A stretch of 64,000 bases of DNA, taken from positions 75,733,034-75,797,033 of the forward strand of contig OY720345.1 of assembly GCA_963082975.1 (NCBI GenBank), given 5' to 3'. Below are positions 1 through 64,000 of the stretch, piece after piece. Numbering within the stretch: the stretch's first letter is position 1; each line of letters opens with the position of its first letter. Below the pieces are notes generated by a model that saw only the letters and a list, made by a program, of their open reading frames with translations, searched no databases and was not told where the DNA came from. The translations under genes and the position numbers were made by a program. Source of the DNA: Labia minor. Taxonomy: Eukaryota; Arthropoda; Insecta; Dermaptera; Spongiphoridae.

Positions 1-1728
1 CATTGTCCTAATAATTGAACATGTGCATGTCTGTATTTATTAATGGTTTGAAAAGCATTGGCGAATCGGAGATTCTATCATAGTCTGATAATATTCTAGA
101 TTATTTCTGTTAAGTCATTTCTGGTGAGATTTTATTTTATTTTTGTTGTTGTTGTGTATTGACATGGCCACTAGAGCATACAGGCTGATGAAAATCTCTA
201 ATCTTACGTGTTAAGTCTAATGGAAGAACAGGAGTTCATTTCAAATTCTCGATTCCATTGACGGGCTCAAGATATATCAAAAGTGACTTGAGGAAAAAAT
301 AATAATATTCAATCATTCATTTATTTACTCCTTGGGTCAAAAGATAAAAAAAAACAGATATTTTAAAACATCATTTAATTAATCTCTATTAGAAATTTAG
401 CCAATGGGAGATGAACGTTTTTGGCCTTTTTGTTTTTATTTTATTGTATATTATTAGACCACCCATGAAGACTATATCGAAAGGATTTTTTATTGATTTT
501 ATGTAGGATTTAATTGAAAAAATTAAAATTAGTAAGTAATTAATATAAATTACAATATACATACTACTAACAAAAAATAGTCCGGTTTCTGAATGAGATC
601 CGTTAAATAAAAAAAAGTTCTATTTTCAAATCAATCCTTTTCAATAAAATTCAGTAAAATTCATTTGAGATGCCCGAGATCGAGTAGATGAGTCTTTCTG
701 AAAAATGATCCTGTTCTTTCGTATTTCTAAATAGTTTTTAAAAATAAAATAAATTTAAAGATATTTAAATATTTTTTATTTTTTTTTGTTTGTGAGATGA
801 TTTCATCGTTGGAGTCAAATCTCTTTCCGTCGAGTCATTTCTTCAAATATATATACAAGTCACTCGGGACTCAATCCGGAGAATAGGGCGGATGAAGTAG
901 TAATTCGTATCACAATTCAAGGATTTTTATGAAAATTCACTTTTTCCATTTTCTTCTCAACTCACAAGGTAGTCTACTATAAATGGATATCAAACAAAAA
1001 CTAAAAGACCCAGCTGGTTCAAATTTTGACAGGGGTCAGCTGATAGTTGGCTGCTGACAGGAACAATGTTGCCATTTTAATTAAGAGAAGAGAAATTCCA
1101 AAAGGCACGGACTGACTTGACCTACCCTCGTTTATAATTATATATATTTATTTATTTATCTATAATTTACATTATTTAATATACAATTTAATTTTTAAAT
1201 TTACTTAATATATTTATATATAATTAAATTGTTTGGAGAATGGGAGATTGATAGGATTAAATTTTTTATTGACTCTATTTGAAAATCTGATTTGTGTCCA
1301 AAGCATGATTGACTTGGCATTTTCATTATGAGGACCAGGATCGTCGAAGAGCATCAGGATCAATTTCATGTTCCTCTCGTTTAACTAGTCACGTGAAGGC
1401 GGTTATCCTTGGATCTCCTTAGTCAAATGACAGCTATCGATGACATCCATTTCAAAATCTTTTCATTGATCTCTTACAATAGATCATTATTAGTAAATTG
1501 ATCAATGTATATTTTCTATATGATTAGTAAATTCGTTTATTTAAAAGAAAATAAATATTTCTTTTTTTTAATCTTAACAAGAGAAAGTAAATGAAAGATG
1601 TATTATGAAAATTTTACATTCTATAGTCTATTTTAAAATATGCTTTTAATATTATCTGATGAAAAGTATTTTAATAATATCATTTATAAGATTTAAATAA
1701 ATTTATTTTAAAAGTCATTCGAATTTTT
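1..1728. other. AT-rich non-coding DNA with two GC-richer islands
   Basis: No long open frame and no recognisable repeat is visible. Two stretches stand out by base composition. One is about 985-1135, with repeated CAGCTG/CTGCTGACAG-like words. The other is about 1310-1450, with a CACGTG E-box and TTATCC (GATA-type) words. They could be regulatory, but this rests on composition and motif words only. Confidence 0.4.
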
Positions 1729-2280
1729 ACTATCTCGCCAGAGAGAAAATTTTCGATTTCGAGATTTTAATGTTTTTATACGTTTTGAAGGCTCCTGAAT
1801 CATTTTCAATTAGGTTGAGAAAAATGTCTATGTGTGTATATGTATGTGTGTGTTTATGTAGACAAGATTACGCAAAAACGGTTTGAGCTAGAATAATGAA
1901 ATTTGGTATACGGGTATTATTCAAAATTCGTAGTTTTTGAGAAATATATGTGGGTCATTACCTACCACGTTTTGATTTTTTTTCCTCTAAAAATATATGT
2001 TTGATATGTTTGTTTTTTACATGATTAAAAATTGTATAAAACCTCTATATATAGAATTTCAGCTTGAAAGTACCGAAATTAATTTTTCAACATGACTGCA
2101 AATCACGCGCCAGCACGTAACGTGGTGCCATCAACAAAGAGCCAAACACGCGCTGGTTTAATAAATATTATTTTTTTTTTTTAATTTATAATTTATAATT
2201 AATTAAATTTATTTTAAATATAATATATGTTATTTAATTCAATTCAAATTTGCAAGATAGTCGAGTGGAGACACTCTAGT
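1729..2280 (+). mobile_element. HINE-1 copy A (Helentron-like, non-autonomous)
   Basis: The copy starts with ACTATCTCGCCAGAG and ends with GATAGTCGAGTGGAGACACT plus CTAG. The 5' word ACTATCTCGC is repeated inverted near the 3' end (here GCAAGATAGT, slightly mutated). It is followed at once by the hairpin GAGTG-gaga-CACTC. A TGTGTATG microsatellite lies in the 5' third, next to the block AATGAAATTTGGTATA. This order (5' subterminal repeat, microsatellite, core, 3' subterminal repeat, hairpin) is the known Helentron/DINE-1 plan. The copy has no coding capacity. Related copies lie at 17400, 19126, 19440, 23973, 49111 and 56191. Confidence 0.75.
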
Positions 2281-3751
2281 TTATTTAAATTTGGAATTAT
2301 TTAGAAATTTTTGAAAAATAAATTTAGATAAAAAAAAAGTTAATTCATTGAAATGATTTTGCATACATTTTTTAATTATATTTTATTTGTTTATTTTTTG
2401 TTTTGAGTTAAGTGGGAGAAGATAAAATGGAAGATGCTAGGAATAAAGATGTTTGGAGTAGTAAGATTGCTGTGGCCAAGGTTTTTTTCAAGTTCGGTAT
2501 CGACATAGAGATGTTTTAATTTTAATTTATAATGTCTATATAGACTAAATTATTATTTTCCAAATTAAAACACTAATATTTTAATTCCATATTTATTGAT
2601 TAGTGAATGTTCATTGATTTACCAATCCAATGTTTATGAGTTTAATAGCTTAACAAATGCAAAACTTATTTATTTTCATTATCAATCACGAAATGAGTGA
2701 GTCCAAAACAAGAAAAAAAATTATATAATCTTTATTTTAATTTAATAAACAAAATTGATTAATTTTCCCTTATTTTGAATTTTTTCTAGGCTTATTTGAT
2801 TCTTTTTTTAAAATTATAATCAAATCGTTTGTTTTCATAATTTTTTTTTTATAGAAATAGGTTCATATATCTATCTATCTATATTTATATATATATATTT
2901 TGGTAGATATATGATGATGAATTAATTTAATTTTTTTTTTTTTTTTTTTGAAAACGAAATGATTTTCGGAATTCGTGTATTGGACAAGCTATTTAAAAAT
3001 AAAGGTGGGTCCTTTTCATTCATTCCTATATCTATCAATTATTCAAATCGAGTGCAAATATTGAGATTCGTTTTCTCAGACGAGACATTCCATTGGTTCC
3101 TCTCTCATCGTTCTTTCTCTCTTCTTCACATTCTTATTCATCACTGTCATCAGGTTATCCACCCTCGCTTAATTATCAATGACCCAAAGGGTGACTCGGG
3201 TGACGGCTCTTGTACTTTGTTATTCTACGCAATCAATTACTGACAATCAAAAAATATATGTCTCTATTTAAGACTGGGAATGGGTTGGAACGAAAATCAA
3301 CGATCATGTCAAATAGGAAGAGTTCACTCCCTTCTAACAGAAACAATACAAATATTTCTGTTCATTATTAATATTATTATGTCATTATATGTATCTATCA
3401 AAAAACATTTTAGTTTCATCAAATGAACAGTGCAAGTTATTGAAATTGGAATTATAATTAAGAATTCTCCAGTGTGATTGATTCCTTTTTTTTTTGATTC
3501 CGTCAACAATAAACTTATGAATATTTAAATTATTTCTTTCACTCCCGTACATATATTATAAGAAAGTGAAAATTCTTTAAAGGGTCAAATACACAAACTG
3601 AAATTGATATTTTTCCTTAATTCTCAATATTTTGTATTTGTATTTGATTTATATTTAATGAATATTCTATTCTATAAACACATATACTCTATTGTATTTA
3701 TTTCATAAGAAATTGACTATATCTTTTAAATATATTTTATATTTTATTTTA
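2281..3751. other. AT-rich DNA with a GC-richer island at 2985-3260
   Basis: Mostly poly-A/T and short TA repeats, including TCTA repeats near 2868-2885. The island at about 2985-3260 is open for 94 codons on the + strand, but the translation is low-complexity Ser/Phe/His-rich and matches no family I know. I treat it as non-coding, possibly regulatory. Confidence 0.35.
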
Positions 3752-4352
3752 TTAGGATGTTCGAAAAGTAATTTCGTTTTGTCTGCCAGAGGATTTAATT
3801 ATATTTTTTTCGAACACAACTTCACACTTAAACCAAATAATCATTATATTTTTAGAGAGCTGATAAAGCAATGCTTGTGTTTGAGAATGTTCAATTAAAA
3901 CTTGATCTTGATTTATTTACATTTTTAATATAAATTAATTACAAATATTTACAATATTAAAAGATTTCTTGTAGTTTTATGGTTGGTGCTCTTTTAAATA
4001 TGAGATCAATAGACAGCATTTTCGTCATATTTTACTTTTTACTTATAGAAAAGGTAAAAATGCTGTGCAAGCCAAAATGAAATTAACGGATATGTATGGT
4101 GAAGATGTTTTGCCAGAACAGGTTTGCAAAATTTAGATCCGGCAATTTTATACTGGAAGGCCTGTTGAAGATGATAAAAACATGCTAAAGGCATTAGTTG
4201 ATTTTTTGGGCGGTGAAATCTTTACTTGAAATGAAGATGTTAAAAAAATTATCTGGATCAGTTTTTTGTCTCTAAATATTTATTCATTATACGAAAATTG
4301 TCTTTCAGTTACAAAAAAAAAAAAAAAATGAAATTACTTACCGAAAAGCTAA
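3752..4352 (+). mobile_element. Internally deleted mariner-family transposon
   Basis: The left end TTAGGATGTTCGAAAAGTAA and the right end, read inverted as TTAGCTTTTCGGTAAGTAAT, are mariner-type terminal inverted repeats. TA dinucleotides flank both (3750-3751 and 4353-4354), which is the expected mariner target site. Inside, about 4045-4200 encodes a broken N-terminal transposase helix-turn-helix segment: GKNAVQAKMKLTDMYGEDVL, a stop and frame loss, then GRPVEDDKNMLKALVDFLG. Mariners are normally about 1.3 kb. At 601 bp this copy lacks the catalytic DDD domain and can only be mobilised in trans. Confidence 0.85.
4045..4230 (+). pseudogene. Mariner transposase N-terminal fragment
   Basis: This is the DNA-binding part of a mariner transposase. 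The words GKNAVQAKMKLTDMYGEDVL and GRPVEDDKNMLKALVD match the usual order of the mariner paired-like HTH and its GRP linker. The frame is interrupted between the two pieces and then ends. No catalytic region follows before the right terminal repeat. Confidence 0.75.
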
Positions 4353-5464
4353 TATTATATTAAATTAAATTTATTTATTTATATTCATATTATAATTTAA
4401 TTTTCCCCAAAAAATGCCAACACTTTATCTAGCATTTATGATTTAACACTGTTTAAATGTTTATTATTTTAATATAGTTACGAGTATAACAAAAAATTTG
4501 TTCATTCGATAGTCCATATATGTATAACTTACGATATATATCATTGTGAATAAAATTTTAAAATTATCATATTAAGTAGCTGAATTTTATTAACTTTGTT
4601 TTATTTTATTTTATTTTTTTTTTTTTTAATTTTCACTGAATATATTTTGCTTTTCAAATGCTATTATAACGGCTTTCACTGTCTTTAAGCCAAGGGTTAG
4701 AACGTGGGAGAAAAAAAAACAAACGACATTCTGGGCGGACAACGTCACGGGATGAGGGTGAGGATTATCGCATTTGACCGCTCATTACACTGCCCCTCTT
4801 AAAGGAATCAGACTCACGTCTACCTTCAAATGTTCCCAGCTCTTTGTGATTATACCAGGGGTATAATCTACTCTAGATCCAATTGAACAATTGGGTTCAC
4901 GAAACTTTCGTGTAAGTTTTCAACTGAGTTTCGTAGCCATAAATACACCTTCTAAATTATTATATTTATTTTAAATCATTCAGAATTCAAATGAAAAAGG
5001 AAAGGAACAAAAAAATAAAAAGTGGATTCATCTAAGAGCATAGCAATTTTAAAAATGACAAGTAGAAGTTTCACACGTCAAACTTTCATGACAAAATTAC
5101 ACTTTAGATTTAATTTTAATTATAAATATTAAAAAATTCAAATAACAAATTGAAAAACAATAATATATTACTTTTTCAAAAACGTATTTAATTTAAAAAT
5201 TTTAAAATAAATTTTATAAATCTTACACGGTTGTCTTTCACAGATTTCTATAACACCACAACTACTAATTCCTACAACGATCTCAATTCCACGCTATTTT
5301 AGTATTAAATATCTATATTTTAACTCATCTCCGATTGAATACAACATTATGTTTTTCTAAACACATTTTCTTAATTTATTGTATATTTTTGTCATTGCTC
5401 AATATTATTTATTACTATACTATAGATAACATTTAGCATTCAAAATTTATCTTTATTTTTTCAG
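4353..5464. other. Intergenic or 5' intron region of the mdh-like gene
   Basis: The first visible mdh-like exon has no start codon and opens with a splice acceptor, so at least one upstream exon must exist. I could not identify it. A GC-richer island at about 4680-4880 precedes it and could hold the promoter or first exon. The rest is AT-rich and featureless. Confidence 0.35.
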
Positions 5465-6972
5465 GGTTTCTTCGAAGAACCTTCAAGGTATGCATTTTAG
5501 GTGCAACTACCGAAGTTGGCAAAACATTATCCTTATGGCTAAGACTGGAGCCCCTTGTAACTACACTCGCAATATACGATCAGTGGAATTCTTTGGAAAA
5601 TCAACATTATGAATTATCTTTGATCGATTCCAAGTCACAAGTCATATCCTATGTTGACCCATTAAAAAATAACTCCTTTATTAACTTAGAAAAGATTCTT
5701 ATTGATTCAACGTTGGTCATTATAACGACTGGATATTCATATACAGATCCTAAACAAACCACAGAGGAATTGTTTAAAGCGAATAAAAAAATTGTATATC
5801 CTTTGATTGAAGTATTTTCCAATGTATGCCCGGATGCCCTTTTAGTAATTGCCACAAATCCTGTTACGGCACTAGTGAGTTAGTGAGTTGTAAAAACTAT
5901 CATATAGAATATAGTCTATTACAGTGATAGCGAACCTTTTTGAGAAGTAGGTCGTATTTAGATCATTATTTTTTTAGATCTAGTTCGTGAGTCACTAAGT
6001 ATTTAATTAAAAAAGAAATAAATAATTAATAGGTATATCAGTGTTTCTCAACCTTTCAGAGCATCGCCAAATCATCTGACCATTTTTTTTTAAATTTAAA
6101 AGAAAAAATCAAAAATGTTCAAAAGTTTGGCCACAAAATCATCTTACCTTTTTTTGAAAAAAATGTAAAAATTTATATATGTGGGTCAATTAAAAAGCTT
6201 GGGTCATAGGTTCGCCATCACTGGTCTATAGCATATAACAATTACCAAAGAGTTTGTTAAGCTCAATTTAATGTATCCACTTTTTAGGTGCCTATGACTA
6301 GTGCAATCCTGAGTAAGAAAAATGTATATAATCCAAAAAGAGTTTTCGGCATAACGTCAACGGAGGTGATGAGATCAAAACAGTTATTGTCAAATTATAA
6401 AACCCTCTCTAGTATGGAGATTAACTTACCTGTAGTAGGTGGGAATACACCAACAACAGTTGTACCCTTATTCACGCAATGTCAGCCCAAAATGGATTTA
6501 AACTTAACAGAAACTAGAGAACTTGTTCAAGAATGTAAAAAAGGGCCAATAAAGGTATATAATATCTGTTCTCTTGAATATAATATATTAAAAATAATTA
6601 ATATTTATAATCTTATAAGTAGTTTGCAAAAAATCAAGTCAAATATCATTAAAATAAAATAATCTTATTATATTCCAGATGAAACATGGGGATAAGAATA
6701 TTCAATTTTGTTTGAGTTTGAGTGCATTTAGAAGTATAATGGCGTTATTACGAGCACGGTCCGGTGTTCAAAATATTTCAGAAACATTTTTTGTTCAAAG
6801 CGATTTAACTTCAGCACCCTTTTTCTCATCGCCTGTTCTACTTGACACTCAGGGCATTGATAAAATATTTGGTTTTAGTGAACTAAACACGATAGAAAAT
6901 GATTTACTTTTGATATCCACTAATCGACTTGCTGTTCATCACGAAATAGCAATTGCAGATCTTGATTCTTAA
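5465..6972 (+). CDS. Divergent mitochondrial-type malate dehydrogenase paralogue (3 exons seen, 5' exon missing)
   Basis: Exons are 5465-5874, 6288-6554 and 6679-6972. All have AG acceptors and GT donors (GTGAGT, GTATAT), and together they give about 322 codons, close to mature mitochondrial MDH. The Rossmann segment reads KVCILGATTEVG, where MDH usually has GAAGGIG. PLVTTLAIYD, VCPDALLVIATNPV, VYNPKRVFGIT, SQC/TQCQPK and the C-terminal SSPVLLDTQGIDKIFG region all align in order with MDH. Key catalytic positions have changed. The GGHAGKT motif with the active-site His is GGNTPTT. The mobile loop that normally carries two Arg (PRKPGMTR) is SYTDPKQT. One Arg (EVMRS, for DVVRA) remains. The frame is nonetheless open throughout, so it is probably an expressed pseudoenzyme or recently dead paralogue. 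Divergent testis-biased MDH copies are known in flies. No in-frame Met precedes exon 2, so the start and any targeting peptide lie in an unseen upstream exon. Confidence 0.88.
5932..6223. mobile_element. Small hAT-type element in the mdh-like intron
   Basis: The ends CAGTGATAGCGAACC and GGTTCGCCATCACTG are near-perfect inverted repeats (14 of 15). Flanks GTCTATTA and GTCTATAG match at 6 of 8, consistent with a decayed 8-bp hAT duplication. The element is non-coding. A second hAT-like end (CAGTGTTTCTCAACC, about 6040) sits inside, suggesting a nested or chimeric origin. It lies between two mdh-like exons and leaves both splice sites intact. Confidence 0.8.
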
Positions 6973-6980
6973 ACTTGTAA

Positions 6981-6986
6981 AATAAA
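6981..6986 (+). terminator. Polyadenylation signal of the mdh-like gene
   Basis: AATAAA begins nine bases after the TAA stop. A T-rich tract follows at about 7008-7022. This would give a very short 3' UTR. Confidence 0.5.
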
Positions 6987-7204
6987 TTAAAATTTCTTTT
7001 ACGTGTTTCTTTTTTTTTTTTTGTGAACATTTTCCTCTCTTAAAATTCATATGAATTAATTAATAAATTACCTACATAAGCAAAATATTTTCTGGAAATC
7101 CATTACCAGAATAGAGGAATAAAGATAAGTAATTCAAATATTACAACAAAATGACGTGGAAACAAAGAAATCCATTCCATATATAAAATATTTTTTAATC
7201 AGAT

Positions 7205-7540
7205 TAATTAATTTTATTTAGTGTATAAGATTTCAAAACATAACACCGACATACAGACCGGACAATAATTGTAGATAAGCAGATGATGTATCCAATCTGG
7301 TGGGCTGGATGTTTAACATTATCAACCAATGTTTCTGGGAAAAGAACATAAAAATTATTCCAAAAATTTGTAAAAGCAATGCATATCCAAAAACCATTCT
7401 AAATATAATCAATTGACAGACAGGTAAACAATGGAACAAAAATCAAATTTGTGCTTCTCAGGTGCCTCACCAGATAAAATTTTCTGTACTTTGAATTTTC
7501 TTTCAAAAGTGAAAATAACATTAAAACCATTCATGGACAA
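7205..7540 (-). other. Possible coding remnant or terminal exon, unidentified
   Basis: On the - strand two overlapping frames look protein-like. One opens MNGFNVIFTFERKFKVQKI and runs 41 codons. Another gives a hydrophobic tail ending QLLSGLYVGVMF with a stop at 7233. A GTGAGG donor-like word and a TATATTTAG acceptor-like word lie about 72 bases apart between them, and AATAAA follows the stop by about 20 bases. The third frame is also open after the acceptor-like word and hydrophobic, so the true frame is uncertain. I recognise no family. It could be the last exons of a gene whose upstream part was separated by the LINE insertion at 7629, or chance. Confidence 0.25.
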
Positions 7541-7616
7541 AGCAGAAGTTTATAAATTAAATTGTTATAATTGAAAAATTGAATCAATGTTATATAAGGC
7601 AAATAAAAAAATATTA

Positions 7617-7628
7617 AAGACAGAATTA
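7617..7628. repeat. LINE target-site duplication, 3' side
   Basis: AAGACAGAATTA here is repeated exactly at 14758-14769 and brackets the LINE. It fixes both ends of the insertion. Confidence 0.9.
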
Positions 7629-7737
7629 TTATTATTATTATTATTATTATTGCCTTTATTGGTTCATGATTAAATAATTACAAACATTTTTTACAGATTT
7701 TACAATTTTAAACATTATTTACACTTAATACATTTTG

Positions 7738-7774
<37 letters not shown>

Positions 7775-7782
7775 CCTTCATA

Positions 7783-9423
7783 TTAAAATTGAACCAGGCC
7801 CCTTCGGGCATAGGCCTCTCCCAGATTCCTCCAGGCCAACCTCTGTCTTGCTACTCTAGTCCAGTCGACGCCTGCGACTTCTTCAAGATCATCTGACCAT
7901 CTTCTTGAGGGTCTACCCCTATTTCTTTTATTCTCCATGGGATGCCATTCAGTTGCAACCTTGGTCCATCGATGGTTATTCATTCTTGAAATGTGGCCAG
8001 CCCATTTCCATTTTAGTCTTCTAATAATTACATTGATATTTTCAATATTAAACTTTTTATATATCTGGTTCATATTTATTCTGTCTTTCTTTCTCAGATA
8101 TAGTATGCTCCTGATCATTGTTCGTTGCGCAATTTCAAGATCTTTTTTATTTTTTAGAGTAAGAGACCAAGTCTGCCCTCCATATATTAAAACCGGTGTT
8201 ATGCATTTCTTGTAAATTTTTATTTTCGATCTCTGATCTATTTCTTTATTTTTTAAAATATACTTCATGGACCAAAATTTTTTCCATGTTAGAGCAATTC
8301 TTCTTTTGATTTCTTTTGTTGTTTGGTTTTCAAAACTTGTTAATTGTCCCAGATATATAGTTTCGTCTTTGCATGGTATGGGCTGTATTTTAGTATCGAA
8401 TTTTATTTCTTCTTGGTCTCCGTTGCAAAGAATTAACGATTTCTTTACATTAATTCTTAGTCCCATTTCTTTACTTTCTTTATTTAATTGGTTTATCATT
8501 TTTGTTATTTGATTTCTTGATGTTGCTATTATTACAACGTCATCCGCGAATCTTAAGTTATTTAAATAGGAACCATGTATTTTCAGTCCTTCATTTTCCC
8601 AATCTAGTCTTTTAAATATTTCTTCCAATGCACAATTAAAAAGCATAGGTGAAAGAGGGTCCCCCTGTTTAACTCCTCTTCTAACTGGGAAGAACGTTCC
8701 CGGCTTTTCTAGAATGATACGGGCTTTACAGTCTTTATAAATTTCTTGAATAATTTGCACATATTGTGGATTTACTCCTTGAGATATCAATGCCTCAAAA
8801 ACGGATTCCTGGTATATCGAATCGAATGCTTTTTCGTAGTCTATAAAGGCAAGAAAGATTTCCATCTTATATTCCTTTGATTTTTCTATAATTTGATTTA
8901 TAGTATGAAGATGATCACAAGTTGAGAATCCACTTCTGAATCCTGCTTGTTCCGTTGATTGGTTATAAGCCATTTGCTTTTCTAATCTATTATAAATAAG
9001 CTTCATAAATATTTTTCCAACACTTGATGATATTGTTATTGGTCGGTAATTTTTAATATCTTTTGGGTCTCCTTTTTTATATAAAATCATTACATTCGAT
9101 ATTTTCCATTGGTATGGTATGATTTGACTCTTCAAAATGTTATTGAATACCAATGTTAAAGGTTTTATAATTAGATTTATTGAGTTTTTAATTATTTCGT
9201 TTTTTATAGTGTCAATACCTGGTGTTTTTTCGGGTTTTAATTTTCTTATTATCCCTTCTAATTCGCTTTCTAAGAAATCTGGAATATCTTCCTGGAGATC
9301 ATTCGTTATTTTATATTCTTTATAATTTTCTTTTTTGTCGTATAATTCTTTATAAAATTCAGTAGCAATTTCTAGTATGTGTATCCTATTATTTTCTAAA
9401 ACCTCACTTTTATTTTTTATCAC
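7783..9423 (-). CDS. LINE ORF2, reverse-transcriptase part
   Basis: The second half of ORF2, 546 codons. It has the linker LEIATEFYKELY, then RT blocks NYRPITISSSVGKIF, AFIDYEKAFDS (first catalytic Asp), GVKQGDPLSPMLFN and LRFADDVVI (the catalytic FADD pair). Thumb and C-terminal region follow: YLGQLTSFE, PVLIYGGQTWSLT, RRLKWKWAGHISRM and GRPSRRWSDDL. All key RT residues are present. The Met at 9421-9423 is not a true start; it is the first Met after the nested insertion. Together with the endonuclease half the protein would be about 1,100 residues, usual for this type. The stop is close to the 3' poly(A). Confidence 0.88.
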   Translation of the reverse strand: MIKNKSEVLENNRIHILEIATEFYKELYDKKENYKEYKITNDLQEDIPDFLESELEGIIRKLKPEKTPGIDTIKNEIIKNSINLIIKPLTLVFNNILKSQIIPYQWKISNVMILYKKGDPKDIKNYRPITISSSVGKIFMKLIYNRLEKQMAYNQSTEQAGFRSGFSTCDHLHTINQIIEKSKEYKMEIFLAFIDYEKAFDSIYQESVFEALISQGVNPQYVQIIQEIYKDCKARIILEKPGTFFPVRRGVKQGDPLSPMLFNCALEEIFKRLDWENEGLKIHGSYLNNLRFADDVVIIATSRNQITKMINQLNKESKEMGLRINVKKSLILCNGDQEEIKFDTKIQPIPCKDETIYLGQLTSFENQTTKEIKRRIALTWKKFWSMKYILKNKEIDQRSKIKIYKKCITPVLIYGGQTWSLTLKNKKDLEIAQRTMIRSILYLRKKDRINMNQIYKKFNIENINVIIRRLKWKWAGHISRMNNHRWTKVATEWHPMENKRNRGRPSRRWSDDLEEVAGVDWTRVARQRLAWRNLGEAYARRGLVQF

Positions 9424-9620
9424 GTTTTTCTTAGCTTGCTTTCTTGTTTATCTGTTCGGATCAAATCTTGCAATCGAAATTTCGACCACTTCCAGTCATC
9501 CAATCGCTCTGAAACTTTTCAGAGTTATGTATTCTGGATGACAATACAATAAAATAACACATTCGTAGCTTGCAAGTGATTAATTAGAGCATAATTAATG
9601 AATATTTGTATTTTGTTAAC
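9424..9620 (+). repeat. Direct repeat, left copy
   Basis: Begins CACGTTTTTCTTAGCTTGC and runs through TTCGACCACTTCCAGTCATC to AGAGCATAATTAATGAATA. It is nearly identical to 10729-10930, which has extra GTTT units in its TTTG tract. Sequence diverges after about 9620. Confidence 0.85.
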
Positions 9621-10728
9621 TTAAAAAGGAGAAACAATAATAATACAACAAAAGGCCCTTTCCAAAACTTACCTTTCTCAATACATAATACAAAAGAAGA
9701 AAACAACAAAAGGGACTTTGTCAAAACATTAAAAATAAATAATACAGATGTCCATAGTCCGCTTGTTTAAAAAAATATTCAAGAGTTGATTCTAGTATGT
9801 ATTAAATATATTCAATATATTAAATATTAAATATATTATTTTTGATCTAAACGAATAGAGAATGGATTTTACATAAAATTTGTAATCATTTCACAAATTA
9901 ATAATATAATAAATGACACATTGTGAATTGACGATAAAAATAAATATATTTCATTAGATCTTATTTTATTATACTAGCAAAAATTGTATAAATATATTTT
10001 TAATTTTCTTTCGAAATTAATTAAAAAATTTTAAAATATTTTAAATATAAAAAATATTGATACAATATCTAATACAAAAACGAGGCGGGATGCAAATATA
10101 ATACATTAATTAATAATAATAATCAAAATATTAAAATCCGTTTAAATAAGAAGTTTGAAAAAATGTTCAGGTCGCTCCCCTCCAACTAAATGACAGTCCT
10201 GATCGTATGTTCCATGCTGCGAATTAAATTTGGATTAAGCATCATAAATTCTAAAATAATAATTAAATAAATTTCAAATAACGATTAGATATTTATTAAA
10301 TGAATTACTAATAAATAATATTCAATCTAATGAAATAAAGAATCTCTATATATTATATACACGGTAAATGTATTAGAAAAAATAAAAAGCCATTTTTTTT
10401 TTATGAAGAATTTTGATTTTTTTAAATTATAATTTCTGACTTTTGATTGATTACATTTAAAATCATTTTAAAGTTATAATTTCGTCTTTACAAAGAGAGA
10501 TAAAAAATTAATAAAATCAAAATATTGAAAAAATATAATAGGGAGGTAGAAAAAAGGTTCAAACTCCCCTCTTCTTATTTTTACTTAACGGGTCTTCTGA
10601 TTGGTTGCCTGTTTCGACACACCTTTTTTCGACTTAAACGCCACCCTCAATTTCCTTCAGCTATCATTTGCTCTCTGCATCTCACCAAGTCATCATTAGC
10701 ACTCTTGCTAACTGAGTGTATTTTACCA

Positions 10729-10930
10729 CGTTTTTCTTAGCTTGCTTTCTTGTTTGTTTGTTTGTTTATTTATCTGTTCGGGTCAAATCTTGCAATCGAA
10801 ATTTCGACCACTTCCAGTCATCCAATCGCTCTGAAACTTTTCAGAGTTATGTATTCTGGATGACAATACAATAAAATAACACATTCGTAGCTTGCAAGTG
10901 TTTAATTAGAGCATAATTAATGAATATAAT
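10729..10930 (+). repeat. Direct repeat, right copy
   Basis: Same 195-bp unit as at 9424. The two copies enclose about 1.1 kb that includes a GC-richer, apparently non-repetitive stretch (10530-10728). Confidence 0.85.
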
Positions 10931-11281
10931 TTTGTATGGGAAAATCAAAACAAAAAGTGTAAATATTTAAATTTGAAAAAAACCGTTAAAAACCCGTTAA
11001 AAGAATAATATAATATGTATAATATTTAAAATGTAAATAAATTTGAAAGAAGGTATATTAATGTTTTGTACTGTAATTTAGAAAACAAAATTTAAATTTA
11101 TGAGTTTTAGGCAATAAAGAATTAAAATATGACAAATTTAAAAATTTCTCTTTATAATTCAATTTAAATTTATTACTTTCAGGATAATAGTATTTCATGA
11201 CTATTAAAGTCAATCAAAAAACTTAAAAGTAGTATAGGTCAAGTGAAATCGATTGCAATATATGAAGACTAAAAAGTAGAA

Positions 11282-12138
11282 AATAATACTTTATATAAAA
11301 AAAAAACTTTTTTAAAAAACCACGTTTTTAACGCACTAAAAAGAAGAAAATAATTTTTCTGAAACCCCATAGGTACTGACATTACAAACAAGAGATATGA
11401 TTTGAAGAAAATTTTCTATAACGTAAAACGTGGGGCGCAACTATGGCTAAAATATTCTGTATCGTATAAAAATTTATAAATAAATGTTATTAGGTACAAA
11501 TTAATAGGATAAATGAATTCATATTTTAATTAGCTTCAAAAAGTAAAGCTTATAACTTATCGAAATTTTTAAAAGAGGTAAATTTAATTTATGAAAAGAT
11601 TACCTTTAGATTACTAATAATATTCACTTTTAAAAAATTCTGATAAAAAATGACATCCTAACAATATTCTGGTAAATAATATAAGAAATTTAACTTGAAG
11701 AAATCTAAAACTAAATTTTGCTACTGCAAAACTTCTAGCAAATATTTAATATTTATGTTAATAAAATTTCTAAAGTGTAAATTGAAGATGTTTATTTAAT
11801 ATTAAGGAATTAATTTTCCAAAAAAAATTTACATTAATAAAAGTATTCTGTTGGATTACTAATAATATTCCCTTTTACAAAAAGTCTGGTAAAAAATATA
11901 AAACTTAAAATATAAATCCATGGATATTGAAATAAATTAATCAAAGAAATTATATTGCATTTAAAAAATTTATTATTATTTGCGCCCCACGTTTTACGTT
12001 ATAGAAAATTTTCTTCAAATCATATCTCTTGTTTGTAATGTCAGTACCTATGGGGTTTCAGAAAAATTATTTTCTTCTTTTTAGTGCGTTAAAAACGTGG
12101 TTTTTTAAAAAAGTTTTTTTTTTATATAAAGTATTATT
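11282..12138. mobile_element. Foldback element with identical 159-bp inverted repeats
   Basis: The left arm is 11282-11440 and the right arm 11980-12138. Compared base by base they are identical, including a run of ten A and both six-base homopolymers. They begin AATAATACTTTATATA and end inward at ACGTGGGGCGCAA. The 539-bp interior is AT-rich and non-coding. The right end lies exactly at the LINE junction, while the left end is inside the composite insertion. Complete identity implies recent arrival or gene conversion between the arms. Confidence 0.85.
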
Positions 12139-13790
12139 AATGATGTAATAAGTGTTTTTCCAGCTGATATTTCTTTTTTTAATTTTTTAATAGATGTGTG
12201 TGGTTCTATTATAGATTTTATTAAGTTATCATTGTATATTTTTAAATCATTTTTAATATTATATTTTACCATTTTACACATAAGGTTATGTTCTAGTTTA
12301 TTACTCAATGAATTCCTCATATTTTTTAATAAATTTCTTTTTTTAATTAAGTTTTTAGTGTTTTCGGAAATTTTTGAAACCTGATTTGATTTCTCTACAG
12401 AATCTTTTTGTAAAATTTTAAGATTTTTTTCTATTAAGTTGTATTGGTTTTGCACTTGCTGTATCTCTGAGTAATCTATTAATTCTATTTCCTTTTGAAC
12501 TTGATTTAGCTTTTCTATATTAATTTTATTAAAATTTAAGAAATATTTTTTATTCATTTTTGGATGGGGTCTTTTATTTATTATTTTTAAATCTACATTA
12601 ATCGTTAATAGTCTGTGATCAGTTGAGAAGGAGAATTTATCAATTATTTCAAATTTTTTAATAATATTCAAATTAGGAGTGAGAATAAAATCAATCTCGG
12701 TCTTGTGTATACCGTTAGGGGCCAACCAAGTCCATTTTTTACCTGCTCTACGTTTATAGTAGGTATTTACTATCCTCAAGTTATTTTCCAGACAGAAGTT
12801 GATAAGTTTTTCTCCTCTTTCATTTAATTTCCCATAACCATATGGACCCATTATTAGATTTTCTTCTTTTAGTCTTTTTCCAATTTGACTGTTCCAGTCC
12901 CCCATAATTATTATTTTATTTCTATAATTTCTTTGGCAGTTTTCTATTATAACATTGTTTAGTGTATCATAATATTGGTCACAAATATTTTCATCCGTTT
13001 CACTAGTTGGTGCATATATTTGTATTAAAGTTAACGTATGATTATTTTTACATAATATCTTCATAAGTGCTATTCTGTCTGTATACCCTTTATATTCTAA
13101 GACATTATTTTTTATTTTTTCCCTAACCATGAAACCAACACCCCTTCTGCCACTCTCCTGACCAAAATGATAAAAAACAAAACCACTTTTCCTTTCTATC
13201 AGCCTTTCCCCGTTTCTTCGCACCTCACATATTCCTAATATATCTAATTCTGTATCTTCTAAGGCATTTTCAAGTTCGATCATTCTTTCCTCGCCCCTTA
13301 GAGTGCGCACATTTAGTGTGCCAATTTTTAATAATTTTTCTTTGTTTTTCCTTTTATTATTATTTTTATTAATTTGACTTTTTTTATTGAAAATTTTAGG
13401 TGAAGGTATCATTGTTATTTTATGTGTAATATTTTTTTTTATTTTAACATCATTATTAATATCATTATCATTACTATAATTCTTATTTTTAAATTTAACT
13501 TTTATCCTCTTATTTTTAAATTCATCGTGTTTATCTTCTTTTTTCTTAGTTTTGAAACTAGAACTATTTTTATATTGTGTTTTATTTTTATTAACTAAAT
13601 CTTTTAATGAGTGGCTTAATGTTTGGTTATAAAATCTATTATTATTTATATTTAAATTTTTCTTGTTAATTATAAGTTTAGGAATATCTATTTTAGAAAT
13701 ATTTATTTTTGGAGAATTTATTTTTGGAGAATTTATTTTTGGAGAATTTAATTTCGGGAGGAAATGGTCCAACTCACCCTCGTTGACCAA
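12130..13790 (-). CDS. LINE ORF2, N-terminal part with AP endonuclease
   Basis: The first half of ORF2 is cut off from the reverse transcriptase by the nested insertion. Residues 1-150 are Lys/Asn-rich and include a tandem SPKIN repeat near the start. The endonuclease starts near GTLNVRTL and carries the catalytic set: ICEVRR, IYAPT, GDWNSQIG, TEIDFIL and STDHRL. It nicks target DNA to prime reverse transcription. The LINE sequence ends at ISAGKTLITSL. The residues beyond, to about 12105, are read from the inserted DNA. The rest of ORF2 resumes at 9423 with no visible loss of LINE sequence. ORF1 ends 63 bases upstream. Confidence 0.85.
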
Positions 13791-13853
13791 ACTTTCTGGG
13801 TGGTAGAGGTCTGCTGCTGCTTTGTTTGATGTACTTGGCCTGGTTCTTAATTC

Positions 13854-14690
13854 CTATTCGGGCTGACTATTTTTTTCTTTATTGATTGAATTATTTTTTT
13901 CAAAATAATCATTTATCTTAGATCGATTATTCTTACTGTTAATAGAGTAATGACTAGTTATTTGTCCTTCTTCTTTTTTTTCTTTTTTTTTTGTAGAATT
14001 GACCGTGGTACTGTCTGTTGGACTTGAAGTTGATTCCATCAATTGTCTCTTTCTTTTATTTTCGTCAGAATGTTTTCCTATTTTTAAGTTTTCCTTAATT
14101 ATTAATTTATCATATTTGATGATGGCAAACTTACCCATATTCCTTGCTTCAATCATTTTCGGGATCAATTCCTTTCTGATTTCTCTCACTTCTTTCGAGA
14201 GATCTTCAGTCAGATAGATTTGATAACTTTTTAATTTTTTACTACTTCTCAGAATTAAATCCCTCATTCTTGCAGCAATGAATGTTATTATTATAGGTCT
14301 GGTCTTGTTGTCAGATTTCCTTCCCATTCTCCTAATCAAATCGATATCTCGGATCTCTAATTTTTCATATATTTTTTCTTTTAGTATTTGGACGACCTTA
14401 TCCTCCAATTCATCAATGTTTCTTTCATCTTCCTTAAGGCCATGCAACAATAAGTTTTTTCTCTTCTGTTCCCTTAACAGAATTTTTACCCTTTCATTCG
14501 TCTGCTCGTTCAAATTCTTGAATGATTTTTCCATATTTCTCTCCATTTCTCTCATATCTCTCTTCATTTCTTCTTTCCAAGACTGAAAGAAGTCCATCAT
14601 TTCTTGTTTATCCATTGTTGGAGAAAAAACGAACAGCAACAAAATGAAAAAATAATAATATAGATAGACTTTGTCGTTTTCAATTTTCAC
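13854..14690 (-). CDS. LINE ORF1 protein (coiled-coil RNA-binding type)
   Basis: ORF1 of the LINE, 278 codons from the upstream ATG. The likelier start is the internal Met at codon 26 (about 14615; MDKQEMMDFFQSWK), because the first 25 residues are a hydrophobic run that looks like 5' UTR. Residues about 30-70 are a charged, heptad-like coiled coil (MKRDMREMERNMEKSFKNLN). Then comes KNLLLHGLKEDERNIDELED, typical of L1 ORF1-like proteins, followed by RPIIITF and KYDKLIIKE strand segments of an RRM/C-terminal-domain fold, and a basic Ser/Lys-rich tail. Such proteins bind the LINE RNA and assemble with it as the retrotransposition particle. The ORF is intact. Confidence 0.8.
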   Translation of the reverse strand: MKIENDKVYLYYYFFILLLFVFSPTMDKQEMMDFFQSWKEEMKRDMREMERNMEKSFKNLNEQTNERVKILLREQKRKNLLLHGLKEDERNIDELEDKVVQILKEKIYEKLEIRDIDLIRRMGRKSDNKTRPIIITFIAARMRDLILRSSKKLKSYQIYLTEDLSKEVREIRKELIPKMIEARNMGKFAIIKYDKLIIKENLKIGKHSDENKRKRQLMESTSSPTDSTTVNSTKKKEKKEEGQITSHYSINSKNNRSKINDYFEKNNSINKEKNSQPE

Positions 14691-14757
14691 TTTTGATAAG
14701 CTTCAGGAGTGAGTAGTAGGATCGACCGCACTCGACCAAGGTTCAGCAGAGACTCCC

Positions 14758-14769
14758 AAGACAGAATTA
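14758..14769. repeat. LINE target-site duplication, 5' side
   Basis: Exact copy of AAGACAGAATTA at 7617-7628. It places the LINE 5' end at 14757. Confidence 0.9.
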
Positions 14770-17399
14770 GGAAACATAAATTATCAATTAAAAATAAAAA
14801 AAATGTCGTCAGCATAATACATCCATGAGAAAAAAGGCACAATTTTCAGTTTTAAAAATTATAAAATTTTGTGTAATGAGGATGATTTTGGGAACTCCCT
14901 CGAAACATGGCAAACAAATATGCTATGATATAGAAGACACCCAGTAGACACCTTAAGTAGAAATCTTAATTAAAAATTGCGAATAATGAGTATTTTATAC
15001 ATTATAAAAAGAGCAATGAGAGGTTGTTATATTTTTATTTCTAATTACTCTGGTCTCTTGAAAGTAAATTATTTATAATTAAAATAAAATAAAATAAAAA
15101 TTTATAATAAGAAAATCTGCTTGCAAAAAATTACATTTACAGTTACAGTTTAAATACAATTACAGTTACTTATATTATAAAAAGGGAGGGACACACATGA
15201 GCCCTAAAAGGATTGCAATTCAGTTTTTGAGTTATACAATATTTTTTTTTTTATTTAATATAATTGCACATTTTCACAAGTCACAATATGAACATAGAAA
15301 CAATATGATTATAACATAGAATTTGTAAATAAAAGACCCCAACAAGGATTTTTTTTATGATTTACATGAACTAATAATGATACTCGGTGAAATTTACACA
15401 ATATTTGAGAGATATTTTATATAAATGTTTAAATAAACTTTCATATATATATATATATATTATGTGGTTTTTGAAAAAATATTAATCCCCATTCTCTAAA
15501 CCTTGTCTCAGTGAATTTTCCATCCTTGTATATTTTTAACGCTGATAATATGTATAAATATAGAGCATCACAAGACCTCTAAGTAATTTTTTAAAATTTG
15601 TTTGTAAGTAAAAATTATTGGGGAGGGAAGGGAGATGGGAAAGGATAGGGACTGAAGGGTTGTGGTTCAGAATACGAATACTTGGAGGGGTGTGGTTGCG
15701 CTGGCCAAGAACTTTCGAGTTCCGTAGAGCCACAGAGATAGATAGATAAGTGAAAATGATTAATATTTCATGACATTGTAATAAACATGTATTAATTACT
15801 AATACAATTTGTTACCGTGAAAATGAATGCGACTAGTACTCGAAACGTCGGCATCTAAATTGGGCGCCAACTATAGAGGGTCGCGAATGTAACACCTAAC
15901 GTAAAAAGATTTACAAAAAGAGGGGCTTAAGATTGGTGTTTAGCCATTTATCCTTCATGATGCGAAGATTGACTAAATGGACATAGATCCCAAAATCCAA
16001 TAATAATAATAAAAAGATGTATCTTTTAAATTTACAATTTAAATTTAAAATATTTTAACGGATGCTTAAAGTTAAATTTATTATTTTACTATTTATATTA
16101 CATATTTAATTAATTATATTAAAATATTAATATATATTTTTTTAAAAATCAAATATAAATTAGAATAGATTAACAAGAGAATATACTTACATTATTTTTT
16201 AGAAAAAAATATTTTTTTACTGTTGGTATTTTTTAAATAATTTATACTTTGATTTTTATTGTCAATAAACAGATTAAACATATGTATAACTTAATCTTTT
16301 ACTCTACTATTGATTAAGATATAATAAAAAAAAATCTATAAGAAACTAATTATTCGATTATCGAAATAACTGCGACCTGGCATCGCATCTAATGCAATTA
16401 TATCTAGTAAATAAATTAAATGTTGTAAACCTATATTGGGAATGAGGCCTCTAGTAAACTTCGAGCTAATTAAATTATATAAGTTTATATTGTCTAAAGA
16501 ATTTGAGTTCAATTATTTCTGGAGAACTAATTGTAAATGTGTTGATTTAATTTTATTTATGATCAAGACGGTGATATGGAAAGAAAATAAGACATTTTAA
16601 TTAATACATTTAATGTTAAAATTGTTTTAAAAATAGTATAACATATAGTAATATATATATATATATATATAAATTAACTTAATTAAATAAGGGATTTAAC
16701 ATTTTAATTAGAAAAATATTTTGTAAAATAAAAATTATTTATTTATTTTTGTTTTTATTTTAGCTAACGTTATTTTGAAATACTTCAATTTGATAAAAAT
16801 CAAGACCTCTTTCAGATCATTGATAATTATAAAAATAGTATATAATCGGAGTGACTCTACTTAAAAAAAAATCAACCCAGTTTTCAATATATCAATAGTA
16901 CTCCAACATTTCTCTTTCTGTCCTTTTTCGTTCTCAATTTTCTCCTAATTGATTTACATATATAGAAAAATAAATTTAATAGAAGAAAAAAAAAATCGGT
17001 ATTTTTATTTAAATTAATTTATACTTTCACATTAATCTTATGATTCTTATTTAAATAGGAAAAAAACCAGGGTAAATTTTTTTTAAAAAAAAATTACTTT
17101 CAAAGTTTAATCAGATTTAAAATTAAAAATATATATAGACCAACTAGTGCGGAATCCACTTCCATTAACTTTTATGATTTTTTACCATATTTAGAAAAAT
17201 AGGAATTTATATTTTTCAAATAATTTTATTTTATTTAACAAAATTTCATTCCTTTATAATAATTCTGGTTTAGTTATAATTTCAGTCAAGGTTATTGCTA
17301 TTATTATTGTTATAAGACCAATATAATTAATGATTCTACGACGACCATGGGTATGTAGATGTGTTAGTGATAGGAAACAAATCGATAGAAATAAAATGT
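14770..17399. other. AT-rich non-coding DNA
   Basis: No gene is recognised. At 15595-15740 (- strand) lies a GC-richer segment that is about 75% identical to 41185-41300 over roughly 95 bases. A second GC-richer stretch is at 15835-15970. Simple TA repeats occur at 15445-15462 and 16650-16670. The remainder is poly-A/T. Confidence 0.4.
15595..15740 (-). repeat. Dispersed repeat fragment shared with 41185
   Basis: On the - strand it reads GGCTCTACGGAACTCGAAAG then TTCTTGGCCAGCGCAACCAC. The segment at 41185-41300 on the + strand matches with scattered substitutions. Both are open in the matching frame (ALRNSKVLG versus ALLNSKILG), which suggests a shared coding ancestor, perhaps a transposon end. 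I do not recognise the family. Confidence 0.55.
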
Positions 17400-17938
17400 A
17401 GAGATTTTGATGTTTTTATAGGTTTTGAAGGTCCCTGAGTCCTTTTCACTAAGGTTGAAAAAAATGTCTGTGTGTGTCAAGATTACGAGAAAACGGTTTG
17501 AGCTAGAATAATGAAATTTGGTATACGAGCATTATTCAAAATTCGTAGTTTTCTATCAACTTTTGAGAAATGTAGCTCAACCGGAAGAGGGTCATTACCT
17601 ACCACGTTTTGATTTTTTTCTCTAAAGTGACCGTAAAAATATAGATATATGTTTGATAGTTTTTCACATGATTAAAAATTGTATAAAACTGCTATATATA
17701 GAATTTCAGCTTGATTAAATCGCTGAAAGTACCGGAATTAATTTTTTAACACTGCAACTCACGCACCAACACGAGAAGTGGTGCCATCAACAAAGAGCCA
17801 AAAAAACGCTGGTTTAATAAATATTATTTATTAATTATAATTTATAATTTATAATTAATTAAATTTAATTTAAATATAATATATGTTATTTAATCTAATT
17901 CAAATTTGCGAGGCAGTCCTGTGGAGACACTCCAGCTT
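17400..17938 (+). mobile_element. HINE-1 copy B
   Basis: Lacks the 5' subterminal repeat and begins at GAGATTTTGATGTTTTTATA. The microsatellite is short (TGTGTGTG). The 3' end has GCGAGGCAGTCCTGTGGAGA then CACTCCAGC, so the hairpin stem is partly mutated. The body matches the other HINE-1 copies closely. Confidence 0.75.
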
Positions 17939-18379
17939 ATATTTTAGGAAAGAAAAAAAATTATCATAACCTAAAAAGTTCAATTGATTTATTGAGTTAT
18001 TAGAATTGTTTTGTAATATGAGGCGTCTATAACTTTATCTTAGGAGTAAATTTTTACTTTTTCAGATTTAAAATATTAATTGAATATTAAAGAAAATGTA
18101 TAATGAGTCAGTGATCATTTATAAATAATAAATAATTAATAAGAACATTACATATCTACTTGGTAATAGTTAACAGCCATCTCCATTGAAGAGTACATTA
18201 CAAAATTAGATATTTTTACAAGTGTGACTTTAAATTAAAAATATTATTAGTACGTATACTTCTAGGATTATACATTTTTTTAAAATAATTATTTATTGTT
18301 ATTAAATAATTTTATATCATTCGATTTGCTTATCCATATAAACAATTCTATTTTAGAAATAAATTAATTTAAAAAAAAA

Positions 18380-20090
18380 AAGTCGAATTGGCAGTCGTGG
18401 GACTGGCCGACAGAAGTGAAAACTTGTGCGTAAGAAATTTGAAAGCAGACGGAATGCGCACCAGCTTCACGAGAAAAATGAAATTTATATACGTATATAT
18501 ATATATATATATAAAATTCATAATTATTTTTTTCAGCAAACTGATTATTATTACAAAAATATTAAAAATACGATGTGTATGAATATATATATATATATGT
18601 CTGTCTGTCTGTGTGTGTGTGTCTGTCAAATACTCAAAAACTACCCGTCCGATTGCGATGAAACTTTCAGGGATTGTTGTGGGCGTCCCAGGGAAGGTTT
18701 TAGTGTAGTTAAATCCAAAATTAATTTATCCAAAATTAATTTAAATAGTAATATTTTGGTAAAAGTCTATTTATGGTTACCATGGTTACATTGAAAAATT
18801 TACAATAAATAAATAAAAATAATTGGAAATTTTTTCAAATTATTATTTTGATAAATTTTATTAATATTTTTAATTTTTTTTAAACTGCCAAAAATAACAT
18901 ACCCATAATAATAGTTGTAATAAAAAGAAAAATATAAATCACAATGTAAGTAAAATATTGAATCGTGTTATTTATATTGTTTCAATTATTGTTTGAATAT
19001 TTATTAAATTTATATATAGATTAATTTACATGTTTAAATGTATATTTAATAAATTTATTTATTGATTCTTAATATTAATAATTCCAATTACTTTCTTGAA
19101 AATTTTTTTTATTTAAAAGCATATTCAGCATATCTCGCAAATTTGAATTGGATTAAATAACATATATTAATTTAAATTTAATTAAATTAATTCAATTATA
19201 AATTAAAATTAATAAATAATATTTATTAAACCAGCGAAAGTTTGGCTCTCTTTTGATGGCACCACGTCACGTGTTGGCGCGTGAGATTTCCAGTGTTAAA
19301 AAATTAATTCTGGTACTTTCAGCAATTCAATTTTCGATGTTGAGATTTTGATGTTTTTGATGTTATAAATAATATTTATTAAATTATAATTTAATTAATT
19401 TAATTTAATTTAAATTAATAAATATTATTTAATCAAATTCAAATTTGCGAGATAGTCGAGTGGATAGTGGAGTGTTTGGCTCTTTGTTGATGGCACCACG
19501 TCACGTGTTGGCGCGTGAGATTTCCAGTGTAAAAAAATTAATTCTGGTACTTTCAGCGATTCTATCAGGCTGAAATTCTATATATAGCAGTTTTATACAA
19601 TTATTAATCATGTGAAAAATTATCAAACATATATCTTTATTTTTACGGTCACACACACACACACACACACACATATTTAAAAATTAATTTATTAAAATAT
19701 ATATTATATAATATATTATATATAGTATATAATTTAATATATATATATATATATATTCTGAAATTAATTTTAAATTATATAAATATATTAGAAATTAATT
19801 TAATATAATTTAACACATAATAATATATTAAAATATTTTATTTTATATATACATAATTTAGTAATACTGATTATTAATGTAAATATAAATAATAATATTT
19901 AATATGGCAAATATGTAAAATTTCGTAAAGAATGTATCAGAAGTTTAGTGTCTAACATTCTGGCGTATTGCGCATGCGTATATCGGTCGGTCGGTCGGGT
20001 CGGTGTCGTTTTGGAATCTCACGCGAAATCTATATTTTTTCCCCATCCCGCAAAAGTGCTCAACGCCGCTAAAGAAGTTTTCACTTCAAA
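18380..20090 (-). mobile_element. HINE-3 copy with nested HINE-1 pieces
   Basis: The left end (18383-18430) has GGCAGTCGTGGGACTGGCC, a hairpin of CAGTC and GACTG, followed by GAAGTGAAAACTT. The right end (20071-20087) has AAGAAGTTTTCACTTC, the inverse of that word. On the - strand this gives 5' subterminal repeat, body, 3' subterminal repeat and hairpin. A TGTCTGTCTG/GTGT microsatellite (18599-18627) is followed by CGATTGCGATGAAACTTTCA. HINE-1 fragments at 19126-19660 lie inside. A closer-spaced copy is at 45077. Confidence 0.7.
19126..19660. mobile_element. Rearranged HINE-1 pieces nested in HINE-3
   Basis: In order along + there are four pieces. First is a - oriented 3' half (19126-19335). 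Second is about 30 bases of HINE-1 5' sequence in + orientation (TTTTCGATGTTGAGATTTTG). Third is a + oriented 3' end (about 19440-19465). Fourth is a second - oriented partial copy (19470-19660) that stops in a CA repeat. This order cannot come from one insertion. It suggests recombination or template switching between opposite copies. Confidence 0.7.
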
Positions 20091-20823
20091 AATAATAATT
20101 TAAAAGAAATATATATAAATTTTACTTTTATTTCTCGATTTTACATAGTAAGTATGAAATTATTTTAACTTTCAAAAAGAAGAAAATAAAAATAACCAAA
20201 ATGGTAAATATGAGTTTATTTTCGTAGTTTATTCCTGTGAATCTAATATATTATTATTTAAGATTTTTTTTTTGTATAAAACATCGTTTCCACAATTTTC
20301 TTAGTAGCTCCAGGGTTTAATGGGGGATATTCATGTTGTCTAGAAGTCTAAGAGAGACTTTGGAATTGTTCAATTGAAATTATTCACGACAGCCGGCTAC
20401 AATACATAAACATTGACTTGTTAAGACGAAGGTAGTTTCGGAAACGTGCGAAGAAACAGAGCACCAGATGCTTTTATGGGATTGCAAACGATTTGACTTT
20501 CAAATTTGATGAGGTCTCGTGTTAGAAGTAAGGCGAACGGTTTCGGCTTCTCAACAGGCAATCATCAGCAAAGCTTAAGTAGCAATAGTACCCGTCGGTT
20601 CCCACCTTAGACGCACGATTTTTTCCTCTAGGGTCTCTCAGGGCATGGAATAAATTAACCTGTTTTCGTTTTTCTCAAGTGGGGAGGGTGGGGGGGGGGG
20701 GGCAAATGCCAAAATCAGCACACGATCATACACACTCAAACTATAGAAATGATTGAAATCTTAAGAGTTTTAATACTCCAATCAAATCATTTATTTTACA
20801 ATATTTTATGTTTTTAAAATTAA
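20091..20823. other. Non-coding, GC-richer island and a long G tract
   Basis: The island at 20290-20700 is clearly less AT-rich than its surroundings and holds no recognisable coding frame. At 20681-20702 is an almost pure G tract (GGGGAGGGTGGGGGGGGGGG), striking in this AT-rich background and able in principle to form a quadruplex. Confidence 0.4.
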
Positions 20824-21193
20824 AATAAGTTGACCTGTGGCCAGGTCCGAACCGACCGACTGTTTGAAATAAATTAATTACCAACTACAGAAATAATTTC
20901 AAATAATTTTAATATATCTATTAATGTAATAAAAAACAGATATGGATACATAAATAATAAATATAAACATTTTTAATTGTATTTTATTTATAATATATAT
21001 GCAAGACCAGGCTGTGACGTCATGAATGGCTGGATGACGTCATATAATTTTAAATCAAGAAAAAACTAATAAATATGATTTTTCTCGAGGATAAAACCAA
21101 TACAAAGTGCATGATTCGTGGTGATATGTAAAAAATCTTCTCATGTGAAATTTGGTGTGAAAACAATACCTCCCTTACTATCGTCGGTCGGTA
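20824..21193 (-). mobile_element. HINE-2 copy a, deleted form
   Basis: Left end AATAAGTTGACCTGTGGCC contains the hairpin ACCTG-gcca-CAGGT (on -), next to CCGAACCGACCGAC. The right end is ATCGTCGGTCGGT, the inverted subterminal partner. The microsatellite block present in copies at 26030, 41691 and 58061 is missing. Those copies carry two direct copies of GTGAAATTTGGTGTGAAAA flanking it, and this copy has one, as expected from a recombination deletion. Confidence 0.75.
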
Positions 21194-23889
21194 ATAATAT
21201 AAGTATTAGAATTATTAGTATTAGATAAAAAATCTCCCTTTTCAATCTTTTAATTAATAAAATTAAAATGAGAAAATTTTAAAAAATAATTCACCTTTTT
21301 TTTTGCTTTATGAAAAATTGTTAACTTTTAGGAAAGAAGAAATTATAAAATAAAATTAATGTATTCAAACTACTTTTCAAAATGTTATACTTATACAGGA
21401 AAAATAAGAAGAGTAATAAGAGATTCATAACCGGTCACTTAACTCTTAAAAAATCAACTAAGAATAAAAAGCATAACAAATGATGCAGTCTGAAATATAA
21501 ACCTTATTACAAATAATAATAATAATAAAATTATAATATTATAATCGATAAATTTTAATGTTTCCATGAGTTATTATATACGTAGAAGGGTGGTTAAATT
21601 AAAATATCTATCTTTTACTTTAATTTAAAAAAATCTTATAATATTTATTATCAAAATAATAATTTCAATAAATACTTTCTAAATTTAATCTCTATTTAAT
21701 ATTCAATTTAAAGTATAAAGAAAAATTATTATAGTAAATTGTAGAATTAAAATATTTATTTATTCCAACGTACATTCATTATATTATTAAAAAAATATCA
21801 ATTTATTTGATCAAAAATTTGAAAATAAATTAATATTTGATTGAATATAATATTATTAAAGCATTTGAATTCTTATTGAAAATTTATTTGAAATATTTGA
21901 AAAATTTATTTTTAAAATTATCTACTTTATATTACTAATATTACTAAAATCTCTGAATAAATTTATTTATTTATTTATTTATTTATTTATTAATATATTT
22001 GATACATTTTTGGAATTTTATTTCATTTCCCTTTTTAGTAAGAAGTTACATTTTTCCACATTTTTAAATGATTTCTATTATAATTAATGGTTATAAATGT
22101 ACTTAAATTAAATATAATAGTTTTATTAAATATTAGATCAAAGATATGATTTCTACAGCCAAAATATTTGCATTGTAGAATTTAAATTTCAAAATTATCA
22201 ACAAATGTAAACAATAATTAAATATTACATATGTGAATCCTTACGAAAATATTCAAAATAAAATAGTATATAAATATTTTTATTTAGTAGAGTACAGATG
22301 TCTCTTATATAAGAGATATATTAAATAAATAATTATATATTATATAAGAGATATATTAAATAAATATATTAAATAAAGGATCTTTAAGTTTTAAAAAAAA
22401 ATATTAATGAATATAATTTCATTTAAATTCAAAAACAAAACACATTACTATACTTTTTATAGAAAAATTATGCAAAAAATATTATTTACACCTCTTTATT
22501 TATTCTCTCAAAGAAATACTCACATATAATTATAAATAATATCAATTACATATATATTCAGTAGAGCTCTCTCCCACCTCACACCTTATTTGAGGCAGAG
22601 GAATATAAATATATATATATATATAATAACAAAAAAAAAGAGCAGAAACAAAAACAAATTATCATTCAACCATTCATTCTTCCAATATAAATAAATAAAT
22701 ATATGATTATAAAGGCATTACCTATAAAATTTGAAAACAAAATTTAATTAAAAAGACTATTAAATGATTTATTATTTAAAACTCAACAGAATAGTAGATA
22801 ATAATTGAATTAATCAATATATAATAAATAAAATAATAAAATAAATGATTTAGTAAAATAATAATAATAAATATAAATGAAATCACACAATAGAATAAAT
22901 TATATCAGAATTATAATTCACAAACAATTTGCCAATGAATTCAATTTATAAGAATCAATTTTTTTAATAGAAATTTATAGAAATTGCTGGAGAGATTTTT
23001 ATTGAAGCAGCCATGCAATGTAAAGAAATGATTCAACATATTTTGTTATCCCTACCATTTCTCTTTTTTTCTCTCTCTCTCTTAAAATAGGAAATAGAAA
23101 TCAAAATAAATTGTTAACTGGTTTTTAAATAGGTTATTTATCGATTTACCTGATAAGCGTTTGTGGGGGTGAACTTGTATAGTAATTCAAATATAACAAG
23201 TTAAACTATATCTTGAGCAGTTAGATAGTGAAGGTAAATTTCAATTTTGTTTTTTTTGTATGAAGATATTGTGATATTATATTATCAAATACAATATATC
23301 AATTAATGAAATATATTGACCCTGGTTGCCTACACATTCAACCCTTTATTATTTGCTCTTTGCAAAATTCAACTATGCATTTTAATGAATGACATTTTAT
23401 TTTCATTAACATAAATTAAATAAATTCTCAAGACTTTGATCTTTGTTTAAATGACAGAAAGGTGTGTAGGGTATAATTTATAAATGAATACGATCGCTCA
23501 TTAAAACAATGATAGATTATAAATAAATTATATGTTCTTCGTATTTAAACTAGAGTCATAATTTAAAATCTCGATTGCATTAAATGCAATGAGAATTGAA
23601 TTAGAATTTATTTGGCATGAGAAAGAAGCAGAATTGTATAAACTAATAATTTTATAAATTTATGAACGTTATAATCAATGAATTTGATTATCTAGTTATT
23701 AATTCTTTTATTTTATATATCTCGCATCTAATTTCTGATTTATTGTATTTAGAAAGGAAAAAGTAGTTTATTTTAAAAATATCTTAATTGTAATATGCAT
23801 AATTTAAAAATATTTTAATTTACAGCACTTTTTGATTTAAATTCTCATGAAATATATTTAAAATATGAAAATCACTTGTATCCTTAGAT
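21194..23889. other. AT-rich non-coding DNA
   Basis: No gene or full repeat is recognised. It holds a (TTTA)n run at 21960-21991, a 35-bp-period duplication of a TATATAAGAGATATATT unit at 22306-22365, and TA repeats near 22605. A mildly GC-richer stretch lies at 23130-23350. Confidence 0.4.
21960..21991. repeat. (TTTA)n microsatellite
   Basis: About eight uninterrupted four-base units. Confidence 0.9.
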
Positions 23890-24743
23890 CAGTGACTCTC
23901 AACCTTTTCTTTTTTTACCGCGGCACACTTTTAACGGTTTAAAAAAGTGTAAAGTTTACCATATTGAAAATTAGCTGGAGTGTCTCCACTCGACTATCTC
24001 GCAATTTGAATTGGATTAAATAACATAATATATTATATTTAAATTAAATTTAATTAATTATAAATTATAAATAATAAATATTAAACCAGCGCATGTTTGA
24101 CTTTTTATTGATGGCACCATGGCACGTGTTGGCGCGTGAGATTTGCAGTGTTAAAAAATTAATTCTGGTACTTTCAGCAATTCAATCAAGCTGAAATTCT
24201 ATATATAGCAGTTTTATACAATTATTAATCATGTGAAAAATTATCAAACATATATTTTTATTTTTACGGTCACTTTAGAGGAAAAAAAAAATCAAAACGT
24301 TGTAGGTAATGACCCTCTTCCGGTTGAGCTACATTTCTCAAAAGTTGATAGAAAACTATGAATTTTGAATAATGTCCATGTACCAAATTTCATCATTCTA
24401 GCTCAAACCGTTTTTGCTTAATCTTGCCTACATACATACACACACACACACACACATACACACACACACACACACAGACATTTTTCTCAACCTTAGTGAA
24501 AATGATTCAGGAACCTTCAAAACGTATAAAAACATCAAAATCTCAACATCGAAAATTTTCATGATCGCAATACTATCTCTGGCGAGATAGTAAAAATGGT
24601 TCCAAAAACGGTTTATTTAGAACCATATTGAAAAAATTTAGAAAAAAAAGTCGGAAATGTTTAAGAGCCTATAATTTGGTAGCACACTTTTGAAAATCTC
24701 GCGGCACACAAAAGTGCCGCAGCACACTGGTTGAGAATCACTG
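23890..24743. mobile_element. hAT-type element (CAGTGAYTCTCAACC family) interrupted by HINE-1
   Basis: Ends CAGTGACTCTCAACC and GGTTGAGAATCACTG are inverted repeats. Flanks CCTTAGAT and CCTTAGAG match at 7 of 8 as the 8-bp duplication. Short subterminal words TACCGCGGCACACTTTTAAC and TCTCGCGGCACAC recur in related copies at 28892 and 59723. HINE-1 at 23973-24591 splits it, so the hAT insertion is the older. No coding sequence remains. Confidence 0.85.
23973..24591 (-). mobile_element. HINE-1 copy D, near-complete, nested in hAT
   Basis: Read on -, the 5' end is ACTATCTCGCCAGAGATAGT, a perfect hairpin of ACTATCTC and GAGATAGT. The 3' end is GCGAGATAGTCGAGTGGAGA then CACTCCAGCTAA. A long GTGTGTATG microsatellite (24430-24477 on +) lies beside AATGATGAAATTTGGTA. 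This is the best copy for defining the family. Confidence 0.85.
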
Positions 24744-26029
24744 CCTTAGAGAAATTATCACTATTATTATTATTATTATTATTTTTCAAAAAATGTTACA
24801 ATTTATTTTTTACCTTAAATATATATAATTTTATTATTTAATAAACAATTTTTTAATTAAATAATTTATTAAATGAAATTAATATAATAATAATATTTTT
24901 AATGAAGGAATGAAGTAATAATCATTTATTATGCATTCCAGAGTGAACTTAAATTTTATAAATCTGATCTCGTACAGAACAAAATTTAAAATAAATTTTT
25001 TAAATATTTTTATTAATCATTTATTAACTTAATTAGAAGTAAGTGGAGAATGAATCGTCTTTATAATGTTAATGTTTATAAAAATTAAAAAAAAAAAAAA
25101 AAAAATTGCAAAAAGAATTTCTTCTAGCTAGCCGATCTATACCATAGTAATATCTTAATCTGCCTGCCTTTGGGCGGCTATTAAATGACCAAATGAGGTG
25201 ATTATTCAAACGATCCACACCTGAGCTATTAATCGTTCCAATACCTCAAAGCATCGAGGACAGGATAATTAACAGTCGGTGTAATCTTTCGCCCTCAACC
25301 CACCCGACATACTTGGATTACGTTAGATATGTGGAGATTTTAATTGACATTTTACTTATCATTCAATATTTATTATCATCGCGGAATATTTCACGGATTC
25401 AAGTCCATTTAATTATTAAGTCGCAAAGGTTAATTTGCTATCCAAGTGAGCATGAAATTCATACTTGCATCTTTATCATGCATAATACACATCAACACTT
25501 ACATTAAGGAAAGATGCCAGAGGAGATCACCGTTGCGGAACGAGAAATCCATGTTGGTATCAGCTATAAAAAGTTTTGGCAATATCCTTCCTGAATAAAC
25601 ATTTTACACTCAATATAAAATTACTTAATAGGTTAATAATATCCATTCAAAAGATAAAAATTATTATATAAAATCTAAATTACTATATATATAAATATAT
25701 CTAAATTTACTTTACTTAAATTTATAAATTCAAGTCGATAAAATAAATACTTAAGATACATTTCATAATATTATAAAAAAAAAAATAATAAATTTTCTAT
25801 ATAATCTTACATAAATATAGACAATCTATATAGACATCTATATAGAAAAAAAATTAGAAAAGGAAATAAATGTTTTAGTTTTAAAATTCGTTTTAATTAG
25901 AAATTTTCTTTTAACTTTCAAAATCTTCATTTCTTTTTTTTTAAGATGATTATGAGGAATGATATTTTATTTTTAATTATTTAATAAAGGAAAAGGGACA
26001 TGCTGAATGTGATATTAATTCAATTTATT
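24744..26029. other. Non-coding with a GC-richer island at 25120-25570
   Basis: The island contains AT-rich homeodomain-like words and TATCATGCATAATAC, but no convincing coding frame (the longest is 64 codons and unrecognised). It could be a conserved regulatory element. The flanks are AT-rich, with a (TTA)n run near 24763-24783. Confidence 0.35.
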
Positions 26030-26698
26030 AATAAGTTGACCTGTGGCCAGGTCCGAACCGACCGACAGTTTGAAATAAATTAATTTCCAGCTACAGAAAC
26101 AATTTCAAATAATTTTAATATATCTATTAATATAATAATATATGTAATAAAAAACAGATATGGATAGAACATAAATATTTTAAATTTTATTTTATTCATA
26201 ATATATATGTAAGACAAGGCTGTGACGTCATGAATGGCTGGATGACGTCATATAATTTTAAATTAAGAAAAAAACTAATAAAAATAATTTTTCTCGAGAA
26301 TAAAACCAATACAAAGTGCATGATTCGTGGTGATATGTAAAAAATCTCCTTATGTGAAATTTGGTGTGAAAATAACCCTTACCTTCCTATCGTCGATCGC
26401 TAATACTACCACTTCCGGTTTCCGGATTTACACCAAAAGTTGATCAATTCATCCCACTGATGCATTAAGTAAATATACCAAATTTCATCAAAATCCGTTG
26501 AGCCGTTCAGGCTGTACACATCTATACGGACGGACGGACAGACAGACGGACAGACAGACGGACAGACGGACGGACAGACATCATGCTAAAAATACTTTTT
26601 TCTGTTAAGAAAATGCATGATTCGTGGAGATATGTAAAAATCTCCACATGTGAAATTTGGTGTGAAAACAATACCTCCCTTAATATCGTCGGTCGGTA
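26030..26698 (-). mobile_element. HINE-2 copy b, full-length
   Basis: Left end AATAAGTTGACCTGTGGCC (hairpin), then CCGAACCGACCGACAG. The right end is ATCGTCGGTCGGTAA. A GACGGACAGACGG microsatellite is at 26525-26580, preceded by AAATCCGTTGAGCCGTTCAG. Two copies of GTGAAATTTGGTGTGAAAA flank the microsatellite half. Open frames in the microsatellite are by-products. Confidence 0.85.
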
Positions 26699-26756
26699 AA
26701 AATTAACATACTCTCTCTTCATTTCTTGATATAAAATTAAATTAAATTATCTGGTT

Positions 26757-27236
26757 GTAACCGAGCCTCCGCTCGGTACTTTAAAAAAAACTATTCCTAT
26801 AGAACTATGGATATTTAAGATTAAGATTATCATATAAAATAAATAGTCATAAAATATACACCCCTTAAACGTACGTATTATGCACTTAAAGACAGAAATG
26901 TATGGCCTGTGGATATAACATTATATATATTTCGTAATTTGAATACAAAATATTATTAAAATAGATATATTTTTTATTTTATATTTTATTTATAATATTT
27001 TGTATTTAAGCAAGCGCTATCCGGCGCCATTTTTTTATTATAAAATTCCTATTTTAAATTAAGAAAAAACTAACAAAGATAATTTTTCCCGAGGCTGAAA
27101 CCAATACAGATCGATTATTTTTTATAAAAATTATCTATATGAAGTGAATTTCAAAAAAATTCTATTTTAGAGCGGTTTAATATCTCAAAAATACAAATAT
27201 ATATATATATACAATTTTTGCTTGAAAATAAGATAA
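26757..27236 (-). mobile_element. R4 copy a, short form
   Basis: Left end AACCGAGCCTCCGCTCGGTAC is the R4 3' hairpin (CCGAGC/GCTCGG). The right end, read inverted, is ATCTTATTTTCAAGCAAAAA then TTGTATATA, the R4 5' end. Inside, 27055-27105 (TTAAGAAAAAACTAACAAAG, TTTTCCCGAGGCTGAAACCA) matches the HINE-2 core at 26255-26310, which links the two families. Confidence 0.6.
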
Positions 27237-28891
27237 ATCAATCAAAACTTTATCCTTTTTAAAATTTGTTTTAATTGTAAGATAAATGAGTGTTTATTTA
27301 ATCGATAATCTTGTTACGGAATAATATTATAAAAGTGTGAAACAATAATACATAAAATATTTTTTATAATTTCTCCTTTTATTAATTTTATTGCAAAATA
27401 TATTTTTTATTTATTTATTTATTTATTTAAGTTCTTGTACATAAACAAATTATCTTTGAAAATTTTAAATACATTATTTTATTTAATATTCTTTCAATTT
27501 ATCTAAATATCATTTATACTATAATATATTATATGTAATAAATATAAATCGAAAAGTTAAAAAAAAAAAATTTTAGGCGAATAATATTTTTTAAATAATC
27601 ATAACGATTGTTCGTGGGAAAAATATTATACAATAAAAACAGGTGGAATAAAGTAAAATAAATGGATTTAAAATCACCTTCGCGTCTCTGACGAGATTAA
27701 AGTTGTGGGAATGAACTGGAACGAAAATGTTTTATGAAAAACTAAATAAATTTGAAAATAATAGAGATCATGAATTTATATATTTTTTTTTAATTTAATC
27801 AGCGCCTTAGTAATGTAATAATTATTCTTTTGTTACACTCTCGAAAAAAGAAAAAAAAAGAACTATAACCATTTAACTTTTTTTAAGAAAATTATAGTCT
27901 TCTTTTTATTTAGTGTAGGATTATATTGAACTTAGATACAGACATATAATAATATGCGTATTTTTAAATTTTTTTTTTTTTTTTTTTTTTTTCGTCTTTT
28001 AATTATTCTTTCCACTAAATCATTTTATGTTACATATATATAATTAAATAAGAAAATATTTTTTACAATATAAATCTCAGCAAATTAAATACATACAATT
28101 TTTTAAATGATTTTTTCTCATTAAATTAAAAATTGATGAATTCGATATGCTTTTAAGATTTTAAAATATATTTTTAGAATAAAAAACGAATATAAAAATA
28201 AAAAACAATACTTTCAAACCAACCATTCACTAAATGCTTTCTCTATTTAAAATGTTCATTGAATTATTAATTTAAATATATATTATATATATTATATGTA
28301 GGTATATCTAGTAGAAGAAGAAAAAATTAGGTATAAATCATGAAATCAATAAAATGGTGCAAAAACAACAAAAATTTAATTTACTATATCTGATATATGT
28401 ATTAGTAATATTATATTTAAAATTAATATGAATATCAAAAGAAATTTAATTTTAAATATAAAAAAAAATATTAAATAGAATAAATAGGCATTTTTAGGAG
28501 AGTATTCTTGTCACATTATAAGTATATAAATTAACAATTATCTGATAAATTCATTCTTAATAGATTAGATTAATTCTTAATTTCGCTTTTGAATTTGAAG
28601 AAAGTGCAATCAATTTTTCAGTCAGATTAGCTTCTAGTATTTTTTCTTGTGAGAAACTATTCAAGTATTTTATTTTCATAAAAATAGGCTCTAGGCTATT
28701 CCACTTAGAGGCCCTTCCACATATAATAATAATGCTATATATAAGTATATGTTATATATAATAAAATATTTTTATAAAATTATTATTTATATTATTTGAA
28801 AATTAACTTTAAATAAGAGATATTTAACTATTTAGTATAATATTAATTATTACTATGTTTATCTCGTCAGAATTATGTACCTGGAATCGAG
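27237..28891. other. AT-rich non-coding DNA
   Basis: Only poly-A/T, TTTA repeats (27405-27432) and a T run at about 27968-27992. No gene is recognised. Confidence 0.45.
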
Positions 28892-29282
28892 CAGTGATTC
28901 TCAACTTTTTTTTACCTCGGCACACTTTTAACGGTTTAAAAATTTGGCGGCACCTAAAGAAAAAGATAAGTGTAAAAATTATTTACTTACCTATAATAAA
29001 CTGTGAAATATAGTTTATGATAATAATCAGGATCCGGCAACCTTTTTCAATAGTCGGGCACATTTCTGAAATAATATAACAGGGGTGGGCACACTTGGTG
29101 ATACTTAGAGCCATATTGAAAAATCGAAAATGTTTAAGAGTCTGTGATCGCAAAAACATTTTAACACATTTTTTCACATACAAATAAAATAAATAAGTAC
29201 TTTTTCTTAATTTGAACTTTACATTTGTAAATTTTGGGGGCACATTTCGAAACTCTCGCGGCACAGTGGTTGAGAATCACTG
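28892..29282. mobile_element. hAT-type element, same family as 23890
   Basis: Ends CAGTGATTCTCAACTTTT and GTGGTTGAGAATCACTG are inverted repeats. CCTCGGCACACTTTTAACGG and TCTCGCGGCACAGTGG are the family subterminal words. The flanking octamers match poorly, so the target duplication has decayed. An internal CAGGGGTGGGCACAC resembles another hAT end and suggests a chimera. Confidence 0.75.
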
Positions 29283-29700
29283 ATCAAGAGAAATATATTA
29301 AGTACACTAAAATAATAATAAATTTATTTAAGAGTACGAATATTTAATAGTGTGTTCATATTGATGAGATTAAAATTTATATATTAATTTTATTATTACA
29401 AATGTAGGCTCTTCTTGATCTTGAGTTGATACCCAAATAAAATTTTAATAGAAATATTTAAATAAATAGAAATAAGAAGTTTGTGAGTCAGTCTGCTTTA
29501 ATCGGAGCAAGCGTACGGTACTTGATAACGACTGCAGAATAAGTAGTTGAAACGTTGTAAGTACATTTATTTTACTAAATAAAATAGATTATACAAATAT
29601 GTGGTGTATTAATAAAAATTCCTTTAATAAATAGAAATAAATTTTATAAAGATTCCTATTCTATTGTGAAACTATCTCATGTTCAAGTTTATATATATTA
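29283..29700. other. AT-rich spacer with a GC-richer patch at 29480-29560
   Basis: No gene or repeat is recognised. The patch reads AATCGGAGCAAGCGTACGG and has no open frame of note. Confidence 0.3.
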
Positions 29701-31411
29701 GTACCGGGACCCCGAGCCTCGGCTCGGTACTTAAGTTAAAAAAAATGATTCATTATTATTGAATTTGGCTGGTAATATTAATACCTGAGACACCGAGCTA
29801 TTGCTCGACCCTTTAAAAAATATTGATATACAATTTTTTAATAAAATCTCATATCAAAAAAGAAAATTTATTAAAAATTAAAAATAAAAAAATATAAACA
29901 AAAAGTTTAATGTATGGATATATGTGTTCATGCAATGAAAACAGATATCGGTATAACAAATATTTTTAATTTTATTTAATAATTATAATATAAATAATAA
30001 GATATAAGAAGCGGTGGCTTGATTGAATAAATGTGTTAAAATTTAAACAAATTCAAATATTCTTTTATATACAATTGCAATAATAAATAATAATGATTTG
30101 ATAAAGGATATAACTTTAATTTGGGCGCCAAGATAATAAGGGTTGATAAAAATAAACTTTCACAAAATATTTGTATATTGTTAACGGGGGTTTAATAGAA
30201 AGAAAGAAAACAAAAATAAAGATAAATTTACCAAATATTTCAGAACATGGAACATATAAACATAAATTTAAGGATTGAGTACCATGCCCTATCTCATCAG
30301 CTCAATGGTTTCACAACGACTCCAACGACTGTCTATCATAGCGAGCCAAGGGCTGCTAAGATCTTTAGGGGAATCCCTTTTAGTTTTGGCGGGCTCCATC
30401 TGAGCAGCACCTCCTGGGACCCAATTCCAGTGGATGAGTTCACCAGGTTTAAATATAATTACAAATAAAATAAATGGTCCGCCCGTTACACACACATATT
30501 ATATACAATTTAATATTATTTTATATATATTTATATTATTGAATATATGTGTTAAAATTTAAACAAATTCAATTTTAAGAATATATATATATTAAAGAAA
30601 GAAATTGTTTTTAAAATATCCTAAATAATATGTAACAATTTTCAAGATAGAAATTTATTACAATATTACTATTATTAAATGTTGCATCATTGCATCAATC
30701 TGATTAAAATGAACTTCGGGTACTCAATAATAATATATAAATAATATTAATAAATATTAAATGATATTTTAGTGAAGAAATATTAAAAATTATAAAACTA
30801 TCTAAAACTTAATTAATAAAATAAAATAAAAGAACAATGAATAAATAAATATAAAATAGTAATTTATTAAAAAATAATAGATTAAAAAAAAAAAAAAAAT
30901 TATTTTCCGCCAGTTTCGATCCTGCGAAGTTGAATTGTCAGACAGTCGCTCTACCCATTAGACTAATAATACTTAGATGATGAAAACGACATTTTTTACT
31001 CCCTTAGCAAGACGTATGTTTTTTTGTTTTTGTTTTTGTTTTTTTTTTTGAGAGAGATTAATAAATATCTATATATATTTTATTAAAAATAAATATTTTT
31101 AATTTTATTTCGAAATTAAATAATAAATTTTAAAATATTTTAAATAAAAAAAAATATTAATACAATTTCAGTTAAAAAATGGATGCCAATTTTGACGTTT
31201 TCCATATATAATTTTCAATTAAGAAATTAATAATGAAGCTGTATGTTTCAAGAGATATCATCAATAAAACTTAATTTTTCTTTATAAATACTATATCTAG
31301 TGTGAATTTGAAAAAAATCGTTAGAGCGGTTTTTGAGAACCAATATATATAGATAAATAGATAAATAGATAGATATATACAATTTTAGCTAGCATAATAA
31401 GATAAGATATA
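29701..31411 (-). mobile_element. R4 copy b, long form with tRNA-like module
   Basis: Left end ACCGGGACCCCGAGCCTCGG then CTCGGTAC carries the hairpin CCGAGCC/GGCTCGG. About 90 bases on is a second hairpin-like end, ACACCGAGCTATTGCTCGAC. The right end, read inverted, is TCTTATCTTATTATGCTAGC. At 30905-30975, read on -, is a tRNA-like block TTAGTCTAATGGGTAGAGCG (A-box) with GGATCGAAACT (B-box). A 25-bp word GTTAAAATTTAAACAAATTC occurs at about 30034 and 30550 and encloses a GC-richer, unexplained segment (30240-30440). Confidence 0.6.
30240..30440. other. GC-richer segment inside R4 copy b
   Basis: Open on both strands for about 70 codons (HALSHQLNGF on +, GELIHWNWVPGG on -). Neither frame is recognisable. 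It is absent from other R4 copies, so it is probably captured or inserted DNA. Confidence 0.35.
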
Positions 31412-34400
31412 TACATTATTATTTATATTTATTATTTATTATAACAAATTATGGATAATATTTGTTATTTTGTAAAATTCAGTCTATTAGGTATATTAAT
31501 GTTAATATATATATGTATTTTATCAAGATTTATGAAATTAAGAATTTTGTAGTTTTGTAGTATTTTAAATTGATTAATAAATTGAAAATTATTAATTTTC
31601 TTGGAAATACATCATGCTTTATAATAGAAATTGTAGTAAATATCAATAAACTTTGAATAAAAAATACATTATCTAGAAGACTCAATTTGTCCATCTAAAT
31701 TTGTTTTAGTTAAATGCGTTAAAAAGAACAAAAAATACACGGAGTGGGGTGGAATGAACCCTATTATACCCTTTGATCATTAATATGAAAATAATTCTCA
31801 ATTAATTCCACCCATACATCATTGTCATGATCTAATAACTAAAACATTGAAATTAATTAGTTTATTCATTTATATTTAAAAAATTATTTTTAATAAATTG
31901 TTTAAACAAACGATAAAAAGATCTTTGAAAGATGAAAGTGAATTTTTTTTTAATCTATAATTTAATTTAATAATTTATATTATTATCAAGATTATTAATA
32001 GCTAAGTATCTTTTTAATGGTGTTTAAATCATAATTTGTTAACAAAATAATAATACAGTAAATATTTTTGTCTTTTTTCTATTGTCTTCTTCTTTCAATT
32101 AATCGTATTGAAGTTCAAAGGAATATAAAGTAAAGGCTTGCTTTAGCAACAATTTAGATAATTTCCTCCGATGTACGAGCGCATTCTGTAAGTTTTCGCA
32201 AATTGTTTCTGGAAATCCATTTAAAAACTTTGTGAGGCAGATTGGAATGCGGGACCTGCGGAGAATGCCCGGTGAAGAAGACAATGAGAGATGATCTGGG
32301 AACCGGTTGGCTTAGACTAGGACCAGATGAACAGTTGGGCCCAGTGACTCGGTGACACAGTAAGCCAGCGCCTTGCTGACTTCGCATAAAGATGCTTGCA
32401 TCCCATGACTCATCCTTCCCTTGCCACTTCTTAACCCACCAATTTTTTTTTTTTTTTTTTTTTCTTTCATCGAAATTATTTTCATCAGCAACGATCGCCT
32501 ACGGCTTGAAGCTATCATTAACTTTTATATAGGTTCCGGAACTAAAAGCTTTTATTGTTTGAAATTTATTTCTCCTCCTCCCTCCCTCATAATCCTTTTT
32601 GAAATACTAATGCAAAATTAAAAAAAAATCTATATATAAGTATATATATATAAAAAATCTATATATAAGTATATATATATATAGCTTTCAACGATCTTAT
32701 CTAGTATAAATCAAAATAATGTTGAAATAATAAACAGTGGAATTCTATTAATTACTTTAAGATTAAAGTCCGAGGTGGTCCTTTTACAGCCACTCCAACA
32801 ACATTAGACTATTTATTTGTTACTGATTTATAATTTAATTATTGATAAATTTGCATATGAAAATGTTTTTTCAAATAAAAAAAATGAAACAATACTGCAG
32901 TTTGGCTTTCATCATATAGGTTACCGCCCCATCTAATATAATAATAATGTTTCTGAGTAGTAATGTTAAATTGTTATATAATGAACCAACAAAATATATA
33001 TTATATAAATAATTAATATTATAAAAAAATTAATTTATTATATCTTATGAGTATATAATATGTATATAAAATCTTAAGGAAATTAATATTTAGTGTACGT
33101 ATTTATTGTACTAGTAATTTTATTAATTTTGGTGTAATTATTATAAAAGTCTTATAGCAATTATTCATATTGTTTCTCTATTATTCCGATTAAAAGTGAA
33201 AACTATATTTTATCTATATTTATAGTAATTAATTCTTCTATTGGTATTCTAGTATTATAGGCGTAAAAAAGTTTTCTCTTTTAGCTATAGGGATCCATTT
33301 CTTTATGAACATAAATGTCTATAAATAGAGATCGCGTTAAAAATCGAATAAATAAATTCCTCTCTTCTAATGATAGTTTTTATTTGTATGTTGATAGGCA
33401 AAGAACCGTTGCTGAACCTGCCTTGCTGCATTCATCACTACAATAAAACAAACCCTTGACATGCAATGAGAGTCTCAAATTTGTGAAGACTCACTTTACA
33501 TACCGTAGGTGAAGTTCAAGGAAATTGAACTAGATGAACCAGAGGCTGCCGGAGAGCGGAGGTTGCTGCTGTGGGAATTAGAAAGCAAACAGCAGCTGTC
33601 AGAGTGACACGTCACCCTTAATTAAAACTTAATCATTGTGTAGGTCCAGAAATAGGACATGCACCAGTGATAGCCATCTATTCTGTTTGTTTAGAGATTC
33701 CCTTAACAGGCAGACTCCAATGAAAATAAACAACAACCTGATTACCCGGTAGCGAAATTATATTCAAGGGCAATATTCATATTTATAATATTAAACAAAT
33801 AATAGATAATTTTAAGGCATTTTTTATATTAAAATAAGATATCATTATATGCAAATACGTATATCGCATTTATAGTCAAGAAATTAAATAAATATAATAT
33901 AGATAAATTTATCTAATATCTTCTTATATATCTTATTATATAGTACTTATTATTTATACTTAGTATTTATTAATTGAATGCCCTCATTTAAATATTTTCA
34001 AATTGATTTAATTCTCAATTATAAATTTAAAATATATTGTTTTTAATGATTAATGTTCAGAAATAAAAAAAAAATAAACAAGATTTTGATTTTTTTAAAA
34101 TGGAAAAATTTTATAAATCCCCCTTTCCCCTAAAGAGAAGATCATAATCAGATTTTGTTAATTTCATTGCTTGTTAAGATCTCAAGTATTTACTTTTGAC
34201 ATTTTTTCGATGAGGTTATTTGGAATGTCTTATGGTTAAGCAATTATACCATTTTCATTTTCATTTGAAATTTAATAGAAAAGTTCTCAAAGTTTGTTAA
34301 AAAAAAACAACTAATTTTAAAACATCTAACTATGTAATATAATGAAAATATCAAAAAATATCTTACTTTTAAATTTTCAAAAAAAATTATAATATTTAGA

Positions 34401-34639
34401 ATGATATCAGAAAGTTATGTGTTTAGCAGTTAATTATTTTAATTTTTAATAATAATAATAATAAAAATATTTAAAAAATAATTATTTTATTTATATCGTC
34501 GATTAAATAGGGAAAATTACAAACTTCTAAAATAAAATCTAGAAATTAAAAAAAAAAAAATCCTTTTTATGTTCAAAATCATAATGATTTATATTGAAAG
34601 TAAATTGATTAATTGGCATGCTTATTTCATCCCCAGTTA
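31412..34639. other. Gene-poor DNA with two GC-richer islands
   Basis: Islands at about 32100-32600 and 33390-33780 have no recognised coding frame. The second contains AACAGCAGCTGTCAGAGTG, an E-box. A TA-rich duplication of a TCTATATATAAGTATA unit is at 32627-32687. 31735-31835 (GGAGTGGGGTGGAATGAACC ... AATTCCACCC) looks like a small inverted-ended element but is unproven. 32765-32955 resembles 59385-59660. Confidence 0.35.
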
Positions 34640-35484
34640 TTATTTAGAAACGGTGCACGCATATTGTGTCTGGTGACTTGAATGCATTTTTTTTTTCCAA
34701 TCATCAAGTTTTTTTATTTATTTAGTCTTGTTGACACGATCGTGTATTAATTTTTAAAATATTTCTCTGTTACTTCTCTAGCCGCCTAGCATAATTATGT
34801 CGGCCTAGGCTAGCTATGATTAGAGATGCGAGCGCACGTTCACGAAGAGCGCTTTGAAGACCCCGCGCTGGCCACTGGTCACTGATCACCTGACGACTGG
34901 TCACTACGACATCGTCCGGTCAAAGCACTCTCGGTTGTTTGTTTACCATCACAATCAGGGTGCTTGTCCTAATAATTGATTGTTTCGCACGACAGTTTTT
35001 TATTTCTGCCATAAAGATAATCATTATTACAGGATAATAGTAAAATAAATTTATCTTAAATTTTCTAAACATTTGAAAAATTGATCTTGAGTTTATTAGA
35101 AATCTGATAAACTTTCTTCGATTATATTGAAAATTTAATTAATCAAATGAAAAATTAATAACGCTTATGAATTTTTAATTATTAATGATCTTGCCTTGAT
35201 TGATAATAAATACCTTATACAGAAAATTTTATTTTTCTAAATTTAAAAAAAAAAATAATTAATATTTTTAATTAATAAGAATAATAAAGTTTTGTTTTCA
35301 TTTACCTTTTCTAAAAAATTATAATCATTTTTTTTAAAATATGCCTGATATAATTTATCTATATAAAATATATCTAATTATTTAATCATTTAAACTGAAG
35401 TTAATTGACTTTTATTATAAATACAAGAACATAAATACGCATTCAAGTCACCAGACAAAATATGCGTGCATTGATTCTAAATAA
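34640..35484. repeat. 51-bp inverted repeats enclosing a GC-rich island
   Basis: 34640-34690 and 35434-35484 are inverted copies matching at 45 of 51 positions, including TGTCTGGTGACTTGAATGC and TGCACGCATATT. Between them lie about 740 bases, including a GC-richer island (34780-34980) with no open frame. No target duplication is visible, so this may be a transposon with terminal repeats or a duplicated regulatory word. Confidence 0.7.
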
Positions 35485-38400
35485 AAGATATAGATATATA
35501 GAATATATCTGTAATTTTAAGTTCATATTTAATATTGTTATTATTTAAAAAAAAACACTCACACCCCATTTAAATAAAATAAAATTTATAAATTATAAAA
35601 CAAAGTTTCCATTATTTCTAAATAATTATTTTAATAATTATATTAGAGTGATATAGAGGTCATTGACAGCAACATCAACGATAGCTGGACGTCTAAAGAT
35701 GTCATGAACGTGTTAAATACATGTAACTACTATATAAATAACTTTCACCCTCAATTATTTTTTTCTGATGAAAATTTCTAAAAATAGTTATATACTTAAT
35801 TGTAATATTAATCTACTTTAAAAGGATTTGATTTGAAAAGTTAATATATACAATTATATATATTGAAGTAATATAATATTTTGATGAAATTATCCTATAA
35901 CGTTTTTATTATTGAATTCGCCCATAATATCCACAACTATTATATTTTATTTTTAAACTGATTTATATATTTTTGTTTAAATTTTCGTAGTTTCATACTT
36001 TTATTAATGTATTTTCATAAACTTTTAATTTCATTAATTTGCTTTGGATCATAAAGTTATAATACATTTTTCAATTCTAGGTCCAACACAATCAATGTAT
36101 TATTATTTTGTTTATATCAGAAAATATTGTTTTTAGAATATAATTAGATTCAAAAAGTTATGATAATTTTTATTTTTTCGAAATGATATCTTATAAATTT
36201 ATTCATATTTATAATAAAAAAAAAAAAAGAAAATTCTTCAAGAATAATCGAACTTAGTATCTTGGAAGCATATTTTCATACATAGAATTCCATATCAGTT
36301 TTCTTTATCTAACCAGTATCTTTTTTTCAACAGGAAACAGACTACCAATGAATATATAAAAAAAAGTCAGTTACGGGCGCCATGGTCGTCTTCGCGACTC
36401 CTCCAAAGAGATTGGCTGATTACGAATCAAGGACAACTTGCAGCGTTCACTTTCGTCTTAATTGCACATTAATTCACGTTTCATTTCTTTTATTCTTTGT
36501 TAAAGGCTTTTGTTTATTTTTCGATTCTCGTTTTATTTGAGTACAAACGTCCTTTAATATACAAATAATCTGAAGAGATATATCCAATTGAGTTCCCACC
36601 ATTCAACTTGTCTCTATATAGAAGGAAATGATCACCAAACATGGAAGATAGAAATGAGGGTGGAAGCTAAGCAGCTGCCATGGTGAAATTGTTCTATCTG
36701 TAATTCGCAATTTAATCACTAGAAGTGTAAAAATGTGTTTAGAAATTTCTCTTTAAATAAAACCATTTTACTTGAATATTTGCTGGTCTGCATTAATACT
36801 ATCCTTTTATACGAAACCTATTAATTACTAATGGCAATGCATTATGTGTTCAGGAACGCAAGTGAAAATCATGTAATGGAATAAATTTTATACTATTCTT
36901 AGGATTAGGATATAAAATGTTCTTGAATTCACTAACTCATTAAAATTCTATCCTATTGGCTGAATAGTTGAAATCCTGGCCCTGCTTTTTCTACTAAAGG
37001 CAAAAGAAAACATTATGCCTATCCACCTGTTAAAATAATATATATAAATGATCTTTATTAAAAAATAAAATAAATAAATAAATAATAATAAACCATTTTA
37101 TTAATTAAAAGTGTGAATTAAAAAAAAATAAATCTAAAACAAGTTTCAACATTGTAAAATTCTATATTAAGAAATAAAAAATTTAATAATAAAAGAAGAC
37201 ATTAATTAAATATTTTATCGATACACCAAGAGAATGTTTTTCAAAGAAATGTAATTATTAAATTACATTATAGTATTATAGTTTCGTAATTTGTCTAATA
37301 TTTAAATTTTTTGTTGAAAATATATTTATAAATGTTCAATAAAATAAAATAAAAAAAAAAATGTTCTAATATATACGGTATTCTTTTTAATCTAGTATAG
37401 ACAATTTTAACGATTGAGAATCTATGATTCGCTGTAATTTTAATGAATAAATTTTAGCGGTTAGTAGATATTAGTTTATATATATTTAAAGTATTTTTTT
37501 TTAATTAGCTTCATTGTGAGAGAAAAAAAAATATTTATTTTTTTTTTGAATTTATCAAAATATATGATAATATATGTGTTTTCTTATAAGTAAATTACTT
37601 ATTTATTCTAAACTAAGTTCTTTTTGAATAGTCATTCAATTTAATTATTTGTAATGTTGATCGTTTTAAAAAAAATAATTACAATTTTATAATAACTAAA
37701 AGTTTTTATTAATAACATATTTTATAATTTTCAAAAAAAAAAAAAAAAAAAAAAAAAAATTATTTATTTCTCAATTATGAATTGGCATTTTTTTTTTAAT
37801 AAATCGTATCTTTTAGGAATTATTAAATGAAAAAAAGTTGATTTATTTTGTTGAAAAATAACATTGAAATTTATTTTATATTTTTTCAAACTTATAGATG
37901 TTTCCGGATTCAGGTATGATGTCAAAAGGTCATAGATATTTAAATGATTTCTCATCTCTACTGAAGAGAATAGGTTGAAGTATTCGCAGCGTCAGGTATT
38001 GTACTCAGACTTTCACCTTTTTATCTCCAAGCTTTATCGCTTTCTATATCGGTTCTTTCTACTTCATCTGAAATTCGAGGACATCTTCGCAATAATTTGA
38101 AACATCATAGAAGTTACTTTTACTTATAAATATCTTAAATAATTATCTTATAAACATATAATATAATATATACTTATATATATATATATAACAAATTTGG
38201 TAAAAAGAAATTGTAATTTAAAACTTGTCTATATTGACTTATAATAATAACCTTTTAAAAATACTAATAAAAGTATTTACTATTACATCTAATAGCCATT
38301 AATTTTATAGTGTGTTACTGTTGTAAAAACACTGAGATTTAATCCACTAGAAAGTTTGATGAAATGAAGCTATCAGTATTTTTATTTATTAACAACATCA

Positions 38401-38780
38401 TGTGAAACATTTTAAGATTAGAAACTTAGGTTAAGATCAATTTATATATTATAATTATAATTAATATTTTAATAGTTTCTTTTATATTCATTTTTTATAA
38501 AGCTATTAATTATATTTGATTTTAAATTTTGAACGTAAAGTGAATTTGGCGTTGAATGGTTCAAATTTTACATATTTCAATAATTAATCATTTAAGTTAA
38601 ATAAAATGAATTCTTAATAAATATTATATATATATAATATACAAAGTATAATATTCAACAAAAAAACCTATTAAAAAAAAACTTTTTAATAATTACTTTG
38701 AGATTATTTTAAATTTTTGGAAATTTTTATTTGAAATATTCTGAAAAAAACAACAAACTTTATGATGATTATTATTATTA
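35485..38780. other. Gene-poor DNA with islands at 36380-36720 and 37900-38100
   Basis: AT-rich apart from these two islands. The first contains GGCGCCATGGTCGTCTTCGC, and both lack a coherent coding frame. An A run is at about 37735-37760 and TA repeats are near 38180. No repeat family described here is present. Confidence 0.35.
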
Positions 38781-38784
38781 TTAA

Positions 38785-39062
38785 AACCGGGTAAATTACC
38801 CCAAATGGGGGAAAAATGAAACTTTTGTGAGTAAAAGTAAAAAGTATATATTTTTAATTTGCTATTTTATAAACCTGTTAGTATTTTTGCAAATTAAATT
38901 TTTAGTTAATGTTTTCTTTTCAAAATTATCATGTGGGGCTATAATAGGAAAGATGCTAAAAAGAGGCGATTTTTTTTTGTTTTTTTTTTTGCTCTTCACC
39001 ATGGGGTAATATCAACTTAAACAAAAATATTTTGGGGTAATGATTAAAAAAGTTCCCCAACC
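38785..39062. mobile_element. Possible small element with iterated GGGGTAAT words
   Basis: GGGTAAATTACCCCAAATGG at the left, ATGGGGTAATATC and TTGGGGTAATGATT at the right, and GTTCCCCAACC at the end form short iterated and inverted words around an AT-rich, non-coding centre. The layout resembles 54598-55250. The class is unknown. Confidence 0.35.
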
Positions 39063-39869
39063 GCTGATATAAATGGATAGTAAGAATTAAAATATGTATT
39101 ATAAATATATTATATCATGTGATCGTCCTTGTTTTGTAATCATAGATATTTGTTATACATTCAAGAAGCTTTCTTTTCCTAGTCCACTGTATTTTCTTCT
39201 TCTTGCCAATACATTGTCTTAATAAATTAACAAATATTAAATTAATAAAAAATAAAAACCAATGAATTAATAAAAAAATAAATAAATAAATATAAACCAT
39301 AGCATAATATTAATAATAATAAATAAATAATAAATAAATTAATTAATTAAATATATTAAATGAAATATTAAAATAAAAACTAATGTTTTTAATTTATATA
39401 GAAATTTAATGACTTGACCGAAGGGCTAAATATCAAGAAAATTAGAGAAAGTGACAAATTGTAAAATTTTCAAAGAATTTATGTTGTTAGAATATATATA
39501 TGAATAGTTATAAAATTACAAAAAAAAAGTTTTATTTTATAGTTCATTTAAGTTGATTGGTCTGTATTATATTTAAGAATGATGGCATCAAAATTGAATC
39601 GTTATTTACATTTAAATTACCTTTCTGGATCTCTGCCAATTGGTCAATGCATATATACACGTATATTGTGTTGTTTATCAAAACCATTTGAATTATAATA
39701 TTCTGTGTATAATGTCATTAATTATTTAGTTGTAAATTAAATTAAATTATTTGATGGGTAATGTAAATTCGGAAAAGGATAGATATAATATTTCGCCTTG
39801 TATTATATGGGTGTGAGGCGTGGTCTATAACCTTGGAGGATGTGTATAGATTTAGAGTATTTGAAAATA
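39063..39869. other. AT-rich non-coding DNA
   Basis: Nothing recognised beyond AT-rich and (TAAA)n-like sequence around 39270-39340. Confidence 0.4.
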
Positions 39870-39927
39870 ATGAGCTGTGGCCAGTTACATTGCCGACAGA
39901 CGATTTAAAAATAATTAAATACAACAT

Positions 39928-39958
<31 letters not shown>

Positions 39959-40216
39959 GTATTTTTTTTATTTCACCAGTTAGTTTAATGTATACTAAAT
40001 TTTATCAAAATCCGTTGAGCCTTTCAAGCTATACACGTCTATTCGGATACACAATGAACAGGAGTACGGATATACAGACCGACGGACGGACAGACATAAA
40101 AAAAAAATATTTTTTTTCTGTTAATAAAATGCATGATTTGTGGAGATATATGAAAATCTCCATATGTGAAATTTGGTGTAAAAACAATACCTTTCCTCTT
40201 CCTATCGTCGGTCGAT
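39870..40216 (-). mobile_element. HINE-2 copy e, old and degenerate
   Basis: GAGCTGTGGCCAG at the left resembles the HINE-2 hairpin end. From 39990 the sequence follows HINE-2: CAAAATCCGTTGAGCC, a GACGGACGGACAGACA microsatellite, GTGAAATTTGGTGTAAAAAC and ATCGTCGGTCG. The middle is replaced by TA repeats. Confidence 0.6.
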
Positions 40217-41690
40217 AAAAAGAATTCTTCTCAACATTTCTATACTAAAGAAGATTATGTCACCGGGGAACGAGAGAGACTGCATAACAAGTAATTGCAT
40301 GAACTCTATGCATCTCCAGATATAGCTAATGTCAGGAAATGGAGAAGTAAAAAATGGGAGAGGTAAAAGAATGGTGAAAAATCTATTTGTGGGGAGATTG
40401 ATTAGGAAGTTACGAGTTGTAAATTTAAATTTTAAAAATAAAAACTCTTCTAATTTATTGATTTATATATATATATGTTTAATCTGAGTGATTTTAATAA
40501 AATTTTTGAAAAATGCATTTCTAATTAATTAAATATCAAAAGTTATATAATTTTTGTTATCTAAAAAAAGAAAGGATTTGATTATTTTTAAATTAAAATT
40601 TTTTAAAATTTATTATTTAATGTGAAATGACTTTTCTTGGAATTGGGTTTGGTAAACAAATTTGTTCAATTTTATATTATTTGATGATTAACAGGAAGTC
40701 ACAAAGAAGCACGAATGGTAAATGGGTCATATTCCAAGTGTGTCAGTTTCGACATTATTTGTCGAGGAAGACTTGGTCCATTTCTACTGTGCCTTATGGT
40801 AATTTCTCTCTTAGCTTTGGTGCCATCATGCAAGGTCGCTGGCCCTGAATTCCGCCACAGGCCAAGCCTATCTACAAACAAAATTCAACCTCAGCCAGTA
40901 TTATTATTTCCCTTTGCCAATCATCCATTTTTCAATTAAAAATCAAATATTTCTTTACGTCTTTTCTAAATTATATCTATTATATATATATATATAGTTC
41001 CATTTAAATATAACAAACTTTATATTTTCGAAAGTTGAATATTTTTTCTTGAATTTAGCATACATTTGATAATGAAAGTTTATTGTAATCATTAATATAT
41101 TTCATTTATTATTAAAACACATATAAATATAATAATATATAGTAATACCAATAATTATTACGTTGAAAAAAACTTTAATTCAGATATCTCTCTCAGAGGC
41201 TCTACTGAACTCGAAAATTCTTGGCTGCAGCAACCACATTTCTCCAAGTGTCCCGACCCTGAGCCATAACCATCCAACACCTACTCTCTCCAACATTTCT
41301 ACATTGTCTGCCCACTACATCCTTGGTTCAACGAGATATCCAATTACAATTTTAATTTTATTAATGTTTAAAAAATTTTCTTATTATTTTATTTGTATTT
41401 TTTATTACTCTTATCTTGTGATAGGAAATTGTTTATAATATGTACATTACGTATTATAATTATATATTTTAATGCTAAGTGGAAAGTAATTTTACACGGA
41501 TTCAGATAAAAAGTTATGAAATTCATTTTTATTTCAATTATGGAATGCATTTTCAATTATTTTATTAATTATATCTAAATTTTTTCTTTTAATTAATATT
41601 TATTATAATGAATAATATACAAAATATATGATATTATTTAATTTATAAAATTATCAAAATATTTATTATTTTATACCTTTTAAAAAATTA
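40217..41690. other. Non-coding with a GC-richer island at 40620-40930
   Basis: The island is open on both strands for 60-75 codons with no recognisable domain. A poly-pyrimidine tract plus acceptor-like words are absent, so I do not call an exon. 41185-41300 is the partner of the repeat at 15595. The rest is AT-rich. Confidence 0.35.
41185..41300 (+). repeat. Dispersed repeat fragment shared with 15595
   Basis: GGCTCTACTGAACTCGAAAA then TTCTTGGCTGCAGCAACCAC matches the - strand of 15595-15740. Both copies keep the same open frame across the shared part. Confidence 0.55.
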
Positions 41691-42288
41691 AATAAGTTGA
41701 CCTGTGGCCAGGCACAGAACCGACCGATGGTTTGAAATAAATTAATTTCCAGCTTCAGAAACAATTCAAAATAATTTAAATGTATCTATTAATGCAATAA
41801 AAAACAGATATGGATATAACATACATATTTTTAATTTTATTTTATTTATAATATATAAAGAGGGGCTGGGTGACGTCATATAATTTTAAATTAAGAAAAA
41901 ACGAATGAAGATGATTTTTGCCGAGGATAAAACCAATACAAAGTGCATGATGATTCGTGAAGATATTTAAAACATCTCCTCGTGTGAAATTTGGTGTGAA
42001 AATAATCCTTCCCTTCCTATTACTACCACTTCCGGTTTCCGGATCACCAAAAGTTGATCAATTCATCATACTGATGCATTAAGTGAATATAGCAAATTTT
42101 ATCAAAATCCGTTGAGCCGTTCAAGCTGTCCACATCTATAAGGACACATAGACAGACAGACGGACGGACAGTAATCACGCTAAAAATACTTTTTCCGGTT
42201 AAGAAAATGCATGATTCGTGGAGATATGTAAAAATCTCCACATGTGAAATTTGGTGTGAAAACAATACCTCTATTACTATCGTCGGTA
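41691..42288 (-). mobile_element. HINE-2 copy c
   Basis: Left AATAAGTTGACCTGTGGCC hairpin end and right CTATCGTCGGTAG end. A GACAGACAGACGGACGG microsatellite lies at 42150-42172, between two GTGAAATTTGGTGTGAAAA blocks. The first subterminal repeat is slightly mutated (CCGACCGATGG). Confidence 0.8.
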
Positions 42289-44527
42289 GAAACGTTAAAT
42301 AAAATAAAAAGTTGAGTTTGTTTAGGAAATTAAAAAAAAATGACAAATTGACAAGCAATATTAATTTATTTATTTATTCTTGCTGCCATTTAGGCAATCA
42401 ATTATTATTAGTTGTTGCTTTTTTTTAATTTATGATTTATAATTTTTTTCTCATATGATTAAATTTTATGTTTCAATTTCGATTTGTATGCATTCTTAGA
42501 CTAATCAAATATTTCACTTATGTGGATGTTTACTATTAATTTTTTCAATTTATTTTTATATTATATATGAATCCCTACCATGAACACAGAAGGACATTAT
42601 TTATCTTTTCTTTAGTATACATTTATTAGAAATGAGAACATTGTTTTTATGATGTGATTTAGATCTATATAGCATTTCCAATTTTCTTGGGATTATTTGA
42701 AAATCTCAACAAACCTGCCTGAGATTTGTGTAAAGTTAGGAGTGTGCATTTCCTGGTAAGCGCCTTTTTCTCTCTGCCGCATATTTGCCTTAGAGTCGCC
42801 GCCTCCAACTGCCTCTTTCAATAAATCTCTTGAAGCAGAGACGACCTGCCTATATAGAGAGCCAACCTCAGTATCCATGCCGCTCGTTTTTTCTTCATTT
42901 ACACAATTAGTTTAGACTTAAACCTAGAAACGGTGACTTTCTGTTGTCATTTCAGTTTGTACTATTTGTTGGAACAATTTATTATTTCTTCTTACAACTT
43001 CAATATAACTTCAATTCCATTGAACATCCAAGTGATCATTTTTCTATAATAAAACTATAAATTAAAAATATAAAATTTACCTAATTAAATAAACTAGAAA
43101 TTTATATGACTGAAGAATTTTTCAAAATTTTATTATATAGATTTTGTATATTTTAATCATAGGCGAAATTTACTTAACATAAATACATAAAATCAATTTT
43201 AGAAGATTAATATGCTTTTTGTTTTATTAAATTTGCAAATTTTCGTATAACTTCATCTTTTCTTTATAACGGAATTTTGTAAATTAAACCATATATTGAT
43301 ATTTGTTATTGTAAATTTATTCAAAAAATACAAACATTACACAACGTTTCAATTGCTACTTCTGCAATCGTTATCAAGCGACTGCACTGTTCGAGTGTCC
43401 AGTGACAAGTCATCTTTTCTATTTCTCTAAACTATTTAACTATTTAACTAAAAACGTTTGGTGCTTTTAGTTTTCATTTGATTTCTATACAATTAACTTC
43501 CTTTATAGAGCTATAATTAATATCTATATATATATATATACAATACAACACTAAAACACTTCATTAACAAGTGTAACACTATTTTTTTCAATTATAATCA
43601 ACCACTTTGGATTTGATTGATTATATGTAAATTTAATTTAATTTAAATTTTGATATATACTTTGATATAAATATTACAGTGAAAAATAATAAAATATTAA
43701 TATCTTAGCTCTTAACCTATCAATTTTATTTAAAAAAAATTTGTCAGTTTATGTGTTTAATAAAAATTTTATTATTACAAAAATGTGACTTGATTGTTCA
43801 TATAAATAAATAAAACTAAATGCGCCTAACGTTTTTAGTTGAATATGAAGCAATTCATCCATAAACTTTGTCAGGCTTATAGAAAAATTATTTTATTCTT
43901 TTTAGTCCATTGGAAAAATGTTATTTTATAAAATTTTTTATATTTATATATTTTATAATCAAATATTTTTCATCGCCCAAAAACATTTTAAAAAAATGAA
44001 CTTGTTTGATCTTTTGTATGTTCTTAATACTCTAAAACGTTTTTTTTCTTGATTTTCTCCCCAAAGTTTCTCTCTCTTAATCTTCTTTTATAAGAAATGA
44101 TTCCTTTAGAATAGCCACTTGTCTTACCTGATGCATTTTACGATTCTAGTGGCATGTAATGCATACATATATACTTTCTCACAAACTACAATAATAATAG
44201 AATTCAATTATTAATATAATAAATAATAAAAGCTATTGATGAAGAATTTCACCAGAAAATCATCTCTGGAAACAATATAATAAACTATATAGTAATCTAA
44301 TGCTTTCATTAATAATTTATAAATGTTGATAATTTATCTCTTTTTTAATTTTTCTTTATTTTTATTCTTTATATTAATCATAACTTTTAATTATTTTATT
44401 TAGAAAATTTAAAATAGAAGAAGAAGAAAATGCCAATAGAAGATTATATATTTATTTTTGAAATCTTAAAAGACAATAATTTCTATTTGTTATTAATTAT
44501 GAAATTGAAAAAATAAAGACACTAGGC
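42289..44527. other. Gene-poor DNA with a GC-richer island at 42690-42960
   Basis: The island contains TTCTCTCTGCCGCATATTTG and is open for 61 codons on - with no recognised domain. A smaller GC-richer patch at 43340-43410 reads CAACGTTTCAATTGCTACTT. The rest is AT-rich. Confidence 0.35.
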
Positions 44528-44648
44528 CAGTGTTTTCCAACGTGAGGCCCACAACCCACAGGGGGTAATTTTGATGTTACATAGAGGGGTATAAGATTTC
44601 TAGAAGTGCTTAGGTGGGGCATGGCGCAGAAAGGGTTGGGAAACACTG
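44528..44648. mobile_element. Small hAT-type MITE (121 bp)
   Basis: Ends CAGTGTTTTCCAACGTG and GGTTGGGAAACACTG are inverted repeats. The flanks CACTAGGC (44520-44527) and CTCTAGGC (44649-44656) match at 7 of 8. Non-coding. Confidence 0.85.
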
Positions 44649-45076
44649 CTCTAGGCTCTTAGCGGGCCAACATTATCAAAATATATTTTATAATTCGATG
44701 GGTTTTTAAAAGGTAAGTACCGGGACCCCGAGCCTCGGCTCGGTACTTAAGTTAAAAAAAATGATTCATTATTATTGGATTTGGCTGGTAATATTAATAC
44801 CTGGGACACCGAGCTCTCGCTCTACCCTTTAAAAAATATTGATACACAATTCTTTAATTATTTATTACAATTATTAAATGTTACACATTTGCATCAATCT
44901 GATTAAAATTAATGAACTTGTGCTCCTCAATAATACATAAATATATAATATATAGGTACATATATTTTTTTTCTATAGTGTTTTTTTGAAAAACTGTTTA
45001 GCGCCCCAAGTGGTTATAAAACAAACTAAAGACAAAAAAACGTGCTTTGCAGCTTTTCGGAATTAAAAAAGCAAAA

Positions 45077-45586
45077 TTGGCAGTCGTGGGACTGGCCGAC
45101 AGAAGTGAAAACTTCTGCGTAAGAAATTTTAAAACAGACGAAATTCGCGCTATTTCACGAGAAAGATGAATTTCATATGCATGTATATATATATAACTTA
45201 TATATTATTTTAAACATATATTTTAAACAAATTTGTAACTTATATTTATATATATATAAATACACAACTTTGTTTAAAATATTGCAATACGAACTGTTTT
45301 ATAATTCTTATCTCTAACATAAAATATATATTTATTATGTGAAGTTCATTTCGTATAATTTTGATTATATATGTATATATGAAATGAACTTTACATAATA
45401 AATATATATTTATATGTTAGAGATAATTTATAAAACAGTTCTAATGACAATTCAAATTTCGCGCTCTGTTATAAGAAATTTGAAAGCAGATGGTTTCATG
45501 GTGTTGGTCACGATCACGCGAGTTCTATACTTTTTCCCCATCCCGCAAAAGTGCTCAACGCCGCTAAAGAAGTTTTCACTTCAAAA
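45077..45586 (-). mobile_element. HINE-3 copy with a long foldback
   Basis: Left GGCAGTCGTGGGACTGGCC hairpin and GAAGTGAAAACTTCT. Right AGAAGTTTTCACTTC is the exact 15-base inverse. The interior carries a foldback at 45291-45441. It is about 510 bp and non-coding. CCCCATCCCGCAAAAGTGCT near the right end is shared with the copy at 18380. Confidence 0.8.
45291..45441. repeat. Inverted repeat, arms about 61 bp, loop 28 bp
   Basis: Arms 45291-45352 and 45381-45441 start and end with GAACTGTTTTATAA and its inverse, and share TATCTCTAACAT. They match at about 57 of 61 positions. The foldback sits where a microsatellite might be expected in a HINE. Confidence 0.85.
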
Positions 45587-46579
45587 ATTATTTAATATTT
45601 GGAAATATATCTGACTTATAGAAAAAATGAATATTAATTAAAGAAAGAAATAGTTTTTAAAATATCCTGAATAATATGTAACAATTTTCAAGATAGAAAT
45701 TTATTACAATATTACAATTATTAACTGTTGCATCATTGCATCAATCTGATTAAAATGAATGGAACTTCGGGTACTCAATAATAATAAATAAAATAATATT
45801 AATAAATATATTGAATAATATTTTATTGAAAAAATATTAAAACTTATAAAACTATCTAAAACTTTATTAATAAAAGAACAATGAATAAATAAATATAGAA
45901 TAGTAATTTATTAAAAAGTAAACAATAGATAAAAAGAAAAAAAAATAACAAAATCATTATTTTCATTTTTAAATAACGATTCACCCGGCGAGTTTCGAAC
46001 CGACGAAATCCACTCGTTAAAACATCAGTCCAACCGCTGGACTATATGTATTTAGATAAAAAATTGTCATTTTTTTACTGTCTTAGCAGGCAGTATTAAA
46101 AATTTTGACGTTTTCCATATAATATATAATTTTCAATTAAGAAATTAATAATGAAGCTGTATGTTTCAAGAGATATCATCAATAAAACTTAATTTTTCTT
46201 TATAAATACTATATCTAGTGTGAATTTGAAAAAAATCGTTAGAGCGGTTTTTGAGAACCATGATATATAGATAAATACATATATACAATTTTAGCTAGCA
46301 TAATAAGATAAGATATATATATATATACACAGTGGGGCGTAGCGTGATCTATTATGATGGGGCAGGGGAGTCCGTGGGTCTTCCCCGGAAAAAATTTTGA
46401 CAAAATAAATTATTCATTATCTTTAGACTATACTTATAAGTAATTTAAAGATTTTTTTTACTTCTTACAACTACAAAACTAATCACTTTTAAATTTATTT
46501 TTTGCACAATGTTTGAGGGGGGGAACACATATATATAAATTAAAGTTGATAGTCTCTTGATAGTCTCTTATAAGCTTAT

Positions 46580-46838
46580 AGTACCGGGACCCCGAGCCTC
46601 GGCTCGGTACTTAAGTTAAAAAAAAATGATTCATTATTATTGGGTTTGGCTGGTAATATTAATACCTGGGACACCGAGCTGTCGCTCGACCCTTTAAAAA
46701 ATATTAATCTACAATTAATTATTTATTACAATTATTAAATGTTGCATCATTGCATCAATCTGATTAAAATGAATTGAACTGGGGTCCTCAATAATACAAA
46801 CAAACAATTTTAGCTAGCATAATAAGATTAATCCAAGT
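46580..46838 (-). mobile_element. R4 copy d, short deletion form
   Basis: Both hairpin-like ends (CCCCGAGCCTCGGCTCGG and CACCGAGCTGTCGCTCG) and the inverted 5' end AGCTAGCATAATAAGAT are present within about 260 bases. The tRNA-like middle is missing. Confidence 0.65.
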
Positions 46839-48098
46839 AATATCGTCTATTTCTATTCGACACTATTTTCAGTTATGAAATGAACAGTCAGTAGAGAGTA
46901 AAAAAATTGTAATTGAAGACCGTTGTTTTTAAAAATAATTAAATTATTTTATAGATTATAAAATAAAAATTATTGTATTAACATTAAAAATATTGAAATA
47001 AAAAAATAATAGTTTGATTTAATAAACTAAAATATTATAAACATTTTTAATGTGAATTTCTCAGGGAGGTAGGGAGCCCAATTCATTTAACCATCCATGT
47101 TGTATAAGGAATCTTAATTTCTTAACACTCCGTTTTTTCAAATTTAAAATAGAGGGAGAGAAAGAGTTTCAATTATATTCGAATAGTCTATATATTCTAT
47201 ATATGAGTATTTTTTTTTTCTAAATTTAATACCAAGTTGATTTTCAAAATTTTCTATTCTTTATGCATATGATTGATTACATGTGTTAAAATTTAAACAA
47301 ATTCAAATATTCTAATTTATAAATTTATATAAAATTTAATATTATTTTTTCGAGACTAATGGCAAATACCGGTGGCCCTAGTCAGAGCAAGAGAAGACTC
47401 CTTTTGGTAGCGGCCCAGTCGATGATGTTATATGGATCGGAGATTTGGGCTTTACAACTATATTTTAAGTGAAAAAATGATTTCTTGGTTATATAAAAAT
47501 TAAAATATGATTCTTTATATCTTTATTATATAGAAAAGTAGGCGTGTTAATATAAAATATATACCTGGGACACCGAACTATCACTCGACCCTTTAACCAA
47601 TTTATACAATTTATTTTTATATACTTTAAAAATTTTACAATTTTTTAATTATTTATTATAATTGTTAAATGGGATTTCTAAAAATGACCCATTAAAAATT
47701 TGTTTCCTAAAATGTTTCAAATTAATTAAAATAAATTGTATAAATGTTCATTTATAAAATCTATATATCTGTGAGTTTGTTTTTCGATTTTTTAAATTTT
47801 GATTTTGGATTCGATTAGAGCTTAAAATGTGTAAATGTAAAGTGGTCTTGGTTTTTTTAAAATTCGTTTGGGAACATGGTCAAATCGGCAGTCAAAGTTG
47901 AAAATTCCCCATATATTATAACTACTGTAATTAGTATTATATATAATGTAAAATTATAAAGAAAAAATGTTTAGACATTATTATAGACATTTTCATTCTG
48001 TAAATTAAATAATTTTATTTCATTTAAATAAATATCTATTTTTAAATATTTTTTTCTCTCTACATTATTTATCTAATTCTCACAATATATTAAGATCA
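46839..48098. other. AT-rich DNA with an R4 scrap at 47565-47670
   Basis: 47565-47670 contains CCTGGGACACCGAACTATCA, an R4 3'-end piece, and 47280-47310 has the TGTTAAAATTTAAACAAATT word seen in R4 copy b. 47345-47460 is a GC-richer patch with no coding call. Confidence 0.4.
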
Positions 48099-49048
48099 TA
48101 CCGGGACCCCGAGCCTCGGCTCTGTAATTAAGTTAAAAAAAAAAAATTCATTATTATTGATAAATATATATCGTAATTTATAATTATAAAATATTATTAA
48201 AATATATATTTTTAATTTTATTTCGAAATTAAATAAAAAATTTTAAAATATTTTAAATATAAAAAAAATATATATTTTTAATTTTATTTCGAAATTAAAT
48301 AAAAAATTTTAAAATATTTTAAATATAAAAAAAATATTAATAAAATATTCTTTAAAAAAAGGCGGGAGTCAAATTTCAATATAAATGTCATTTGTGATGT
48401 CATCAATATATAAATTAATAATAAATAATATTAATAAATATTAAATTTAATAAAAGAACAATGAATAAATAAATATAAAATAGTAATTTATTAAAATGTA
48501 AACAATAGATAAAAAGAAAAAAAATAACAAATTCATTATTTTCATTTTCATTTTTAAATAACGATTCACCCGGAGAGTTTCGAACCGACGAAATCCACTC
48601 GTTAAAACATCACTTTACCATCTGGACTAATATATTTAGATAAAAAATTCTCATTTTTTTACTGTCTTAGCAGGCAGATTTGATGTTTTTTATTTTATTT
48701 TATTTTTTTGAGAGAGATTAATAAATATCTATATATATTTTATTAAAAATAAATATTTTTAATTTTATTTCGAAATTAAATAATAAATTTTAAAATATTT
48801 TAAATAAAAAAAAATATTAATACAAATAAAAATGGAGGCCAATTTTGACGTTTTCCATATATAATTTTCAATTTAGAAATTAATAATGAAGCTGAATGTT
48901 TCAAGAGATGTGATCAATAAAACTCAATTTTTCTTTATAAATACTATATCTAGTGTGAATTTGAAAAAAATCGTTAGAGCGGTTTTTGAGAACCAATATA
49001 TATAGATAGATAGATATATACAATTTTAGCTAGCATAATAAGATAAGA
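48099..49048 (-). mobile_element. R4 copy f
   Basis: Left ACCGGGACCCCGAGCCTCGG hairpin. Right end inverted TCTTATCTTATTATGCTAGC. The tRNA-like block at 48565-48640 has the GAGTTTCGAACCGACG B-box side on +. A 66-bp tandem duplication lies at about 48200-48335. Confidence 0.65.
48200..48335. repeat. 66-bp tandem duplication
   Basis: Two nearly identical units containing TTTTATTTCGAAATTAAAT, with a period of 66 bases between the TTTCGAAATT words. Single copies of the unit occur in R4 near 9990, 31095 and 48760. Confidence 0.8.
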
Positions 49049-49110
49049 TTTAGTTCAAATACATATGCAATACTTAGAGGACTTGAGGGAGTGAATGAAT
49101 ATAAAATTAG

Positions 49111-49680
49111 CTGGAGTGTCTCCACTCGACTATCTCGCAAATTTGAATTGGATTAAATAACATAATATATTATATTTAAATTAAATTTAATTAATTATAA
49201 ATTATAAGTTAAATTTAATAAATAATATTTATTAAACCAGCGCATGTTTGGCTCTTTGTTGATGGCACCAAGTCAAGTGTTGGCGCGTGAGATTTGCAGT
49301 GTTAAAAAATTAATTCTGTTACTTTCAGCGATTCAATCAAGCTGAAATTCTAGATATAGCAGTTTTATACAATTTTTAATCATGTGAAAAATTATCAAAC
49401 ATATATCTTTATTTTTAAGGCCACTTTAGAGGAAATAAAAATCAAAACGTTGTGGGTAATGACCCTTTTCCGGTTGAGCTACATTTCTCAAAAGTTGATA
49501 GAAAACTACGAAAACCGTTTTTGCGTTATCTTGTCTAAATACATACACACACACACACACCGACAGACATTTTTCTCAACCTTAGTGAAAATGATTCAGG
49601 AACCTTCAAAACGTATAAAAACATCAAAATTTCAACATCGAAAATTTTCGTGATCGCAATACTATCCCTGGCGAGATAGT
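49111..49680 (-). mobile_element. HINE-1 copy E
   Basis: Begins CTGGAGTGTCTCCACTCGAC on + (the 3' hairpin) and ends ACTATCCCTGGCGAGATAGT (the 5' hairpin). A CA repeat is at 49548-49560. The core is slightly deleted before the microsatellite. Confidence 0.8.
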
Positions 49681-50956
49681 AAAAATTCAACTACTTTCCC
49701 TAGTTAAGGTAATAAATAATTTCTTTGAAATTTAATACATTTTTATGTAAAAACTATTTATTACTGATTTTATGAATCATAATAAATCTATAAATCCTAT
49801 AAGTTTAGTACAGGAAACAAACATACTTAAACAATATTTTACTATTTCAGTGGGAATACATAAGAGGAGTTTGGCTTAGAAAAAAAAGAATATCTAATAC
49901 AAATACTAGACCAACATTCTATACAAATAAATATATATTTTGTATATGTTTTTTAATTTTTTCCCTCAAATATTAAATGACAATTAATAGCATTCATTAA
50001 AACAAATATAACATATATATAGTAAATATAATGTTCTTTTAAATATATATATAATTGCATTTAATAAGAAATTATAAAGTAAATATCTTAAATAAGTAAG
50101 ATATTTATTAATGATGAAAAAAATCCTCTTAATTAATTCTTTTAAATCATTATTTAAAAAAAATTCCAATGTATTCGAACAAATTAAATATCAGCAATTC
50201 TCGATCGCTCTCTAATTTGGTGTGGGAATATCGTAGCATGCAATGAAGCGCTCTCCCAAGAATGGCACGGTTATTATAACTTGAATTACAGGTAATAGGC
50301 CTCCATTTGCTCGATCATGATCTCATTTAAAATTCCAAAGTAATAGCACACTGTAGTCGCCAACCGATCATATATACCGAAATTGTGTAGGGAATACATC
50401 GGAGTAGTTTGGCTTTGAAAATACAAGAATAACTAACACTAACTAACACAAATACTACATATTATAGAATAAACCATTGGAAAGAATTTCTGTATCAGGA
50501 TGCCAACAAATTATTTATAATATGTATATTATAATCATCTTCATTATAATAATAATAATCTTCATTGTTTTTCTTATCTACTTTATATTATTTTTTTTTA
50601 TTTCAAACTACCTGACCCGACAGACTTTGTCCTGTCTTAACTATGAATAATACAATATATATATATTATTTTACTTCAGCAACAATTTAATTTCTTTGTC
50701 GATTCTCTTATTTTCGCTTACTTCAATGCTTATTGATTCAACTCAACATTTCTACCTTGATTCTAACTATTTCATTTAATTTCATTTCGCGTTTCATCTT
50801 GCAGGTCAGTTTGCCTTCTTGCAAAATTTTTTGACTCACAGGCATTGTGAGTTCTGCGGCCTTTGTTGGTTCCTCTAATTTGTGGCATTTTAAAGAACCC
50901 AAATTAAAAGTACTTAAAACAAAAAAAAATAGATATTTGTGTATATTAATGTATAC
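49681..50956. other. Non-coding with a GC-richer island at 50190-50420
   Basis: The island contains CATGCAATGAAGCGCTCTCC and no coding frame. The flanks are AT-rich. No repeat family described here is present. Confidence 0.35.
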
Positions 50957-50964
50957 CGCTTGTT

Positions 50965-51630
50965 TAGGGCTTACAATACCGGGATCTCGGGATCCCGAAT
51001 ACCGGGATCCCGGACGATTTTTGTCCGGTATTAAAATCGGTATTTATGTAAAAAATACCGGTATTTTGGTATTACGAATTTACGAATTTACAAAATGTGT
51101 ATGATTTTTTAATGCCAATAGTGCCGACAAGTGTAGAATCAGAAAGAGCTTTTTCGGCCGCTGGTTATTTTTGTACGAAAATTCGGTCCTCGCTTGATGA
51201 TGAAACGCTTGATTCGTTGTGTTTTTTAAGAGCAAACTTTAATAAACAAAACGCAAGTTATTAATATTAAATACTTTCAATTTATATTTTTATATTTTTT
51301 ACTTCTTTAATTATATAATACCATACGAGCCTATTATATGTAAAATGTAACATAGAATTTAATATTTACTTTATTTTACTTGCACGTTTTTTTGTATCTA
51401 TCTACTCCTACTCTCTATGTAATAAAATAAATAAGATCTACTCATTTCAGAACAATATTTATTGGATTTCATTTATTATTTGTTAAAAAATCAATATAAC
51501 TGAGATAAGAAGAAATATAGCTAGTAAATTTATTATTAATAATACCGGTATTAATACCGGTATCCCGGTATTTCAAATTTCAAATACCAAATACCGGTAT
51601 TCAGATTTTAGTTCGGTATTGTAAGCCCTA
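50965..51630. mobile_element. Non-autonomous hAT with transposase C-terminus
   Basis: Ends TAGGGCTTACAATACCG and CGGTATTGTAAGCCCTA are perfect inverted repeats. The flanks CGCTTGTT (50957-50964 and 51631-51638) are an exact 8-bp duplication. Subterminal ATCCCGG/ATACCGG words are iterated at both ends. It keeps a piece of transposase (51112-51264). At 666 bp it has lost most of the gene. The perfect duplication suggests a fairly recent insertion. Confidence 0.93.
51112..51264 (+). pseudogene. hAT transposase dimerisation-domain fragment
   Basis: Fifty codons, MPIVPTSVESERAFSAAGYF then CTKIRSSLDDETLDSLCFLR and a stop. SxxSERxFSxAG and RSSL then LxxxLFLRxN are hallmarks of the hAT C-terminal dimerisation region. 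Everything upstream, including the catalytic residues, is deleted. Confidence 0.85.
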
Positions 51631-51708
51631 CGCTTGTTCACAAAAAACAAAACTGATATTCATTTAAAAACGTCAACTAAAATTGACTATGAAAAATAAA
51701 CGATAAAC

Positions 51709-52148
51709 CAGCCCTGACTAACCCAAATGACTCCATGGCCCTCTTTGATTAGGAGCAATGCTACAGGGGCCGCATTTTAGGGAAACGTGCAACAATGTAT
51801 TAAAAACCCTTTTAATACTTTCTTGATGCTTAATGTTTAATGTTTTTATTTATTATTTTTCGGCTACTTTTTTTAAATAAAAATAATAATAACAATTTAA
51901 AATAAAAAAATATATTTTCTATTAATTACTATTATTTCTAACTTTTTTCTTCCTTTTTATGGAATCAAATATGTAGTTTAAAATTGTAGGACATATTTTA
52001 AATAAAAAAAATGAATTAATTATAATTATTTCAATTATATTCTCAGTTTTTGAATATACCGACGGGAAATGAAAGTTACAAAAGAAATATCAAGTTAACT
52101 GGCGGGCCGCACAATTTTTCATGGTGGGCCGCGGGTTGGCCAGGCCTG
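51709..52148. mobile_element. Non-autonomous hAT, 440 bp
   Basis: Ends CAGCCCTGACTAACCC and GGGTTGGCCAGGCCTG (inverse CAGGCCTGGCCAACCC) match at 13 of 16. The flanks CGATAAAC (51701-51708 and 52149-52156) are an exact 8-bp duplication. GGGCCGC words lie at both ends. Non-coding. Confidence 0.9.
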
Positions 52149-53151
52149 CGATAAACAAATGAAGCACAAAATTAAAATAAATGTTTTTATTTAAATTATT
52201 GAGACTATTTTCTAAACCAATAATAATCCAAAAATAATGAATTAAAATTTATACCCAAGAAAAATAAATGATGAACAAATAAACATTACATATATTTACG
52301 GGAAATGAAGAGGAAGTCGTCATATGATTAACAATTCTTGTGGCGTCACAAACGGGGAATTCAAATAGTTATAATTAAACTTTCTGAAATTTTTCAATTT
52401 TCTGCCCAATTTTCTTAATTTTTATTTTCGTTGGAGCGTTGAACAAAAATATTAGAAATTTTATAAAAAAAAAATTAATGAAATCGGTAAAACTATTGTT
52501 AAATGGTGCGATGACCAAGGGAAATAGGGATTCATTATTTTAAAAAAATATTAATTTATTAGAAATATATTTTATTAATTAATAAAATTAATAATTATAC
52601 TAATAATTGCTCTGATCAGAAATGATTAATATTTTTTTTGTACGCTCACTTGATTACAAACTAAAAGATTATAAAGCAAACCTAAATTTATAATATAAAA
52701 TTTCTCGTATAAAAGAAAAATTGAAAAAATCGTAAATTCATTTTTTTATAATTATTTATAGATATAAATTGGGAAAAAGAATAATTAAAAACTTTAATGA
52801 AAGATAAGATCCTTCATAAAAATGAGAAATATATTAATAAAATATTTAATTAAATGTTTAATGTATTTTAAAATATTTATTTTCTAATTATCTATTACTA
52901 TGCCTCTAGTGAACTATAAAGAAGTTTATTCCAACAAGCACATTTTTTCCAACTCCATCCAATTTCTATCTTCTTCAAATTCCCACTCATCTACCCTTAA
53001 AATGCTGAACTACTGATTATTTCCTCATTGATTTCATCGTTAAGAAACTTTCTCTTTCTCTCCTTGTTTTTAATTTCTTATTTATACCCAAGCCACCTGT
53101 TAATCTTCTATTTTTATCTCTGTGTTTGAAAATGCAAATCCTCATTATAGA
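52149..53151. other. AT-rich non-coding DNA
   Basis: Nothing recognised. 52900-53050 is a pyrimidine-rich stretch without a frame. Confidence 0.45.
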
Positions 53152-53159
53152 TTCTATAC

Positions 53160-53395
53160 CAGGGGTGGGCAAAAGCCGGCCCTTTTGCTTATTTTATCCG
53201 GCCCCCCGTCCCGTTGAAAAGTTTGGCTCTTATTTCGATCTTTCATTCAATTTCATTCAATATGGCTCTAAAAAAAATGGTAAATTTTTTTTACAAATGC
53301 CCCGGTTTGGGATTTTCGAAATATCGTCCTCCGGCCCGGGAGACATTTTGAAAATTTCATTTTGGCCCGCGCTTAAAAGTATTTGCCCACCACTG
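53160..53395. mobile_element. Non-autonomous hAT, 236 bp
   Basis: Ends CAGGGGTGGGCAAA and TTTGCCCACCACTG are inverted repeats (13 of 14). The flanks TTCTATAC (53152-53159 and 53396-53403) are exact. CCGGCCC/GGCCCGC words lie near both ends. A 106-codon frame across it is not a gene. Confidence 0.92.
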
Positions 53396-53403
53396 TTCTA
53401 TAC

Positions 53404-54597
53404 CATATCATCTTTTTTTCACTCAATATTGAAAATATTTCTATAATATAAAAATTTCATAGAAATATAAAAAAAAAATTCTTTTAAATTATAAATAAAA
53501 TAATTGAATACCTATATCTATTATTAATTAGCAAATTTTCAATTATTGCTAATTTTATTTTTAAGCTCACTCTAAATTATAACTAAAAAAATCTTCTAAA
53601 TCTTTTGACTTTTAAACAATTTCAATTATGCAATTATCTAAATTGATATGTTATTCATTTTAATTTGAATCTTAAGTGTTGAACGTGTTGCATGCCATCT
53701 AATCGCATACACTCTTGACGATCAGCGCATGCGTGGGAAAAGGTAAAATATCATAATTTGAGATAATTTGATAATCGTCAACACGATATCCATCCCAAGT
53801 TTAATAATCCAGAGAATTATGGATTTTTTTTTATAAATAAATAATTTTAATTCAAATATTTAGTATTTTTTTAATTTTTAATTTTTTTTTTTTTCATTAA
53901 ATTCTTAAATTCTTAAAATCTTAAAAAATTCAAAAATAATTTGATAAATTTTATTTTAAAAAATTTATTATTGAAAATTTGTATTTATCAAATCTAAATA
54001 AATTCAAAAAAGTAATTCTTTTCCTTGTATCATGTATTAAAATTCTTTTATTTTTGTTCATTTATTTTAAAATATGAAATTTGTATTAAGATCAATAAGT
54101 ACAATTTATTTCCATTGAAAATCGAGTATCGAAAAAGCTCCCTCCTCGTTTGATTGTGGAACTGGTCCGAGCAACATGTTTTTATGGGTTGAGAACCAGT
54201 CATTTACCTTTTACTTGTGATCGTATATTTCAACTTTTTATCATAGAATATAAACATAAGAAAATATTTGATATTAAATGTCATTTTTGTGATTTTCATT
54301 CTTATTTATTATGGTTAGCAAAGTGTGAAAATTTTATATTGGATTATGTTTGTTATAAATACATTGATTTATTGCCAACAAATAAAGGAGTATAAAAATA
54401 ATTTCTATTATAAAAAAAAAATATTTATAGTGATCTTCTTATTAGAAAAATCATTAATTTAATCTATAACTAATGATCTTTTATCAGTTCATTCTCTTGA
54501 ATTTGTTTAATATTTAAAAAATTATAAATTGAAGTTGAAAATAAGTATTTAAATAGTTCCAAAAAAATTCTGGAGTTATTTAATAAAATTTGTAAAG
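53404..54597. other. AT-rich non-coding DNA
   Basis: A short GC-richer patch at 53685-53740 (ATCAGCGCATGCGTGGGAAA) has no frame. An open frame at 54150-54395 is Phe/Ile/Tyr-rich and unrecognised. Confidence 0.35.
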
Positions 54598-54880
54598 TAA
54601 ATGTACCAGTGGTGGACCATGTTAAATTTTTATTAAAAAACACTATTATTCTGTAATAAAAGTGAGAATAACAACAAAACAAGTGCTAACATATTGTTCA
54701 ACTATTTTTAATTATCACCAAAACACAAACATTCGGTTAATTTATATTTAAATATTTTTTTTTTAATTTTTTCAAAACGTATTTTTTGTTCTAGTAGTGG
54801 GCCATCTGAAAATCGAAAGTTTCAGTAGTGGGTCAATTTTTGATCCAGTAGTGGACCATCAACCTTTACCTTTTCTTTTG
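54598..54880. mobile_element. Possible element with iterated AGTAGTGGACCAT words
   Basis: CAGTGGTGGACCATG near 54607, TAGTAGTGGGCCATC at 54793, CAGTAGTGGGTCAA at 54823 and CAGTAGTGGACCATC at 54846 are four iterations of one word. The ends GTAAATG and CCTTTACC are weakly inverted. No coding sequence. The class is unknown. Confidence 0.4.
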
Positions 54881-54889
54881 AATAAATAG

Positions 54890-55250
54890 GGTAAAGCATA
54901 CAGTCGTTGGCCCCCTTAAGCAACTCCTAGCAGTCTTTAATGCATATCTGGGCAAATTGCAGTGTCAAATTAGGTTTGCAGAACATAGATTCTATGAGCA
55001 TTTTGATGAATAAATAAAAATCATTTTCTCATGACATTTTCAATAAGCACCTATAAAAAAAAATCCTAAGAAAAAACAGTTATTGGCCCCTGTTATAGTT
55101 ATTGGCCTAGATATTCTATAGTGATTATACAACCATACAACAAACGATTACATAACCATAGTTAATAGTGCAATTTTTAAAATAAAAATCTCTTATTATT
55201 TGTGTTTTAGTGATAGGGGGCCAATGACTGCCTCGGGGCCAATGACTTTA
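54890..55250. mobile_element. Possible element with iterated TTGGCCCC words
   Basis: Left GGGTAAAGCATACAGTCGTT then GGCCCCC, and right GGGGCCAATGACTTTATCC, are inverted. Further copies AGTTATTGGCCCC (55077), AGTTATTGGCC (55098) and GGGGGCCAATGACTG (55216) give five iterations. No clear target duplication. It lies 10 bases from the previous iterated-word element. Confidence 0.45.
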
Positions 55251-55459
55251 TCCTCTACACTATATATAGGTATATAGTTCATAATTAATGAGTGAGACGA
55301 AGGGTGGTTAACTAACTTTATGTCAAGAAACACTATTTTTATGTTTATTTATTTAATTTTTTCTGTTTTTCTTTTTTATTGAAAAAGTAATTTTGTTAAG
55401 TTGTATATTAAAAAATCTTAGAATTTGTAAGATTTATATGCCGAGTTGGGAAAGACAAA

Positions 55460-55490
<31 letters not shown>

Positions 55491-56190
55491 AATTATTATA
55501 TTTCCATTTTTCAAATAGAATTTTATACATTAGAACTTTAAACTCTCTAGGCGAAATTCAATTTAAACTTTAATAATTATTTTCTAAATAATAAAACAAG
55601 ACAAAAGGTGTGTGTTCATTGTGCAAAAAGAAAGGGTAAATGTTTATATAAATGTCAATTGAAACAGATTTTTCTTTATTTTATTAAAAAATAAGAAACT
55701 TCAAGTTATTGATTAATAAATAATTATCGTTAATGGTGATAGGGAAGCCGATGTTGTCTGAATAGCCATGATAGAATTATCCTCGTAGTTTCTTTACAAA
55801 AAGTTCAATAAATAATGATGAAATGACTGACGCCATTCATCAGGAGGCGGCCGATGACCGTTTGGATGGAGAACGCGTCAGGCGTCGATGGCGACGCGGA
55901 GGGCGCCGAATTCCAGTCCATCAATCATGGATTTTTATTTTCTTCGATCAACACCGATCATTCATGTCACTATTTCATTTACTATAGACAATTTCTTCAG
56001 ACATCATCAATTAATAATTTTTCATTTTAATGTACAATTTATTTTTTATATATTAATTATTATTAAGTGATACATTAAAATAATAAAATTGAAATTTATA
56101 AATTTTCATATATTCCTTATCGCATTCATTAATTTACTGTCTTGCAATATAGAAATTGAATTTTGATTTTTTGATTTTTTTTTTCTTTTT
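55251..56190. other. Non-coding with a GC-rich island at 55730-55930
   Basis: The island includes GGAGAACGCGTCAGGCGTCG and GCGACGCGGAGGGCGCCG, the most CG-rich stretch in the window. Its longest frame (60 codons) is unrecognised. It could be a promoter, an exon end or an enhancer. A (TTA)n run is at 55462-55490. Confidence 0.4.
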
Positions 56191-56672
56191 GCTATCTCGT
56201 AATCTCGTAAAAATTTTCGATGTTGAGATTTTGATGTTTTTATACGTTTTGAAGGTTCTTGAATCATTTTCACTAAGGTTGAGAAAAATGTCTGTGTGTG
56301 TGTATGTGTGTGTGTATGTATGTAACTAAGATTACGCAAAAACGGTTTGAGCTAGAATGATGAAATTTGGTACATGGGCATTATTCAAAATTCATAGTTT
56401 TCTATCAACTTTTGAGGAATCTAACTCATTGCCTACCACGTTTTGATTTTTTTTTCCTCTAAACTGACCATAAAAATATAGATATATGTTTGATTATTTT
56501 TCACATGATTAATAATTGTATAAAACTGCTATATCTAGAATTTCAGCTTGATTTATTTGCTGAAAGTACCAGAATTAATTTTTTAACACTGCAAATCTCA
56601 TTTTAATTTAAATTAATATATGTCATTTAATCCAATTCAAATTTGCGAGATAGTCGAGTGGAGACACTCCAG
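56191..56672 (+). mobile_element. HINE-1 copy F
   Basis: 5' end CTATCTCGTAATCTCGTAAA (duplicated, mutated). A TGTGTGTATGTGTG microsatellite at 56291-56320 is followed by AATGATGAAATTTGGTACA. 3' end GCGAGATAGTCGAGTGGAGA then CACTCC. The core between is deleted relative to copy D. Confidence 0.78.
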
Positions 56673-58060
56673 ATTTTTTTTAATTGAAATTATTCTTATT
56701 TATAATTCTGGTTTGAAATTAAAAGGACGGTATTTTTTTTAATTTCTAAATTTACATTAATAAAAATTTATTTTATTTTTATTAAATATTAATTTATTAC
56801 GATATAAAATTTTTATCCTTTGAAAAAAATCAGGAAAACCTCCATTAGTAAAGTAATTTTTGTAATTTAATAAACTAAATTAAATTGGTTACTTATTAAA
56901 TTTTGTTTATACAAGTGATAAATTAAATTCGATGTCTCTCTTCTTTTTATTATTCATAAATTAATTTATCAGTTATATGTATATACTTATGTATATATAC
57001 AGTTACATAAATGTATTTTTTTTTTTTATTTTTATTATTATTTTCAATTTTAATATTTGCAATTTCTACTAAGTTCATTAAATCAGTAAATATAATTAAT
57101 ACTAAAAACGTCAATTAAGATTAGATTATTATATCGATATAAATTAAGCATATAAACTAGTGTAAGAGTTGAGAATCTTAACTGAAGTAGATAAGCCAAT
57201 CTATCATTCTTCGATTAAATAGATAACCACTAAAGAAGTTTTTCTTGAAATGAGTGCTATCATTAGATTTGCTCGATTATAAAATTAATTCTTTGCTGAA
57301 TCCTTGCCACTTGTTAGATCAACCAAGTTGTTATAATTCTGAAAAGCTTGTTATTGGTCTCATAGGGTGGAAGCGGGGGTGGGGGGGGGGGGTATGAGAA
57401 GGTAGCTCCGATCTCGACTCACAGACGAGCATGCATTTATTTTATTTATTTATATGCATTCAGGCATGAGGCGATGAGATATTTATTGCCAGGGCAACTG
57501 ATTTCAAATTTTATTACGATCGATATCTCTTGATTCAATTCGATGATATCTCTAGTTTGATATATCGCTTTCAAGATATCCCTTGACATTGCAATAGTAA
57601 TGACCAATGTGTTAAATATTAATGAAAAACGAGACCATTATATTATTCTTGAATTTATCTATTCAAGTTTATCGATTCTCGTCTAACATACTATGTAGAA
57701 TATTAGTTTTTAGAATTCAATATGAATGGAAATATTACTATAAATCAACATGTGGGAAAAAAAAATATATTTCTACAATTCATACAAGTGTCGTTTGATA
57801 CAAAGATATCAATAAAAATATTGAAGTTTAATAATTGATTCAATTTTTATTCAACTTCACAGTTGAATTAGTAATGACGGTTGCCTAACAATCAGGATTA
57901 TTTCCCTTAATGAGTATTTAAATAGAAATCTACAAATATAAATTAGTTAAAGAAATGACATATGAATTAAATAAAAATACAATTATTTCTTATTTAATAT
58001 GATATTATAAAAATTAAAAAAAAAAATAATTAAAATAAAAGAAAATTTAATATAATTTTT
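56673..58060. other. Non-coding with a GC-richer region at 57170-57600
   Basis: 57375-57392 is GGGGGTGGGGGGGGGGGG, a second long G tract like that at 20681. The surrounding island has no coding frame. Confidence 0.4.
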
Positions 58061-58710
58061 ACCGACCGACGATAGTAAGGGAGGTATTGTTTTCACACCA
58101 AATTCCACATGTGGAGATTTTTACATATCTCCACGAATCATGCATTTTCTTAACAGAAAAAAGTATTTTTAGCATGATGTCTGTCCGTCCGTCCGTCTGT
58201 CCGTCCGTATAGATGTGTACAGCCTGAACGGCTCAACGGATTTTGATGAAATTTGGTATATTTACTTAATGCATCAGTGGGATGAATTGATCAACTTTTG
58301 GTGCAAATCCGGAAACCGGAAGTGATAGTATTAGCAATCGCCGATAGGAAGGGAAGGGTTATTTTCACACCAAATTTCACATGAGGAGATTTTTTTACAT
58401 ATTACCACGAATGTATTGGTTTTATCCTCGGGAAAAATCATCTTCATTATGTTTTTCTTAATTTAAAATTATATGACGTCACCCAGCCCTTCATGACGTC
58501 ACAGCCTCCTTATTATGATCACGGGCAACGCCGGCTACTTCAGCTATATATTATAAATAAAATAAAATTACAAATATTTATGTTCTATCCATATCTGTTT
58601 TTTATTACATTAATAGATATATTAAAATTATTTGAAATTGTTTCTGTAGCTGGAAATTAATTTATTTCAAACCGTCGGTCGGTTCGGACCTGGCCACAGG
58701 TCAACTTATT
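58061..58710 (+). mobile_element. HINE-2 copy d, full-length
   Basis: 5' end ACCGACCGACGATAGTAAG; GTCCGTCCGTCTGTCC microsatellite (58181-58207); GATGAAATTTGGTATA; 3' CGTCGGTCGGTTCGG, hairpin ACCTG-gcca-CAGGT, then CAACTTATT. Compared with the other copies it has about 35 extra bases near 58516-58550 containing GCAACGCCGGCTACTTCAGC, which resembles a canonical insect Helitron 3' end. Confidence 0.88.
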
Positions 58711-59722
58711 AAAATTGAGAATTGATATAAGTAAAATATAGAATTTTATGTTGAATCTGCTATTATGAAATAAAAAGTGACTAGGAAACAGCGTCTACAA
58801 AGGCCAAATAAATAAATAAATAATTAATATTATAATATAAAGTTAATTTATCTGCTGAACAATTAACGATGAGTAAGTGGGGACTTCATCATCTATACAT
58901 GTAATAATATATATGTACGAGTGAAGATAAAGAATTTATAGAAACTGTAATCTCCTTTTGATTCATACTTTTTTTAACAAAGAGAAAGAATATCCTGTAT
59001 TTATTTAATATTTATGATATTTTAATAAACCTAGTTTTATTTGTCAATAATATCATTATGTTTAAACAAAAATGATTCCTCAATATTTAATAATTTCTTT
59101 TTTGATTGAGTAACATCAACTTTCGATTTCTGATCTCCTAATTTACCACTGTACTACTTTTAAATTTAAATAGTTAGCACCTCTAGAATATATGCTCACC
59201 TAATTTCATTTGCACTCATTGTATCCGGAAAGAACTTGTTTCAATTAAATTCATACAAGTCAAGAAAAAGATTAACTGAAATTTTTAAGAAATTTAAAAT
59301 TAAATTGAAAATGATTTAAATTTTATCTATTTAATAATTGTGGATAAAATAAATAAAATAAAATAAAATCAGTCAACTTTATGCCTGGGTAGTCCTTTTA
59401 TAGCCCCATTCCATCCATTATAAATAGACCAAAAACAATAATTTTAAGTAGACCAACAATTGATGAATCAGTTGTTGTTGAGTGGCTGATTTCCAAAGTT
59501 ACTATGATCGTTAGCTTAATTATTTATTTAATTTTATATTTTTTGGTAAATTTGCATGGAAAATATTTATTTAAATAAGATATTGATATGATCCTGAAAG
59601 TGTGTGGTTTTCATAGCTAGGATTACATCTTATTCAATATAATAATAATAATAATAATAATGGCAAACATTAATTCAAAAACATTTAACTTCTATAATAA
59701 GGAGTTAACCTAATATTTAATG
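58711..59722. other. AT-rich DNA, partly similar to 32765-32955
   Basis: 59385-59660 shares with 32765-32955 the ordered words GTCCTTTTA, TAAATTTGCAT, TGG(C/T)TTTCAT and AATATAATAATAAT. This is an old repeat or a duplicated element. No gene. A (TAA)n run is at 59638-59661. Confidence 0.4.
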
Positions 59723-60088
59723 CAGTGATTCTCAACCACTGTGCCGCGAGATTTTCAAAAGTGTGCCGCGAGATTATCAAAATTTTCCTCCAAATTATTA
59801 TAAATGTTAAAAGAGGCTCTTAAACATTTCCGACTTTTTTTCTAAATTTTTTCAATTTGGTTATAAAAATAAGTCCAAAACGTTTTTTGGGACTAGGCTC
59901 TTAAACATTTCCGACTTTTTTCTAAATTTTTTCAATATGGGACTAAAGAAAAAAAAAATGAAACCGTTTTTGGGACCACTTTTTTTTCAATATGATAAGC
60001 TTTTACACTTATCTTTTTCTTTATGTGCCGACATATTTTTAAACCGTTAAAAGTGTGCCGCGGTAAAAAAAAAGGTTAAGAATCCCTG
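59723..60088. mobile_element. hAT-type element, same family as 23890, opposite orientation
   Basis: Left CAGTGATTCTCAACCAC and right GGTTAAGAATCCCTG are inverted repeats. The flanks ATTTAATG and ATTTTTTG match at 6 of 8. GTGCCGCGAGATT at the left is duplicated in tandem, and TAAAAGTGTGCCGCGGTAAA is at the right. Non-coding. Confidence 0.82.
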
Positions 60089-61679
60089 ATTTTTTGATTA
60101 AACTAACTAATAATAATTTCAATTAAGTTGGAGCGTTGAATGAAAAATGTGAAATTATTTTCAGATAATAAATCTAAATTAGAAAATATTACTAGTTCTA
60201 GAATTTATATAATAATTAACATTACAAAATATTTATTTTATAAATTTCAATTATAGAAATTATAAAAGGATACGAATATAAAGATTGGTATATACATAGT
60301 TGTAGGTTGTAGGTATATAGGATTAAATTCAATTCAAACTCCCTCCTCTCTTTTTAAAAAGCCAAAGATCGCGTCTGCTGGATCTTTATCTTTCAAATTC
60401 AGTCATGCCTAAAGATAGATTTTAAACGATTAACACACAAAATACCATTAAACGCTTTCGAAATGAATCTCTTAATTCTCTAATAAGCAAGATTGTGATA
60501 TTTATCATACTTCATAAAAACAAAACAAAAAAAAAACTTCTTAGATTTATTAAAAATACATATCTATTCATTATTATGAATAAATTCTTCAGTAATAAAT
60601 TTTATCCCATGTCTAGAACTAGAAAGACATTGACTTTAAAATAAAATAGGGGAAGAATTTCAATTGAAAACATATTTTTTTAAGCGTATTGCATTGGATG
60701 GATTGTTCTGTCTGTCTAGCGACAAACGACCCGTCTCTCATGCAAATCCTCCACTCCGGTTTATACCGATTGATGGCAAATGGGCTCGACTCGAATGATG
60801 AGACCAAAGAAGTAAGTTGGCATCTCGAAAAGAACAACAAATTAACTGCATCAGCATTCATCTTTCTCCTACAATCGAGAGCTACTGATTAGATAAGATA
60901 CGATTATTATAATTGAATTTATTGTTTCGCTTAATGTATGATTAATCATAATCATTGGTGTTTGTATAATTAATTGAATATTTATTAAACGGAAGAAGCT
61001 ATTCTTGAGAGATGGTGGTTGTGGAATTGTTAGTAATAGTAATAACCCTGCTGGGAAATACTACTTGACCGCATCCAAGTCTTGGTGGCCTTAAAAGAGA
61101 ACAGTCAGACCCCACAGCTTGGCTTGTCACACGAGCCAACAACAAATTGAAACGAAATCATGCATATGGTAAACGTGAAGGAGAAGAAAAACGTTTAAGG
61201 AATTAGAAGAGAAAAAGGACGTTTGATGTAAAAAAAGAGAGAAAAAAAAAGAAAAGAAAATCGGGAGGGAAATGACAAGTTTAATCGGGACCGACTGGTG
61301 GTTTAAAGAAAAGTAACTTTTTTTTTTTAAATAAGACAAGAAATTTACATTCAATTAAATTATATTTCAAAATACTGTATTGTAGAATGTTTATAAAGAA
61401 TAGAAGAATGGTTTAGAAAATTAATATTAATGAAGAAAACGGCTGATTTTATTTTAATAGATAAATCAAAAGTAACTGACTAGCCCTACTTATTCTATTA
61501 AAAAAAAGAAATAAGAACAAAAAAAAAACAATCTTTACGGAATTGACAGATGCACAAAAAAGAATTTCACACTGAAGAAAAATAAATTATAATCAATCAA
61601 TAAATATAATTCAATAAATAAATAAATAACAAATTATATTAACAAATAAATATGTTATGATTCAATATAAAATAATTAA
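60089..61679. other. Gene-poor DNA with islands at 60340-60900 and 61010-61300
   Basis: The first island is open for 67 codons on + (HWMDCSVCLATNDPSLMQIL) and 80 on -, both unrecognised. The second has GCTTGGCTTGTCACACGAGC. They could be enhancers or exons of an unidentified gene. The rest is AT-rich. Confidence 0.35.
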
Positions 61680-62460
61680 TCTATCTTATCTTAGCAAAAA
61701 TTGTATATATATGTGTATATATATATATATATATATGTATTTGTATATTGTTGGATTAATTTATTAATTAACCGCTCGTAGGATTTGTTTGAAATTCACA
61801 CCATAGATAATATTTATAAAGACAAATCGACCTGTAAAATATTTTAAAATTTATTATTTAATTTTGAAATAAAATAGAAAATATTTATTTTAATAAAATA
61901 TATTTATTAATCTCTCTCTCAAAAAAAAAAAAAAACAAATACGGCTTGGTAATTGTCTTGCAAACATTGTAAGTATTTTTATTTTTTTCTCTAAAATATT
62001 TGAGACCAGAAGTATAGCCGCGGGGTTTAGTCCTGGTCCTCTGACTCGAGTTCGAGGGATCGAACCTCGCCGAGTGCATAAGCCAAAAAAAGAAAAAATT
62101 TAAATTTTTTAATATGTTTTGTCGTTTAATTTTTTGTAAATTCTTATAAATTTTTATTAGTTAATTTTAAGTTATTTTTTTTATCTATTTTCGTGTTTAT
62201 TTTTTATTAAATTACTAATTTATATTTATTTATTCATTGTTCTTTTATTAATTAAATTTTAGATTTTTAATATTTTTTCACTATAAAATATATTATTTAA
62301 TATTTATTATTATTATTTATTATTATTAAGGACCCCAAGTTCCATTCATTTTAATCAGATTGATGCAATGATGTAACATTTAATAATTGTAATAAATAAT
62401 CAAAGAATTATATATCAATATTTTTTAAAGGGTCAAGCGATAACTCAGTGTTCCAGGAAC
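61680..62460 (+). mobile_element. R4 copy g
   Basis: 5' end TCTATCTTATCTTAGCAAAA then ATTGTATATATATG. tRNA-like block at 62020-62085 (TAGCCGCGGGGTTTAGTCC; GGGATCGAACCTC). 3' part GACCCCAAGTTCCATTCATT, ATTGATGCAATGATG, then AAAGGGTCAAGCGATAACTC as a decayed hairpin. The order is the same as in the - strand copies, which fixes the 5' to 3' polarity. Confidence 0.6.
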
Positions 62461-64000
62461 TTTATATAGTGTAAAAGTTTTCAATTATAAAACATAATTT
62501 TTAAAAACATACTATAAATTGCAATTGATTTGTGTTCAAAATATGTTAATTGGGGAAAACATTATTTAATTGAATTGATATAAACCGTTAATTATAGCAA
62601 ATGATTTGGATAACATTTTCCAAAAGCGACTTCCTTCCTGGAAAGGCACGCGCATCACGCACGTCTCACACATATGAAGAGCCCCAAAGTACCAGTGGTT
62701 GATGTTAAAGCCTTCGATTTCTTTGACCGGCCACCGACTGTTGGAGCGAATCCATCACTTCTAAAGCCCAATTGGGAAATGGCATAGAACAATGGAAAAA
62801 CGTGATTGACATTAAAAAAATCGTTAACCCAATCTAATGAGAGCTATTTATCTTTCTATTCCTCTCATCTCCTTCTCTTGTGTTTTAAGATCAAAGAGAT
62901 TTTCTAATTTTTTATTCTTTTATTTTTTTCAAATCATTAAAATCTTTTTGGTAATTTAATAATAAGAGAAGAATATTATTTTAAAGACTCTCTATAAATT
63001 AAAGATATTTTGAAAATTTAATAAATACAAGTATAAAACGAATATATAATAATAATTTAGTAAAATATTGGGTAAAATAAAAGCATCCCATACAATTTCC
63101 AAATTCATATTAGCATAAAATACTTTGAGATAAACGTGAAAAAAAAATATTTGCAGAGACACAATTTACTTTTGTAAAGTTATTTATATAAGATATGTTC
63201 TTTAAAGGGAATTTCTAAACATGGTCAGTGTTTGGGTCATTCCTGATCTAAACTGAAGGCAAGTGATGAAAGGTAAATATGATAAAGTCATGATTTATCA
63301 TAGCGAAGATGCTGGGATATCATACTCAGTTATTTGATTATCTGATGCCTATGACCATGACCATGCGATAAAAGTAAAGAAATAGGTAATATTTTTTAGT
63401 TAAGGCTGATAGGGTAAATAAATATATATTAAAAATAATCGGAGCAATGCAAAAGGAGTTCGTTACTAAAAGTGATTAATCGCTAATTATATTACAATTA
63501 ATTAATTATAATTCAATTATATTTCTTCTATACCTTCTAGGGATCCATTGAAATATCTATAAAAATTTTCAAAAGTCTTTATCAATTTAAAGATGATGAA
63601 AAATCAATTTTCAAAAGAGCGAACAGACAAAGGGACAGACGCCAAGTGAAGTTGTGAAAAACGTTAAAAAATAAATAAATAAAAATTTTCCAAAAAGATA
63701 AAAATATGTAGAATCATTTATTTTATAGCAAGAAAAAAATTAAATTTAATATTAAAATTGTCTAATTAAAATATAAAAATTTCACGCTTATACACATTCT
63801 CCCTATTATTTGTATTTTAATTTAACAAAAAAAAAAAAATAAAATAAAATAAAAAACACTTATTAACAGGTATTTTTTAATAATTTTTTATAATGCCCAT
63901 TAAAAAAGAGCATTAAAAAACAATTCTTGCATAAACTAATTGAATTGTTAAAACCTACCAATAAATATAAATTAATTAATACACCTACTCGTATAAAATA
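62461..64000. other. AT-rich DNA with islands at 62610-62800 and 63200-63380
   Basis: No gene is recognised. The first island contains AAGGCACGCGCATCACGCAC and the second TGACCATGACCATGCG. Neither has a coding frame. The remainder is poly-A/T. Confidence 0.35.

Follow-up and report, generated by a model that had tools for sequence, protein, structure and literature searches.

Probable Helentron-type transposon families of Labia minor with different ends and, in part, related bodies

A 64,000-nucleotide stretch of the Labia minor genome, here called the window, holds three families of short mobile elements, HINE-1, HINE-2 and HINE-3, that are built alike. Are they the Helentron-type elements that they resemble, and did they arise independently? 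The initial annotation had described three unrelated families with one plan. Our reading is that HINE-1, HINE-2 and HINE-3 are very probably non-autonomous Helentron-type rolling-circle transposons (HINEs), with HINE-1 and HINE-2 falling into one group with HINE-4, a fourth family found here. The families are new, and the kind is already known. The features of the window are as follows.

1729–2282, +: HINE-1 copy a, full length; one mismatch in the 3' subTIR, no 5' palindrome partner left, 3' boundary approximate
17396–17940, +: HINE-1 copy e, 5' truncated
18382–20087, −: HINE-3 copy b, long 1.7-kb form with internal HINE-1-derived block (19131–19652)
20826–21192, −: HINE-2 copy b, short form with both ends, without microsatellite or core
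23971–24591, −: HINE-1 copy b, full length; ends ACTATCTC...CAGCTAA
24337–24411, −: core beside the HINE-1 microsatellite, homologous to the HINE-2 core
26032–26697, −: HINE-2 copy c, full length
39991–40215, −: HINE-2 copy e, 5' fragment reaching the core
41691–42287, −: HINE-2 copy d, 5' subTIR shortened
44717–46313, −: carrier, Helitron-type non-autonomous element, A|TCTTATC... to ...GGTAC|T; holds HINE-3a
45077–45582, −: HINE-3 copy a, 0.5-kb form with foldback; cargo of the carrier
49107–49680, −: HINE-1 copy c, full length, core partly deleted
56192–56673, +: HINE-1 copy d, 5' subTIR damaged, 3' end intact
58061–58708, +: HINE-2 copy a, full length with (GTCY)n and core
58228–58302, +: core beside the HINE-2 microsatellite, homologous to the HINE-1 core
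59718–60090, −: small inverted-repeat element without a HINE; empty-site reference for both T-tracts

ARAGORN found no tRNA in the window, no Rfam family reached its gathering score there, and no Rep-helicase domain was found in the six window ORFs scanned.

All three families carry subterminal inverted repeats (subTIRs) and, outside the 3' subTIR and near the 3' end, a hairpin with a 5-bp stem and a 4-nt loop. The subTIRs agree over 10 bp in HINE-1, slightly under the published Helentron/HINE range of 11–15 bp, over 10–11 bp in HINE-2 and over 15 bp in HINE-3 (one mismatch in copy b). A strand-aware scan for this plan required an 8-mer containing four or more G/C, the reverse complement of that 8-mer 200–2200 nt downstream and, no more than 20 nt further on, a perfect 5-4-5 hairpin whose stem has three or more G/C. 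The window gave eight matches, six from HINE-1 and HINE-2 copies and two from a hAT element (50965–51630), compared to a mean of 0.05 and a maximum of 1 in 40 dinucleotide shuffles. G+C-rich hairpins numbered 19, compared to a mean of 2.45 and a maximum of 6 (40 shuffles). HINE-3 was missed by the filter because its subTIR is G+C-poor; its plan was recovered repeatedly by a later scan with other settings. The shared subTIRs and hairpins of the initial annotation were thus borne out, with the motifs where it had placed them and the plan beyond chance. Its foldback in one HINE-3 copy was found in the 0.5-kb form, HINE-3a. A microsatellite adjoins the conserved core in HINE-1, HINE-2 and HINE-4; HINE-2b has both ends and neither microsatellite nor core.

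The 5' end is palindromic in HINE-1 and HINE-3. The palindrome partners are ACTATCTC/GAGATAGT in HINE-1b and HINE-1c (one mismatch in c) and ACTTTCCC/GGGAAGT in HINE-4; the partner is partial in HINE-2 and absent from HINE-1a. By predicted folding alone the 3' hairpin is less clear. The named stem was the best predicted fold in HINE-1a (z −2.0) and HINE-2a (z −3.6, one pair longer), and was in the predicted centroid fold of HINE-3a (z −4.5, 3' subTIR included); in HINE-1b the best predicted fold was a neighbouring stem, TGGAGacaCTCCA (z −1.25), and not the named hairpin. At the 5' end, a hairpin was predicted for HINE-1b (−6.7 kcal/mol, z −3.4), and folding was unremarkable for HINE-1a (z −1.0), HINE-2a (z 0.1) and HINE-3a (z −0.5).

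Both boundaries are conserved in copies with unrelated flanks. At least four T directly precede 11 of 13 HINE-1 5' ends, and at least five T precede 14 of 16 HINE-2 ends (two of which share one flank) and 17 of 18 distinct, otherwise unrelated HINE-3 flanks, most of these loci having been chosen as unpaired subTIR places; the background of TTTTT is 1.6% per site. At the 3' side, 17 of 18 HINE-1 ends read CAG(A, CTAA or CTTA) followed by at least three T, and all 11 HINE-2 ends read CAACTTATT. HINE-1, HINE-2 and HINE-3 all interrupt oligo-T tracts of one small repeat, empty versions of which lie within the window; we take the one at 59718–60090 to be hAT-MITE-like. An empty paralogue reads GGGACCAC-T8-CAATATG, and the site filled by HINE-2 at locus L041 reads GGGACCAC-T6 [..CAACTTA] TTTCAATAT. 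HINE-1b, in the oligo-T of this inverted-repeat element (empty site at about 59972), reads GGAACCA-T5 [..CAGCTAA] TTTTCAATATG, with one C substituted or lost relative to the empty paralogue. For HINE-3 (L036/L054, one locus) the filled site is CTCAAC-T6 [..] T7-ACCGCGG, compared to T8 and T9 when empty. No target site duplication (TSD) of non-T bases was found at sites with empty paralogues, comparisons that all rest on diverged paralogues with T-runs differing by up to 5. Insertion between T and T, the test that the initial annotation had proposed, was therefore seen as oligo-T insertion with empty paralogues in all three families, which makes Helentron-type (HINE) the best class; with the subTIRs, the 3' hairpin and the lack of a non-T TSD, it upholds the Helentron/DINE-1-type architecture proposed earlier.

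Under this assignment, the Rep-helicase of an autonomous Helentron would nick at the T|subTIR border, peel off one strand, stop at the 3' hairpin and join the single strand into an oligo-T target. It is very unlikely that the HINEs are instead MITEs moved by a cut-and-paste DNA transposon whose TSD is TT or T-rich. DINE-1 was formerly classed in this way (excerpt of PMC2374699), and the T-runs vary in length on both flanks, so that a TT duplication is compatible with these sites. However, the outermost bases have no terminal inverted repeats, the hairpin adjoins the 3' end, and the same T-tract of one host repeat took both HINE-1 and HINE-2; as this tract has 8 T when empty and 9 T when filled by either, a 2-bp TT duplication is not needed. 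The hAT element in the window, with its terminal inverted repeats and 8-bp TSD, contrasts with the HINE ends, at which neither terminal inverted repeats nor a fixed TSD was found. That the HINEs are canonical Helitrons (5' TC, 3' CTRR, insertion between A and T) is extremely improbable: the genome does have RGLPH Rep-helicases and Helitron-type ends, but the HINE termini listed are mostly T-run|AC or T-run|GA at the 5' end and A|TT or C|TTTT at the 3' end, and the Helitron-type carrier of HINE-3a differs from them, with A|TC at 10 of 10 5' ends.

Helentron-type elements described elsewhere show both likenesses and differences. The subTIRs of Drosophila DINE-1/INE-1 differ in sequence from those here, as does the 10-bp length in HINE-1, and D. 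willistoni has three DINE-1 subtypes with different subTIRs and more than 1,000 copies each (excerpt of PMC2374699). HINE-Mo/Helentron-Mo of Metaseiulus and the Culex families have a palindromic subTIR like that of HINE-3, a 3' palindrome, an oligo-T target with a variable number of T and non-autonomous forms, as here; a same-ended partner with a fused endonuclease was found there, unlike here (excerpt of PMC4067079). Crassostrea gigas likewise has 11 HINE elements (Cg_HINE) in one genome, with GTCY microsatellites, an 11–12 bp subTIR plus complementary inverted repeat, TT sites and no TSD, but also central satellite arrays, which were not seen in the copies here (excerpt of PMC7492417). Hel-2/BmHel-2 of Lepidoptera shares the 5' inverted repeat, subterminal repeat, (CTGT)n microsatellite and 3' hairpin, and differs in its 5' TC and 3' CTRR termini and A-T flanks (excerpt of PMC4344730).

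Are the families independent? HINE-1, HINE-2 and HINE-4 have a 5' block and the core in common, and R-CT(T/A)A precedes the flanking T in HINE-2, HINE-4 and most HINE-1 3' ends, contrary to the earlier claim of no end sequence in common. The HINE-1 and HINE-2 cores beside the microsatellites are homologous (46 of 75 positions identical, ungapped), and their profiles are each other's top non-self match among approximately 128,000 positions. The scores of the HINE-1/HINE-2 comparisons were reached by 4 and 1 of 500 shuffles for the upstream parts and by 1, 34 and 0 of 500 for the downstream parts; of 2000 segments drawn at random from the window, with HINE copies left in, 14 equalled or exceeded a further HINE-1/HINE-2 score of 42. 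HINE-4, whose stems have changed on both sides, links the two; over 296 aligned positions it shares 67–70% identity with HINE-1. Judged by their sequences, HINE-1, HINE-2 and HINE-4 are one diverged group, in which block and core would have stayed recognisable while subTIR, partner repeat and hairpin stem changed together. The initial annotation's view, that three independent lineages merely share a plan, is unlikely given the reciprocal core matches, the HINE-4 link and the HINE-1-derived block in 11 of 12 dispersed long HINE-3 copies. In its favour are the one weak downstream comparison (34 of 500) and HINE-3, which has a palindromic type of subTIR and, outside the captured block, no core demonstrably its own. 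Core-like stretches in the HINE-3b insert (one at 18640 on the + strand, with internal (GTCT)n; within chance expectation) and in the carrier scored no better than shuffles against HINE-1 (633 and 552 of 1000) and barely better against HINE-2 (142 and 42 of 1000).

A search with the core gave 37 distinct matches reaching 12 (10 HINE-2, 8 HINE-1 and 19 other), compared to 7–9 in each shuffle. Above the best of four shuffles (16.7) were canonical-type L065/L059 (28.8) and L054 (23.5), inverted HINE-4-like pieces (20.8, 19.9 and 17.2), a position within the Rep frame of L063 (19.5) and a single copy resembling the carrier (19.0); a match at L063 −2515 only equalled it. No microsatellite excess was demonstrated upstream of the 19 other matches. 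In public collections the core motif had 15 viral-contig and 4 prokaryote-contig matches, read as chance and coding-like, with no microsatellite in their printed context, and further viral-contig scans gave no match. A putative 20-mer of the Drosophila core had no match in viral contigs or literature. In the excerpt of an RTE/microsatellite-family paper (PMC2887409), the core letters searched and the word Helitron are both absent.

HINE-3 would be a second type, with a palindromic subTIR, whose common long form took in HINE-1 sequence. The pieces at 19131–19652 had been considered as free HINE-1 copies and were rejected as part of the 1.7-kb HINE-3. The short copy in the window (45077–45582) lies inside a larger Helitron-type mobile element. 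Both flanks of this copy are common to L020, L022, L028 and L029 (L026 being the same place as L029), and L043 shares the 3' flank. The carrier has GGTAC|T at 10 of 11 3' ends; it agrees with canonical Helitrons in its 5' TC and A|T target and differs in ending in GGTAC rather than CTRR. The Rep-helicase locus L061/L066 has a matching 3' end. Short 426–480-nt pairs make up 68 of 100 HINE-3 subTIR places among those listed, tied to the carrier only at the loci read. Short HINE-3 copies thus moved at least partly as cargo, and the 0.5-kb form may have spread, at least in part, in this way. Such sharing of flanks and abundance of short pairs would also favour the idea that HINE-3 has in effect ceased to be a Helentron and owes its copies to the carrier. 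We consider this decidedly unlikely, as the oligo-T flanks have nothing else in common and long copies occur dispersed, 0.5–2.7% from consensus in 10 of 13 rows (one row, at 44.1%, is a carrier copy with unrelated DNA). From the carrier it appears that a Helentron may not need its own transposase to multiply.

It is possible, though doubtful, that rolling-circle transposons here are modular: the microsatellite-plus-core module stays, subTIR, partner repeat and hairpin are exchanged together, the core also lies near the 5' end of a canonical-Helitron-type family, and the Helitron-type carrier is the main HINE-3 vector. If so, the Helitron and Helentron machinery would have a replication module in common that both recognise or copy, and one rolling-circle class could come to be the chief vector of the other. 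Three families in one host repeat with known empty paralogues turn a claim of likeness into tested insertions. With four sets of ends on bodies that are related or linked, this genome offers natural material for asking what the Helentron transposase reads, the subTIR sequence or the pairing of subTIR, inverted repeat and hairpin. The findings also warn repeat annotators that families defined solely by their ends may be miscounted as independent.

Genome-wide (604 Mb) there were 33,663 HINE-1 3' ends (16634+17029, at most 2 mismatches; control 0) and 3,995 exact matches to the HINE-3 subTIR GAAGTGAAAACTTCT (2015+1980; reversed control 2). Some copies are less than 2% from consensus; among the HINE-2 divergence rows, 5 of 16 start at an internal duplicated block. 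The Rep-helicase family PF14214 had 104 genome matches, none inside the window. No Rep-helicase bounded by HINE-1, HINE-2 or HINE-3 ends, the autonomous partner that the initial annotation had suggested seeking, was found in the eight loci read out of these 104. The several active Helentron lineages it had proposed are therefore supported in part, by the low-divergence copies and intact Rep frames, and weakened by the lack of a HINE-ended Rep-helicase in those eight loci and by the cargo status of some short HINE-3 copies. A fused endonuclease, the defining mark of Helentrons, gave no match at E 0.001 in the five Rep proteins scanned, which may not be the HINE partners. The 5' ends of the L064 type follow a T-run with other sequence, without a repeat partner in the DNA read. 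Intact frames with the Helentron signature YWWR...RGSPH (S in RGSPHxH; excerpt of PMC4067079) were found at L064, L067, L068 and L065, not tied to the HINE families, and the Helitron signature RGLPH at L061, L066, L062 and L063. At L066, a separate HINE-1 copy lies beyond the Rep element.

All HINE-1, HINE-2 and HINE-3 motifs reported for the window were found where the initial annotation had placed them. The plan common to these non-autonomous Helentron-type families (a 5' subterminal inverted repeat (subTIR), a 3' reverse-complement subTIR and a hairpin of 5-bp stem and 4-base loop) matched eight times in the window, as against an average of 0.05 matches over 40 shuffles, and is thus far beyond chance. 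Two of the eight matches fell in an element other than a HINE:

50965-51630: hAT remnant, TIR TAGGGCTTAC...GTAAGCCCTA, 8-bp TSD CGCTTGTT

We take this element to be a hAT, one piece of it resembling the hAT C-terminal domain. It provides a useful contrast, because the HINEs have neither a TIR nor such a TSD. In the 604-Mb, 71-contig assembly, where the window lies at C2:75733034-75797033, direct counts for two families gave 33,663 matches to the HINE-1 3' end (at most 2 mismatches; control, 0) and 3,995 exact matches to the HINE-3 subTIR (control, 2).

Boundaries and target were read directly in 338 kb of own-genome DNA (the window and fetched loci L028-L068). After exclusion of eight cases in which the HINE-1 palindrome was read in reverse, and of eight internal HINE-2 5'-block duplicates, 11 of 13 HINE-1 5' ends directly followed at least four T, and 14 of 16 HINE-2 5' ends at least five (one flank being common to two ends). 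For HINE-3, at loci mostly chosen as the unpaired ones among 100 listed places, 17 of 18 distinct flanks ended in at least five T. Empty paralogues for all three families came from one small inverted-repeat element with CAGTGATTCTCAACC ends, presumably hAT-MITE-like, whose T-tracts have been hit repeatedly by insertions:

59718-60090: copy of the small inverted-repeat element
28889-29294: copy of the same element
23888-24748: copy of the same element

Its internal tract, empty at window 59972 (GGGACCAC-T8-CAATATG), is filled by a HINE-1 copy (HINE-1b, 23971..24591, minus strand) and, at L041, by HINE-2, with 9 T each. The outer tract, empty at 28897 (T8) and, on the minus strand, near 60083 (T9), is filled by HINE-3 at a fetched locus (L036/L054), with 13 T. 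No duplicated non-T bases adjoined the insertions at the paralogue-compared sites of the three families. At the HINE-1b site one C has either become T or been lost relative to the empty paralogue; substitutions also occur elsewhere between the paralogues. These T-runs and empty T-tracts point to insertion into runs of T, probably without a TT duplication, and the same behaviour has been published for Helentrons (PMC4067079).

The three families had been regarded as independent, and this view is not supported. Profiles of the HINE-1 and HINE-2 cores (the 75-nt stretches adjoining the microsatellite) were reciprocal best non-self matches on both window strands; the cores are identical at 46 of 75 positions, ungapped, and the local alignment score was 42, whereas none of 1000 shuffles exceeded 38. 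Moreover, a plan scan of the fetched DNA found a fourth family, HINE-4, known from two full copies only:

L042:234-1347: full HINE-4 copy
L048:5776-6962, reverse strand: full HINE-4 copy

The 5' part of HINE-4 has T6/T7, then ACTTTCCCGC, the inverted repeat GGGAAGT, a microsatellite and the core; its 3' part has GCGGGAAAGT, the hairpin GGGAGgacaCTCCC and GCTTA, followed by two T in one copy and one in the other. HINE-4 is 67-70% identical to HINE-1 (296 aligned positions), and GTATTG, GAGATTTT and ATGTCTGT are common to the aligned 5' blocks of HINE-1, -2 and -4. Two subTIR positions differ between HINE-4 and HINE-1, with the 3' subTIR changed to match; the HINE-4 5' inverted repeat, which the search did not demand, is also changed to match, save one missing base. 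Two hairpin pairs differ from HINE-1 on both sides. In every one of the four families the hairpin forms with its full five pairs, and each of these is somewhere changed in both partner bases, although the HINE-4 pairing is not independent evidence because the hairpin was required to find it. At least three of the four families share descent. Both HINE-4 copies contain HINE-2 at an identical site; HINE-4 thus seems to have moved together with HINE-2 as cargo. The HINE-2 5' block is itself duplicated internally (58072-58141 and 58331-58412), and the short HINE-2 copy at 20826-21192 resembles the product of a deletion between these two blocks.

The four families are of an already known kind. A constant core with changing subTIRs is known, since DINE-1 of Drosophila, as described in PMC2374699, keeps its core while its subTIRs change, with three such types in D. 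willistoni. When the 338 kb were scanned with a profile built from the initial 31 nt of the HINE-2 core, the top match after HINE-2 itself was a repeat in L065 and L059 (28.8, compared to 16.7 for the best of four shuffles). The L065 repeat starts near TCTTATATATAAAATTCTCG and ends CTAG|T, as in L062/L063, and by these ends has canonical Helitron form. Weaker look-alikes, in the carrier described below and other microsatellite-linked repeats, were mostly not clearly above chance.

HINE-3 occurs in two forms. Of 12 dispersed long copies, 11 measure 1.4-2.8 kb and the remaining one 4.3 kb. The long form includes the window copy at 18382-20087, whose main matched stretches share 90.5-98.5% identity, mostly >94%, with the other copies. 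A HINE-1-derived block is present in 11 of the 12 (it is absent from L052), so the HINE-1 pieces of the window copy belong to the HINE-3 family. The short (0.5-kb) copy at 45077-45582 shares both flanks with L020, L022, L028 and L029 (L028 and L029 having extra DNA between the HINE-3 ends, and L026 being the same place as L029) and its 3' flank with L043, while L044 is a short HINE-3 with different flanks. The common flanks are those of a Helitron-type non-autonomous element, the carrier, present in the window as:

44717-46313, minus strand: carrier holding the short HINE-3
29699-31416: carrier family copy or piece
46579-46828: carrier family copy or piece
48099-49052: carrier family copy or piece

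All 10 carrier 5' ends compared read A|TC, and 10 of 11 3' ends read GGTAC|T; the junction with HINE-3 is ATAATTTTT|GAAGTG. Short pairs, 34 in all, account for 68 of the 100 listed HINE-3 subTIR places, and 23 pairs span exactly 466 nt like the window copy; linkage to the carrier was established at the loci read. One family, HINE-3, has spread partly as Helitron cargo. The carrier 3' region also has two G+C-rich hairpins and, by eye, a tRNA-like stretch (e.g. about 45970-46040), in which ARAGORN called no tRNA.

Which proteins might move these elements? PF14214 (Helitron_like_N) had 104 genome matches, and eight loci were read. The Helitron signature RGLPH is found in L061/L066 and L062/L063, and YWWR...RGSPH, which PMC4067079 gives as the Helentron signature, in L064/L067/L068 and L065. 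L061/L066 has an open Rep-helicase frame of 1652 aa, its two copies being >99% identical, and its 3' end matches those of three window carrier copies at 93.8-96.7% over 139-218 nt and the fourth at 88-89% over 75-76 nt. The carrier may therefore be a partner of L061/L066, judged on the 3' end because the L061/L066 5' end lies outside the DNA read. At L061, a 1.3-kb 5' region (1-1331) recurs inverted downstream of the intact frame (8008-9332), and this copy is missing at L066. The L064-type copies are 99.7-99.8% identical and, in two distinct flanks, start AGTTATACGAGG directly after T5 or T6; a search for their other end found none. Autonomous copies with HINE ends, which the initial annotation had proposed to seek, did not appear: no Rep frame at the eight loci was bounded by HINE-1, -2 or -3 ends, and the HINE-1 copy at L066 is separate, past the Rep element's 3' end. 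No endonuclease domain was found in the five Rep proteins scanned. Most likely, a trans-acting Helentron Rep-helicase would nick the element; strand displacement would then proceed and stop at the hairpin, and the single strand would be inserted by the Helentron Rep-helicase.

Divergence from consensus was 0.5-2.7% for 10 of 13 HINE-3 long rows, the remainder being 5.4, 8.0 and 44.1% (the last a carrier copy), 1.7-9.1% for eight HINE-1 copies (closest pair, 0.5%) and 1.4-10.4% for 11 usable HINE-2 rows; the five window HINE-1 copies lie 3.2-6.4% from their own consensus. Several active lineages had been suggested. These low values are compatible with recent activity, but do not necessarily imply present activity.

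The window is 75% A+T. At 5437-6972 it has a malate-dehydrogenase-like exon (PF00056) followed by likely neighbouring exons (by eye), and a broken LINE-like retroelement with EN and RT frames lies at 7783-14702, with an inverted repeat of 162-175 bp (11282-11456/11964-12138).
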